64,000 nt of DNA from Chloranthus sessilifolius. Taxonomy: Eukaryota; Streptophyta; Magnoliopsida; Chloranthales; Chloranthaceae. The notes below the pieces were generated by a model. That model was not told where the DNA came from. It saw nothing but the letters and a program-made list of their open reading frames with translations, and made no database searches. This document shows, one piece after another, positions 1 through 64,000 of the stretch; positions within the stretch are counted from its first letter, which is position 1; each line of letters opens with the position of its first letter. The translations under genes and the position numbers were made by a program. The stretch covers positions 87,551,184 through 87,615,183 of the forward strand of contig CM037596.1 in NCBI GenBank assembly GCA_021018995.1, given 5' to 3'.

Positions 1-94
1 ACTTCCTGGCACCCTAAAGTACGCTTTCCTTGGGCCCAATAAAACTCTCCCAGTCATTATATCCTCGATTCTCACTTTGAATTAGGAGAGTAGA

Positions 95-1150
95 TTGTTG
101 GTCATTCTTACAAAGCATAAGGGTGCTATAGGGTGGACTATTACTGATTTTAAAGGGCTTGATCCATCAATTTGTATGCATAGGATTCATATGGAGGACG
201 ATCCCACGACCTCTAGAGAAAGTCAACAACGGTTAAATTCAAATATGAGGGAAGTAGTACAAAAAGAAGTAGTTAAGCAACTTGATGCGGGTATCACTTA
301 CCCAATTTCTGATAGTGAGTGGGTGAGTCCCATTCAGGTAGTCCCAAAGAAATTGGGGATTACGGTCAAGGAGAATTCAGCCAATGAATTAGTACCGTTA
401 CGCAAAACCACAGGTTAGCACATATATATCGACTATCGAAAGTTGAATTCAATGACCCGCAAGGATCACTTTCTACTTCCGTTCATTGATCAAATTTTAG
501 AATAGCTTGCGGGGCAAGAGTATTTCTATTTCCTGAGTGGATATTTAGGGTATAATCAAGTTCCGATATATCTAAAAGATCAAGAAAAGACTACTTTCAC
601 GTTTTTTTTCGGTACGTTTTCTTATCACAGCATGCCCTTTGGGTTATGCAATGCGCCAGCAACAATCCAACGATGCATGATGGCTATTTTTTATGATATG
701 ATAGACAAGTTCCTCGAAGTGTTCATGGATGACTTTTCAGTATTTAGCCGAGCCTTCTACACTTGTCTAAATCACCTTGCCGTGGTCTTGGAAAGATGTG
801 ACGAAACAAATTTAGTGCTAAATTGGGAGAAGAGCCATTTCATGGTTCAAGAAGGCATTGTCTTGGGGCACATAGTTTCTAAAAGAAGGATAGAGGTTGA
901 CAAGGCTAAGATTGATATTATAGTAAATTTGTCCCCACTAACTTCGATGAAGCAGATCCGATCTTTTCTTGGTCATGAAAGCTTTTATCATCATTTTATC
1001 AAAGACTTTTCAAAAATCTCGAGACCCCTATGCCACCTTTTGGCTAACGATGTCACTTTTGACTTTGAAGATGCTTGCCTTGAAGCGTTTCATAAGCTTC
1101 GTGTGTTTCTCTCATCTGCGCCTATCATTCAACTTCCATATTAGACCTTG
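95..1150 (+). pseudogene. E1 reverse transcriptase (broken)
   Basis: Decayed RNA-dependent DNA polymerase. Seen: the linker with ICMHRIHMED, the segment ending WVSPIQVVPKK, then YIDYRKLNS and FIDQILE of the fingers, [11 protein letters not shown], and the catalytic FMDDFSVF at about 724-747, followed by the thumb with GIVLGHIVS and QIRSFLGH. In-frame stops interrupt it near 416 and 504 and after 1140. The start at 95 is only where an open stretch begins; linker residues are readable from base 1 (FLGPNKTLPVIISS) with a stop in between. The product would have copied element RNA within a virus-like particle. This copy cannot encode an intact enzyme. Confidence 0.85.
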
Positions 1151-1549
1151 GTATTCAAGGTAATGTGTGATGCTTCCAATTATGCAATAGGTGCAGTTCT
1201 CGGGTAGTGCAGAGATAAGGTATCTCACATAATTTATTATGCGAGTCAAACCTTAATAGAAGCTCAGTTGAACTATACAATCACTGAGAAAGAGCTCCTC
1301 GTTGTCATCTTTGCATAAGATAAATTCAGACCATACCTATTGGGATCAAAGATCATTATTTTCTCTGATCACTCTGCACTAATATATTTGTTAACCAAAA
1401 AGGATGTCAAACCGAGACTAATCAGGTGGATCCTCTTATTGCAGGAGTTTAACTTTGAAATCAAAGATAAAAAAGGCATTGAGAATGTGGTGGGGGACCA
1501 CTTGTCGAGAATACAATTCCCTGAAATTGCCAGCAATGAGTCTTTGTGA
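1151..1549 (+). pseudogene. E1 RNase H (broken)
   Basis: Remnant of the RNase H that follows RT in gypsy pol and degrades the RNA strand of the RNA/DNA hybrid. Seen: VMCDASNYAIGAVLG (first catalytic Asp in CDAS), YTITEKELL (catalytic Glu), [10 protein letters not shown] (third catalytic Asp) and the end motif VVGDHLSRI. Stops occur near 1207 and 1318, the first where a Gln codon is expected from the sister copies. The conserved stretch [13 protein letters not shown] is intact and nearly identical to the copies in A and B, which supports assignment to the same lineage. Confidence 0.85.
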
Positions 1550-2200
1550 GATGCATTCCTGGATGAGCAACTTCTTTCCATCCAAACTGTGGTACCATGG
1601 TACGTTAATATAGTGAACTATTTGGCAACATGTAAAATCCCTCCAAACTGGTCCAAATAGGACCGGCCAGAGTAAAATTTTATATTTGGGAGGACTTGGA
1701 CCTATTTAAAATATGCTCATACTAGATAATTAGAAAATGTGTCACTGAGAGTGATGCTCACTGTATTTTTCAATTTTGTCATACTTATGCTTGTGGGGGT
1801 CACTTTGGTGGAAAGAAAATTGCGGCAAAGGTACTATTGTCTGGTTTTTATTGGCCGTCATTGTTTAAAGATGCTCAAAATTTTTGCATGGCTTGTGACC
1901 CCTGTCAAAAGACAGGTGTCATGTCTCGTAGAGACATGATGCCTCTCCAATCGATATTGGTTGTTGAACCGTTTGATGCATGGGGCATTGAATTCATGGG
2001 CCCTTTTCTACCTTTGTATAGATTTATGTGCATCCTCGTGGTCGCGAATTACATGTTTAAATGGGTCAAAGTTGTGGCCATGAGAACCAATGATCATAAG
2101 GTGGTGATATTTTTTATTAAGGAGAACATTTTCTCTCAGTTTGGAACTCCACGTGCCATCATAAGTGACGGGGGTAGCTTTGAAAAGTTTGTACTACGTT
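1550..2200 (+). pseudogene. E1 integrase, zinc finger and partial core
   Basis: Integrase remnant in shifting frames. The HHCC zinc finger region reads CGGHFGGKK then FYWPSLFKDAQ and CMACDPCQK at about 1795-1910. The core begins with WGIEFMGPF, where the first catalytic Asp of the DDE triad is replaced by Glu, and continues to IISDGGS with the second Asp. The sequence then leaves the family and ends in a stop near 2205, so the catalytic Glu helix and the C-terminal domain are absent. Frameshifts are needed around 1680-1830 to connect the pieces. Confidence 0.8.
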
Positions 2201-2204
2201 CTTA

Positions 2205-2790
2205 AAAGAATGGGGGCAATACTTGGCTGCAATTGAGCCACGTCAGCAGATCCTAACTATTTTGATTCTCCTTCCCTTTGATTGGCCAGAGCAAAGAGTA
2301 ACTTTTGGGAATTGTATAAATACCATGTAAAGAATGCAGAAAAGGGGGGAACACACGAGACAACACACAACACCTTGGCTCATTTTAGGGTTTAGGTCAT
2401 CGTCTTTTTTTGTTTGTCTTCTCTCCTTAGCTCAGCATGTTTGGCTAAATTTTTGTAGTAGTTAGGGCTAGTTTTATTGTACATTGCTTTGTAATAACAT
2501 TGTGAAGAGCTTGGAGTCATGCAGATACTGCAGACTTTTCACAATGAATAGTTGAGTATAGTGTTTCATGGAATCTGTATTCTTTTCTATTTTTCATTAG
2601 ATTTTATGGATTTTATGCACCTATGGATGCATCAGCTTGTAGCCTTGTAAACATAGTATCTACAATGGTTTTATTATTTCATCTTTAACACTCATGACTA
2701 GATTATATCCATGGGATATCCTGTGACCATTTGAGTGGACATGATATAGCCCTAAGACTAGTCACAAAATACAAATTATATCCATTGACC
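2205..2790 (+). repeat. Truncated Athila-type LTR fragment (U3 end, R, U5)
   Basis: This gene-free stretch aligns by eye with 4105-4720 of the P LTR. Shared landmarks are the segment with GCCACG and CAGCAG, a CCAAT-like box in reverse (GATTGGCCAGAG), a TATA box TATAAATA at 2315-2322, an ACACACAACACC tract, GCTCATTTTAGGG, TTAGCTCAGCATG, GCACCTATGGATGCAT and GTGACCATTTGAGTGGACA. Both LTR ends are missing. It looks like a piece of an older LTR left after recombination. Confidence 0.75.
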
Positions 2791-3244
2791 ATTGACCATT
2801 GAATTGATAACTAAAAATTCTCTTCCAAAGCGATTGGATTACTCCAAAATACATATATCCTGTCGGATTCTTCTTCCTTGGAGGATTTTTAGGGAATCTT
2901 TAGGGTTACTTGCTGTGTATAATGTTCTAGGGCCTTGTAAATCTATAAATAGGGACCCTAGGTTAGGACTAAAATAGCTTTTAGTCCTATGGCTTCTTGC
3001 TCGTAGGTTTAGGGTAGATCACAGTTCTGGGATGGATTAGGATTGATTGTAATCGTCGACTAGAGGCCGATTTAGCAATGATGAAGGTTTCTGGATCAAT
3101 GCGGCTTAAAGCTCCAGGTTGCAATCTCTTGTAAATTCCAAATGAGTCTTCAATAAACTTTTATTTCTTTCTTTGTTTTGATTTCCATTGTTGGTACGAT
3201 TGTATGTTCGAGGTTTCGACTAGATCTAGAACGCGATGGTAACG
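2791..3244 (+). repeat. Unclassified LTR-like fragment with TATA box
   Basis: No gene. The stretch does not match the Athila LTRs here. It has a promoter-like TCTATAAATAGGGACCC near 2941, followed by about 200 bp without coding potential and CAATAAAC (a possible poly(A) signal region) near 3150. This resembles the R/U5 layout of a plant LTR, perhaps Ty1/copia, but no matching second copy, PBS or target duplication is visible. The class is therefore open. Confidence 0.35.
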
Positions 3245-3591
3245 TGTTGATCACTGGTTTATGCCACTTTCCACCTTCTAACCTAGCCCTTACGAGACTT
3301 GAGAGTTGTCTAATAATTAATTTTTGAGTGTGTTTTTTTAGTTAAAAATAATATGCAGACTAGTGCAGAAACCCATGTAATAAGTGCAAAGAAGAGAGGA
3401 ATCAGAGCCAAGCATTGGAGCTATTGGAAAAATAGAGATTAAACCATGGTGGTCCCCCACCAATGGGCTTTTCAGCATGCCTTTGACTCCTAGAAGTTTT
3501 GCAAGGAGAGGAAAGTGGGGTTCACACTTAAAGGAGTGCAGCAGCAGACTAGGCAAAACAACTAAGAAGCAGAAATCCAAGCTCGATCACA

Positions 3592-4028
3592 CTCGAGCAG
3601 ATTTGAAGCCTTCAAATCTATCCACTCGAGCTGTCTCGAGCAATTCAACACCTTCAGGTCTTTCTCTCGAGCAGCTGTTGAGCAGTTGTCAAGCACATCA
3701 AGACTGCTGCATCCTAACCTCTCGAGTAGACTAGACTATTGCATTATATCCACTTGAGCAGACTTGAGCACTTCAGAAGCCTGCAGTAGCCTGTCGAGAC
3801 ATGTCAAGCTGCTTTTAGACTTCAATACTTCATCCACTCGAGCTGCTTTCAAAAGCATAAAGCGGTCGAGCAACCTGTCGAGCTATCTTCAGAAGCAGTT
3901 GAGAACTTGTCGAGCACCTCTCAAGCACACAACACTTTCAGAAATCAGCCACTCGAGTATCCTATAGAAGTATTCCAGCTATTCGAGATTTGCTCAAGAT
4001 TATATGCTTGAAGCTTTATCCACTCGAG
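3592..4028. promoter_or_regulatory. Array of CTCGAG palindromes in the P LTR U3
   Basis: Eight exact CTCGAG hexamers start at 3592, 3625, 3635, 3666, 3721, 3837, 3952 and 4023. Many one-base variants (TTCGAG, GTCGAG, CTTGAG, CTCAAG) lie between them, several consistent with C-to-T decay of the central CpG. Many sit in the longer frame CACTCGAGC. The array lies about 200-630 bp upstream of the TATA box, where an LTR enhancer would be expected. A regulatory role is inferred only from repetition and position. Confidence 0.5.
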
Positions 4029-4220
4029 GCTTGGGATCCAGCTGCTATTTATAGACTTCAGGGGCATTTTTGGAACTGCTGCACACATGAGACACCTGTC
4101 TAAGTGTGTAATGCAACCTAGGGTAATACTTGGTTGAGAATAGGCCACGACAGCAGCTCCTAACTGTCTTAATTTTCTTTCCTTCTGATTGACCAGAGTA
4201 AAAGGCACTTTTTGGGTGTG

Positions 4221-4228
4221 TATATAAA
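4221..4228 (+). promoter_or_regulatory. P LTR TATA box
   Basis: TATATAAA lies downstream of a reversed CCAAT-like element (CTGATTGACCAG) and upstream of an ACACACC-rich probable start region. The same arrangement is found in A, B and M, which supports it as the LTR core promoter. Confidence 0.6.
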
Positions 4229-5195
4229 GGAAGAGAAAGCATGCAAGAGACCACACACCACACACAACACACGACTGCTAAGCTCATTTTAGGGTTTAGG
4301 TTTTATTTCTTTTGCCTTTTTCCTTCCTTAGCTCAGCATGTCTGGCTAAGTACTTATAGCAGTTAGGGCTAGTTTTTATTGGGCATTGCTTTGTAATAAC
4401 TTTGTGAAAAGCTTGGAGTCATGCATAGACTGCAGACTTGAGAGCTATGTCATTATAAGTTTTCTTTGTAGCAATGAATAGCTGATTTTACTATTTCATT
4501 GAATCTATAATCTCTTTTGATTTTCAATAGATCTTTATAGATTTTATGCACCTATGGATGCATGAGCTTGTAGCGTTACAAACATAGTGGCTGCAATGAT
4601 TTTACCGTTCCATGTTTTACCCTCATGATTGGATTATATCCACGGGATAGCCTGTGACCATTTGAGTAGACAGGCTATAGCCCTAGGACTAGTCCATATC
4701 TCAGGGTGAGTTGGATTCTTCTTCCTTGCATTTGTGCTTGTAGCCAAATGAATGATTACATTGCTTTGTGCATTAAAAATCAGCCCCAAACAGCCTACTT
4801 CTCCATATTTTCTGTTTATTTTACCAATCCATCTTCACTACCCCCCTTTCTTTCATTTCAGATCTAGTTATTATTATTATTTTAGCTAGTTAGTGACCCC
4901 CCAAAACACCCTCTCTTTACCTTGCTTTGTTAGATTAAGATAGAGTAGGTTAGAGTTGTCAGATCTGTAGCAGATCTGGAGATTTACTATTTTTAGATCC
5001 ACAACTCCCTGTGAGACAACCCTTACTTATCTAAAACTTGCTGGAACAACCCTATATCTTGCAGGTGGTGTTTATGTTCAAATCCATTTTTATTCCCTTT
5101 TATTTTATTTTTACCTTTCTTCATTTCTGCCATATTTTGACCATCTTTGAAATAAAAGAATACAATGCTCTACAAATGAGTAGCCAACAAGGTTT

Positions 5196-5213
5196 TGGTG
5201 CCGTTGCCGGAGA
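5196..5213 (+). other. P primer-binding site (tRNA-Asp type)
   Basis: TGGTGCCGTTGCCGGAGA differs at two positions from the complement of the 3' end of plant tRNA-Asp(GUC), the primer of Athila elements. It lies seven bases after the LTR end. Confidence 0.85.
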
Positions 5214-5517
5214 GTTTTTGATCTAAGTAGTAGATCTGAGTTTTTCTTTATGTCATGATTTTTTTCTTTATGTTAGGATTTAGATCTATTTGTTGTCTGT
5301 GTTGTGTTTGAATAAATTACTGCTATAGCCTTGTAACTTCTACAGATTTGAAGCAGTAGCATACAGGGAGAAAATTAACTTGCAGCTGGAGCAGCCTCTG
5401 CCTTCGTTTGCATCTCTTTCTCCCTTGTTATAGTTTTATTTCTTTAATTTTTAATATCAACAGTAGTGTTTTTGCTTTGCTTTTTATTTACTGTAAATTT
5501 TCTGCTGTGTGTGTTGC

Positions 5518-5552
5518 ATGCTTGAAAGAAGGTCCCTCAATCCTGAGATTGT
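5518..5552 (+). pseudogene. P gag, first codons only
   Basis: The ATG at 5518 opens MLERRSLNPEI, the same N-terminus as gag in A (8090) and in M (53992, minus strand). After about 11 codons the match ends and an inverted LTR fragment begins, so nearly all of gag is missing. The 300 bp before it (5214-5517) is untranslated leader; it includes a segment (GATCTAAGTAGTAGATCTGAG) shared with A and M. Confidence 0.7.
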
Positions 5553-5878
5553 ACTCTGCTCGGCAGGTATAGATTTGCTCGAGTGGCTTAATGCAGCCGT
5601 TATAAAGTGCTCGAGATTTAAATACTAAAGCTGGTGGTTTGTTTGAGCTGCTCAACAAGTTACTCTTGAAAGTGCAGAGCTGCTCGAACTTAGAGTTCTA
5701 AGTGTGCAGTGTTGCTTAAGGTGCTCGAGATGTTGAAGTGCTGAAGCTAGTGATTTCTTAGCTGTCCTATATAGTCTGCTGCGGTAGCACTCCACTGTGC
5801 TTGGGTCCACTTTCCTTCTCACTGCTAGACTTCTAGGGGTTCAGGGCATGCTAAATGGCCCACATGGTGGGGACCACC
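5553..5878 (-). repeat. M 3' LTR, left part (inverted U3 fragment)
   Basis: Read on the minus strand this is U3 sequence of the CTCGAG-bearing LTR family: it starts TCCCCACCATGTGGGCC, then GCATGCCCTGAACCCC and scattered CTCGAG motifs, matching 3450-3900 of the P LTR. It continues, across the insertion of A, the piece at 49073-49277. Joining the two across one copy of CCACC restores an uninterrupted U3 start. The left end at 5553 is a truncation; the rest of this LTR is absent. Confidence 0.8.
5874..5878. other. Target-site duplication of A, left copy (CCACC)
   Basis: CCACC directly precedes the TGTTATTC start of A's 5' LTR and is repeated at 49068-49072, directly after A's 3' LTR. Five bases is the usual duplication for gypsy integrase. 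Confidence 0.9.
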
Positions 5879-6216
5879 TGTTATTCACTAAAAAATACCA
5901 TTTTTCACCTCCTAACCTAGCCTTTACTACACCTTGGAGCTATTTAATAATCATCTTTTAAGTGTGTTTTGTAGTTAATAACAAAATTGCAGCTTAGTGC
6001 AACTGTCATGCCTTGAAGGCCAAAAGAGAGTGAATTGAAGCCAAGGAGGGCAGCTGAGTTAAGAATAGAGGATACACCATGGTGGTACACACCATAGTGA
6101 GCATTTAGAGTGCCTAAGTGGACCCTGGAAGTCCAACAGATGAAAGAAAGTTGGACCCTAGCAGAGGAGACTGCAGTAGCAAGTTGTGCACAACAGCAGT
6201 GAGGCACAATTGGACC

Positions 6217-6755
6217 CTCGCGCAGTTCAATTCGGTCGGAATAGCCCCCTCACGCAGACCTCGCGAGGTCCAAATATGTAGCATTCAAAGAGCTCATGCA
6301 GTCCTCGTGTAGCTCACTTTGGAAAGGTGTTTAGAAGGATACCTCATGCAGTTCTCGCGAAGCTCAAGCCTGCAGCATTTAAAACCTCACACAAATCTCG
6401 CTTGGTTCACTATAGAAAAGCTTTAAAAAAGCACCTTGCGCAGTCCTTGCGAGGATCAAAGCTTTAGAAGGTTTGCTTCGAGAAGCTCTCACGCAAACCT
6501 CGTGCACTTTAAAGACAAAGCCAACCACGGGAGAAGCGCACCCAATCCGAGCGATCATCCATGTGAAGCTTAATGTCTATCCTTGCGAGAAACTAGAGAG
6601 CTATAATTAAGCCTAGAGACACCTTCGTGACCCGAACCACTTGGAACTTATCTTCTCGAGCTGCAACATTCACAACAATTGAACCTCGCGAGCCATTCTT
6701 CAGTAGCAACTCCAGCCACGAGAGAGGCAAAATAAGCAAATGCAGCCTCGTGAGG
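6217..6755. promoter_or_regulatory. CTCGCGAG-type palindrome array in A LTR U3
   Basis: Dense short motifs built on CTCGCGAG, CTCGCGCAG and decayed forms (CTCGTG, CTTGCGAG, CTCACGC). One full palindrome CCTCGCGAGG is at 6259-6268 and its counterpart in the 3' LTR is at 47365-47374. The same ten bases occur at 37328-37337, upstream of the third ORF. Function is inferred from recurrence and position upstream of the TATA box. Confidence 0.5.
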
Positions 6756-6898
6756 CACAGGCTCCCTACTTCTTAGTCCATCCCTAGGCATCCCTAGGCA
6801 TCTAAGGGCCACAAATGGGCCATGACAGCAGTGGCAAATGGGGCATTTCCTCTTTTGTTCTCCTATTGGCTAGAGCAAGATATTTTTTGGGGGACTTG

Positions 6899-6906
6899 TA
6901 TATAAG
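6899..6906 (+). promoter_or_regulatory. A 5' LTR TATA box
   Basis: TATATAAG lies about 30 bp after the reversed CCAAT box CCTATTGGC; the copy in the 3' LTR is at 48049-48056. Confidence 0.65.
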
Positions 6907-7766
6907 ATGTAATCTTTGTGTAGAAACCATCTGATCCTTAACCTAATTTCGGCTGTGAGATTGGAGGGCCAGTGCTTATGTCATTAAGGGTCAGGGTTAG
7001 GTCATCTTTTTGGTTTTTCTTCTCTCCTTAGCCCAACACTTGCTGGCTAAGATCTTTGGAATGGCCAGGACTGTAAATCTGTTGTAATAAGACTGTGTGA
7101 AACTTGTAAAAGCCTGGAAATCTGTATTGACTACAACTTGGAGGGCTGATCTTTTATGTGCAGTGCAAGTTACTTTATTGATTCATTAGATCTGTATTGC
7201 TTTTGGGTTTTCCATTAAAGTTTTATAGTTTCTATGCACCCATTGATGCATGTGCCTATGGCCTTGCATATATGGTAGCTGCAGTGGGTTTAATGTTATG
7301 ATTTTAATCCCTGGACTGGAGTATATCTTTTTGGGATGATCTGTAATAATTTGGTGGATAGATCATAGCCTTAAGAGTAGTCCATATCCTTGGATTGGAT
7401 TGGATTCTTTTCTCTTACATTTGTGCTTATGGCCAAATGCAAGGATAGATGCAGATCCATCCTTTTTTAGTTTTAGTTATGACAACAAACTCCCTTTCTT
7501 TAGGATTGCCAAATCTGTACTCAGATCTGGAGATCTACTAAAATAACCCTTTGGGTTCTAGATCAAACTTCCCTATGGGACAAACCCTTTCTTATCAAAA
7601 CTTGCTACAAATAGACCTTGAATCTTGCTGGTCTGTGTGTATACTTTAGACTGCTGTTTTCAATCCCCTTCATCTCACTCAGTTTTGTTTAGATTTATTT
7701 TTACCTCCACTGTGTTTTCTAATAAAATATGCAGCAAGCATCTAAAATATTTTCCGAACAATTTTT

Positions 7767-7784
7767 TGCCACCGCTGCTGGGGA
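7767..7784 (+). other. A primer-binding site (decayed tRNA-Asp type) and leader
   Basis: TGCCACCGCTGCTGGGGA lies six bases after the LTR end and is a decayed form of the tRNA-Asp PBS seen intact in N. The 300 bp that follow (7785-8089) are leader without a gene. Confidence 0.75.
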
Positions 7785-8089
7785 CATTTGATCTAATTAG
7801 TAGATTTGAGTTTTAAATTTTGTGCTTACAAATTCTTTGTAGTAGTGCCTGTTTTTGAATAAAAGTAATACTAATTTATTATTGGTTTTTACAGATCTTG
7901 AATAGCAGAAAAAGGGAGAAGCTAGAGCTTTGCTGGCCTTAGTTTGCATTTCTTTCCTCCCCCTATTTCAATTCTATTTATGTTGAAATGAATTTTTAGT
8001 AGTATGGTTAGCTGTAATTTATTTTCTTGTTGTTCTTATTCTCTAAGTATACTGTAAAGGTCTGTATTACTTGTTGTTTGTGTGTGTGC

Positions 8090-8664
8090 ATGCTGGGTAG
8101 GAGGTCCCTTAACCCTGACTTAGAACCTCCAAATCCTGAGATAGAGAGGGCCCTTAGACCTAGGTTGACCACACAAACCCCTCCTGATAATACTAAGTCA
8201 GCTGAGATGGTGAACCACAAAGAACCTTAAAGGAATTCAATGCACCAGGGGTATATACATCCCCTTTTTGCATTCAATTCCCTAATGTTCAAGAAAATTA
8301 TGAGATCAAATCGTCAATCATCCAAATGCTACCTATATTTCATGGGCTAAGTAAAGAGGACCCATATAAGCATATTGATGAGTTCTTTGCCTTATACACC
8401 ACATTCAATATTACTGGTTTGGGAGAAGAAGCCACTAAACTGAGGCTTTTTCCTTTTTCACTAAAGGACAGAGCCAGAACTTGGCTCTCCATGCTCCCAG
8501 CCAACAACATACAATCATAGAATAATCTCCAATGCCAGTTTTTGGCTAAATTTTTTCATATGTCTAAAACCAGCTAGTTGAGGAAGCGCATAATTTCCTT
8601 TGCTCAATCCCCAACTAAGGATTTCCATCAAGAGTGGGAAAGGTTTAAAGAGCTATTAAAGTAA
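8090..8664 (+). pseudogene. A gag, 5' part (interrupted by element O)
   Basis: Athila-type capsid gene. The ATG at 8090 starts MLGRRSLNPDLEPP, identical in layout to gag in P and M. After a stop at 8228-8230 the capsid core follows: MLPIFHGLSKEDPYKHIDEF at about 8326, then EATKLRLFPFSLKDRARTWL. More stops lie near 8518 and in the following 100 bases. Reading ends in KELLK just before the TGTCC duplicated on O's insertion; the continuation resumes at 31907 with the HHQIPEWQLV segment. Gag would form the virus-like particle; this copy cannot. Confidence 0.85.
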
Positions 8665-8669
8665 TGTCC
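8665..8669. other. Target-site duplication of O, left copy (TGTCC)
   Basis: TGTCC directly precedes O's 5' LTR (TGTAGACACCC) and is repeated at 31902-31906. Removing O plus one copy restores the gag reading into CPHHQIP, seen uninterrupted in M and B. Confidence 0.93.
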
Positions 8670-9056
8670 TGTAGACACCCAAATTCGGCCCAAGGCCCGA
8701 TCAGTCTATACTCCAAAAGAGATGCACCCCTGTGCTTCCGATGGCACCCCTGAACCCTTGGAAATCTATCCAGACCTTTAGGAATCACCTAAAACCCATT
8801 AGAACCATTCTCCCAACCCTTAGAGATCTCCCTTAAACCCTAGGATCCCTTCCCAGATCCAACTTAAACCCTTCGGAGCATTTGATGGGAGGAGAGCCAT
8901 ATATTTTTATACAAACTACTGCTGAGGATGAGCCACATACCACTGGAAATAAGACTTCTCCATCTTTCCAACGAGCCAGAGATCACCCAATTTGGAGTTG
9001 TGGTTCAAAAGTTATGGCCGTTTGAAGTTTCACATAAAATCATGACTTTTTGCTCA

Positions 9057-9270
9057 GGCGTATGTATTACATACGCCCAGCAAATTTGGCCCCAGTTTGG
9101 TCAGGCGTATGTATTATATGCCTGACATTTTTGGGCCAAATTTGGCCGAGCGTATATAATACATACGCCCAACATAGGAAGGCCCACCACGGGAACCCAT
9201 CTTCTCAGATTCCCCCTGGTTTTCTTGAATTTCACTGTGCATAAACTGGGCGTATGTAATATATACGCCC
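9057..9270. promoter_or_regulatory. Palindrome cluster 1 (O 5' LTR)
   Basis: Four palindromes at 9057-9077, 9104-9122, 9149-9169 and 9248-9270. The first is perfect: arms GGCGTATGTA and TACATACGCC around one T. The others vary in the TATA-like centre. The cluster ends about 280 bp upstream of the LTR TATA box. The 3' LTR carries the same four at 30667-30881 in decayed form. Confidence 0.6.
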
Positions 9271-9547
9271 ACTTAGCTACAGTATCTGTCATTAAATGCT
9301 CGAATTCCTCCATCTGGTTTGACTCTTTGACCATTCCCTTGGTTAAGGTGGGTGTCTTGAGGTTGGTTGCACCCCCTTTGAGCTTATTGGCAACCCTTAA
9401 GTCACCCATGGTCTCACCCCATCATTCACCATTGAAACCAATTTTCCAAACCTCTAGGACCTTAAAAACCTAGAAAACCTTAGATGGAGGATTACTTAAT
9501 TGCCAAACCAATTAGCTCTTAAGTAACCCTCTAACCCACCTCTTCTC

Positions 9548-9555
9548 TATAAATA
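9548..9555 (+). promoter_or_regulatory. O LTR TATA box
   Basis: TATAAATA within CTCTATAAATAGAGGC, repeated at 31162-31169 in the 3' LTR. It is the best core-promoter candidate in this LTR. Confidence 0.7.
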
Positions 9556-10295
9556 GAGGCCCCCCCCCCTCTTCCCAAAGGGTTGAAAAAATTAAGGCTG
9601 GAAAGATTAGGGTGAAAGCTTGAGTTAGGAGAGAGAGAGAGAGCCCTAGTGAGAGAAAGTTCTTTTTTATTTCTTCAACAAGAATTCTAGCATACATAGA
9701 TCATCCTTTTCAACCCTTTCCAACCATTAGATCACCTCTTTTAGTTAAAGCTTAGTCCTTAGTTTCATCCCACCCTTCCTATCTACCGAATCCTATTATT
9801 AGAACCTATTCCTCTACCATTTAAGCTATTTAAAGCCATCGGAAGGACGTCAAAGTGAAGGTCTTCCATGGTGCAACAAGGGCCCGTGAGCTCCGGCTCA
9901 CCCCTCTCTTCCTCTACCTTCTTGGTGTTTCCTCCGTCCAAGGATTCAAGCCGTTATGCCGCCGAAATTTTGGTTTGACCCAAAGCTTGATAGGACCGTA
10001 TTGCCTTCGGGCAAGGGGAAGCTCGACCCATTTATTTTTATTTTTGGCCATAGATAGAGACCGCTACATGCAGGTTGATCGGGTGCCTAAAACCTTCCCG
10101 ATCGATAACCGAAGCTCCTACCCTAGAGCCTTTGGAAAAGACCGGTAAATCAGAGTCATATTTAGCACTTCGGTGCTCAAAATATTGATTTAAAGGTTTC
10201 CCGGGTCACCAAAAGCTCCGGGTGGCAACTCTACATTTTATTCCATCGCGAGTGCATCACCGCGACGGGTTCGAGAGGATCCATTCTCACACAGA

Positions 10296-10313
10296 TGGCG
10301 ACTCTGCTGGGGA
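10296..10313 (+). other. O primer-binding site (tRNA-Arg type)
   Basis: TGGCGACTCTGCTGGGGA, two bases after the LTR end. Ogre and related Tat elements prime with tRNA-Arg through a very similar sequence; the exact tRNA match was not computed. Confidence 0.8.
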
Positions 10314-10458
10314 TGTCATCCTAGCGCTTCCCCTCTTGTTGGCCTTTCTTTTTATATTTTTTACTAACCATAGCTATTTTTTTGTTCTAATTTTCAGCTA
10401 TGTTTCTTTATTTTTTGTTGTTTTTACTAACATACTCACCCCTACGATTCGGTCCTTT

Positions 10459-10630
10459 AAGTGCCTTAGCCAATTGGCGGGCCTACTTGCGCCTTTAAAT
10501 TTTAGTTTTTTACGATTTTGTCATTTAAGCCGCCTTAGCCGTTTGGCGGGCCTGCTCGCATCTACTTTCCACGTCATTTAAATTTCAGTCATTTACGAGC
10601 CTTAGCCATTTGGCGGGCCTATGTGCGCTC
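10459..10630 (+). repeat. Three-copy tandem repeat in O leader (about 65-68 bp)
   Basis: Three diverged units share GCCTTAGCC, then TTGGCGGGCCT and a TGCG/CGC segment, beginning near 10459, 10521 and 10589. They lie between the PBS and gag in a 1.5 kb leader (10314-11818) with no recognisable gene. The remainder of this leader contains palindrome cluster 2. Confidence 0.6.
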
Positions 10631-11148
10631 TTTATTTCAGTCATCATATCCCACCATTGAACGCCGACCCGTTGAGGCGGCACGGGCTTGTCATCCCCGA
10701 CCCGATTTTGGACTTAAATTCACTCCCCTTTAAAAATTTGTAATTAAAAGTGAACCAACAGTGTGGGGACATAATCAAATATGTTTTTGCGTATTTTGGG
10801 TAGTTTTTTTGGGGGGTTTAGGCGCAGATATAATTTACCTGGTTCCCAGTAAGGTTGCAGCCCTAGTGGTGATGATCCTGAAAAGAACCACCCCTTCCCG
10901 TACCTGAGAAGGCGCTTGCGCCCGAGGTATATCGGTTGGGTTGCCAATTCCAATCAAGCCGTAAAACCTGCGATGGTGAGAGCGTAGACAGCCCGAATTC
11001 AGCCGTGTATCCCTAGGAAGCGGAAAGGAGGGACCCGATAACATACACAGTAGTCCCCGGGAGCATCTCTCCTGGAAAACCAGTCCAAAAGACCCATTTC
11101 GGGCTTGCTGTTTACTGTCAAACAAGACTGGAAAAACAGCCTCTGCCT

Positions 11149-11311
11149 GGCGTATATATTACATACGCCCAGCTAAAAATCCCCAGAAATATTCAGGCGA
11201 ATATAATATATACGCCCAGCCAAAATCCCCAGATTTAAGCCAGGCGTATATAATATATACGCCCAGCCAAATCTGCTAAATTTTGGTCAGGCGTATATAA
11301 TACATACGCCC
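11149..11311. promoter_or_regulatory. Palindrome cluster 2 (O leader, before gag)
   Basis: Four palindromes at 11149-11170, 11196-11217, 11243-11264 and 11290-11311, spaced almost exactly 47 bp, so this is also a tandem array. Each has an arm GGCGTATAT (GGCGAATAT in the second) and an arm ATATACGCC or ACATACGCC, with the linker CCAG between some units. The cluster lies about 510 bp before the gag ATG at 11819. Confidence 0.65.
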
Positions 11312-11818
11312 AGTATATACTGGGTTCAAGTGGCCCGATCTGAGGCCTAGTCCCCCACCCAAGTTCCCCGATTAGCAGTATTAGTGCCCACAGTAGCCTC
11401 CTGCATCCTGTAACACCCAATATGCCCCTGCCCAGTCAAAAGAAGGTGACTTCTCATTGATTTGCTCTGGGGGATCGGGTCAGTTGCGTGGATTCCCTCA
11501 CCTTCAATAGAACGAAAGGGTTCCTTTTCGCTTCTTTCGAAGTGTGTCGGATCCCGCCGTGGGACCTACTAAAGGTGCATATATCACCCAAGACAGGAAC
11601 TTTTCTAGGGCACCAGATCATCATTCATTTAAGTAGGGGAGATAATTTTCATTTGAAAAATCTAAAAAAATAAATATATAGAAAAATCAAAATCCGTATA
11701 TACACGCACTTTCGGTGCGACCGTCACTAAGGCGACCTCAAACCCAACCCGTAGAGGAAGAACTAGGAGAGTATTCGACCCTTACCCAGGGCATTGGTAC
11801 AACACTCGTCAACAGATC

Positions 11819-13571
11819 ATGTCGAGCGCCGATACATCCCCGCCATCGTCCCCATCCCATTCCCATATAGGAGAAGACCCGATCTCTAACACCTTCACCC
11901 AAACCCCGTTCGATGTCACGGGTCCATTTGGGGCACCCGTGTTCGCATCCACCCCATCCCCCGCCCTTACATTTTCCCAACATACCCCCATCTCATCCTC
12001 TACTAAAACACCTCATTTCCCAATCGACCCATACATCCCCATCTCCCATCCATACACCCTTACCGCACCCCTACTCCCAAAGACCCCATCGGGAGCCTCA
12101 TCCCCCACCTACCTCCCACACTCCGTCCACCTCATCATCCATGCCTCCTATATCCCATATCCCACTCACCTCATCTCACATGCCCTCCACATCACATGGT
12201 CCATCCATATCCCAATAGACCCCCTTGTTTACCTAGGTCATGCCCAACTTTACCCAGGGTATCACCAACAGCCCACCATCTTCCTTAGCCATACATCCAC
12301 ACCCTCCAAGCACAACCACTCATACCCCCCATACCCAGGTCAAGCCCAATTTCATCCAACCCCCTCCGTCCTTGAATGGGCCATCACCCTCCAATCTCAC
12401 ACTTGAATCCATGCCCTCAATGGAGGACATGAGAAGAATGTATGCCCTGTGGGCTACCTCTCGGAGTCCAACATTCCAAACCCCACATCTAGGTCTCCAA
12501 AACCTCCATACCCCATTCCTCCATGACCATGCCCAACCACCCATCATTCATACCATCCAAGATTCCTCACCTCAATTCCAGGCCCAGGTCCAAGCCCAAG
12601 CCCAACAGACCCAAGCCCCCTCATCTCAGGACCAAACCCACACGAATCCTTGGGCCCAGGCCCAAACCCATCAAACCCAGGCCCAAAATCCTCACGGCCC
12701 ATGGCCCCAAGCCCAAACCCATCAGGCTCAAGCCCAGGCCCAAAATCCTCAAGGCCCATGGGCCCAAGCCCAAACCAATCGGACCCACACCCAAAACCCT
12801 TAAGACCCATGGGCCCAAGCCCAAAACCATAAGACTCAGGCCCAGGCCTCAAATCCTCAAGGCCCATAGGCCCAAGCCCAAACCCATCAGACCCAGGCCC
12901 AGAACCCTCAAAGCCCATGGCCCCAAGCCCAAACCCATCATGCTCAGGTCCAGGCCCAAGCCCATCAGACCCAGGCTCAGTTCCAAGCCCCCTAGGGCCC
13001 TTGGACCCAAACCTATCAAACCCAAGCCCAAGGCCCATCACCTTGCACCCAATACCAACAGGGCCCATTAGCCCAAAATCATACCAACCCCCACACCCAA
13101 GCCCAAGGCCCATCAACCCAAGCTTTCCAAAACCATCAAGCCCAAACCCAAGGCCCATCCACCCACACTCATCAAGGCCCGTTCATAAACCCCTTACCCC
13201 TTCACCAATACCCTTCATTCACCTACACCCCTTATGCCCCTATCCCGCCTCCAACGGAAAATCCGATCCACCCTATGCCTCAAAACCACGCTTACAGCAT
13301 CCCGCCACATCAACCACACCCGTCACCCCCAGAATATACACCCAGCTCAGCACATCATTCATCCACAAACCACTCATCCATTCACTCCCTCCCATCCCCT
13401 ACAGGCCTTGTGGCCCCACCAGGTCTTCCAACCCATCACCCCCAGGTCTAAATAGCAGGCCTCGCCCCTCACCAGTACAATGACCAACAGTACGAGAAGG
13501 ACGAGATCCGTAACAGTGGAGGAGCTGCCAGCTTCGACCCCCCTAGGCCCGTCATCGTCACACCCAGGGCC
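11819..13571 (+). pseudogene. O gag N-terminal proline/glutamine-rich region
   Basis: The ATG at 11819 opens MSSADTSPPSSPSHSHIGED, followed by about 580 codons of Pro, Gln, His and Thr-rich low-complexity protein. A conserved-looking island SMPSMEDMRRMYALW lies near 12410-12455. Frames shift between 12190 and 12260 and again near 12800, so it is no longer one reading frame. Open frames on the minus strand here are shadows of the same repeats. The region leads into the gag core with a short charged segment (SEQLKEQIDRIQKQQ). Proline-rich gag N-termini are common in Ogre/Tat; their role is not known. Confidence 0.65.
12640..13030 (+). repeat. Coding minisatellite in O gag (51/57 bp units)
   Basis: About five units begin near 12695, 12752, 12803, 12860 and 12911, alternating near 57 and 51 bp. 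Each starts with a form of GGCCCATGGGCCCAAGCCC and ends with TCCTCAA or CCCTCAA. Both lengths are multiples of three, so copy-number change would keep the frame (PWAQAQT-type peptide). The array extends as a looser GGCCCAAGCCCA-rich tract to about 13160. Confidence 0.7.
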
Positions 13572-14670
13572 GAGCCAAATCAAGGGGAAGCAGCCCCAGC
13601 TATAGTCTCAAAAGAATCAGAGCAGCTGAAAGAACAGATAGACAGAATACAGAAGCAGCAGACGAAGATGGGAGGGCTAAAGCTACATTCGACAGACTTT
13701 TCAGACTTGTGTCTGTTCTCGGATGTCCCTCTACCACAAAAATTCAAGATGCCATTATTTGAGAAATATAACGGCATTGGTAACCCCATCGCCCACTTAA
13801 AATCTTACTGTGGGGATATGTGTCAGTACGGCGGAGATGAACGACTCCTCATCAAAGTGTTCCAAAAGAGTCTAACGGGCCCTACACTGAGATGGTTCAC
13901 GTCCTTAGAACCATCCATGATAAAAACTTGGAAAGATCTGACACACTTATTCCAAGAATAGTATGTCTATAACATGGACATAGAGCCAAGGAAGTCGGAT
14001 CTGACCCGTTTGAAGCAAAGACATGATGAAACTTTTAGTGCCTACTTAGGAAGGTGGAGGGCATTGGCCGCCCAGGTGACCCATCGGATTTCGGATTATG
14101 AGCAGATTGAATTGATAACCAAGGGAGCTCTCCCAGTCATCGCGGAATTCTTGGTATATCAGCAGCAGTCCAGTTTTGCTGATTTGGTCTGAAATGCCAA
14201 CCGTTGCGAAGACGCCGTTAGAGAGGGCAGGTTGGGAAAGAGCATGGCCAACGGGGCCGCCGAGGTTTGAAAAGCTGCTGAACCAAGGATTGAAAGAAGG
14301 CCAGGGGCAGAGGTGCAGAACATCATTTATCCCTAGGTCCATACCACCCCGATACAGCTCTAGGCCGCACACCCTCCCCCAGCCCATTTCGAACAAGCGC
14401 CAAGGCCGAATAATGAACCGAGGGCCCCGTTCACCCAGGAACAGATGAAAGCACGATTCGAACGGGTCATCACGCCGTTAGGGCAATCATTAAGTGTCTT
14501 ATTGCCATTATTGCTACAAAAGGGTCTGGTCAATATACTTCAGCCTCGCCCACCACCCAATCCGATACCAAGAAACTATGACTCGAACCTGCATTGTAAC
14601 TTTCACCAGGGACCAGGTCACCCTATGGATCTGTGCTTCCCACTAAAGCACTCAATCTAGGATTTAATAG
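13572..14670 (+). pseudogene. O gag core and zinc-knuckle region
   Basis: Ogre/Tat-type gag (retrotransposon capsid). Seen: LPQKFKMPLFEKYNGIGNP at about 13735, SLTGPTLRWFTSLEPSMIKTW, QRHDETFSAYLGRWRALAAQV at about 14020, then a linker and a CNFHQGPGHPMDLC motif near 14595-14640, a variant zinc knuckle, followed by KHSI and DLIEAGKI typical of the family. In-frame stops are at about 13960, 14190, 14268, 14332, 14356 and 14658. Several stand where the family has Gln (TAG for CAG), consistent with C-to-T decay. The frame otherwise runs through the whole stretch. Confidence 0.85.
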
Positions 14671-15990
14671 AGGCGGGAAAAATTGTTCCCCCGCCACTTC
14701 CTCAAGGGCAGAACCAGAATATCCATCAGGCCCCTCTGCCACCGCATCCAGGAGGCCCCAAGCCTAACATCCACTACGTGGAAGAGGAAGAGGAAGAGTT
14801 TGACCCCTCGGATTACCTCAGCAATCAAGAAGAGTTTTCATTTACCAGGCTGAATGAGGGTGAGCCAATTGTAGGGGTAATCGAGCCGCTGTATTTAGCC
14901 GATTACTTCCCCACCCCGGCATACCAAGAGGAACCCCTAGATTTAGGGCAGTATTTTCCCACTCCCGCTCCTGCCTATCAAATCCAAACGGCCCCATCCC
15001 CGTCGCAATCATATGTATATCCGCCACACTCCCAATTTACCCCACAGTTCACACCACCTCCCAGTCACCCCACCCCATACACCATCTCACCATCAGCCAC
15101 TCCATATACCTTTCCGTCGCACCAAAATCACCCCACGCTATACACAAATCCACCAACCTCATACTACCCCACCTCATACACACCCCCAAATCTCACCGCC
15201 CAGCATACTACCCTGCCATCCCCAAACCACCTCCCCCAATACACAACTCCACCATCCTTAAATCGCCCCGCCCCATGCACGACTCCATCATCCCCGATTT
15301 ACCCTGTTTCATCCACGAACCCATCATCGCCCCATCATGCCACCCCGATTACAAACCCTTCGTACCAGTACCCCCTACTTCACCCTACCCGTCATACCCC
15401 TATCACCCCGCTCCACCCGCACCTCCGACATTTCCCAGTCACCCTATCCCAGTCACACCCCACCATCCCTGCGCTATTTTGCCCCTAATCCAGCACCACC
15501 CCCATCCAAACAAACAACCCCTCACCCACTCCCCTTATCACTCGCTCCCAACCACCACTGGTCTTACCATGCCCCGAAAATGCTTGCACAAACCCCCTCC
15601 ACACCCTCAAACCCAACTTCCCCAATTCTCGCCAATACCATTACCCCCCCTATTGGAGTCAATCTAGTTGGGCCCAAGAATTCGACATACCCAGCCCAAT
15701 CCGCCCCAGAATCACCAAGCACTCCCTTCCTCATCCCCGAAACCCACCTATGACCCGCATCAAGTGCAGTTAAGTTATGAGCAGATGGACATGAATGCTA
15801 GTCGCGATCGGGAAGAGACTGTCGAATTTATCACCCGATCAGGCAAGATTTCTACACAGCCAGAAGCATCGGGGGCCGGTAGAGTAGAAGAGAAGAAGAA
15901 AGAGCAAGCCGCAGGGAACCCCTTTGAAAAAATGGCCAGAGAACATGTGTTGGAGACACAGCTCAAGAGGACACCCACACATATTACTGT
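14671..15990 (+). pseudogene. O gag-protease linker, acidic then proline-rich
   Basis: After the zinc knuckle come PPPLPQGQNQ, an acidic stretch (VEEEEEEFDPSDYL, near 14780), three similar short segments with DYFPTPAYQ, LGQYFPTPAPAYQ and SQSYVYPP, and then about 250 codons very rich in Pro, Thr, His and Ser to 15770. It closes with ETVEFITRSGKI and NPFEKMAREHVLE before the protease. Frame changes occur near 15290 and 15670. The proline-rich part is much longer than the family normally needs, and no enzymatic motif is seen in it. Confidence 0.6.
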
Positions 15991-15997
15991 CTGAGAT

Positions 15998-16617
15998 TTG
16001 CTGATCACGTCCCCGCTCCACTTTCAAGCCTTAATGGGAGCACTCAAAGACGCGCATGTTTTCGCCCACGTAACCCTAGACGAGGTGGGAGAGATAATTG
16101 GGCAAGTATTGGCCTCAAATTCCATCTCATTCACTGATGCGGATCTGCCGCTCGAAGGGAATAACCACTTTGGCCCCTGAATATAATAGTGAAAGTAGGA
16201 AACCTGGTGGTGCCGTTGGTCTTGATAGACAACGGGTCGGCATTGAACATGTGCCCTCTAAGGACGACAATCAAAATCGGTGTAAACCCCAACACCTTTC
16301 GGCCATCTATAACAAGCGCCAGGGGATTCGATAACACCAGGAGAGAAATCATAGGAGAAGTAGACCTCGACCTGATCATCGGGTCACAAACCTTCACTGT
16401 CCCCTTCCAGGTGATGGACATCAAGTTTACATTTAATTTACTATTAGGCCGGCCGTGGCTGCATGAGATTGGAGCAATACTGTCAACTCTACACCAAAAA
16501 CTCCGATTCATCTCAAGCAGAAGAATCGTCACCATCGTGGGTGAGAGTAGAGAAGACAGGAGTGGAGTGCTCTGCATATTGAGAATCCAAAAGTGCTTGA
16601 TATGCCGCATACAGTAG
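15998..16617 (+). pseudogene. O aspartic protease
   Basis: Retropepsin-like protease that cleaves the Gag-Pol polyprotein. Upstream, LLITSPLHFQALMGALKDAHV and the following 40 codons form the usual leader. After a stop and frame change at 16178-16188 the catalytic part reads VLIDNGSALNMCPL, with the active-site Asp in the D-N-G-S form seen in Tat elements, and then NLLLGRPWLHEIGA, the conserved GRPW loop. The active site is intact but the frame is broken before it. Confidence 0.85.
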
Positions 16618-17078
16618 AGGACACTGATCTCCATCAATTTGAGTATGACTTCTCAGCCATTACCCTTGAGCCGACTGAAAAAACCCCTGCCAAAACTGGA
16701 GGAGCAACGGAGGCAGCCGTGTTCATGCTCCACAAATGGGGCCACCAAAAGGGGAAGGGTTTGGGCCCACGCCTTCAAGGAAGAAGAGACCCCGTCAGGG
16801 CTAAGGGGCAGCAAACCAAATTTGGCCTGGGCTACAGGCCCGATGAAGAAGTCAGAGAGGCCAAAGAGAAGATAAGGGCCGCAACAGTCGCCAGGGCCAG
16901 GGGAATCGACCTGGAAGAAGAGCCTCCGGCCCGGCCCCACATCCGCCAAACCTTTGTAAGTGTCGGGGTGGTAAAAATTGATCTGAATGGGGAGACGAGG
17001 ATAACTCCACACAAACTTGCTTCCACCCACCCCACTAACCCTTACATCACCCCCCAGACCTCGAGGTGGACTTGGTAG
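16618..17078 (+). pseudogene. O G-patch domain segment between protease and RT
   Basis: In the frame opening at 16593, after QFEYDFSAITLEP, the segment AVFMLHKWGHQKGKGLGP, then LQGRRDPVRAKGQQ and FGLGYRP (about 16718-16850) shows the glycine spacing of a G-patch: a hydrophobic start, KWGHQKGKGLG, and a closing GLGY. G-patches bind RNA or stimulate DEAH helicases. In Ogre/Tat-type polyproteins a G-patch between protease and RT is known, but its role is not. The region then runs through EKIRAATVARARGIDLEE to a stop at 17078. Confidence 0.75.
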
Positions 17079-18568
17079 CCCTCTCCTTATTTGAGGAGGA
17101 AATCCCCGGGCCCACCCATTAGTCTAGCACTAGCCACTTTAGGCCCACCCAAACCTTCAAAGACAGGGTCCCAGAGGATCCCTCCATAAACATGCTGAGG
17201 GAGGGACCGCAAAAGCCTACCGATGCCGTTTTCGACCAAAGAGGTAAAGGCTGCCAAATGCTGTGAATATGGCACCGGCTCTCCAAAAAAAAACAACCTA
17301 TAAGAAGTGAGGTCTGCCTCTGGGGCACTCTACCCTGTATATATAGAGATCCACCTCGCCAGGGGCTGACTTCCGAAAAATTACAAAAAACCATAAAAAT
17401 AGAAAAAATACCAATTCCAAAAATATTGTCCTTAAAAATTCCTAATAAAATTGAAAACGATGTCGTGATACCCGTCCCACGCGAAGCCGATCCCTTCCCT
17501 GTAGAAATACGAGAAGAGGTAGGAGTCGCGAGTCTGGAGGAGGAAGGTCAAATCAATGAACTCCCCAATGAGCTCCTCAAACAATTTGCCGATTTTGAGC
17601 ATGGCCCCACCCCAATCGTCGAAGAGACAGAGGACGTCAATTTGGGCACCGAAGAGGTCCCTAGAATCACCAAAATTAGAATGTCGCTGTCCCCTGCGGA
17701 GAGAAAAGGTATGATAGACTTCCTCAGGTCATACCAAGACGTCTTCGCATGGTCGTATAAAGACATGCCTGGTTTGGATACCGATCTGGTTGAACATGAG
17801 TTGCCACTCTACCCTGATTGCAAGCCGGTTAAACAGAAGCTGAGACATCTCCGACGTGAATGGATGTTGAAAGTCAAGGACGAGGTCATTAAGCAATATG
17901 ACGTGGGTTTCCTCATGGAATCCAAGTACCCGCAGTGGCTGGCCAATATCGTCCCCGTACCAAAGAAAGATGGGAAGGTTCGAATGTACATTGATTTTCA
18001 GAATCTCAACAAGGCGAGCCCTAAGGATGACTTTCCATTACCCCACATCGATATCTTGGTCGATAACACTGCTAAGCACGGGATGCTTTCTTTCATGGAT
18101 GGGTTCTCTGGTTACAATCAGATTAAGATGGCAGAGGCCGACCGAGAGAAGACCGCGTTCATCACTCCCTGGGGAACCTTCTGCTACAAGGTGATGCCAT
18201 TTAGGCTCAAGAATGCTGGGGCAACCTACCAGAGAGCAATGACGGCCCTATTCCATGACATGATGCACCGAGAGATCAAAGTGTATGTCGATGATATAAT
18301 CGCCAAATCGCCAGAAAGGGAAGACCACTTGGTAAACCTTCAGAAGTTGTTCGAGAGGTTAAGAAAGTACAGGTTGCGGTTGAATCCCCAGAAGTGTGCA
18401 TTCGGCGCTATGTCAGGAAAGCTATTAGGTTTTATCGTCAGTAGGAGAGGCATCGAGGTCGATCCGACCAAGATCAAGGCCATCACTAAAATGCCACCGC
18501 CGTCTACAGAGAAAGAGGTCAGAGGCTTTTTAGGTAGAATCCAGTACATCAGCCGGTTCATTACATAG
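17079..18568 (+). pseudogene. O linker and reverse transcriptase
   Basis: 17079-17425 still reads as decayed polyprotein linker with stops. From 17426 a 380-codon frame is open. Linker motifs ITKIRMSLSPAER, DVFAWSYKDMPGLD and HELPLYPDCKPVKQKLR lead into fingers (VPVPKKDGKVRMYIDFQNLN), palm (SFMDGFSGYNQIKM, CYKVMPFRLKNAGATYQ) and the catalytic YVDDIIAKS at about 18283-18309, then thumb LLGFIVSRRGIEVDPTKI. Usual family residues are replaced in places (FRLKNAGA for FGLKNAGA). A TAG stop at 18566-18568 separates it from RNase H. YVDD with IIAKS is typical of Ogre/Tat, unlike FMDDFS in the Athila copies. Confidence 0.9.
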
Positions 18569-19090
18569 TTAACTCCGATATGCGCACCAATCTTCAAACT
18601 ACTGAGAAATGACTCACCACTTGAGTGGAATGAATACTGCCAAGTTGCATTTGACAAGATCAAGGGTTACCTCCTAAATCCTCCAGTATTGGTACCACCT
18701 GTACCTGGTAGACCCCTGATAATGTACCTGTCCACGACAGAGTTTTCGATGGGATGTGTTTTGGGGCAGCACGACGAAATAGGAAGAAGAGACTAGGCCA
18801 TCTACTACCTGAGCAAGAAGTTCACTGATTATGAGACGCGCTACTCTCATCTGGAGAAGGCATGCCTAGCGCTTGTGTGGGCTACTCAAAGACTTCGACA
18901 CTACCTGTTATCCCAAGCCATCCTACTTCTAGCACGAATTGCTCCCTTGAAGTACCTATTCGAGAAACCTGCTCTCACTGGCCGAACTGCGCGATGGCAG
19001 CTATTGTTATCTGAATTCGACATCACGTACATCACTCAAAAATTGATCAAGGGGCAGGCACTCACCGATCATCTTGCTGAGAACCCTCTG
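18569..19090 (+). pseudogene. O first RNase H (decayed)
   Basis: The original gypsy RNase H. Readable: MYLSTTEFSMGCVLGQHD, where the usual first catalytic Asp region is STTEFS and appears non-catalytic; then AIYYLSKKFTDYETRYSHLEKACLAL and, near the end, QALTDHLAENP. One TAG lies at about 18796 in place of a Gln-like codon. Loss of catalytic residues here is expected in elements that acquired a second RNase H, where this domain acts as a connection. From 18875 onward the frame is open into the next domain. Confidence 0.8.
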
Positions 19091-19177
19091 CCTGACTATG
19101 AGCCTCTAAGGATTGAATTCCCCGATGAGGACATCTTGTTCATGACAGAAGATGATACAGAAGAAGCAGAGGAATCA

Positions 19178-19560
19178 TGGGTAATGCACTTTGACGGGGC
19201 ATCGCATGTCGAAGGCCAAGGAGTTGGTGCCATCCTGATTTCACCAAAAGGATCCCATGTACTGATCTCTATCAAGCTCAACTTCCCCTGCACTAACAAC
19301 ATGGCTGAGTATGAAGCTTGCACCGCCAGTCTACAGGCAGCTCTCGATCTGAATGTAACTCACCTTCATGTTTTTGGCGATTCACAGTTAATCATATGTC
19401 AGACGAATGGTGACTGGAAGACGAAAGACGAGAAACTGATCCCCTATCATGAACACCTCGAGGATCTAATAGCTTGCTTCCAAGATGTAACTTTTTCATA
19501 TGTCCCCCGGATAAGGAATCGCTTTGCTGACGCATTAGCAGCTTTGGCGTCAATGATTGA
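19178..19560 (+). CDS. O second, archaeal-type RNase H domain (aRNH)
   Basis: Within an intact 371-codon frame (18875-19990) a complete second RNase H follows the first. The acidic residues are visible in order: Asp in HFDGAS, Glu in MAEYEAC, Asp in HVFGDSQLI and Asp in RFADALAAL. The glycines of GVGAILISPKG fit the first strand. Such archaeal-type RNase H domains are known as an acquisition of the Tat branch and presumably replace the activity of the first domain. The domain itself has no stop, although the polyprotein around it is broken, so it is annotated as a partial coding region of a dead element. Confidence 0.88.
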
Positions 19561-20917
19561 AATCCCCTATGGTGTTGAGATGAAGTCGATCATGATCGAG
19601 CAGAGGAATGAGCCGGCCTTCTGCCTCCAGATTGAGGAACCTACAAAGCCTGATGATGAGTTTCCTTGGTTCTCAGACATCAAGAATTTCCTCAAGACCC
19701 TAACCTTCCTAGAGGGTACATCCAGGATAGACCGACGAACCATTCAACGCTTAGCAGCAGGTTACGTCATTTGCGAGGAATGCCTCTACAAGCGATCATA
19801 TAATAATATCTTACTCAGGTGCCTTACTGAAAGTGAAGCGGTCAGTATGATGAAAGAAATCCATGAAGGAGTATGCGGAGCCCACATCAGCGGTCACATG
19901 CTCGCTAAGAAAATTCTGTGGCAGGGATACTTTTGGACCACCATGGAATCAGATTGTTGCAAACATGTTCAAAAATGCTACAAGTGTTAAGAACACTCCA
20001 GTCTAATACACGCTCCTGCCATTGATCTTCACTGCATGACCACTCCTTGGCCATTTATTACATGGGGCCTTGACGCTGTCGGAATGATTAATCCAAAAGC
20101 ATCGAACGGACATCGGTTCATCCTCGTCGCCATTGAATACTTCACAAAGTGGGTAAAAGCGGTGTCATATGCCAACATCACGGCCAATCACGTTGAGAAG
20201 TTTCTCAAAAATAGTATTGTGTGCCGATTCAGAGTACCCAAGGATATCATAACAGACAACGGCACGAACTTTTCAAATAAGCGCATTCGAGACTTCTGCG
20301 AGCAATACAAGATCAAGCATCATCGATCATCCCTGTATCAGCCTCAAACTAATGGAGCCGTGGAAGCTGCGAACAAGACAGTCGTCCGCATCCTTGAGAA
20401 AATGGTCGTCACTTATCGAGATTGGAGCGAAATGCTTCCATTTACTTTGTGGGCCTATAGAACATCGATCCGTACCGCTACAGGGGCAACACCATTCTCC
20501 CTTGTGTATGGAACCGAGGCCGTCCTCCCGGTAGAGGTTGAAGTACCCTCGCTCCGAATCCTCATGGAATCAGGCTTACTCGAAGCAGAAAGAGAAAGAT
20601 CACGCATTGATCAACTGAACTTACTGGACGAAAAGAGACTCTTAGCCTTATGCCACACTCAAGTTTACCAGGGGAGAATCGAACGCGCTTACAATAAACG
20701 TGTCCGCGGTTGAGATCTAAAGGTAGGAGACATTGTGTTGAATAAGATCTTCCCATCCCTCCATGCCGATCTAAGAGGAAAGTTCAAGCTAAACTGGGAA
20801 GGACCGTACGTCATTCGAGAAGTGCTGTCGGGATGCGCCATCCGCCTCACCACCATGGACGGAGATCATCTTCCTCATCCCATCAACGTTGGATATGTCC
20901 GACAGTTCTACTCTTAG
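19561..20917 (+). pseudogene. O integrase
   Basis: DDE integrase that joins the cDNA to the target. The N-terminal zinc finger reads HEGVCGAHISG then HVQKCYKC at about 19860-19988 (HHCC). The core has FITWGLDAVG (first Asp) near 20065, IITDNGTNF (second Asp) near 20255, and NGAVEAANK (Glu) near 20360. The C-terminal part includes LKVGDIVLNK, FKLNWEGPYVIREV (GPY module) and ends with YVRQFYS and a stop at 20915-20917. Stops at 19988 (TAA) and 20711 (TGA) interrupt it. All catalytic residues remain, so only these nonsense changes disable it. Confidence 0.9.
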
Positions 20918-21084
20918 CCTATCGCGATAAGGTAAGTATTGATGAAACAGATACGTGACTGCTTAAGAATCATCCAAAAGAGGCCATCATTCCAAGCATA
21001 GTAGCCCAAAAGCATCCCTAAAAATGATGATATCCTTTGTTACCCCTTTTGAGCCAGGGCCTTTCTTTCAATAAATCCATCCCC

Positions 21085-21119
<35 letters not shown>

Positions 21120-22498
21120 ACGTCTATGTATACCAAAAAAAAAGAGAGAGAAAAGATGCATGTGTATAAAGTTACTATCAAATCCAAAAAACCGAAAAAG
21201 CAAAACCTCAAAAAGAGATTGCCTAAAATAGAGGAAAAAGAACAAAAAAATAAAAGAGAAAGACAAACAAAAAATGTGTATAGAGGAATCACGGGGCATA
21301 TACAGTAAAACCCCCAAGGAGGAAAGTATGTTGAGATAACTGAAGCCGTATCAAGGAAACCCTTTTAGCCCAGCATACCTTCAAATCCTAACCTAACCCA
21401 TGGCCAAACTACATCCTGAAGAAAGCCCTCTTTGTAGGTCCGCAAGAAGTCATAATATCTGTTAAATCAACATGAGCCGAGTTGTGAGATGACACCAGAA
21501 CCCCATCCAGCCGGTTATGACGGAATCTCTATCTATGTTGTGGCTTTTTGGTTCTAAAAAAAAAGAGAAGAAAAAAGAAGAAAGAAAGAAAATTAATTTG
21601 AGTTCAAAGCAAGATGGACGTGGCGAAAACCTGCAAGGGCACCGCGGGTAAAAACAGTGAACTCATGCGGACCAGGTGAAAACCTGAAAAGGCACTTGGG
21701 GTAAGAAAGCGAACCCATGGATGTAGTGAAAATCTAAAAGGGCGCTATGGGTAAAAATAGGCATGACAGGCATGGTGAAAACCCGTCTTGGGCGCTGTGA
21801 GCAAAAAACGTCAAAAAAAAAGAGAGATTAGGAGAGGGTTTGTTATGGCTCACCTTTTTTTAGTCTGAACTCCTTGAGCTCCTTCCCTTTCTTTGTTGTT
21901 GGGCCGCTCATGTTAAAATTAGATCGGATCCTAATCAAGTATGTCGTCTCTACCGCATCGTCTGACACATGACCAAAGGTAAGGCCAGAAGACTAATCAA
22001 TCTCGGGGGAGCTGACCTATCCACGTTTAAAATGAAGCATCGGAAACTCCTAAACGGGGTTCGACCATGCTCAAAAAGAGGACCCGCCGATTGGCCTTGA
22101 AAACACCGACATCACAAAAAGGAGAAAATTTCAAAAAAGATAATGTATTTTCCTTTCCCATAAAAAGTCTCACCTGTGTAGGAGAAAAATTTGAAAAAAG
22201 ATAATAGATTCTCCTTTTCATAAGAAAAACCTTATGTTGCGAGGCATATGGAAGAAAATTCGAACACAAAAAAATATGTATATATGTGTATAGCAGATTT
22301 CATTTCTTTCCTTACAAGTATCACATATGAGGTGTCACGTCCCAAAAAGATAACAACATGACACACTTTCTACTTTCTGCCTTCTGTATAAGTATAAAAC
22401 AAACAAAAAAGAAAACAATCCAAAAAAAAAGGAGATCTCTGTTAAGGGGCATCAGCCCCCCCTCTGTGTATATGATCTATGGTATGTGCAGGAACAGG
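20918..22498. other. O region after pol, non-coding
   Basis: No sense gene was recognised. Contents: an (AT)n microsatellite at about 21088-21118, A-rich tracts around 21120-21290 and 21555-21600, a tandem repeat at 21618-21810, and A/T-rich DNA up to the 3' end of the second antisense gene. Open frames over the AT and A tracts are low-complexity artefacts. Confidence 0.6.
21618..21810 (+). repeat. Four-copy tandem repeat after O pol (about 48-54 bp)
   Basis: Units near 21618, 21673, 21723 and 21772 share GGTGAAAACCTG, then AAGGGCGC, then GGGTAAAAA. Repeats of this kind in the 3' part of Tat/Ogre elements are known to be variable and sometimes to spawn satellites. Confidence 0.7.
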
Positions 22499-23993
22499 TC
22501 AGGGGCAGGAACCACGCTTCAAAGCACTGATCTCTGCAAGAAGAGAGTCCTCACAAGCATTTCGATTGGTCAACCACCTACTATGAAGACTCTTTTGCCT
22601 CCTCCGCGAAGCGTCAGCTGCACTACGAGACTCAGTCAAAAGCCCAGTCAACCGAAGAACCTCGCTCTCAGCCGTACAGCTCTCACCTCCGCCATCTTGT
22701 CTTTGGTCCTTTCCTTCCCCAAAGCCTCAGTCAAAGCTAGATTCTCTGTAAAAAGAGACTCAATTCTAGTCCGGAGCACCGTTTCCTTGTATGGCCAAGG
22801 TCCTGTCTCTATCGCATCTACCGAAATCGGGTTAGGGGCAGGTATGCTCTCAGATGCCAGCCAAACCTCGTAATCAAAAGAGGAGACGCCCCCCTGAACC
22901 AAGCTACACATATGCACCGATTGGCAGGTCCCCTAGAGTGCTGCTATGCGATCTAGGTCACTGAGAGAACCCCGTGAGAATATCAGGGAACACAAGGGCG
23001 GCCTCACAGTGTACGGCACGTGTTGGGTATATCCAAATTGACGAAGCACCCCAGATGGGAAATAGTAGGTACTACCAGTCAACCCCAAAAGCGTGATACC
23101 CTCACAATCTCGAGAGCGGACAATCGGAAAGGTGCCGTCAACCGAAGTTGCGGATCAACTCGCATCGGATAGCCACAGGCTCGGTTCTTGATGCTCCCAT
23201 GGGGCGACCTCGAGTAGTGTCGAAAACCCGGGCACATCCGCTCTTACCAAGCGGAATCTCGTCAGCCCCATGATAGCCAAATGCTCTCCTAGCCAAATCT
23301 GAATGAGGTGGACTCCATGAAGAATCCCAACCCCGGCCCGAGGCGAGCATCGAACCTCGATACATCTCAGCCAAGACTAGGTGCACCAGTGAGCGGCCTC
23401 CCTCCAATTCAGTCAAAACATCGCATAACCCGAGGGAAAATGTCTCGCCCCCGGTAAAGAAGAGAACTTTGGATAGCAAATAAAGGGCAAAGGCCTTCAC
23501 ATTAAAAGGATCCCGGACCGGCAACTTTTGGAGACTTGAGTCACCAAAAAGTTCTCTCAGGAATTTCACCGAACACCTAGTGGGCCTACCGGCAAAGCCC
23601 TTCTCATACCCACCCTTTTTCAAACCAAGAACCGCGTAGACCGCCTTTGCGTACCCCGGTTTAGGCACCACTTTGGCAAGCCCTCGATGCATCATCAAGC
23701 CGGTGATAGAGGCTAGCTCCTCCAAGGTTGGGGTGAGCTCCCTGGACCCGAATATAAAGACATGAGCCCTATGATCCCATGACCCTAAAGCCGCCTTTAG
23801 GAGGTCGAGCAACAAAGGGACAACAAGGAGAGAGGAAAGGCAGGATAACCCGAGGCGATCCAGAGTAGCGAGCTCGCCCTCAGTGAAGCTAGGGCACCAC
23901 TTTTGCCAAAAATTGGGCCCCGAGTCCAAACAGGGAAGTACACTCACTAACCCCATCCCTCGTATGAGAATTTGGACCGAGAAGCGGGTCCAT
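22499..23993 (-). pseudogene. O antisense gene 2: DUF7745/plant-mobile-like protein
   Basis: The minus-strand frame from 23956 opens 272 codons: WQKWCPSFTEGELATLDRL, a Leu-rich segment, then WDHRAHVFIFGSRELTPTLEELASITGL, the hallmark of plant DUF7745/PMD-related proteins (FG, E-L-x-P-T-x-E-E). A second block has NVKAFALYLLSKVLFF and SLVHLVLAEMYRGS. After a frameshift near 23140 it continues with GITLLGLTGSTYYFPSGVLRQFGY, a stop at 22933-22935, FDYEVWLASES, a Leu/Glu-rich probable coiled coil (ESLFTENLALTEALGKER), another shift near 22665 and an end at 22499. The start may instead be the ATG at 23993 (MDPLLGPNS). It lies antisense to pol. Its function is unknown. Confidence 0.7.
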
Positions 23994-24010
23994 AGACGTA
24001 CAAAGATGTC

Positions 24011-24019
24011 CTATATAAA
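24011..24019 (-). promoter_or_regulatory. Possible TATA box for antisense gene 2
   Basis: On the minus strand TTTATATAG lies 20-60 bp before the two candidate start codons and about 160 bp downstream of palindrome cluster 3. The short distance to the ATG makes this only a candidate. Confidence 0.35.
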
Positions 24020-24178
24020 GCTCAGTCAATGTAGGGCGATGGACCCGCTTGTCAAAGAAAAAGGGGAAGAGAGAAAATAAAGAAAAAGGAGGGGCGAAAA
24101 AGCAAACCCCGAGTGAACAGTGAGGCAAAGAGGGCTGGGTGCGGGTTAAAAGGAACTTGTCGAGCATCAGTTATATGA

Positions 24179-24343
24179 GGCATACATAATATATACGCCA
24201 AGGCAAAATTCTAAATTTATTTGTCAGGCGTATATATTATATACGCCAGTACAACGTGGCAATTTTTTTTGCCAGGCGTATGTATTATCTACACCAGGGC
24301 AAAATTTCAAAATTTTTGTCTGGCGTATATAGTATATTCGCCC
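24179..24343. promoter_or_regulatory. Palindrome cluster 3 (5' of antisense gene 2)
   Basis: Four copies at 24179-24199, 24227-24247, 24275-24295 and 24322-24343, with a period of about 48 bp as in cluster 2. The second is nearly perfect (GGCGTATATA around TT to TATACGCC); the others have decayed arms. It lies 190-390 bp upstream of antisense gene 2 and just beyond the end of antisense gene 1. Confidence 0.6.
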
Positions 24344-24773
24344 AGTTAAAAGGGCCAGGAAGGTGTGGCTTCCCTCACATCGGGACATGCCTTTTCCCTT
24401 CCCCAACGGAGGGACGGGTGTAGCTCAGCTTTTTTATATATATATATATATATATCTCGGGACAGCCCCCCAGGCAGGCACACTCACGCACCCCTGGGAA
24501 ACCCTCGGATGACGTGGCACCCATGGGTCATATGCGGGTGGTCACACGTGAGCTCCCCCATCATTGGAAGGGGCTTTGGCCCACTTCGTGCCAAAAAAAA
24601 AAACACATCATCATAGAGGCAGAAAAATAAATAAACGAAGCATTCATATAAACCATAAATGTTGTGAGACCATCAAAAAAAAAAAAAAAAATAAATAAAA
24701 AGAAAATTATTATATATTTCCCAATATTCCAAAATCTAAACTGTTTCACTGTTTCAAATTTTTAGAAAATGAA

Positions 24774-27139
24774 CTAATCCTGGGCAGCCCCCTTGGACTT
24801 CTTCTGGCGTCGGGTCGCGCTTTGAAAGGTATGGGTCTCCCCCACTCGAGTCCACGCCTGAGAGATGCGGCCAAGCAGAGAGCGCTACTCCTTTTCACGA
24901 GCACGCTGCACAAGCACACGAAGGGCCATCAGTTGGGGAAACAAGCAGAAAGTAAATATGAGGATGACTAGATACGGTCAACATTCACTCGCCACCTCAA
25001 CCTCCCTAAGGCCTGCAATGTTACGGTAATACTCGGCTTGGTTTACGGCCGACTCATAATCCTATAGCAAAAAGATAAAGAGAGAGGTATCAGTCACACA
25101 GGCCATCGACATAATCCAAGAAAACAGAAGAGCAAGGTAACAAGGAAGAGATTACCCCAGGGATCAGCTCAGGGGGTGGAATTCGGATAGCTTCAGCGGA
25201 TATGCGTGCCTTCTCAGCCACATCAACACACATACGCGCCAGAAAGGCATCATCCAAGCGCTTAAAGGTTCCCTGGACCTCAGTCGGCGAAATACCAAAA
25301 GAACTAGCACCGGAAGGGTCGGAAGGTCTTGCACTAGTAGCCTCACAAGGAACAGCTGTCTCATCCCCCTCATCTGAATCATCACCCTGTCCCAACTACA
25401 AGAAGAAACAGTCTTTGTTCAAGTAAAAGGGCGATTAAGGTAATCATATGAAAGGTTGCTAATAGAAAGAGGAAAGAATATTACCTGAGATCGCAGACCA
25501 CCAAAAGCCAAAAAGTTGGCACCGGGCACGAATCGGGGCAGCAGTGAATGATAGGGCAGAGACTCATACCACAACTGATATCCCCCAGGAAAGAGGAGGT
25601 CATCAATAGGGACCCCGTAGTGGAGGAAGCGAGCAGTGAGCATTTCGATAGAACCCTCGGGAGCCAATACATCATCTGGAGGAGCTTGGGGCACGACAAA
25701 AAGGGGTCGATACTGATGAACCACCCTCTCTCCTAAGTAATAGGCCCTAGCCCAGGACCCATAGAAGAAAACAATGCGCCGATCTAACAAAAGGCGAGAG
25801 GGGCCCACGGAAGCCAGGTTCTAGAAGGGGGATCCAATAGGGATCAAAGATGACCTGCTCAACAAAAAGAGGAGGGATTTATACATTTGGTCAGAACCCA
25901 CAGCATAAAAGAGCTATCAAATTTGCAAAGAGAGAAATTGTTATACCTGCTCTGGGATCAGCAGATCAAACTAAGAGCGCAACCCTAACTCCAAGTGCTT
26001 CATACCTATGTCCCGGCGGCAATTTGCATGCCAATTGCTCATAAGGGGGAATGTGGGAACTTCGGACAGAAGCAGAGGGTGACCAGGTTGGAAATGCAGA
26101 TACCCCCACACCTGAGAAAGCAAGCAAATAAAAACAAATATGCAAAAAAGAAGAAGAAGGGGGTAACGAATTGGAACCAAATGATAAATTACCTCAAGAG
26201 CGGGCCAGAAGCCCATAATGGAACTGGAGTCCCCAAGAACGGCTCGCACCAAGCTAGACATGAGCACCGCGTAGCCAGCACCTCCCCAATCGAGCCGATG
26301 TACGGTGTCTCAGTTCACCATAAGACTGAGTAGGGACAATGAGACCCGCCCTCCACTGGTGTTTGAAAGGAGAGTCTTGCCGAGGAGGAACAGCAGAGAA
26401 ATGCGGGCCAGCATCAGTGCACGTTCTGGCTCGAGATAGATGGCCGCATCAGGTTGGCCGAGGTCCACTAACTCGTGAGGCTTGAACAAATCCACCAGCC
26501 AAGATAACTTGACTTCGGAACCACAAACATTCCCAGAGGTCAGGTAGGCCCCTATCAGCCGAGTCACCTCCTCCCTATCAAGCGTGCGGACAGGTATCAC
26601 TGGCACCCCTCCAAAACGAACCCCAGTGATCATGGACCAGTCTATGGGCGTGAGGGTCATCTCAGCCATGGCCATGTGAAATGTCATGGTCTCGGGGCAG
26701 AAGCGCTCTATCAGGGCCTTCAGATAGGTCATGTCAGCCCTCACAGCGGGGCATGAAATGAAGTCCCCAAAACCAGCTTGGGCGAGCAGGTCCTTCACCA
26801 CCTGGGGGAGATAAAGCACGAGGCGCTGGAGGTCGAACCAACCACCCCGAAACATAATGTGTGGAAGGGGATGCAAAAAAGGCATCTGTCAAATAGGAGC
26901 AAAGTGGTATAATGAAGGCATCAAAGGAAAAGAAAAAGCGCTCATCTGTTTACCTGACCAGCGATCCTAAAGTTGGAAATATGGGTATACTGGTAATGAA
27001 GGAGGCCAGTGCAGGCGGCTATACCTTGCATTTCGTACCAAGGTTGGGAGGAGCGCTGTGAAACAATGAACTGTTCCCCGTGAGGACCATAGGCCATCTC
27101 GGGCCCCTCCTGTGGACCCTGCCCTTCGTAGTCAGACAT
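24774..27139 (-). pseudogene. O antisense gene 1: plant mobile domain (PMD) protein with introns
   Basis: Eight coding exons are readable on the minus strand: 27139-26954, 26885-26193, 26111-25947, 25854-25485, 25395-25156, from 25061, and a last exon ending at 24774. Introns 26886-26953, 26112-26192, 25855-25946, 25396-25484 and 25062-25155 all begin GT and end AG (68-94 bp). Exons 2-3 give the PMD signature: FCPETMTFHMAMAEMTLTPIDWSMITGVRFGG, then DWGGAGYAVLMSSLV and, across the junction, WGYLHF. PMD proteins are plant nuclear proteins related to MAIL1/MAIN and are often carried by transposons. The C-terminus has a basic RRQKKSKG. Breaks: a TGA in exon 2 near 26300, a frameshift in the exon at 25485-25854 (370 bp, not a multiple of three), a TAG and a lost acceptor (AA for AG) at the last exon. 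Confidence 0.82.
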
Positions 27140-27141
27140 CT

Positions 27142-27948
27142 GAAAATATGGAACACATCAGTCTGCTAAAAAAAAAGGGGGGGGGGAGAATAACAAAAAA
27201 GGTGCACTAATCCATCATAAAAAAATGAATGAAAAATGAATGGTGATGAGTAATGAGGGAAGTAAAAAAGAGGGGAGCATAGGCCTAAAGAACCACATAT
27301 ACCGAAAAAAAAGAAAGAGAGAAAAATGCATTACAAAAGGGAAGAACATCAAGCATTCCAAACCAAAAATAGAAAGAGAAAAGTAAAAAAAAAATGCACA
27401 AAAATAAAATAAAATAATATATGTGCACTAATCCATCATAAAAAAAAAAACAAACAAACATAAAAAAGGGGCATCACATATATAATCGTATTAAAAAAAA
27501 AAAAAAAAAAAAAAACCAAAAAAGGGCATCACATATATAAAAAAAATAACAACAAAAAAAGAGAGGAGAGCATCACATATACAAAAAAAAACAACACAAC
27601 AAAAATAAAGGGGGCATCACATATATAATCATAAAAAAAAAACAAAACAACAAAAAAAAGGGGGGCATCACATATACAAAAAAAAAAGAGAGGAGAGCAT
27701 CACATATACAAAAAAAACAACAGAAAAAAAGAAGAGCATCACATATACAAAAAAAAACAAAAGAAAAAAAGAAGCATCACATAATAGAAAACAAGGGAAG
27801 CATCACATAATAGAAAAAAAAAAAGAGAGGAAAACATCATACAAAAAAACAAACAACAAAAAGGAAGAAGGAACATCAAGCAAAAAAAAAAAACAAAACA
27901 AAAAAATACAACACAACATTATCAAAATTCAAAGGAAAGATCGATTAC
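27142..27948 (-). other. Probable leader intron of antisense gene 1, filled with A-rich tandem repeats
   Basis: On the minus strand a donor AAG/GTAATC at 27949/27948 and an acceptor TTTTCAG directly before the ATG at 27139 (or TTTTTTAG near 27165) bound an 800 bp stretch. It contains at least ten diverged copies of a unit built on GCATCACATATA followed by an A tract (plus strand, about 27430-27850). No gene is seen in it. The presumed first exon lies at about 27949-28130. Confidence 0.5.
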
Positions 27949-28168
27949 CTTCAATGGGAGAAGAAATAGATCCAAAATCGACGGAGAATAAATGTCCCTT
28001 GATCCGCACACGCAACCCCCGGTATTAGAACTCAGGAAAAATCAAATGCCAAAATCCTAAGGGGCTGTTCTGAACTTGAGAAAGGAGGGAAGAGGATAGA
28101 GTTTGAAAGAAGGGGGGCCCCTTTTGTGCTCGGGCTCGGACAGTTTTAAAAACTGCCAATTTTGGTTA

Positions 28169-28278
28169 GGCGTATATAATATATACGCCCGGCCATTTTT
28201 CGCCAATTTTGGTCAGGCGTATATATCCCGGCCATTTTTTTGTTGCATTTTGGTCAGGCGTATATATTACATACGCCC
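28169..28278. promoter_or_regulatory. Palindrome cluster 4 (5' of antisense gene 1)
   Basis: Copies at 28169-28190 (arms GGCGTATAT and ATATACGCC), 28216-28229 (half deleted) and 28257-28278, spaced 41-47 bp. It lies 40-200 bp upstream of the presumed first exon of antisense gene 1. Together with cluster 3 this puts a cluster 5' of each antisense gene. Confidence 0.55.
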
Positions 28279-28924
28279 GACTAAAAGTGGCAGTTTTAAA
28301 ACTGCCCGGCCATTTTCTTTGGCTTTGAGGCCCGACGGACCCCCTATGCTACGGACCAAGGCCTAGTCCCTCTTAGAAACCCACGTACCATCAAGCAATG
28401 GTGCACGCATCCCCAAATGGCCCTTCGAGCTCTCTTCGATTGGCCAAAAGGGACCGTGCTACAATAAACGGATCTAGATCTGTAAGCACCCGTTGAGTGC
28501 TCTATAAATCCATAAAATCAAAAAAGGAGAAAAAGAAAATGCTGAAAAATGACACCAGTTCCCAAGGGAGCGTCGCAACGACTGTTTGCCCCTTTCCAAG
28601 AGCCGTATTAAATCAATGCGGAATGATCGGGTTCACCCGAAAGTTCTCAAACCCCGTTTTACACAGGGACACCTCATGCCTGACCCGGCAGGCAAATGAA
28701 CTCATCCATCACTGGTCTCTCCTGGGAACATACACCTAGCCCAAGATATTCCCCAACAGAGGTCGAGACTTGATCTGGCAGGCAAACCAAGGACCTACCA
28801 CCGGAATGCACACGTCCTTAAGGCATCTCAACATGGCAGGTTGATCTACCTAAGGGTACTTGCAAAAATAAAAACAGTTTGAGCATGCTCAAAGTCTTGA
28901 ACTGACATGTGCAAAAAAAATAAA

Positions 28925-28960
<36 letters not shown>

Positions 28961-30272
28961 AGAAAAAGAAAAAAAGAAGAAGGTTTGGAATAACAACATG
29001 TTGTTGTATAGTGAAAATCCTGAGTAGGTTGACCCCACCTTCCATGTTTTGGTTATGATCATCCACCTTCGGATCTATGTTGCCCAAGAATATACCCGAC
29101 TTCAGACCATTCGAAAACTCTATTGTCAGTCGAAACTGACCCGTCAAAAATGAAATTACAACCAACCAAACTATGTGCAAACATACAAACCAAAGGGCTC
29201 ATTCTCTTTTATTTCCTTTTACACAGGCTTAAAACCTGCATAGGCACGGTGTCCCTGTTGAATGTACGCACTTGCGTCTGGGTATTCGCAGGATGGTCGT
29301 TTGTCCTCATAAATTGTACTTTAGGGTCGAGGCTTCCGTTCGTGCCTATTTGCTGCTTATCGCCCGTGTCTGTCTGTGTATAGTTAGTAAGATGTGATTT
29401 CGTTAGGAACGGAGGCTAGAATTGATCATCTATTTCGATGGATGTTTGGTTCTAACCCGATCTTTTTTAGCTTTGTCTCAAGTTAAGGCACTCCGGTTCA
29501 TGTGAATCAGGAACACCTTGCTGCCGGAAGGAGCACATCCCCAAGGTGTACCCATCCCCGGAAGCGCGCACGCATTCTTAAAGCGTATCAACTGACATTT
29601 GATCCACTTAAAGAGTTGTGCAAGAATAAAATTGCGAGAGGTCCTTGAGCTTTACTTAGAGGCCTCGAAATAAAAGAAAATTTAGAAAAAGGAAACACAA
29701 AAAAAAATTGACTTTGAAAATGGGCATGCATTCCCAAGAAGTGTTGCGACATCAATATTCTCTCCACTCGGGTAAGTCATGTTAAAGCAACCTTGAGGTT
29801 GATGAGTTTGCCCAAAGACTCTGAGCCTTACCTAGGTAAAGGCACCCGTGGCCAATCCAATGGAGCAGTCAATACCCCATAGAGTTGGACACATTGTTTA
29901 GGCCTTCGCTTCGTGTACTTCGCGTCGATCCTGAAGCATAGATCGATCATCCCGTTTCATGGAAGCTGTCTGATTTAGATTAATACTGAACATCACAAAT
30001 CTATAATTTCCCTCAGGAAGTGGACGATATCCTGGTTAGCGGGCTTACACTTTTTGTGATCATCGCAGTTATACCCAGTAATGTCGCAATGCGCTTGCGG
30101 ACTGTTAGCTTTGAGGTACGGACGATATCCCGAAATGAGAGGGCTTACGTATACTCACCATCACCATGAATGTTTAAGAATTGAGTTGAACCAGGCGGAC
30201 CCATCAAACGTGCCTTGGACCTCTTCGGATGTCTCTTATCTTTGGCATCCGATCATTAGTGATCGAATACCA
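28279..30272. other. O 3' region before the PPT, non-coding
   Basis: No gene was recognised in 2 kb. It contains an (AT)n run at about 28929-28957 and diverged repeats of a segment with TGACCCGGCAGGCAAA or TGATCTGGCAGGCAAA (28680-28790). Another recurring segment is GGACGATATCC (30023-30130). Open frames are short and low in coding character. Confidence 0.5.
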
Positions 30273-30283
30273 AAGAGGGCATT
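30273..30283 (+). other. O polypurine tract
   Basis: AAGAGGGCATT directly before the TGTAGACACCC start of the 3' LTR; its position and purine run fit the plus-strand primer of Tat-type elements. Confidence 0.65.
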
Positions 30284-31901
30284 TGTAGACACCCAAATTC
30301 GGCCCAAGGCCCGATCAGTCTATACTCCAAAAGAGATGCACCCCTGTGCTTCCGATGGCACCTGTGAACCCTTGGAAATCTATCCAGACCTTTAGGAATC
30401 ACCTAAAACCCATTAGAACCATTCCCCCCTTTGAGATCACCCCTAAACCCTAGGATCCCTTCCCGGACCCAACTTAAACCCTTCAGAGTATTTGATGGGA
30501 GGAGAGCCATAAATTTTTATACAGACCACTACTAAGGATGATCCATATACCATTGGAAAGAGGACTTCTCCAGCTTTCCAACAAGCCAACGATCACCCAA
30601 TTTGGAGTTGTGGTTCAAATGTTATGGCTGTTTGAAGTTTCACATAAAATCATGACTTTTTGCTCAGGCGTATGTATTACATATGCCCAACAAATTTGGC
30701 CCCAGTTTGGTCCGGGGTATGTATTATATACGCCTGACATTTTTGAGCCAAATTTGGCTGGGTGTATATAATACATATGCCCAGCATAGGAAGGTCCACT
30801 GCGGGCACCCATCTTCTCAGATTCCCCCTGGTTTTCTTGAATTTCGCTGTGCATAAACTGGGCGTATGTAATATATACACCCAGCTTAGCTACAGTATCT
30901 GTCATTAAATGCTCGAATTTCCTCCATCTGGTTTGACCCTTTGACCATCCCCTTGGTTAAGGTGTGTGTCTTGAGGTTGGTTTCACCCCCTTTGAGCTTA
31001 TTGGCAACCCTTAAGTCACCCATGGTCTCACCCCATCATCCGCCATTGAAACCAATTTCCCAAACCTCTAGGACCCTAAAAACCTAGAAAACCTTAGATG
31101 GAGGATTACCTAATTGCCAAACCAATTAGCTCTTAAGTAACCCTCTAACCCACCTCTTCTCTATAAATAGAGGCGCCCCCCTCTTCCCAAAGGGTTGAAA
31201 AAATTAAGGTTGGAAAGATTAGGGTGAAAGCTTGAGTTAGGAGAGAGAGAGCCCTAGTGAGAGAAAGTTCTTTTTTATTTCTTCAAGCAGAATTCCAGCA
31301 TGCATAGATCATCCTTTTCAACCCTTTTCAACCATTAGATCACCTCTTTTAGTTAAAGCTTAGTCCCTAGTTTCATCCCACCCTTCCTATCTACCGAATC
31401 CTAGCATTAGAACCTATTCCTCTACCATTTAAACCATTTAAAGCCATCGGAAGCACGCCAAAGCGAAGGTCTTCCATGGTGCAACAAGGGCTCGTGAGCT
31501 CCGGCTCACCCCTCTCTTCCTCTACCTTCTTGGTGTTTCCTCCGTCCAAGGATTCAAGCCGTTACGCCGCCGAAATTTCGGTTTGGCCCAAAGCTTGATA
31601 GGATCGTATTGCCTTCGGGCAAGGGGAAGCTCCGCCCATTTATTTTTATTTTTGGCCATAGATAGAGACCGCTACATGCGGGTTGATCGGGTGCCTAAAC
31701 CCTTCCTAATCGATAACCGAAGCCCCTACCCTAGAGCCTTTGGCAAAGACCAGTAAATCAGAGTCATATTTAGCACTTCGGTGCTCAAAATATTGATTTA
31801 AAGGTTTGCCGGGTCACCAAAAGCTCCGGGTGGCGACTCTACATTTTATTCCATCGCGAGTGCATCACCGTGACGGGTTTGAGAGGATCCATGCTCGCAC
31901 A
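30284..31901 (+). repeat. O 3' LTR (1618 bp)
   Basis: Full-length partner of 8670-10293, from TGTAGACACCC to GGATCCATGCTCGCACA. Four palindromes at 30667-30687, 30714-30734, 30760-30782 and 30860-30881 correspond one to one with the 5' LTR but have different base changes in their arms. The TATA box is at 31162-31169. Confidence 0.95.
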
Positions 31902-31906
31902 TGTCC
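31902..31906. other. Target-site duplication of O, right copy (TGTCC)
   Basis: Identical to 8665-8669. A's gag reading resumes directly after it. Confidence 0.93.
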
Positions 31907-32951
31907 CCACCACCAAATTCCTGAGTGGCAGCTTGTTTAGAGCTTCTACCAAGGAATTGATTCCAAGAGCAGGGATATGGTGAATGCCTCATGTGGAGGC
32001 ACTTACCTTCATAAGACAGCTGATGAGGCTTAGGAACTGTTCAAGGTCATCAGTGAAAATTCCATACAATAGGTGACTCTGCCCAGAAATGACATTGAGA
32101 CTCCTGCTAAAATGGGGAAAGAAGTCACTTATATAGGAAGGTTGTATGAAGTCAGCGTGCCTAGTGACTTGGAAAGCAAGGTGGACAACCTGACCATAAA
32201 ATTTGATAAATTAATGAGTGTGATGCAACCTAGACTGACTGCACAAGTGGAAGAAGCATGTCTGATATGCTAGTCACCCACACACCTGCTTGAGGACTGT
32301 CTATTAGTAGGTCAATACCCTGAATTAGTCATGAAAGATGATCATGCTACCCAATCATTTGGACAGCAACCTGCTGGGTGTCAATGAAGAAACCACCCAA
32401 ATTTGAGGTGGAGACAAGACAATTATCAGCAACCCCAGCAATAGTAGTTGGCATTACCATATAGACCACCACAACAACATAAATAGGGCTATGCACCTAG
32501 ACAAGCCTTCCAACAATCAACCCCACAGCAGAACCAATTGGCTTTGCCCCCACATCAGACTAGATCCCCCTCTGTTGAAGAACATGATTTAGAATCACTG
32601 CAAAACCTGGGGTCCCTATCACAGATTGTGAACTCTCATAGTCAAAGTATAAAGAAAATAGAGAACCAGCTTGACCAAATTTCCAATGCTTTGGCCATAA
32701 GAGAGTAGGGCAGGCTGTCAAATCAACCCTTGGCCAATCCCGAGGGTCAGTTTATGATTGGTGAGGGATCCTTAACTCATGAGGAGGCTAAGGCAATCAC
32801 TACCCTTAGAAGTGGCAGAGTGGTTGATAACCAGGTGGGCAGGGAGAAAAAGGAGACAAATGAGAGTGTAGAAGAGGAAAATATGAGTGAAAATGAGAGG
32901 AATGACTCACCCCCTGCTGAAGACCAGCATGAAAAAAATAAGGGACTGTAG
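31907..32951 (+). pseudogene. A gag, 3' part with zinc knuckle
   Basis: Continuation of the gag broken at 8664: HHQIPEWQLV, SFYQGIDSKSRDMVNASCGGTYL at about 31950, then LESKVDNLTIKFDKLMSVMQPR and the knuckle CLIC, a stop, SPTHLLEDC, which keeps the CX2CX4HX4C spacing near 32262-32300. A Gln/Pro-rich tail follows, with a segment on SLQNLGSLSQIVNSHSQSIK, then EAKAITTLRSGRVVDNQ and an acidic/Lys end. Stops are frequent (about 31941, 32030, 32272, 32385, 32445, 32706). Many stand where M or B reads Gln. Confidence 0.85.
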
Positions 32952-33029
32952 TTGAGCCCCAACAAAAAGAAAAAAATGAGCAAAGAAAAAAATAAAAACT
33001 TTCTAATGATGTGGCTAGGCATGCAGTTG

Positions 33030-33660
33030 AGGTACCAGCAATACCACAACTGTCATTTCCTCATGCACTTAAAGGTCCTTCACCATTTGATAAGGGGAAT
33101 GCCAACTTGAAGGAAATGATGGAGACTTTCAAGCAAGTTAAGATCAATTTATCTCTGCTTGATGCCATAAAATAAGTCCCTGCCTATGCCAAGTTCCTTA
33201 AAGACCTGTGCACACAAAAGAGGAAAGCAAGAGTCCATCTGTCCAAGAATGTCATTGCAACTGAAAATGTGAAACCTATGTTGTCTATTGCCACACCAGT
33301 AAAATTGCAAGACCTAGAGGTACCTACAATCCCCTATATTAGTGAAGACCACACCATTGGTAGGGCTCTCTTAAACTTGGGGGCCAGTGTAAACCTGCTG
33401 TCATATTCAGTATATGAGCAGCTAGGTTTGAGGGAGCTGAAACCAACTCCTATTGTGCTCCAACTGACTGACAGGTCTGAGAGGAGGCCTAGGGGTGTGG
33501 TTGAGGATGTGCTGGTGGGGGTGGACAAGTTCTTTTACCCGATTGATTTTTTGGTCTTGGATATGGAACCTTCAAAAGCAACACCCCTATCCTTGTCATT
33601 TTGGGCAGGCCATTTTTGGCCACTGCCAATGCCTGCATTCAATGCAGGTCTAGGGTGATG
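33030..33660 (+). pseudogene. A aspartic protease with mutated active site
   Basis: Athila-type protease region: LSFPHALKGPSPFDKGN, ETFKQVKINLSLLDAIK, then YAKFLKDLCTQKRKARV, EVPTIPYISEDHTIGRALLNLGASVNLLSYSVYEQLGL at about 33330-33440. The catalytic Asp of the D-L-G-A-S motif (present in B and N) is Asn here (AAC), so the enzyme would be inactive. It continues through RRPRGVVEDVLVGVDKFFYPIDFLVLDME and shifts frame near 33590 at the GRPFLATANA loop. One stop lies near 33172. Confidence 0.85.
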
Positions 33661-34060
33661 GAGGTTACCTTTGGGAATATGAAATTAAATATGTACAATG
33701 CTGCAAAGCAACCTCAGTTGGACAATGAAGACTGCTTTGCAGTGGATGTACTAGAGGACCTAGTTGAGGAGAATTTATCCAATCTGCTGGATTGGAATAA
33801 AGTTTTTGATGATTTTGAAAGTGTGTGGACTGAGGTTCAGGAGGAGGCCCAAAATTGCAGTAATGAAGATAGCAACACAATAGAGTCTTCAATGGGCCTA
33901 GTGTAGTATTCCATCTAGAAACCTATATTGCTGCCCCTACCTCAAACCTCCAAGGCATCTTTATTGTCTTCTATAGAGAGTCCACCTGATCTGGAGCTTA
34001 AACAGCTGCTAGCGACATTAAAATATACCTTTTTGGGGTAGGACAATAAACTTCCTGTGA
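33661..34060 (+). pseudogene. A protease-RT linker
   Basis: Readable as polyprotein spacer: MEVTFGNMKLNMYNAAKQPQLDNEDCFAVDVLEDLVEENLSNLLDW and MGLV, then LLPLPQTSKASL and PDLELKQLLATLKYTFLG. It has no catalytic motif. Its counterpart in B (60880-61240) is similar, and M retains only its middle and end (about 52080-52150). Confidence 0.7.
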
Positions 34061-35060
34061 TCATCTCTTCCTCTCTTACTAGTGTGCAGGAAGAGAAATT
34101 ATTGTGGGTGCTTAGGAGACATAAGAAAGCAATAGGCTAGACAATAGCAGATTTAGGGGGGATTGATCCATCAGTTTGTATGCACAAGATATATCTAGAA
34201 GAGGGTTCCAAACCCTCAAGGGAAATATAGAGGAAACTGAATTCTCATATGCAAGAGGTGGTCTTAAAGGAGGTGGTGAAAATGTTAGATGCTGGGGTCA
34301 TATACCCCATTTCAAATTCAGAATGGGTATCACCTATCCAGGTGGTCCCCAAAAAGTCTGGTATGACAGTTGTCACCTCTGATTCTGGGGAGTTGATGCC
34401 AACCAGGGAGACCACAGCTTGGAGAGTTTACATTGACTAGTGGAAACTCAACTCTAAAACCAGAAAAGACCACTTCCCCTTGCCCTTCATAGATCAGATT
34501 TTAGATAAATTAGCTGGGAAAGCATACTACTGCTTTCTTGATGGATACTTAGATTATAATCAGATACCTGTGCATCCTCAGGACCAAGAAAAGACTATAA
34601 TTACCTATCTATTCGGCACTTTTGCTTACAGAAGAATGCCATTTGAACTGTACAATGCCCCAGCCACATTCCAAAGGGGCATGTATGCTATTTTCTCAGA
34701 CATGATTGATAAGTGTTTGGAAATATTTATGGATGATTTCTCTGTGTTTGGGGATAGTTTTAGTCAGTGTTTACATCACCTCAGCTTGGTTCTTCAAAGA
34801 TGTGAGGAGACCAACCTGGTCTTGAGCTGGGAAAAGAGCCACTTCATGGTCAACTAAGGCATTGTGCTTGGCCATGTGGTTTCCCATAGAGGCATGGAGG
34901 TAGATAAAGTAAAGGTTGACTTAATCTCACACTTGCCCCCACCCAAAACTGTCAAATAGATCAGGTATTTCTTAGGGCATGCTGGATTCTATAGGAGGTT
35001 CATCAAGGACTTTAGTAAAATTGCTAAACTATTGTGCCACTTGCTTTGCTAAGATGTGCC
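34061..35060 (+). pseudogene. A reverse transcriptase
   Basis: Athila-type RT. Motifs: GGIDPSVCMHKIYLEEG, MLDAGVIYPISNSEWVSPIQVVPKK, FIDQILDKLAGKAYYCFLDGY, FGTFAYRRMPFELYNAPATF and the catalytic FMDDFSVFGDSF near 34726-34762, then [10 protein letters not shown] and the thumb. Stops at about 34040, 34138, 34228, 34437, 34855, 34957 and 35048 all but one match CAG, CAA or TGG codons of the sister copies. Some family residues are also changed (FGL to FEL). Confidence 0.9.
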
Positions 35061-35520
35061 ATTTAATTTTACTGCTGAGTGCCTTGAGGTATTTGAGGTC
35101 TTAAAGAAATGTCTAACCGCTGCTCTTATGATCCAAGCCCCTGACTACTCTCTCCCTTTTGAGCTGATGTGTGATGCATCAGAGCTGGCTGTAGGTGCTA
35201 TCCTAGGACAGAGAAAGGATAAGCTGCCATATGTGGTATATTATACCAGCAAGACATTGGCAGAGGCTCAACTTAATTACACCATAATTGAGAAAGAGCT
35301 GCTGGTAGTGGTCTTTACTGTGGACAAATTTAGACCTTACCTACTTGGGTCTAAAATTATTATATTTACAGACCACTCTGCCCTTAAGTACCTTTTAGCC
35401 AAGAAAGATGCCAAACCTAGATTGATTAGATGGATCCTCCTACTGTAGGAGTTTGATCTTGAAATCAAAGACAAGAAGGGAGTAGAAAATGTGGTGGCTG
35501 ATCACCTGTCTAGGATTTTG
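35061..35520 (+). pseudogene. A RNase H
   Basis: [26 protein letters not shown] (first Asp) at about 35155-35235, [13 protein letters not shown] (Glu) near 35290, [15 protein letters not shown] (Asp) near 35370, RWILLL with a TAG in place of the following Gln, and [11 protein letters not shown] near 35500. All acidic catalytic residues are present; the enzyme is lost only through stops and the frame breaks around it. Confidence 0.88.
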
Positions 35521-36885
35521 TTGGATGAATGTGCTGCTACACTTGTTAGATATGCTTTTCTTGATGAGCAAATGTTTGCCATCCTGGCTGTTGCCCCATG
35601 GTTTGCCAACATAGTCAATTATCTTGCTATAGGCATGATCCCCGCCCATTGGTTCAAGATGGACAAAGACTTGTTCTTTTCACAAGTCAAGTACATTTCT
35701 GGGAGGATCCTTGCCTATACAAATATTGTGCAGACCAAATCATTATAAAGTGTGCCCTTGATTGTGATTTCCCCAGTATTCTTAGCATGTGCCATGAAAA
35801 TACCTGTGGGGGTCACTTCAGTGGGAAAAAGACAGCAGCTAAGGTGCTGCAGTATAGATTTTATTGGCCTTCCTTGTTCAAGGATGCCCATACACACTGC
35901 CATGCCTATGTCAGATGTCAAAGGATGGGTGACATTTTCAAGAGAAATTCAATGCCAATGCAGCCCATCCTAGTTGTGGAGCTATTTGACATTTGGAGAA
36001 TAGAATTTATGGGGCCCTTTCCTCCTTCAAATGTTTATAATTTCATCCTTGTGGCTGTGGATTATATTTTCAAATAGGTGGAAGCAGCTGCCACAAGGAT
36101 TAATTACCACAAAGTAGTCCTGAAATTTATAAAGAAAAATATTTTCTCTAAATTTGGCACCCCTAGAGCCATCATCAGTGATGGGGGCAGCCACTTCTAT
36201 TACAAAAACTTTGAGAGCTTGCTTAATAAGTATGCTGTTACCCAAAGGAATGCTACTCCATATCACCCACAGACCAGTGGGCAAGTGGAGATTTCCAACA
36301 GGGAAATCAAGCACATTCTGGAGAAGACAATGAGGATTGACAGGAAGGATTGGGCTGTGAAAGTGATTGATGCATTGTTGGCCTATAGGACTGCCTGTAA
36401 GACCCCAATTGGAATGTCCCCATTTCGAATAGTCTATGGCAAAGCTTGTCATCTGCCAGTAGCACAAGTCCTTTTGGGCTATTAAGAGTTTAAACATAGA
36501 TCTAACATCTGCTGGTGTACACAGGAAGCTGCACCTGTCTGAGCTAGAGGAGCTGAGATTAGATGCTTATGCCAACTCAAGGATCTATAAGGAGAAAGCT
36601 AAGGCATTCTTTGACAAGAGCCTTTTGAGAAAATACTTTGAGGATGGTGCTAAGGTATGGCTACTCAACTCCAAGCTGAAATTTTTCCCAGGAAAGTTAA
36701 GAACTAGATGGGATGGTCCCTTCACTGTGCTTCATGCATTCCCATCTGGGGTTGTGAAAATTATGGACCCCACAAGTGGAAGGATTATGAAAGTAAATGG
36801 GAAAAGGCTCAAGCTGTGTGTGGAAAATTCTATGGAAACCTTTGCCACCATTTACTTTCAAGAACCTCTCAAGCATGAATGATCC
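35521..36885 (+). pseudogene. A integrase
   Basis: Zinc finger [15 protein letters not shown] and HCHAYVRCQR (about 35786-35925, HHCC). In the core the first catalytic position is Glu (RIEFMGPF near 36000) where B has Asp; the second Asp is in [10 protein letters not shown] near 36175 and the Glu in [10 protein letters not shown] near 36285. The C-terminal region has LNSKLKFFPGKLRTRWDGPFTVL (GPF module) and ends EPLKHE at 36882. Frame changes occur near 35690 and 36485, and a stop replaces a Trp codon near 36076. Confidence 0.88.
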
Positions 36886-37254
36886 ACTGCCATGTATACT
36901 ATGTAATAGTATTTGTTTTTTTTACTTTGTCATTAGCTGTTGTTTGAGTATTTTTGTGCTTTTAAATTCTAGATGTGTACTTTTTAGTGTTTGTAAGAAT
37001 CTTAATATGTGTCTGTGAAGCTTGAGTAACTGTGGTTTGTGAAATCTGCATGTGCAAATTGGGTGAACTATTAACTTCGAATTTTTATGCAGCACTATGA
37101 ACCCCCTTGTGTTATAGTGAGTGAACCATATGTGGAATAATTTGTGTGCATGAACTGCGAACTATGCCTATGTCTAGTCTGTGTGCATGAGTCATGAATC
37201 ATGGAGGGAGCATGTGCCTAGATCGATGTGGAGAAATAAGATTATGACAGAGAT
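36886..37254. other. A spacer after pol
   Basis: 370 bp with no gene: T-rich start, then a stretch with repeated CATGAAC/CATGAGTC words. It separates pol from the putative internal promoter region. Confidence 0.5.
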
Positions 37255-37488
37255 GATCTCGACAGGCTCTGCTGTGTAACAAATGAGCTGTGCGAGTTCT
37301 TCGTGAGCAGAATTGCTTGAAAAAGAGCCTCGCGAGGATCTCGTGAGGCCTTATTTTGCACCATAATCTCTTGTCACGTAGTCCACTTTGAACCACGCCA
37401 GTAGTCATTTCAATCTCGGGAGGATCATTTGTATTTGATTCTATTTCGCTAGATCCTCGTGAAGCTCAGGATTCCCCTGCTATAAAAG
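37255..37488 (+). promoter_or_regulatory. Putative internal promoter of A third ORF
   Basis: The LTR-type motif CCTCGCGAGG recurs at 37328-37337 with decayed forms around it (CTCGTGAGG, CTCGTGAAG, CTCGGGAGG), followed by a TATA box TATAAAAG at 37481-37488 in the setting CCTGCTATAAAAGCCC. A C-rich probable 5' UTR (37510-37620) follows. The same motif type precedes the TATA box in A's LTRs. Promoter activity is inferred from architecture alone. Confidence 0.5.
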
Positions 37489-37705
37489 CCCTCGCTTGGC
37501 TCTTTCAACCCATTTTCTGCACCAAGCTCTTGCAAACCCACTCACACCAGACCTTCCAACCTCCTTCTTCACTGCCCACTATGCTCCACCTCTCGCACCT
37601 TGCTCTAGATAGTGTGCTAAGCATTCAAGACTGTATCTTTTGCACCTGGTGGTGGTGGATTGATTCACTGTGAAGGTTTTGGGCTGAAACCCTAGATTTT
37701 TAAGG

Positions 37706-37825
37706 GTAAGTTCTCATTTTGTCTCAGCTATGATTTTAGTTGTTATTTCCTCTGGGTTGTTGTTTGGTTTGTGGGAGGAAATTTTGTTAAGCGATATTAC
37801 AACACTGTAGGCATTTGGATTTTAG
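37706..37825 (+). other. Predicted leader intron before A third ORF
   Basis: The donor AAGG/GTAAGT at 37705/37706 is a near-consensus plant 5' splice site. A T-rich stretch ends at TTTTAG (37825), with an alternative acceptor at 37810 (CTGTAG). The start ATG lies 25 bp downstream at 37851. Confidence 0.45.
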
Positions 37826-37850
37826 ATTGAAGAAGTTAGGGTTTAGTCAA

Positions 37851-38313
37851 ATGGCTAACAAAACCCTATTTTTTGAGAACCTAGATGACCTGTTAAACCC
37901 TCCACCAACAGACCTTCCCACTGTCACAAGGAAATCGGTGAGGATTGCTTAATCTTCCACTATGGAGGCCACTGATGCCCCTGCTCCCCCAACTGAGAAT
38001 CCTAAGAAAAGGGTTGCACCAAAGAAGAGGGCTAGGTCTGTTACCAAGAGCCCTACAAAATCAAAGAAGTAGAAGAAGGGTAAGGAGGTGGTTCCCGAGA
38101 TTAATCCACTGACCACTCCTAGTGAGTTCATGGTTGCCATCAAATTGGATCCTGAACTGCCTTTGACAAGGCATATTTTGAGAAGGAACCGTTGACTGCT
38201 TAACCCATTGAATTCCTGACAAAGGTTTCCTTATTGCCCCTGTTAAAACATCTCAATGAATTAGTGTACCCTAGGTTAGTTCAATTGTTCTACCAGAACA
38301 TCAGGGTCAAGAA
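37851..38313 (+). pseudogene. A third ORF, 5' part (interrupted by N)
   Basis: The ATG at 37851 starts MANKTLFFENLDDLLNPPP. After a TAA at 37948-37950 the frame goes on with a strongly basic segment (NPKKRVAPKKRARSVTKS, near 38000-38055) that looks like a nuclear localisation signal. A frame change near 38165 leads to FLTKVSLLPLLKHLNELVYPRLVQLFYQNIRV, the pattern of the family often annotated as 'putative plant transposon protein' and found as the extra ORF of Athila-like elements. No signal peptide or membrane segment is seen, so calling it env is not supported. N then interrupts it. Confidence 0.65.
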
Positions 38314-38845
38314 AAAAGTACCAAAAGGGCATGTGAACGTGATTTTCTCTTGATCCTCAGGTACAATGACTATTTAGTTATAATCGAAATAGCCATTGAG
38401 GAAGCAATAGTACTCATGCCCGACCAGTCTTTCCAACATCTGATCGATAAACGGAAGAGGAAAGTGATCTTTCCTCTTCATCAAATTTAACTTCCGATAA
38501 TCGATGCACACTCTCCAACCTGTTTGAATTTTTGGGAATTAGTTCGTTGTCCTCATTCTTCACCACTGTGACTCCCGACTTCTTAGGGACCACTTGTGTG
38601 GGGCTAACCCATTTACTGTCAGAGATGGGATATATGATTCCAGCATCTAAAAGTTTTATTATCTCATTTCAGATCACGTCTTGCATTATAGGGTTCAGTC
38701 TCCTCTGTGGTTCCCTAGAAGGCTTAGCATTATCTTCCAAATAGATTCAGTGCATGCACACCGTTGGACTAATGCCTTTGATATCTTTTATCGACCATCC
38801 GAGGGCACTTTTGTGCTCTTTGGGTACATTCATGAGTTGGCCTTC
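38314..38845 (-). pseudogene. N pol linker and RT 5' part
   Basis: Minus strand, broken by stops: linker with SICMH-like motif (ISPTVCMH), LDAGIIYPISDSKWVSPTQVVPKK, then FLNGYFDYN and [16 protein letters not shown]. It ends before the NAPATF and catalytic DD motifs. It follows the protease frame directly (a TAG or TAA separates them near 38846). Confidence 0.8.
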
Positions 38846-39778
38846 CTAATTCGCATCCAATTTTGATGATATTATGACGGGTTGAGTTTCATTCTCCCCC
38901 AGGTAGGCATACTTAAGATTTTCCGGAAGAGGTTTAAGTTCTAAGTACACTTTCTCCTCCTCTTTCGACTTTTCCATGATTAATTCAATTGGAGCTCCAG
39001 AATCTATTTTCTTTTCTTCTCCCAGAAGCGGTGTGGAGTCCAACATGTGATTCACTTCTTGGATCAGTTGATCCACATCAAAATTTTCTCCAAAATACGC
39101 AACACAAGCTGCTAAAGGATCTTCAATTTCGGATGCATGAAATATTTCTTCCATAATTTCATCCATGGGTTGCTTGGTAATATTAAAGATGTTGAGTTCC
39201 ACTGTCATATTCCTGAATGACAGATTCATGATCCCGTTTCGACAGTTGATTAGCGCATTAGAGGTTGCTAGGAATGGTCTTCCTAGAATCACCGGAATGT
39301 TATTCTTCAAATTTGGTGCTGGTTCAATGTTTAAAATAACAAAATCTATAGGAAAGTAGAAAGAATCCACCTTAATGAGGACATCTTCCATAATTCCACG
39401 AGGGATCTTTACGAACCGATCAGCTAATTGAAGGGTCATCGCAGTGGTCTTAAGCTCTCCCAATTCGAGCTCCTTGTAAATAGAGTAAGGCAACAAGTTG
39501 ATACTTGCTCCTAAATCCAAAAGGGCCCGATCAATACGGTTATCGCCGATGATGATTGAGATTGTAGGACAACCTGGGTCCTTATATTTAATTGAGATCT
39601 TTGCTTGCAACACTAAATTAACCTGCTCGGCTAAGAAAGCCTTTTTCAGAATATTGGTCTTTCTTTTGATTGTGACTAATTCCTTCAAAAATTTTGCATA
39701 AGCAGGCACTTGTCGGATGGCATCCAGGAAGGGAATATTAATTTTTAATTGCTTGAAAATATCATTTATTCCTTCCAC
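38846..39778 (-). pseudogene. N aspartic protease region (open, 310 codons)
   Basis: A long open minus-strand frame: INDIFKQLKINIPFLDAI, YAKFLKELVTIKRKT, CPTISIIIGDNRIDRALLDLGASINLLPYSIYKEL with an intact active-site Asp, then DFVILNIEPAP and VILGRPFLATSNALINCRNG. The C-terminal half is the linker PIELIMEKSKEEEKVYLELKPLPENLKYAYLGENETQPVIISS. The active-site motif and the GRPF loop are both present, so this protease looks catalytically competent even though the element is truncated. The start at 39778 is only the first in-frame Met; the frame comes from gag. Confidence 0.85.
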
Positions 39779-39984
39779 ATCGCGATTTTTTCATGGTGCC
39801 ATCAATCTTTACGGGTATGGTGCTTTAGGAACAAAACTTTTCTTCTGTTCACTCTTTTCTTCTGTTATTTCTTTTGCTTGTACTTTTTCTTCAATTTCTT
39901 CTTTCTCTTTAACTTTCTTCTCTCCATTAAACTTTTCCTCCTCCTCTAGCAACACTACTTTGTTATCGACCTGCTTTCTAGATC

Positions 39985-41539
39985 TCAACGTTGTGATCGC
40001 TCGAATTTATTACTGATTTTCATCTTGTGATGAAGTTGATGTTTATTCAACAACCATCTGACCCCTTGGGTTAGGAACTGGTTGGCTAGGAAACGATCCT
40101 TTTTCTCTTTCACAGAGAAAAGTTGCCAATTGCCCAATTTAGGTCTCTATTTTAGAGATTGAGGATGTGTGAGAATAGATAAGTTTCATTAGGTCCTCAG
40201 TAGAAGGAGTTTGTATATGAGGACGTTGGGCAGTATTTCCCAGTGGATTGTTAAATCCAGGTGGTGGAAATGTTGGCAAAAAATTCTGTTGTGGTTGGTT
40301 TTAATAGCCTCCCATTGGTTGTGCAAACTGATAATTCTGATTTAATTGCCATGGCTGCCCCACCTGATTTTGATTGTATTGAAATTGATTTGGATTATTG
40401 AACCCTTGATGTTGAAATTGCCCTTAACAGTAGTTTTGCTGCGGTCCTTGGTTGAAATTTTGTTGGGGATAAAAGTTCATCCCCTGTTTCCTGGGCTGTA
40501 TTCTTTGATTATCTTGTTTCCATGAGAAATTTGGGTGGTTTCTCCAACTATTTGGGTTATTCTCATTAAAAAAGTTTCCTTGATTCCGCCCATAGTTATT
40601 CACAACATTTAGCTGTTCAGATGTGTCTTCATGGTAGTTCTACATTGAAGGACAAACATCTGCTATATGCATTGGACTTGCATAAATTGAACATGGCTCG
40701 GATTGTGTATTTACCATATGCACATTCTTCTTTAATTTCAATTCCTCCACTTGTTGAGTGAGGAAATCAATTTTAGCCATCAGATCTGGGAAATCCTTTA
40801 CTACGTATAGTCCTCCCTTCTTGGTTGAACTTTCGGCTTGATCACGAGCTTTGACTGGTTGTTCCCGAGTCTTTGTGAAATCCCAATGCTGAGAATCCTC
40901 GGCCAGCTTTTCTAGGAAAGCATAGGATTCAGTTTCCTTTAGGCTCAGGAATCCTCCGCCATTCATTGACTCCACCAGATGTCTATTTGGTTGACTCAGT
41001 CCATTGTAGAAACACTGGACCAGTCTCCACTTTGAGTATCTATGGTGTGGACATTTGAGTAAGAGATCCATGAATCTATCCCAAGCTTCATATAATCTCT
41101 CATCTTCCTCTTGCGTGAAATCCATGATTTCACATCTAAGGACATTCGTCTTCGTCATAGGGAAGAACTTTGACAGAAACTTTTTGACCATCTGATCCCA
41201 GGTGGTTATGGATCCCGATGGTAGAGAATTTATCCAAGCTTTTGCTTTATCCTTTATAGAGAAAGGAAACAAGCGTAGCCTAACAGATTCTTCGCTGAAA
41301 TTTTGGTAAACGGATGAGCAAACTTCTACGAAGTCTTTGATGTGCTGGTATGGGTCTTCTCTCTCCATGCCATGAAAGATTGGAAGAATTTGGATGACAT
41401 TTGTACGAATTTCAAACCGGCCACCAGGTGTGGCGGGGTATACAATACATGATGGGGTATTTGTAGTGATTGGAGAAAACAGTTCTCTCAATGTTGGTTC
41501 TTCCTCTTGTTCGAGCTGTCCATTCATGTTGTCAGTCAT
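39985..41539 (-). pseudogene. N gag
   Basis: 299 codons are open from 41539: MTDNMNGQLEQEEEPTLREL, FEIRTNVIQILPIFHGMEREDPYQHIKDF, SVRLRLFPFSIKDKAKAWINSLPSGSITTWDQM, RCEIMDFTQEEDERLYEAWDRF, KCPHHRYSKWRLVQCFYNGL. The zinc knuckle CSIYASPMHIADVC has the normal CX2CX4HX4C spacing but with Tyr at the second Cys. After a stop at 40640 the Asn/Gln/Pro-rich tail continues in frame with scattered stops to about 40000, ending in ITTLRSRKQVDNK. It encodes the capsid protein. The first Met at 41539 matches the expected N-terminus. Confidence 0.85.
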
Positions 41540-41831
41540 ATTGACTTCAGTGGATGATTCACTAGAGAATTTTTGCCTTGATCTATCGTCCTTATGATTT
41601 TACCAACAAGCACGTTCGATCTCAGAATTTAAAGGCTCTAAAGTTCTTTCTTTAGAAGACCTAGTGTGCATGCAAATGACGCACAGAGTGGAGGTTTCAG
41701 GCAGGAAAACCTCAAGAGAATTTTTTTTTTTCAAATTTCAAATTTTAAAATTGAAATTTCTGAATTTTTATTGTATTTATTATTATTATTATTATTTTAT
41801 TTTTTTTCTAAAAATTAACAAAAAATTTTTT

Positions 41832-41915
41832 TGAGTCTCGATTGATCGAGTAGGAATCTCGATCGATCGAGACAGAGTCGATTAATCGAGTAGTATACTC
41901 AATCAATCGACAAAG
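41832..41915. promoter_or_regulatory. ATCGAT-type palindromes in N leader
   Basis: Repeated words ATTGATCGAG, CTCGATCGATCGAG, CGATTAATCGAG and CAATCAATCGAC between PBS and gag. They are variants of the TCAATCGATTGA palindrome found four times in the N LTR. Confidence 0.45.
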
Positions 41916-42035
41916 GACAGAAAATTTTAATTTTAATTTTTTTTTTTTTTTGTGTGTGCAGAGAAACTGTTTTAATCCACGAAATTCTCAAAATTAACTG
42001 TCTATTTATCAAAAATTCAGATTTTCTTAATTTAG

Positions 42036-42053
42036 TCCCCGGCAACGGCGCCA
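42036..42053 (-). other. N primer-binding site (perfect tRNA-Asp match)
   Basis: On the minus strand TGGCGCCGTTGCCGGGGA equals the complement of the last 18 bases of plant tRNA-Asp(GUC), six bases after the LTR end. Confidence 0.93.
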
Positions 42054-42497
42054 AAAACTTGATGTGAATTTTAATTGTGATGTTTTACTCGCATGCGCAC
42101 GAATCAAATTATATATAGTGGGTGCAGAGTACGAGATCGTTCCCACGAGGACTATTTTGAAAGATCTAAAAAGACGAGACAGTAATTCAAGAAATCTACT
42201 AAGATTTAACAGTGCCCTACCAATACTATGATTTAGGTGGTTTTATGAGATGATAATTACTGACTACAAACTAAAACTTAATCAACAATTCAAAAATAAA
42301 GGCAAAGATGAAAAAGATGAAGATACTAAATCCTCCCATCTTTGGTTTGTTCTTCCCATAATACAAATCTAAGAATTAAACTATGAGATATATCATTGAA
42401 AAGTATCTTTTATGGAAGATATATGATCAAAACCCGGATAGGTTCCACGTTGCATCCTTGCAAACAGGACTTAATTTCGTAGATGATTTCCATATAT

Positions 42498-42831
42498 AGA
42501 TCTGGTATCAAGGGCATGGCTCGACACACTTGATCTCAGATTTTAAATAAAAATCATCCCCAAAGTGGGTAAAAATTCCAACAAGAATACCACCATAGAT
42601 CTGAGATCAAGGGCATGGCTCGGCACACTTGATTTCAGATTAGGGAGTAATCAAGATAAAATTACCATTACAGATCTAAGATCCAGGGCATGGCTCGGCA
42701 CACTCGATCCCGGATCATAATCGTAAGTAGATCCACACGATGAAAGTAAAAAGACCATAAAATAATGATTGGGGTAAAATTACCGTCACAGATCTGAGAT
42801 CCAGGGCATGGCTCGGCATACTCGATCCCGG
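42498..42831 (-). repeat. Four-copy 43-bp repeat in N LTR
   Basis: Core units at 42498-42540, 42597-42640, 42672-42714 and 42790-42831 share (plus strand) AGATCTGAGATC, then AGGGCATGGCTCGGCA, then CTCGATC-like ends. Spacers differ in length (75-118 bp repeat distance), so only the core is conserved. Position in R/U5 suggests a structured RNA segment or a binding site, but nothing proves it. Confidence 0.75.
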
Positions 42832-43302
42832 TTAGTGGCAGAGATTTCATCCGTTCGTGATAACATAATAACCATAAAATAAGATCTCATATTTTAATCC
42901 TAGATTCATATTATTAGAAGTACAGCCATTGGATGGGAATCATTAGATCCCCATCTCTAAGAAATTAGCCACACATGCTGTAATTAAATGATATAGACAA
43001 ATAAGGAAGGAAAAATAACATCAATTCAAATTAATTAAAAATACCTCAAACTTCAATAGAAATTCTTTGATCCAAGCTTAATCCATAAGTACGATGATCT
43101 TTAGAAACGAAATTAGAAATGCTCTCTACTAATCTCTGAATTTAAACTAGGAATTGATTGAACAACAATAATAAATTGAAGAAAAGAATGCTAAAAAGGT
43201 TAAAGGAACAAAGCTCTCCAAAAAAGAATAAAATTCTCTATCTCTATGTCTCTCTAAAACTCTCTTCTAAAAATAATCATCTCTTCAAAACTCGTAGCTT
43301 CC

Positions 43303-43439
43303 TTTTTATATGGTCGAATAAACCCTAACCCTAATAACCTCAATCGATTGAGAATTAAATCTCAATCGATTGACTTTTAAGTAGGGACAAAGTTGTCTTC
43401 TCCTATCAATCGATTGACACTTAGTCCTCAATCGATTGA
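43303..43439 (-). promoter_or_regulatory. N LTR TATA box and TCAATCGATTGA palindromes
   Basis: Perfect 12-base palindromes at 43340-43351, 43362-43373, 43406-43417 and 43428-43439. On the minus strand they lie 30-135 bp upstream of the TATA box at 43303-43310, a typical enhancer position. Confidence 0.55.
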
Positions 43440-43820
43440 CATCTAAAAGCAATTTCCATGAACTCCCGCCCAACTTTGTATCAGACACTATTTTGGTATT
43501 TTGGCCATAACTTTCTATCCTAAACTCGGATTGAGGCAATTCTTATGGTGTTGGAAAGAAAACAACGAGCTCTACAACTTTTGTGTTTTAGAAATTTCAT
43601 GAATCTGACGTCTTGAAGGTCCAAATAGAGATTCAAGTCACACTAAGTTCTCGATGACCTAAAATTGCAGTGTTTTGACATTATTTTCGGAATTCTTGGG
43701 CTGTTTTATGCACTTGGATTGTATTTCCCTGAAACACTTCAAATCTAGTAATTCCCATTAGATAGCCTTCATCGGATGACTAAATGTAGGTATTTAGGGG
43801 TGAAATATCATCATATTTCA

Positions 43821-45780
43821 CTACTCATTAGTGGACACCATTTGCAATTGATACTCCTTGATGACTTTGAGATTCTATTGGGCTCATCTGAGATAGCCGT
43901 AACCCTAGGCATACCAGCTGCCTACAACCCAGAGTGTAACTTGGGGGCACCTCTGACTACCCCCATTACTATGATTGTTGAGAAAATTACAAGAGGAAAG
44001 AAGGCATCAGGAGACTCTATCAGGAGGAGAGATTTGGATCCATGCCTGTTGTTTATGGACCATGTTCTGAGAAAGAACATCTATATGACTGGGCACCAGT
44101 AAGAGATAAGGGTACCTATTGCTGATGCCATCTACTCCTCTCAGGGGCATTGCTTCAATGCAGCCCAACTAATTTTTGAGGGGATGGTCGACATCCATCT
44201 TAAAGTGCAGAAGAAGCAGAAGCCTCATGCACTGCCATACAACAAGCTAATTATAGCCTTGCTAAAAACGGGTGGTTACTAATGGAAAGTGGGAGAAGCA
44301 ACTGAGACCTTGGCCCCTGTTGAGTTTGGCAAAATATTATGGACAATCAGCATATCCATGATGAATAAGAAGAAGGATAAGGAGTCTGAGGCAGCACCTA
44401 CCATTCAAGAAGCAGCTGCAGCTGCAGCAGTTACATCAACGGCTGCCACCTTAGCCTCACCCCCCATTCCATCACCATTCACCACCACTCCACCTTCCAT
44501 TACTATCCCTACTTCCAGTTCAGCCCCACACACCATCCTTGCCCCCATGCCTACCATGTAATTCACAACACCTCCCACAATCCCCATCCCTGCCAGCTCA
44601 GATCAACCCACCTTTCCTTTTAACCTACCCACCCCACCCATCCAAAGAAAGTATAAAAAGAGAGCCTCTAAACCAACCAAAGCACCCATTGAACCTACCA
44701 TACCCATTATCTTACCACCACCTATACCAAGTCCTAACCCTATTCCATTAACCTAGCCCATTCCAAACCTCCAGCCAACTCATATACCTAGCCTAATTCT
44801 AGACCCACCTTTCCCTTTCCCAATGGATGACAGTGAGCCTATGGCCATTGACATTGAACAAACCACCACCATAGAACCACACACCACCTGGGAAACCACT
44901 GACCCATTTCATCCCATTACCTCCCCTACCCATTCCATTCCTTTTTCGCCCACCCATGTCCAGGACCAATTCACATATGAGGGATAGTGAGCCATAATGA
45001 ACTCCATTATGGGAGACATCAGGTATGAGTTCACACCTCTCCCTGATTCCCCACAACCCACCCACTTTAACCATGCCCCCATTTCCCCTTTCCAACCAAT
45101 CCTCATCACCCCTCCCACAGTCCCTATCATACCAGACCATATACCCAAAATACTTACCCTCCTTGCCTCCCTACAAACCTAACTCATGGCCAATACCCAA
45201 AACCAGACTACCATGCAAACTTGCCTCCAATCAATCCAAACCATTCTTCAAACCTCCACCCCACCAACCCAACCACCTACCCCTCTGCCCCTACCTATAC
45301 CTACCCCACTCCCTTCACCCCAACCTTTCCAACTAGTGGCAACAGCAGCTACTGCCACATAGACAGACTGTGATCTTATGGAGTTGACCCTTATTCCACC
45401 CACTATGGCCTCTACCTCCACACAGACTAATCATGAGGTAGAGGAGATGCTACCCTTTGCTTTCACCTCTACCTCCACTCAAATAGACCTTAAACCAGAA
45501 GTCCTGCTCCCTATCCTACCTTCCACTACCTATTCTTTCACCCAAATTGATCTTGTGGAAGCAGAGCTGACATCCACCCTTTCACCTCCATCATCTATCC
45601 CATCATCCTTATCCACTCCCTACCCTAACTTTGATGACCCTACTAAAAGGGCCATTGTTCTTGCTTCCTCCAATCTCATGCCACCATCTTCCACCCTACT
45701 AAAAGGGCCATTGTTCATGATATTGGAGGAAGCAAGAACAATGGCCCTACTAAATTTGATGACTCTACTAAGGAGATGAT
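43821..45780 (+). pseudogene. A third ORF, 3' part
   Basis: Continuation after N: LLISGHHLQLILLDDFEILLGSSEIAVTLGIP near 43824, ITRGKKASGDSIRRRDLDPCLLFMDHVLRKNIY, then after a stop at 44101 IADAIYSSQGHCFNAAQLIFEGMV, KKQKPHALPYNKLIIALL and SISMMNKKKDKESEAAP. From about 44400 the protein is Ala then Pro/Thr/Ser-rich low complexity with stops and frame changes to 45780. The folded part again matches the plant-transposon-protein family. An inverted repeat (45649-45747) disturbs the C-terminus. Confidence 0.65.
45649..45747. repeat. Perfect 26-bp inverted repeat inside A third ORF
   Basis: Arm 45649-45674 (GGGCCATTGTTC then TTGCTTCCTCCAAT) is the exact reverse complement of 45722-45747. The 47-bp loop contains a second direct copy of CCCTACTAAAAGGGCCATTG. 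This looks like a template-switch product of reverse transcription or of repair. Confidence 0.85.
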
Positions 45781-46971
45781 CAAGGCCTTCATTTGGTCAG
45801 TTTGAGCCTAAAGTACCAACCCATTGAAACTGCCTATTGCATACACTCTTTGAGCCTTAAATTCTAATTTTTCTTTAATAAACACCAAAGTACTTGAACC
45901 TAAACTTGTAGACTTGATTCACCCTATCCTCACTCTGAGATTTTAGACGGTAAAGGAGAAGTAGTTGAAGATAAGCAAGCTAGGTGCAACATTTGGTGGA
46001 TGAAAAGAAGAGAAGCAAACTATAAACAGAAGTGTAGCAGTGGTACAGTTGCGGCATTTTATAAAAATAAAAATAAAAATAAAAATAAAAGGAAAAGAGA
46101 AGTTAAGAGGATAACTTCATCTAAAAATTGAAGAGAGGAAGAGAAGCTGGCCACTTTGAATATGAAAAATATCAATGAAGATGAAGTATGCTGAATTCAA
46201 GAAGGTGAAGTCATGAATCACCTCTTACACCTGTTGATTTCTCAGTTTTGAATCCCCTTTATCTCTTTCATTCTTTATAAACCTCAACCATAAGCCACAT
46301 TACAACCCATCAAAAAGACCTTGTTGATTCTAAGTGAAATGAGCTGTCATGTGGAGATGAGGAGCTGTCTGATCTATGGTGAGAAGTGTTTGATGATGTC
46401 AGAAATTAGGAGCTTTGCCTATGCTCATGCTTGCAGGCCCATTTGGGGTGGTCTGTAACTGCTCTTGAGCTTGTGTGAAATGGTACACCCTTAAATTTAT
46501 TTGTGAGAGACAGCCCTGGTAAGCATTGGGTTTGAGATTGGACTTATTGTGGGTATTGTTTAAACCTGAATTTTGATTTACTGATAAGCTTAGTACTGTT
46601 TTGCACATATTATTTCCTTGGTATCAGTTGATTGTATGTGATGAGCATGCATGCATGATTTAGGTGTTAAATGGTTTGCATATGCCAATTTGAAACTCCT
46701 CTAATTTGAAAGAGCAAAGGTGGACTAAACTGTATTTAGTACAAACTGATTAACCACTGTGTTGCACTTATATTAACTGCCCTTATTGAGAAGTTTGTGG
46801 GTAACTTCACTGAAAACTCTCAGGAGACTTCACTCCTCCACTAGGGATCACCTAGGAATTTAAAAGGCTTGATGCATAGGCTAAATGCATCCGTGCTCCC
46901 TATGAAAGTGGCATTTAAATTTTTTAGAGTACTTGTTTAATATTTCCTTTGCTGGAGGACTAGCAAAGATT
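45781..46971 (+). other. A 3' untranslated region
   Basis: No gene. It contains an AAAAT-type microsatellite near 46065-46090. Segments around 45900-46000 and 46420-46560 (TACACCCTTAAATTT, CAGCCCTGGTAAG) are shared, inverted, with 49700-50360 of M, showing a common Athila-type 3' region. Confidence 0.6.
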
Positions 46972-46984
46972 AGGTTTGGGAGTG
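46972..46984 (+). other. A polypurine tract
   Basis: AGGTTTGGGAGTG immediately before TGTTATTC of the 3' LTR, close to the TTTGGGGGTG tract known from Athila elements and seen in M. Confidence 0.8.
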
Positions 46985-49067
46985 TGTTATTCATTAAAAA
47001 ATATCATTTTTCACCTCCTAAACTAGCCTTTACTACACCTTGGAGTAATTTAATAATCATATTTTAAGTGTGTTTTATAGTGAATAACAAAATTGCAGCT
47101 TAGTGCAACTGTCATGCCTTAGAGGCCAAAAGAGAGTGAATTGAAGCCAATGAAGGCAGCTGAGTTAAGAACAGAGGATACACCATGATGGTACACACCA
47201 TAGTGAGTATTTGGAGTGCCTAAGTGGACCGTGGAAGTCCAACAGATGAAAGGAAGTTGGACCTTAGCAGAGGAGACTGCAACTCCAGGTTGTGCACAGC
47301 AGCAGTGAAGCACAATTGGACCCTCGCGCAGTTCAATTCGACTAAAAAATCCCCCTCGTGCAGACCTCGCGAGGTTCAAATATGCAGGATTCAAAGAGCT
47401 CATGCAGTCCTCACGCAACTCACTTTGGAAAGGGGCTCAGAAGGATACCTCGCATAGTTCTCGCAAAGCTTAAGCCTGCAACATTTAAAAGCTTGTGCAG
47501 ATCTTGCTCGATGCACTATAGAAAAGCTTCAAAAAAGCACCTCGCGTAGTCCTCATGAGGATCAAAACTTCAGAAGGTTTGCTTCGCGAAGCTCTCGCGC
47601 ACTTCAAAGACAAAGCCAACCAAACGAGAAGCACACCCCATCCTGGCGATCATCTGCGCGAAGCTCAAAGTCTATCCTTGCGAGAACCTGGTGAGCTGTA
47701 ATTCAGCCTAGCGACATCTTCGTAACCTGAACCTCCTAAAGCTTCATCCTTGCGAGCTGTAACATTGACGACAATTGAACCTCGCAAGCCATTCTTCAGT
47801 AGTAACTCCAGCCACGCGAGAGGTAAAATAGCCAAATGCAGCCTCGCGAGGCTCCCTACTTCTCAGTCCATACACAGGGACTTTTTGAGGATTTCATAGC
47901 AATTAGGCACACTTCACAAGATACCAAACAGTTTCCCACATACCTAGGCATCCAAGGGACACAAATGGGCCACGACAGTAATGGAAAATGTGGCATTTTC
48001 TCTTCTATTCTCCTATTGGCCAATGCAAGATATTTTTTGGGGAACTTGTATATAAGCTGTAATTTTTGTATAGAAACCATCTGATCCTTAACCTAATTTC
48101 GGCTATGAACTTGGAGGGCCAGTGCTTAGGTCATTGAGGGTTAGGGTTAGGTCATCCTTTTGGCTTTTATTCTCTCTTTAGCCTAACACTTGCTGGCTAA
48201 GATCTTTGTAATGGCTAGGACTGTAAATATGCTGTAATAAGACTGTGTGAAACTTGTAAAGGCCTGAAAATCTGTATTGATTGCAGCTTGGAGGGCTGAT
48301 CATTGTAAGTATTTTTATATGCAATGTAAGCTACTTTATTGATTCATTAGATCTATATTGCTTTTGAGTTTTCCATTAATTTTTTATACTTTCTATGCAC
48401 CCATTGATGCATGTGCCTGTGGCCTTGCATATATGGTAGCTGCAGTGGGTTTAATGTTCTGATTTCATTCCCTAGACTGAAATATATCTTTTGGGGATGA
48501 TCTGTGACCATTTAGTGGACAGATCATAGCCTTAAGAGTAGTCCATATCCCTGGATTGGATTGGATTCTTTTCTCTTACAATTGTGCTTGTGGCCAAATG
48601 TAAGGATAAATGCAGATCCATCCTTTTCTATGTTTAACCAGACCCATTTTCAGTCTAAAATAATAGTCCCTGTTTATTACTTCCCACCATTTTTCTATTA
48701 TTTTTATAACTCTATTTTACCCTTCTCCAAAAACCCTTTCTCATAGCATATGACTGTAGTTTTATTTTATGTTTTAGTTTTAGTTGTGACAATAAACTCC
48801 CTTTCTGTAGGATTGCCAAATCTATACTCAGATATGGAGATCTATTAAAATAATCCTTTGGGTTCTAGATCAGACTTCCCTGTGAGACAAACCCCTTTCT
48901 TATCAAAACTTGTTACAACAGACCCTGGATCTTGCAGGTCTGTGTGTATACTTTAGATTACTGTTTTCAATCCCCTTCATCTCACTCTGTTTTGTTTAGA
49001 TTTATTTTCACCTCCACTGTGTTTTCTAATAAAATAAGCAACAAGCATCTAAAATATTTTCCCAACA
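46985..49067 (+). repeat. A 3' LTR (2083 bp)
   Basis: It runs from TGTTATTCATT to TTTTCCCAACA, is bounded by CCACC, and pairs with 5879-7760. U3 has the CTCGCG array (about 47320-47850) with CCTCGCGAGG at 47365-47374, a reversed CCAAT box and TATA box TATATAAG at 48049-48056. It keeps two segments missing from the 5' LTR (near 47850-47935 and 48630-48770). Confidence 0.93.
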
Positions 49068-49072
49068 CCACC
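49068..49072. other. Target-site duplication of A, right copy (CCACC)
   Basis: Identical to 5874-5878; the M LTR continues after it on the minus strand. Confidence 0.9.
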
Positions 49073-49277
49073 GTGGTGCATTCTCTATAATTCCATCAGC
49101 TCTCCAACTTGCCTCTAAATTCTTTCTTCTTGGCTCTCATTAATTGGATTGGTGCACTATGCTGCAGTTTATTGCTATCTACAAAAATACACTTAAAAAG
49201 CAATTATTACATAGCTCAAAGGTCTATCAAAGGCTAGGTTAGGAGGTAGAAAATGACATAAATTTGTGATTAATACA
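49073..49277 (-). repeat. M 3' LTR, U3 start
   Basis: On the minus strand TGTATTAATCACAAATTTATG then CTACCTCCTAACCTAGCC, matching the first 200 bp of the other Athila-type LTRs. It breaks at CCACC where A inserted. Confidence 0.85.
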
Positions 49278-49288
49278 CCCCCAAACTT
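49278..49288 (-). other. M polypurine tract
   Basis: On the minus strand AAGTTTGGGGG directly before TGTATTAATC, a typical Athila-type PPT. Confidence 0.85.
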
Positions 49289-51719
49289 ATTCTTTGCTAG
49301 TCCTCGAGCAAAGGAAAAATAAAATAGTTAATCTGAAAATTAAAATGCCACTTTCGAAGGGAGCACAGATGCATTTAGCGTATGCATCAAGCCTTTTAAA
49401 CCCCTAGGTGATCCCTAGTGGAGGAGTGAAGTCTCCTGAGGGTTTTCAGTGAAGATACTGACAAACTTTACAATAAAATACTTAAGCATAGTACCGTCAA
49501 TGACAAAATAGATTTTTATAAATAAAACTTCATTCCACACCCATTCTTTGAAATTTAGAGGATTTTAAAACAGTAATACAAAAATTTAACATTCAAATCA
49601 GCATGTATTTTAATCACAACCAATCAGCTTACATCAAGAGTATAAAGTGTGTGAAAAATAGTACCAGGTTCACCATTAATTCAAAAATCAGGTTTGAATA
49701 TTGCCCAACAAGTTCAAATTTCAGACCCAATCCTTACCAGGGCTATCTCTCAACAATGAAAATCCAAGGTGTTTATATTCTCATCAGCTCAAGATTAGTT
49801 GTAGACCTCAAATAGGCCTGCAAGCATGAGCATAGGCATGGCTACTAATTCATGACATCCTCATGTACTTTTCACCATAGATTAGACATCCCCTTGCCTC
49901 CACATGACAACTCATTTTACTTTGGATCAATAGGGTCTTTTAGATAGGTTATAATGTGGCGTATGGTTGTGGTTTAAAAAGAATAGAAGGGTTAGAAAGG
50001 ATTCAAAAATTGAGAAATCAGCAAGGGGAGGAGGTGGTTCATGACTTCACCTTCTTCATTTCATTACAGCTTTATCTTCATTTGTATTTTGCAGATCTGA
50101 AGTGGCCAGCTTCTTCTCTTCGTTTCATTTTTTTTTAGATGAAATAATTCTCTTGACTTCTCTTTCTTTTTTTTCTTTATTTTTTATTTTTATTTATTTA
50201 TTTTATCTTTTGATGATGAATTGTCACAACTATACAGCTGATGCACTGTTGCTAATGGCTTTCTTTTCTTCTCCTTCCACCAAATGTTGAATCCAACCCA
50301 CCTATCTTCAACTTCTTCTCCTTTACCTTCTGAAATCTCAGAGTGAGGGTAAGGCTGAATCAGGTTGTGAGGTTTAGGTCCAAGTACTCTAGTGTTTGTT
50401 GAAGAAAAATGAATTTAAAGGCTTAAAGAGTGTATGCAAAAGGGCAGTTTAATGGGTAAGACTTTTAGGCTCAAACTATCCAAATGAAGGCCTTAAACCA
50501 ACTCCTCAGTGTCATGAGTATTGCCAACAATTTCAATTTGGGGAGCTTTGAAAGGATGTTGAGTCAGTCATTCCCTAGAGCAGAAAAAAATTGCCAATGA
50601 CACTCTTCAAAAGAAATTGATAGGCCCAAATCTCACTGGTTATGGTCTTCAATTTAACTCATGGGGTATATCCTTACCTTTCTCTCCTCTATCTGGTTCA
50701 CTAAGTACTGCTTGTAAAAAATAAATTTTTTTTCTTGATATAAATTCATGGAAGTGTTAAATTTTTTAAAGATTTTCAGTTCTAAAATGTCTGCAAAAGT
50801 TTTAATTTCCTCCTTCTAACATGGTTAGGTAGGAATTGACTTTATTTATCTCAATTTAACCTAACACTGCTACGCTAAAATTAACTATTTTATTGGCCTA
50901 CCACCCTACCATACCCCCAAGCCTAAGATAAACAGTGTCCTCACTGTTTCAACAGACATGTATAGGGGCAGCAGGGGTTTGAAAAAAGAAAAATAAATGA
51001 CAACAACAAATTAAGAGAAAGTTAACTAAAAGATTGCAGAAAATTACACTAAGAAAGAGAAAAAGTGAATTTATACAAAATGACAACTAAGAGGACACAA
51101 CAGTGACACAAACTCCTAAAACATAAATTACACCTAAGTAAAAACAGCAAGTATGCTAAAAACAACAACTATACTGAACTCCTAAATTAGTAAAAATCCT
51201 AAACCCAAATTCCTAAACATGATCTGAGTATGAATCTAAATTAATAGCAAAGATATTGGCTGTCTGGTGTGAGGTAATAGAGTTTGAAGGGTAGCACAGA
51301 GATGGAATGAGAGAATGGCATTACTAAGGCATTAGAAGCTCAGGTACCCAAGCTTCGAGAGGCTGGAGCTTCATCAAGGACAACTCGAGAGGCTCTCAAG
51401 TAGATGAATTTAAGTGCACAACAGCCTGTCAAATTGGGTACTGCTTCAGGTTAGATGTCTCGAGAGGATGGATTTAAGCATGGGACCTCTCACGAACAGC
51501 CAGTCCATATACAAAATGAATTCGAGAGGCTGCCTAAAGACTCAGATCCTCTCGAGTATACAAAATAGGCTTAGTTAAGCCCTGTGAAGTTACATTCTCA
51601 TGCAATACAACACACCGATGCTTATGCTTAATAGATTCACTTACACTCAATAGTATATCATCAACATTAAAGGCACAAACTTTAATTAAGCTTCATCAAT
51701 AGTAGACCATAGCAAACAC
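49289..51719 (-). other. M region between pol remnant and 3' LTR
   Basis: No gene is recognisable in 2.4 kb. 49289-50400 is shared in inverted form with A's 3' untranslated region (45900-46980), including an A/T microsatellite (50150-50210). 51360-51560 holds a cluster of CTCGAGAGG-type motifs. The third ORF present in A is absent. Confidence 0.65.
51360..51560. promoter_or_regulatory. CTCGAG-type motif cluster after M pol remnant
   Basis: CTCGAG or close forms occur near 51383, 51458 and 51551, with TTCGAGAGGCT at 51355 and 51510, several as CTCGAGAGG. This is the motif of M's own LTR U3, at the position where A has CTCGCGAGG before its third ORF. Confidence 0.45.
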
Positions 51720-52150
51720 AGTATTTACAACCATTTTTTTTTAAACATTCTAACACACATGATACCTGTGGTACACAGGTGGAGATCAAATATTAGTGGA
51801 AGGTTCTTGAAAGTGAATGGTTTCAGAGGCTCCACAGCATTTGCAACATAGAGTTTGAGCCTATCCCAAAATTTAAGGTCCATGATCTCACAGTCCCAGA
51901 TGGGGATGCATATGTATGACAGAAAATGGGGCATCCCATCTGGAATTCAGTTTAGCCGGATAGAATTATAATTCAGAAGTTAAAAAGCCATGCCATTGCA
52001 ATTGCATAGGCATCAAGCCTTAGTTCTTCCGCTCAAAAATTATAGTTGCTTGAAAGATATAAGGAGCTGCTCCAGCTCCACATTAGGTGAACAATCAATA
52101 AAAGGCTGAGGGAGGGGCAACAGGGCGGGTGTCCAAGTGGATTGCTACAC
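51720..52150 (-). pseudogene. M pol remnant: linker fused to integrase C-terminus
   Basis: On the minus strand, near 52145-52060, LLPLPQPFIDCSPNVELEQLL matches the protease-RT linker of A and B. It is followed at once by a decayed integrase tail: RTKA, AWLFN-like, WDAPFSVI-like, then WDRLKLYVANAVEPLKPFTFKNLPL near 51880-51800. In A these two pieces are about 2.6 kb apart, so RT, RNase H and the integrase core were deleted between them. Confidence 0.75.
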
Positions 52151-52429
52151 TAGCCCCACTGAGAAGCCCAAGATGATTACTTTTTCAACACATAAGAGGG
52201 GGCCTCCTCAGTCCATACTTCAACAATTTCATCAAATTCCTCAGCCCAAGTCCAACATCTTGGGTGAGGTGTATTCCACCATCTCATCAAGGACAATAAC
52301 TGTCAAACAGTCCTTATTTCCTCCATCTAGCTTTCCCCTTGGAGAAGGGAGAAAGCCCTTTAAAATCATGAGGAAATGGCAGATGAGGTACTGTTGGTCC
52401 TCATCTGCTGCCTTTTAGATTTATTTATT
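52151..52429 (-). pseudogene. M decayed gag-protease junction
   Basis: About 280 bp, weakly readable on the minus strand (YLICHFLMILKGFLPSPRG corresponds to FPHALKGPSPFDKG of A's protease leader). The protease active site is absent. A TTTA microsatellite lies at the right edge (52418-52445). Confidence 0.5.
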
Positions 52430-53992
52430 TATTTATTTATTTTTATTCAGCACCTTCTTCTCTAAAACAGGTACTCAGTCCTATCCTTCTGCACTCCTTT
52501 TAGCATAAAAAACATCTTGGTTTGCCACCATCGCATTGATGGCCATAGCTTCCTCATGGGTTGAAGAAGCTTCACCAATCATGTATTGGCTTTTGGGAGT
52601 TGTCACTGTTTGGCTTCAGAGCCTGCCCTCATCCCTTCTTGTCAGGGCATTAGAAATTTGACCCCAGCTGGTCTTTTATCTTTTTGATGCTCTAACTGTG
52701 GGAGTTCACAGTCTGTGAGAGTGAGCTGAGGATTTACAGTGATGACAAAACTTGCTCCTCAAAAGAGGGGGCTCTAGGTTGTAGTGGAGGCAAAGATAAT
52801 TGACTTGGTTGGGGGAACTGATGTGAGAATTGCTCTTGAGGATGTTGCTGGTTGGGTTTGTAGGGCAGTGCTAGTTGCTGCTGGGGTTGAGGCAAATTAT
52901 CTTGTCTCCACCTCAAGTTAGGGTGGTTCCTCCAAGGATACCCAGCAGGTTATTGTTCATATGTTTAGACATCATTGGCATGCTCATTTACAAATTCAGG
53001 ATACTGACCAACAGATGGATAGTCGAGAAGTGAGTGTGTGGGTGAGTGGCATATTAGACATGCCTCTCCAACCTGTGCAGCTATGTGGGGCTGCAACACA
53101 CTCTACACTTTATCAAATTTTTTAGACAAACTGTCCACTTTCCTCTCTAGGTTATTATATACATTTAATTCATACAATTTTCCTGCGGAAGTGGATTCTT
53201 TTGAAACTCTAGCAGCTGGCTCAATGTCATTTCTTGACAGAGACTCCAGCTGGATGGAGTTTTCACTTATCACATCAAACAATTCTCAGGCTTCCTCATC
53301 AGTTTTACTGAGATATGTGCCACCACATGATGTATCAATCATAGATCTACTTTTAGCATCTATCCCCTGATAGAAGCTTTGCACAAGCTGCCATTTAGGG
53401 ATCTGGTGGTGTGGGCACTGCCTCAACAATTCTTTAAATCTATCCCAAGCTTCATGAAAGTTTTCAGTTGGGAACTGAGAAAAAGAGATAATGCTCTTCT
53501 TCAACTGACTGGTTTTACTAATTGGGAAAAATTTAGCCAAGAATTAGCATTGTAGTGCATTCCAAGATGTAATGCTATTTGCTGGGAGCATGGTAAGGCA
53601 AGTTCTAGCCTTATCCTTCAATGAGAAAGAAAAAAGTCTCAGTTTGGTGGCTTCATCTCCCATACCAACAATTTTAAATGTGGTGCATAAGGAAAGAAAC
53701 TCATCAATGTGCTTGTAAGGGTCCTCTTTACTTAACCCATGAAAAGATGGCAACATTGGATGGTTGGAGACTTGATCTCATAATTACCCTCAACAGTAGG
53801 GAACTGAATGCATAAGGGAGATGAATATTCCCCTGGTGCATAGTAGTCTCTAAGGCGTCTAGGTTGCTCTCTCATCTTAAATATTTCTAAATTTTCAGTA
53901 GGGGTGGGTGATGTGTGCCTAGGTCTAAGGACTCTTTCTATTTCTAGATTTAAAGTTTCAAGCTCAGGATGAAGGGACCTTTTACCCAACAT
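52430..53992 (-). pseudogene. M gag
   Basis: The ATG at 53992 opens MLGKRSLHPELETLNLEIERVLRPR. The next pieces need a frame change near 53750: MLPSFHGLSKEDPYKHIDEFLSLCTTFKI, EATKLRLFSFSLKDKARTCLTML, then HEAWDRFKELLRQCPHHQIPKWQLVQSFYQGIDAKS near 53450-53340. The zinc knuckle near 53075-53035 reads CLICHSPTHSLLDY, with Tyr for the last Cys. The Gln/Pro-rich tail (NLPQPQQQLALPYKPNQQ) is open at 52916-52734. It is the best guide for the codons interrupted in A by O. Confidence 0.85.
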
Positions 53993-54351
53993 ACAACATG
54001 CAGTAAGTAAAAAGTTAACTTACAGCACACTGAAAAAATACCAAAACACAACACACTACTGCTGAAATCAAAGAATGCAGAATTGAAAAGACAACAGGAG
54101 AGAGATGCAAACTAAGGCAGGGTTGCTCCAACTGCAGCTATTCTCTCCTATGTGCTGCTGGTCCAGATTTGCAAAATTCAAGAATTACAACAGTAATTTA
54201 TTCAAACACAAAATAGACAACAACAGGTCTAAAACTAATAATAAAGAAAGAAATGTAAAAAATCAAACAAGAACTATAGCTATACTTTATTCAAACACTA
54301 CAACTACAATAAATCTAAACAAAAACTCAGATTTACTACTTAGATCAAAAC
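53993..54351 (-). other. M leader
   Basis: 360 bp between PBS and gag without a gene; on the minus strand GATCTAAGTAGTAAATCTGAG after the PBS matches the leader of P. Confidence 0.6.
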
Positions 54352-54369
54352 TCCCTGGCAGCGGCGCCA
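54352..54369 (-). other. M primer-binding site (tRNA-Asp type)
   Basis: On the minus strand TGGCGCCGCTGCCAGGGA, two changes from the exact tRNA-Asp complement, six bases after the LTR end. Confidence 0.9.
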
Positions 54370-54821
54370 AAAAATTGTTGATTTTTTACTTTGGTTGGTA
54401 TTCTTTATTACAAAAAAATATGACAGAATTAAAGAATGGCAATAACCAAAAATAGAGGGGAATAAAAATATGGGATGGAACACACAAACAAAATAAACAC
54501 ACAGTCCTGCAAGATCCAGGGCCGTTGTAGCAATTTTTGATAAGTAAGAGTTTTACCCACTGGGAGTGATGATCTAAACACAATAGTGGAATGGTAAATC
54601 TCCAGTTCTGCTACAGATCTAGCAACTCTAAATCTAAACTAGAAAGCAAGGTAAAGAGAGGGTGTCTTTGGGTTGTCACAAATTAAACTAAAAACAAAAA
54701 TAAAAACTAGATCTAAAGAAAGGGGTGAAAGAGAATGAAGTTGGGTTGGTAAAATAAATAAAAATTGTGGAGAAGTAGACAGCTATGGGCTAATCTTCAT
54801 TGCAAAATAGATCAAAAGCTA

Positions 54822-55590
54822 GGTCTGCAGCAATCCTTCACTTGGCTACAAGCACAAGTGCAAGGTAGAAGAATCCAGCCTAACCCAGAGACATGAACTG
54901 ATCTTAGGGCTATATTCAGTCCACTTAAATGGTCACATAATATCCCACGAATTTCATCCGATCAAGGGGTTAAAGTGGAAACATGAAAACAATGACAGAC
55001 ACTATATTTACAAGGCTACAAGCTCATGCATCCATAGGAGCATTCAGTGCATGAAGATTTAGCGGAAACCACAAGAACTCATAGATTGAATGGATCATTA
55101 AAATCAGCTGGTCATTGCTATAAAGAGGCTTGTAATGACCTAGCCCTCAAATCTGTAATATCCACAAACCCCAAATCTATTCATTGAAAATAGTATTGTA
55201 AAATAGTGTAGGAGCTTGATCTGCAGTAGTCCCTCACTTGGCTACAAGCACAAGTGCAGGGTAGAAGAATCTAACTCAGCCATGTGATCTAGACCAGTCT
55301 TAGGGCTATACCCTGTTCACTCAAATGGTCACAGGGTATCCTAGGGATTAACCCAGTTATAGAAGTTAGACATAGAACAAGAATATCATTGCAGCCACTA
55401 TGTTTGCAAGATTACAAGCTCATGCATCCATAGATGCAAACAACCCATAAAAATCTAAATGAATAAACATAAGAAAAATATAGATTAAATGAAGCATTAA
55501 AAATGGCTTTACATTACATGAAAATAACTTACAATGACTTTCCCTCAAGGCAGCAGTCTCTGCAAGATTCCAAAACTGATCACAATGTCA
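54822..55590 (-). repeat. Tandem duplication (about 380 bp x 2) inside M LTR
   Basis: Two diverged copies, about 54822-55203 and 55204-55590, share CTTGGCTACAAGCACAAGTGCA, CTTAGGGCTATA, CACTTAAATGGTCACA or CACTCAAATGGTCACA, and ACAAGCTCATGCATCCATAG. The P LTR has this segment once, so the duplication arose in M's lineage. Confidence 0.75.
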
Positions 55591-56076
55591 TTACAATCCA
55601 AATTACAGATCTGATTTAATCCTAGCTGCCACAAAGCTTTAGCCCAACATGGCCACTGAGCTAAGGAAGGGAAAGGAAAAACAAAAATAAAAGGAAACCT
55701 TAATCCTAAAATGAGCTCGAACTAATCTTGGCTCCCTTTTCTAAAATAGATTATAACTATTTATACAATCCATATGGCTCCTTTTTGCTTTGGCCAATCA
55801 GAAAGAGAGAGAATCAAGTTAGTGATGCCCTGCTGACGTGGCCTATTTTTGGCCTAGTATTGCCTCGGGATGTGTGGAACAACTTAGCACATTAGGACAT
55901 GTTCCCCAAGTGCTGTGAAATCTCAAAAATATCCCTGAAGTTCTAATACAAAAGCTGGAACCCAAGCTTCGAGCGGTTGAAGCTTCAAATGTTGAATCTC
56001 GAGAAGTTCTCGAGTGGTTATAGTGCTTCAGCAATGCAGCTCAAGTGGATAGGTGTTTCAGGCATTCAGCTTGTGA

Positions 56077-56081
56077 GGTTA
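56077..56081. other. Candidate target-site duplication of B, left copy (GGTTA)
   Basis: The five bases just before TGTTATTCACTG of B's LTR. The partner copy would lie outside the window, so it cannot be confirmed. Confidence 0.45.
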
Positions 56082-56416
56082 TGTTATTCACTGAAAAGTA
56101 CCACTTTTCACCTCTTAACTTAGCCTTTGCTGGACCTTGAAGCAGACTAATAATCATTTGTTAAGTGTGTTTTATAGTTAGTAATAAAATATGCAGCTTA
56201 ATACAAACTCCTTGCTTTTTGGCCCAAAAGGAAGAGAGAATGCACTCAAAGATGACAGCAGAGACAAAGCCTGATGAAACACCTTGGTAGTGCTCACATG
56301 GTGACTCATTATTGCTGATCATCATTGACCAAAGTCTAGTAGATGAATAAAGTTAGCTGAGAAAGGAGGAGACTGTGACAGCAGCAAGCGCAATGCACCA
56401 GAGCAGTAAAAGATAG

Positions 56417-56960
56417 ACTTCGCAGAGTTGAGGAGCTTCCTCGTGAAGCTAAAGATGCAGTGGAAGAGGCCCTCACACAGATATGCCACGCAGTCAAGAG
56501 GATAGCTGAAATGACCTCATGAAGATCTTGCAGGTTAAAACTCTCAAAATTTGCCCTCGTGGAGATCAAGCCTCAAAGCAATCGCGCAAAGAACCCAGCT
56601 AGTCCATATGTACACTAAACAGAATGTCACCTTGTGTACTTCTCGCATAGCCCTAGATGAGAGAGATGCCCATAATTCTCTTCGCGTAGATCTCACGCAC
56701 TCTTAATCCTTACCATTGATTACGCGAGCGTAGGAGCATCATTGCGCAAGTACTTAGCGAGAAAGAGCTTCTGAAGATCAACTGCGCGAGAAATCTAGGC
56801 ACTCTAGATAATCTCTGTGACAGCATTATAGCGTAAGGGAACTACGCGACGAACTAAAAATTCACAATGCGAGCAAGCACTTCCCACCAGCCAAAGGTAA
56901 CTCTACGAAGGCAAAGTAGCCGTGCGAATGAGCTAAAAGCAGACACCAACCCTGCGAAGC
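56417..56960. promoter_or_regulatory. CGCG-type motif array in B LTR U3
   Basis: Recurring words CTTCGCAGAG, CCTCGTGAAG, AATCGCGCAAAG, CTTCGCGTAG, ACGCGAGCG, TTGCGCAAG, TGCGCGAGAA and ACGCGACG, related to but more decayed than A's array. Position upstream of the TATA box is the same. Confidence 0.4.
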
Positions 56961-57142
56961 ATAGGCTCTCCACTTCTTAGTTTTAACTGAACGACTTTTA
57001 GGAATTTCCCAAGGCTAGGGCACACTTCTCGAGGCATGGATTTCGAGGTGCATATCTCTAGGCATTCAAGGATTGTAACAGTGCCACGTCTACTAGAAAA
57101 ATTAGGGTTAATCTCTTTAGAGCCAAGGCCGTTTGGACAGAG

Positions 57143-57150
57143 TATATAAG
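57143..57150 (+). promoter_or_regulatory. B LTR TATA box
   Basis: TATATAAG in CAGAGTATATAAGCTATAC, equivalent to the TATA box of A's LTR. Confidence 0.6.
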
Positions 57151-58689
57151 CTATACTTAGAGTTTATTATTTTCATCTTTCCTTCATTCTTTGTCGGCTA
57201 AGAGCTACAGCAGGCTAGGGTTAGGATTTGATCACCTCTTTTTTCTATTTTTCTTCTCTCTTAGCTCAGCACTTGCTAGCTAATCCCCTGTAAGTAGCTA
57301 GGTTTAGTTTTGTTTCAGTCTTGAAATAGATTTTGTATATATTGGGATCGTGGATGAGCAGTTGTGTATAGGCTGCAGCCAGGAGACAGTTCATTGTAAG
57401 TTTTACTGTTATCAATGAACTACTATTTTAATGTTTAATCAAATCTATAGATCTTGTGGTTTCTTTAGATGTCTATAGGATCCATATATTTGAGACTAGC
57501 CCATTCAGTTTCTAGTAGATCTATTATTTACCATATGATTTTCCTTGGTTTGATAGACACATGGAAAGCAATGCTGGATCTGTAGTGAGATCTGGGGAGC
57601 TCGGAGGCCTGCGGACCATGGTGGTTGTAGCAATTTACATGTTCTTTCTCAGACCTCTGAGGTATGGACAGACCAATGGGATACCTTGTGACCATTGCAG
57701 TGGACAGAGTATAGCCCTAAGGTTGTGTCCAGTCATATGTTTGAGGAGGATTCTTTTCCCCTGCACATGAGCTTCTAGAGCCTTGTGAGGAGGTTTGTAC
57801 AGTAACTAGCTCCCCTCTGTCTTACCTAATCGACATTAGATGTTAGATCTAGTCTCTTTGTAGTAATAATAATTTGACGTTGAGTCATTACAGGCCTTTT
57901 GTAGCAATGGCCAGCTGCATCTAAAGCCTTATTCAACCTGTTGCATGGTCCTTTTTGTGGGCATCAAGTGCCACTGGGATTGGCAAAACACTTAGGATCT
58001 TATGGGTTGGAATGCCTATGGATGTTAGCCAGATCTGTGCACAGGTCTGGGGACCTTATAGCACTGGCATTACATAGTGCTGTAATAGTATTCATGGCTA
58101 GAGCTGGTCCACTGACTAGGGAAATGATCAGTTCACTCTTCTGGATTAGACTAGAGAATTTCTGGTTTAACTAATGGGATTTGACAGACTCTATCAGATA
58201 CCCTGTGATCATTATAGTAGACAGAGTATAGCCCTAAGAGTGCCCCAAATGGCATGGGTTAAACTGGGAGCTTATACCTTGTTGAGGCTATTAATAGCAT
58301 CTCAGCAAGGACCACTGCAGAGACAGACTAAATCTACGTTACATTATTACATCATTAATTCTTGCTCAACTTGCTTACTTCTCACCAATTTTTGTATTTT
58401 ATTTTGACACACTCCATCACTATCTTCTATTTAACTATTTCTTTAGGATAGGGCTACACCTTATTTCCCTTCTTTAGTGTTAATTTAGTGTAGTCGTGAC
58501 ACCTAACTCCCTTCATTTAGGATTGTTAGATCTGTAGCCAGATCTGGAGGCCTACTATTATAGCCCATTTTGGATTCTTGATCATTTTCTCTGTGGGACA
58601 AACTCTTACTTATCAAAACTTGCTACAATAGACCCTATATCTTGCAGGACTGTGTGTATTTCAGACTTATTGTGCTGACCCATCTCCAA

Positions 58690-60170
58690 TGCACCTGGAG
58701 AGTACACCTCTCCTTTTCGCATTCAATTTTCCTCTGCTGAGGGGAACTATAAAATTAAATCCTCCAGACTTAGTATGCGGCCTTTATTTCATGGGCTGAG
58801 TAAAGAAGATCCCTACAAGTATATCGACCAACTTTTAGCACTTTGCACTACCTTAAACATTGCTGGCTTGGGGCATGAGGCCACTAAACTGAGGCTTTTT
58901 CCTTTTTCATTAAAGGACAAAGCCAACACATGGCTATCAAAGCTCTCAGTCAACAACATACAGTCATGGAGTGACCTTCAAATCAAATTCCTAGCAAAGT
59001 TTTTCCCTATGAACAAAATAAGCCAGATGAGGACAAATATTTTTTCATTCACTCAGTCCTCAACTGAGAATTTTAATGAAGCTTGGGAAAGATTCTAGGA
59101 GATGTTAAAATAATGCCCCCACCACCAAATCCCAATGTGGTAGCTTGTTCAAGTGTTTTATCAAGGAATTAATGCAAAGAACAGGGATATGGTGGATGCT
59201 TCTTGTGGTGGTCGCTACCTCCACAAGACAGCCAAGGAAGCTTGGGAGCTGTTTGACATGATAGAGGAAAATTCCATGCAATAGGAGCCTCTGTTTCGCA
59301 ATGACAGTCAGATTCCAGCTAAGATGGTGAAAGAGGCCACCCCTAGAGGTGGAATATATGAAGTAAAGGTGCAAGGTGATCTGGAGAGGAAGGTGGAAAA
59401 CCTGAGCTTGAAGTTTAATAAATTGATGAATGTGATGCAGCCTTGGATGGTTGCATAGGTGGAGGAGGCATGTTTGATATGCCAATCCCCCACACATTCT
59501 ATTCATGATTGTCCATCTGCCAACCAATTTCCGGATTTTGTTATGGAGCATGCCAATACTGCTCAAACCTTTGGGCAGCAGCCTGCTGGGTATTCTTGGA
59601 GGAACCACCTAAATCTGAGGTGGAGATAAGACTCATATCCTCAACCCCAGCAGAAGTAGATGGTAGCTCCTTACAGACCCCAGCACCAGTTTAATCAAGG
59701 TTACCTACCAAGGCAAAATTTCCTGTTACCTGCCCCATAGTCTAACCAATTGGTCCTGCCCCCTCAACAACCTAGATCCTCTTTATTTGAAGAGCAGATG
59801 ATAGTTTTGATGCAGAATTTGGGGAGCTTGGTGCAGACTATCAATTCTCATGGACAGAGCATAAAATAGATTGAGGACCAGATAGGACAGATTTGTAATA
59901 CTCTGAATAGGAGGGAGGAAGGAAAAATGCCTAATCAGCCCCTAGCCAATTCAAAAGGGCAGCTCTTGCTTGTAGAGACACCCTTTACCATGAAGATGCT
60001 GATGCTATAACTACCCTTAGGAGTGGCAGGGTGGTTGACAATTTAGTGGGCAAAGAACAGGATGCCATAGAAAATAAAACTAAAAATGAAAGGATTGTTA
60101 GTGTCAAGGAGCCGAGGCTTGTGTCCCTTGCTGTGGATCATCTAGGGCAAAATAATGGGGTTGATGCTGA
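58690..60170 (+). pseudogene. B gag (N-terminus deleted)
   Basis: It starts inside gag with PMHLESTPLLFAF in one frame and NAPGEYTSPFAFNF-like sequence in another. Then come MRPLFHGLSKEDPYKYIDQLLALCTTLNI at 58775, EATKLRLFPFSLKDKANTWLSKL, MRTNIFSFTQSSTENFNEAWERF, and CPHHQIP, YQGINAKNRDMVDASCGGRYL. The zinc knuckle CLICQSPTHSIHDC near 59470-59515 is intact (CX2CX4HX4C). The Gln/Pro-rich tail has MQNLGSLVQTINSHGQSIK. Stops at about 59097, 59111, 59142, 59282, 59456 and others often replace Gln. After about 59980 the frame shifts. Confidence 0.85.
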
Positions 60171-60246
60171 GCCCTAACATAATAAAATAAATGAAGATAA
60201 AAGAAAAAGAAAAAAATATGACCATGATGGCAGTAGGCATGCAGCA

Positions 60247-61243
60247 GTGGCACCTGCAGTGCCACGGCTGCCATTTCCTCAAGCTCTAGCTGGCCCATCC
60301 CCTCTTGATAAAGGGAATGTTCAAATAGAGAAAACGTTGGAGACTTTCAAGCAGGTTCGGATTAATTTGCCCCTGCTTGATGCCATAAAGCAAGTCCCTG
60401 TCTATGCTAAATTTTTAAAGGACCTCTGCACACAAAAGAGAAAAGCGAGGGTGCAATTGTCTAAAAGAGTTTTTGCTTTTGAGCATGTTGAGTCAGTTCT
60501 GTCCATCACCACACCTGAAAAATTACAAGACCCAGGGGTACCTACAATCCCCTGCATAATCGAAAACCACACCATTGGAAAAGCCCTCTTGGATTTAGGG
60601 GCCAGTGTAAACTTACTCCCTTATTCAGTGTATGAGGAGCTAGGTTTGGGCGAGCTTAAACCTACATCAATTGTGCTCCAACTGGCTGACAGGTTTGAGA
60701 GGAGACCTGTGGGTGTGGTAGAGGATGTTTTAGTTAGGGTGGACAAATTCTATTATCCAGCTGATTTTCTTATTTTAGACATGGACCCTTGCAAAAGCAA
60801 AACCTTGATTCCTGTTATCCTTGGCAGACCATTCTTGCATACTGCAAATGCTTGTATACAATGCAGGTAAGAGGTAATGGAGGTTACCTTTGAGAACATG
60901 AAGGCCCATTTAAATGTGTATCATGCTGCTACACTGCCTCAGATTGACATTGAGGACTGCTGTGCAGTAGATGTCCTAGATGGCCTTGGTAGAAGAAGTA
61001 TTATCCAATCTGCTGGATTGGGATAATCTTACTGAAAGCCTGAAAAGTGTTTGGAGTCTGTTTGAGAGGGAGGCCCAACTTCCCATGACAGAAGACAACA
61101 CAAACAATGAGTCTTCTGTGGGCCTAGTGCAACACATATTGCTGCCCCTTCCTCAGGCCACTAAGGCACCTCTGTTGCCTTCAATTGAATGTCCCCCTGA
61201 GCTAGAGCTGAAGTAGCTCCCAGCCACATTAAAATATGCCTTC
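60247..61243 (+). pseudogene. B aspartic protease and linker
   Basis: An open stretch of 207 codons: VPRLPFPQALAGPSPLDKGN, ETFKQVRINLPLLDAIKQVPVYAKFLKDLCTQKRKARV, VPTIPCIIENHTIGKALLDLGASVNLLPYSVYEELGLGEL with the active-site Asp intact, then DFLILDMDPCKSKTLIPVILGRPFLHTANACIQCR. A TAA at 60868-60870 interrupts it, followed by the linker (MEVTFENMKAHLNV, LVEEVLSNLLDWDNL after a frame change, GLVQHILLPLPQATKAPLLPS). It is a good reference for A, where the catalytic Asp has become Asn. Confidence 0.88.
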
Positions 61244-62260
61244 TTGGGGCAGGACAACAAGCTTCTCGTGATTATCTCCCCCTCTCTCACTAGTGAGCAG
61301 GAGGAATTGCTGAATGTCCTTTTGAAGCATAAGAAAGCAATTGGGTGGACAATAGCTAACCTTGGAGGCATTGATGCCTCAGTTTGTATGCACAAGATTC
61401 ACCTGGATGAGGGTGCAAAACCCTCAAGGGAGATGCAGAGGAAATTAAATCCTCACATGCAGGAGGTGGTGCTTAAGGAAATAGTAAAACTGTTGGATGC
61501 AGGGGTGATTTACCCCATTTCAAATTCTGAATGGGTATCACCTATCTAGGTGGTACCTAAAAAGTTAGGTATCACAGTTGTTATCTCTGATTATGGGGAG
61601 TTGATGCTAGCCAGAGAAACCACTGGCTGGAGAGTGTGCATTGATTATAGAAAGCTCAACTCCAAAACCAGAAAAGACCACTTCTCCCTCCCTTTTATTG
61701 ACCAAATTTTAGATAAGCTGGCTGAAAAGGCATATTACTATTTTCTTGATGGATATTCAGGCTATAACCAAATCCCTGTGGATCCTCAAGATTAGGAGAA
61801 GACTACTTTCACTTGTCCCTTTGGCACCTTTGCTTACAGAATGATGCCTTTCGGATTGTGCAATGCCCCAGCCACTTTTCAAAGGTGCATGTATTCAATT
61901 TTTTCTGATATGATTAACAAATTCCTGAAAATCTTCATAGATGACTTCTCGATGTTTGGGGATAGCTTTAGCCAGTGTCTTGTCCACCTTGAAAAAGTTT
62001 TACAAAGATGTGAGGAGATCCACTTAGTCCTAAGTTGGGAAAAGAGTCACTTCATGGTGATCCAAGGTATTGTACTAGGCTATGTGGTCTCCCACAAAGG
62101 AATTGAGGTGGACAAGGCTAAAGTATACTTGATTTCACATCTACCCCCACCCAGGATTGTCAAGCAAATTAGATCATTTCTTGAACATGCTGGATTTTAC
62201 AGGAGGTTCATCAAGGACTTCAGCAAGATTGCCAAGCCATTGTTCCACCTGCTTTGCCAG
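61244..62260 (+). pseudogene. B reverse transcriptase
   Basis: Linker HKKAIGWTIANLGGIDASVCMHKIHLDEG; fingers WVSPI, stop, [80 protein letters not shown]; catalytic [12 protein letters not shown] near 61936-61972; thumb [19 protein letters not shown] and [25 protein letters not shown]. The only stops are TAG at 61547-61549 and TAG at 61793-61795, both in place of Gln. From 61841 the frame is open for 322 codons through RNase H. The catalytic residues are all present. Confidence 0.92.
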
Positions 62261-62750
62261 GATGTGCTATTCATATTTTCTGCTGAATGCCTTGAGGCCT
62301 TTGAGGCTTTGAAGAAGTGCCACACTACTGCCCTTGTAATCCAGGCCCCAGATTACTCACTCCCCTTTGAGCTGATGTGTGATGCATCAGACTTGGCCAT
62401 AGGTGCTGTCTTAGGACAGAGGAAAGATAAGCTGCTTGTAGTGATCTATTATGTCAGTAGAACACTAGCTGAAGCTCAGCTGAACTATACTACAACTGAG
62501 AAGGAGCTACTTGTAGTAGTGTTTACTGTGAAAAAATTTAGACCCTACTTGTTGGGGTCTAAGATTGTAGTTTTTACAGATCACTCGGCCCTAAAATACC
62601 TATTGGCTAAGAAGGATGCAAAGCCTAGGTTGATCAGATGGATTCTCCTCTTGCAGGAGTTTAATCTTGAGATCAAAGATAAGAAGGGAGTTGAGAATGT
62701 GGTGGCTGACCACCTCTCTAGGATTATCTTAGAAGAATGTGTAACAACAC
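62261..62750 (+). pseudogene. B RNase H
   Basis: In the same open frame as the RT thumb: [24 protein letters not shown] (first Asp), [13 protein letters not shown] (Glu), [30 protein letters not shown] (Asp) and [12 protein letters not shown]. The domain is uninterrupted and looks catalytically complete. It is part of a broken polyprotein (stop at 62807-62809). Confidence 0.9.
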
Positions 62751-64000
62751 CTGCTAATGAGTTGTTCCCCGATGAGCAGCTTTTTGCTGTGCAGTCTAGT
62801 GTGCCCTAGTTTGCACATATTGTCAATTTTCTTACTGCTGGTAGGATCCCTCCACACTGGTCTAAAGTGGACAAAGACTTGTTCTTATCTCAGGTTAGAT
62901 ATTTTCTATGGGAGATCCCATACCTTTATAAGTATTGTGCAGACCAAGTCATTAGGAGATGTGTTCCTGAAAATGACTTCCATGACATTCTTTCAATGTG
63001 CCATGAGCAAGCATGTGGAGGTCATTTTAGTGGCAAAAAGACTGCAACAAAAGTACTCCAATGTGATTTGTATTGGTCTTCTTTGTTCAGAGATGAAAAC
63101 TTGCATTGCAAGGCCTGTGAGAGATGTCAAAAAATGAGAGGCATTTCGAAGAGAGACTCCATGCCATTGCAGCTCATCCTAGTTGTAGAACATTTTGACA
63201 TCTGGGGCATTGATTTTATGGGCCCCTTTCCTTCCTCCATGGGATTTAACTTCATACTTGTGGCAGTGGACTATGTGTCCAAATGGGTGGAAGCCATTGC
63301 CACAAGGACCAATGACCACACAGTTGTCCTTAAATTCTTGAAGGACAATATCTTCTCACGATTTGGCATCCCGAGAGCTATTATCAATGATGGGGGGAGC
63401 CACTTCTGTAACAAACCTTTTGAGAACCTGCTCAAAAGGTATTCTGTTACACACAAAATTACAACTCCCTACCACCCGCAGACCAGTGGGCAAGTTGAAA
63501 TTTCCAATAGAGAGATTAAGCATATTCTGGAAAAGACTGTGAGGACTGATAGGAAGGATTAGGCACCAAAGTTGAATGATGCTTTGTGGGCTTATAGGAC
63601 TGCCTATAAGACCCCCATTGGTATGTCCCCATTTAGGCTGGTGTCTGGCAAGGCTTGCCACCTACTTGTAGAGTTAGAAAATAGAGCCTACTGGGCTATC
63701 AAAGCAATGAATTTAGATCTAACTGCTGCTGGTTCTCATAGGAAGTTGCAAATGGCAGAACTTGATGAAATAAGGCTAGAAGCCTATGCAAATGCCAGAA
63801 GGTACAAGGAGTGATCAAAGGCATTCTTTGACAAGAAGCTGTTAAGGAAGGACTTCATTGCTGGCACTAAGGTTTGGCTTTTTAACTCTAGACTTAAATT
63901 CTTTTTAGGGAAGTTGAAATCCAGATGGGATGGACCTTACACTGTCATCAAAGCCTCCCCATCTAGTGTTGTGGAGATCTTGGATCCAAAGTTAGGGCAG
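62751..64000 (+). pseudogene. B integrase (runs off window)
   Basis: After a TAG at 62807-62809 the frame is open to 63562: zinc finger [15 protein letters not shown] and [11 protein letters not shown] near 62995-63130; core with [12 protein letters not shown] (first Asp) near 63205, [11 protein letters not shown] (second Asp) near 63380 and [10 protein letters not shown] (Glu) near 63490. A TAG at 63560-63562 stands where A has Trp (RKDWA). The C-terminal part follows: [21 protein letters not shown], then a TGA near 63812, LKSRWDGPYTVIKASPSSVVEILD to the window edge. All three acidic residues are kept. Confidence 0.9.

Follow-up and report, generated by a model that had tools for sequence, protein, structure and literature searches.

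A palindrome repeated upstream of sense and antisense units in an Ogre-type retrotransposon family of Chloranthus sessilifolius as a candidate protein-binding site

Why does a single retrotransposon carry the same palindrome ahead of genes of both orientations, and what might read it? The window analyzed here is a 64,000-nt stretch of the forward strand of Chloranthus sessilifolius (GCA_021018995.1, CM037596.1:87,551,184-87,615,183), which contains the retrotransposon element O. The palindrome is probably a two-fold-symmetric protein-binding site, through which one trans-acting factor would serve the sense and antisense units of an Ogre-type family; this assignment derives from sequence comparison.

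Element O and its palindrome clusters

Element O is flanked by a 5-bp TSD (TGTCC, 8665-8669 and 31902-31906). Its domain order, RT_RNaseH followed by RVT_3 and then H2C2/rve, is that of the Ogre lineage (Tat clade, Ty3/gypsy). According to PMC6317226, a second RNase H (aRH) between RNase H and integrase marks Ogre elements and is also present in Retand, and 57% of Ogre elements have an extra ORF with a plant mobile domain (PMD). PF10536 similarity is present in two antisense genes of element O, over the cut-off in gene 1 and below it in gene 2. By its predicted domain order and PMD genes, element O is an Ogre-type Ty3/gypsy element. The Retrotrans_gag similarity in the ORF from 13452 scores below the cut-off, and when ten ORFs of element O were scanned against Pfam, the only domains hit were PMD and those of the polyprotein.

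The first coding exon of gene 1 ends at 26954 and the next exon starts from 26885, with splice sites predicted from sequence patterns. The sequence GGTAAT is present at the gene 1 donor in 24 of 29 sister loci, and TATAAAG at the matching place of gene 2 in all three aligned sisters. The dN/dS of the PMD exon is low, with a median of 0.16 over 105 pairs from the window and all 14 stop-free loci of the 29, a value biased downward because the 29 loci are those nearest in protein sequence. For the PMD exon of gene 1, structure prediction with 15 close homologues gave no usable fold (mean pLDDT 37).

The palindrome has the 21-bp consensus GGCGTATRTA-W-TAYATACGCC, with a central A or T in all but one of the 18 window sites, and R8/Y14 is the chief position of tolerated variation. 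A sequence-only reading had described about 18 TATA-centred palindromes before every gene, one of them with a deleted half. The window scan found 18 full palindromes and a single half site, the latter in cluster 4, distributed over five clusters (Table 1). The symmetry is confirmed, but the palindrome is of odd length, with two 10-bp arms round one base. The placement before every gene also holds. The clusters at the LTR and gene 2 sit upstream of separate TATA-like boxes, cluster 4 precedes the donor and ATG of gene 1, and the gag cluster lies 0.5 kb upstream of the first long-ORF ATG, with no convincing promoter. Besides the palindromes, no other convincing TATA box was found for gag or gene 1. 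Since the palindromes themselves fit the TATA pattern, they may also be used as core TATA boxes, above all at gag and gene 1. Elsewhere in the 64-kb window, the closest match to the palindrome has six mismatches, and the further near-palindromes that were found are not clustered in a comparable way.

Table 1. Features of element O, in window coordinates
Feature	Position	Strand	Details
5' LTR	8670..10293	+	TG..CA ends
Cluster 1, four palindromes	9057..9269	.	U3, ~280-490 bp upstream of LTR TATA box; sites 9057, 9104 (2-bp deletion), 9149, 9249
LTR TATA box (TATAAATA)	9548..9555	+	both LTRs have one
Cluster 2, four palindromes	11149..11310	.	leader upstream of gag, exact 47-bp period; sites 11149, 11196, 11243, 11290
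gag region	11819..13961	+	long ORFs, first ATG 11819
pol	16551..20713	+	G-patch, RT, RNase H, second RNase H (RVT_3), integrase
Antisense gene 2, PMD-like ORF	23138..23956	-	PF10536, E 9.7e-5, below curated cut-off
Gene 2 antisense TATA-like box (TTTATATA)	24012..24019	-	sequence pattern
Cluster 3, four palindromes	24179..24342	.	47-48 bp period, 160-320 bp upstream of gene 2 TATA-like box; sites 24179, 24227, 24275, 24322
Antisense gene 1, PMD	26310..27139	-	PF10536, E 5.9e-16; ATG 27139
Gene 1 promoter/5'UTR exon	27949..28168	-	splice donor G/GTAAT after 27949
Cluster 4, two full palindromes and one half site	28169..28277	.	before gene 1; full sites 28169, 28257, half site 28216
3' LTR	30284..31901	+	identity to 5' LTR 93.9%
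Cluster 5, four palindromes	30667..30881	.	U3 of 3' LTR; sites 30667, 30714, 30761, 30861

Geometry and copy number in the host genome

The genome-wide motif scan that the sequence-only reading had called for found 29,806 palindromes with up to two mismatches, far above chance, as the reversed-pattern control gave two. The spacing of the half-sites is rigid: 11,392 exact copies (8,687 + 1,992 + 713) have a one-base centre, which is G or C in 189 of them, vs 23 exact copies with a centre of two to six bases.

The period of 47-48 bp reported earlier is real, as 103 of 125 neighbor intervals measure 46-48 bp; a further 15 measure 100-101 bp. The intervals are those shorter than 160 bp between sites with up to three mismatches in the window and loci L005-L072, the gene-1 interval of the window being counted twice via L023. 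As a side observation, 47 and 100 bp correspond to approximately 4.5 and 9.5 turns, a half-turn phasing that was noticed post hoc and carries no evidential weight. The regular period could have arisen by slippage or template switching that duplicated a 47-bp module, later kept by copying, as in other Tat elements, and copying of one module could conserve the spacing. The spacers of different clusters are somewhat similar, and Retand elements commonly have tandem arrays according to PMC11963269. Nevertheless, it is unlikely that the palindrome is a mere by-product of tandem repetition, since, in the window as well as in most gene-1 promoters of sisters, spacers diverge more than the 21-mer, the 21-mer recurs in several unlike contexts, and the half-site spacing is rigid across the genome.

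The near-perfect dyad symmetry would also suit a hairpin or cruciform selected for dimerization, packaging or the triggering of silencing, and a full-length sense RNA would contain all sites except those of the 5' U3. Among the exact copies, 713 have G/C at R8/Y14, vs 256 expected from independent half-sites, and 1,992 have mixed pairs, vs 2,905 expected. However, this symmetric excess is confounded by descent, as the listed G/C copies often resemble the first U3 site. The mixed pairs are non-Watson-Crick (G-T or A-C) and are also present in 7 of the 14 window sites outside the 3' LTR. The hairpin-RNA alternative of the sequence-only reading is disfavored by the 1,992 mismatched copies, and selection for RNA or DNA structure appears improbable.

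Retention and conservation in sister elements

The sites belong to the O family wherever they were sampled. Eight of eight sites from four contigs, drawn from 50 listed of the 189 G/C-centre sites, align to the family (three to the LTR, five to the gene-2 promoter), and 18 of 18 stretches round the listed sites of one contig match parts of element O. Loci L001-L022 were found via the palindrome, so its presence there is no test of retention, which is provided by L024-L052 alone. These 29 gene-1 homologues were chosen by protein, and 20 have enough upstream sequence; the remaining nine either have a flank that stops at or before the cluster or have no promoter match (L033, L035, L036). The site is kept in 19 of the 20 at up to four mismatches and in 17 at up to two. 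In L046, gene 1 is present and the cluster absent. Sisters that keep the genes and lose the clusters, which had been named as evidence against a shared element, are thus not the rule at gene 1. Three elements with all parts (L005/L006, L007/L008 and L015/L016, each pair treated as a single element) have all five clusters, one of them with a degenerate gag cluster. Judged by eye, the gag cluster is the least conserved in the sisters and is degenerate in several.

The greater conservation of arms than flanks depends on the alignment. At gene 1, it is clear in 17 rows (sites 0.960 vs 0.853; non-CpG 0.977 vs 0.867), where 6 of 20,000 random block pairs were equally conserved; these rows exclude the rearranged L031, L042, L046 and L048, which were dropped after the alignment had been seen. 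With all 21 rows, the difference is nearly gone (0.852 vs 0.820; 6,764 of 20,000 random pairs equally conserved). In the LTR, the sites are weakly above the rest (non-CpG 0.919 vs 0.869; 1,725 of 20,000 random block sets equal). In an alignment of one LTR per element (12 of 18 aligned), site 9057 has a common change in 7 of the 12 LTRs and other changes in three more. Within the four sites, the 5' and 3' LTRs of element O are separated by six substitutions and one 2-bp indel, a rate at least that of the rest, as expected for divergence after insertion. Of the readings considered, a symmetric cis element common to sense and antisense units has the best support; the comparison of arms with flanks is mixed.

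Pattern scanning of viral contigs found no palindromes, no integrase locus was confirmed as an outside relative, and the gene-1 exon had no outside relative at E <= 0.001 in the protein search and no match at E <= 1 among PDB sequences. Every comparison is therefore within one genome.

Candidate factors and known systems

The site, its positions, rigid geometry and copy number, its retention at sister gene 1, and the low dN/dS of the PMD exon are established here. We propose that the half-site GGCGTATRTA, placed twice round one A/T base, is a candidate site of a DNA-binding protein, and that its copies form an upstream regulatory module at the U3 promoter, in the gag leader and at both antisense PMD promoters. 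It would act on transcription or chromatin state, and a single trans-acting factor may serve all clusters and control sense and antisense units together.

Known systems offer partial precedents. Sireviruses (Ty1/copia) have many palindromes, the RM boxes, ahead of their LTR TATA box, and some have further RM boxes 5' of an additional env gene; the motif is conserved and the flanks diverge, as described in PMC2829016. Both placements, at the LTR TATA box and at an additional gene, are thus already known, and the arrangement in element O is comparable. However, Sirevirus boxes mostly have a CGG-CCG core and a sense env, whereas element O has GGCGTAT..ATACGCC, antisense PMD genes and a cluster before gag. 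The order of RT, RNase H, second RNase H and integrase, together with the PMD, makes element O a Ty3/gypsy element of Ogre type and not a Ty1/copia Sirevirus.

VANDAL elements of Arabidopsis carry tandem copies of a short family-specific motif in their noncoding DNA and encode its reader protein; VANC21 binds the 9-base YAGTATTAY and demethylates (PMC5735166, PMC10398659). Element O likewise has tandem family-specific motifs in noncoding regions; motif binding and demethylation are demonstrated for VANC21, whereas element O encodes PMD proteins, for which such activities are hypothetical. PMD clades A1/A2 are encoded by Gypsy elements (PMC5418596, PMC7156037). PMC5418596 describes the function of the domain as undetermined, and reports a common ancestry of the Gypsy-encoded proteins with MAIN and MAIL1, which are silencing proteins of the host. 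The promoters of genes downregulated in main and mail1 mutants show enrichment of a 'DOWN' motif (PMC5418596, PMC7156037), and PMD proteins may therefore act through DNA motifs; the excerpts of these two sources describe no DNA target for a Gypsy PMD. Retand and Grande elements also have antisense ORFs, which contain another protein domain than PMD, and the excerpts of PMC11963269 and PMC7264820 do not present their tandem repeats as palindromic sites in promoters.

We tentatively name an element-encoded PMD protein as the first candidate factor. It is possible that the antisense-encoded PMD protein or proteins read the palindromes in the LTR, the gag leader and their own promoters as a self-contained circuit, in which binding would relieve or set the silencing of the whole element and its PMD-less relatives. 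The next candidate is a host transcription factor. This somewhat doubtful sub-case of the protein-binding site assumes a captured host site that brings a host activator to every promoter, in the manner of stress-response boxes in other plant LTRs, the PMD proteins being uninvolved. Such a factor would suit the U3 position upstream of the TATA box; its sites would be expected elsewhere too, yet all sampled ones are O-family DNA, in a small sample.

The O palindrome is missing from the 2.5 kb ahead of eight PMD loci of other families (L055-L062), where the best match has eight mismatches, and this counts against the proposal. One of them, L059, has an array of AATCGATTAATCGATT, an unrelated palindrome with 19,867 exact copies in the genome vs 1 for the control. 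We rejected L059 and AATCGATTAATCGATT as a second pair of PMD and site, because the array lies inside a 2.5-kb LTR-like insertion with TG..CA ends and the TSD TATGG, for which no PMD of its own is demonstrated. Palindrome arrays thus need not accompany PMD genes, which favors a host factor. The other seven loci have CACCCAC motifs instead.

If true, the PMD circuit would be the retrotransposon counterpart of VANC and would show what PMD domains read on DNA. A site of rigid geometry, present in thousands of copies and before the PMD genes themselves, offers a concrete target for PMD function. Even with a host binder, one type of site at sense and antisense promoters makes the purpose of the antisense genes testable.

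Structure and class of element O

Element O, an LTR retrotransposon, is flanked by a TGTCC target-site duplication. On its plus strand, the Pfam domains run from a G-patch through reverse transcriptase, RNase H and a second RNase H to integrase. In some retroviruses, a G-patch domain comes after the protease. The gag region opens with long open reading frames that contain a tandem repeat with units of 51, 57 and 108 bp (12627-12990). By its domain order and its plant mobile domain (PMD) genes as extra reading frames, O matches the pattern of the Ogre lineage, for which excerpts of PMC6317226 describe a PMD as an extra ORF and, separating RNase H from integrase, a second RNase H. Elsewhere in the window, an Rfam snoR71 match on the plus strand (41037-41143; 56.7 bits, gathering threshold 40) overlaps a minus-strand ORF (40640-41599).

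Features of element O and placement of its palindrome clusters
Feature	Position	Strand	Remarks
5' LTR	8670-10293	+	TG..CA ends
3' LTR	30284-31901	+	93.9% identity to 5' LTR
G-patch domain	16551-17078	+	Pfam E 1.2e-6; polyprotein region ahead of reverse transcriptase
Gene 2 PMD ORF	23138-24010	antisense	PF10536, E 9.7e-5, under curated cut-off
Gene 1 PMD ORF	26310-26888	antisense	PF10536, E 5.9e-16
Gene 1 model	ATG 27139; splice donor 27949	antisense	5'UTR exon ends at donor; from sequence only
LTR cluster	U3, 280-490 bp upstream of LTR TATA box at 9548		four copies
Gag cluster	leader, 0.5 kb ahead of first long-ORF ATG of gag region		four copies
Gene 2 cluster	160-320 bp upstream of antisense TATA-like box (24019)		four copies
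Gene 1 cluster	in front of gene 1		two copies and a half

Palindromic sites in the element and the genome

The 21-bp site has the consensus GGCGTATRTA-W-TAYATACGCC and is an odd-length palindrome, with one central base flanked by 10-bp arms. Element O contains 18 copies and one half site, arrayed at a spacing of 47-48 bp and sometimes 100 bp. The LTR cluster and the gene 2 cluster each have a separate TATA-like box downstream. Because a TATA-pattern scan gave no convincing box at gag and gene 1 other than the palindromes, which themselves fit the pattern used, the palindromes may have a core-promoter role there. The gene 1 cluster has a shorter GGCAGTTTTAAAACTGCC-like palindrome on both sides (28288-28307 and about 28138-28157); on its far side, sister stretches L006 and L008 read GGTAG...CTACC, with both arms of the flanking palindrome changed. 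The long T-rich 5'UTR intron of gene 1 holds an array of TATATGTGATGC-like units (27457-27770).

The 2.17 Gb host genome contains 29,806 matches to the palindrome with two mismatches or fewer, as opposed to two for the reversed pattern. Half-sites spaced two to six bases apart number 23, and 189 exact copies have G or C as the central base. This half-site geometry is rigid, as a putative symmetric protein dimer would require. The sites belong to the O family wherever sampled: all eight sites taken from the 50 listed of the 189 with a G/C centre, on four contigs and including positions near contig ends, align with it (three in LTRs, five in gene-2 promoters), and all 18 stretches fetched around listed sites on contig C1 match parts of O.

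The sequence-only reading had offered hairpin-forming RNA as an alternative. The main variable pair, R8/Y14, is A8/T14 in 8,687 exact copies, mixed in 959 and 1,033, and G8/C14 in 713, giving 11,392 in the whole genome. Half-site independence, at a G half-site frequency of 0.15, predicts about 8,231, 2,905 and 256, so the symmetric forms are in excess, an excess confounded by descent. The 1,992 exact copies with a mismatched pair count against selected base-pairing, and the pair is mismatched in 7 of 14 window sites, the 3' LTR sites left out.

Retention and conservation of the sites

The LTRs of sister elements share 82-92% identity with those of O. Three sisters (L005/L006, L007/L008, L015/L016), for which the two ends as well as the two antisense genes were retrieved, keep all five clusters, one of them with a degenerate gag cluster. 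The antisense genes are wholly or largely lost in L009/L010 and L013/L014, which keep the LTR and other sites; L020 has three sites ahead of gag and a pol stretch 73% identical. Site presence in these elements is no test, because the palindrome was the means of finding them. Judged by eye from the alignment, retention is poorest for the gag cluster.

A search with the gene-1 exon protein gave 29 further loci with 1.5 kb of flank, long enough in 20. At least one site was found in 19 of the 20 at up to four mismatches and in 17 at up to two; in L046 the palindrome is absent at up to four. The earlier expectation that sisters retaining the genes would also retain the clusters was thus borne out at gene 1 among homologues chosen by protein.

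The companion expectation, that the arms diverge more slowly than their flanks, held in part. In a 17-row gene-1 promoter alignment, from which four rows rearranged there had been removed after the alignment was seen, mean pairwise identity is 0.960 in palindrome columns versus 0.853 in flanks (non-CpG, 0.977 versus 0.867; CpG, 0.884 versus 0.717), and 6 of 20,000 random block pairs were as conserved. With all 21 rows the difference nearly vanishes (0.852 versus 0.820; 6,764 of 20,000). It is slight in the LTR, where non-CpG identity is 0.919 versus 0.869 elsewhere (12 elements, one LTR each; 1,725 of 20,000 random sets reached this level). Support for conservation of the putative sites is strongest at gene 1. 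Individual sites are dispensable: the first U3 site carries a common change in 7 of 12 LTRs and other changes in three more. The PMD exon has a low dN/dS, with a median of 0.16 (range 0.07-0.55; 105 pairs of 15 stop-free copies, which come from a search returning the closest proteins).

A candidate factor and known parallels

The simplest account of the arrays is probably an operator for a putative binding protein. A symmetric DNA-binding protein would read GGCGTATRTA half-sites separated by one base and occupy the arrays, at their 47-48 bp (sometimes 100 bp) spacing, ahead of each transcription unit; the activity of all units of O would be set jointly through them. The element's own PMD protein could be this factor: the PMD genes are conserved cargo and themselves have the sites ahead of them, and, according to excerpts of PMC7156037, a promoter motif is common to the genes with lowered expression in main/mail1 mutants. 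Against this candidate, none of eight loci of other PMD families here has the O site within 2.5 kb upstream. Moreover, an unrelated LTR-like insertion in which no PMD was demonstrated has an array of an even more abundant palindrome, AATCGATTAATCGATT, with 19,867 exact genome copies versus one for the reversed control. This array (L059:241-690, contig C9) lies within a 2.5-kb TG..CA insertion (L063:3186 to L059:2212, target-site duplication TATGG) in a PMD gene of another family.

Other PMD loci (L055-L058, L060-L062) have CACCCAC motifs upstream of the PMD; in five of them (L055, L056, L057, L060 and L061) the motif additionally takes the form of a short palindrome, CACCCAC-TTAT or ATAA-GTGGGTG. 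Three stop-free full-length PMD matches (C2:182456779-182457852, C6:2320605-2321663 and C2:182470824-182471918 of the host genome) may be MAIN/MAIL-type host genes.

The PMD-A1 and A2 clades are encoded by Gypsy elements, as stated in part of PMC5418596. Sireviruses, according to excerpts of PMC2829016, have palindromic repeated motifs ahead of the LTR TATA box, and some also ahead of env; their architecture is like that of O, but they belong to another superfamily. VANC proteins lift silencing and bind tandem motifs of the elements that encode them (PMC5735166, in part). Among the titles and abstracts listed in searches of an open-licence library, none described palindromic sites in Ogre promoters.
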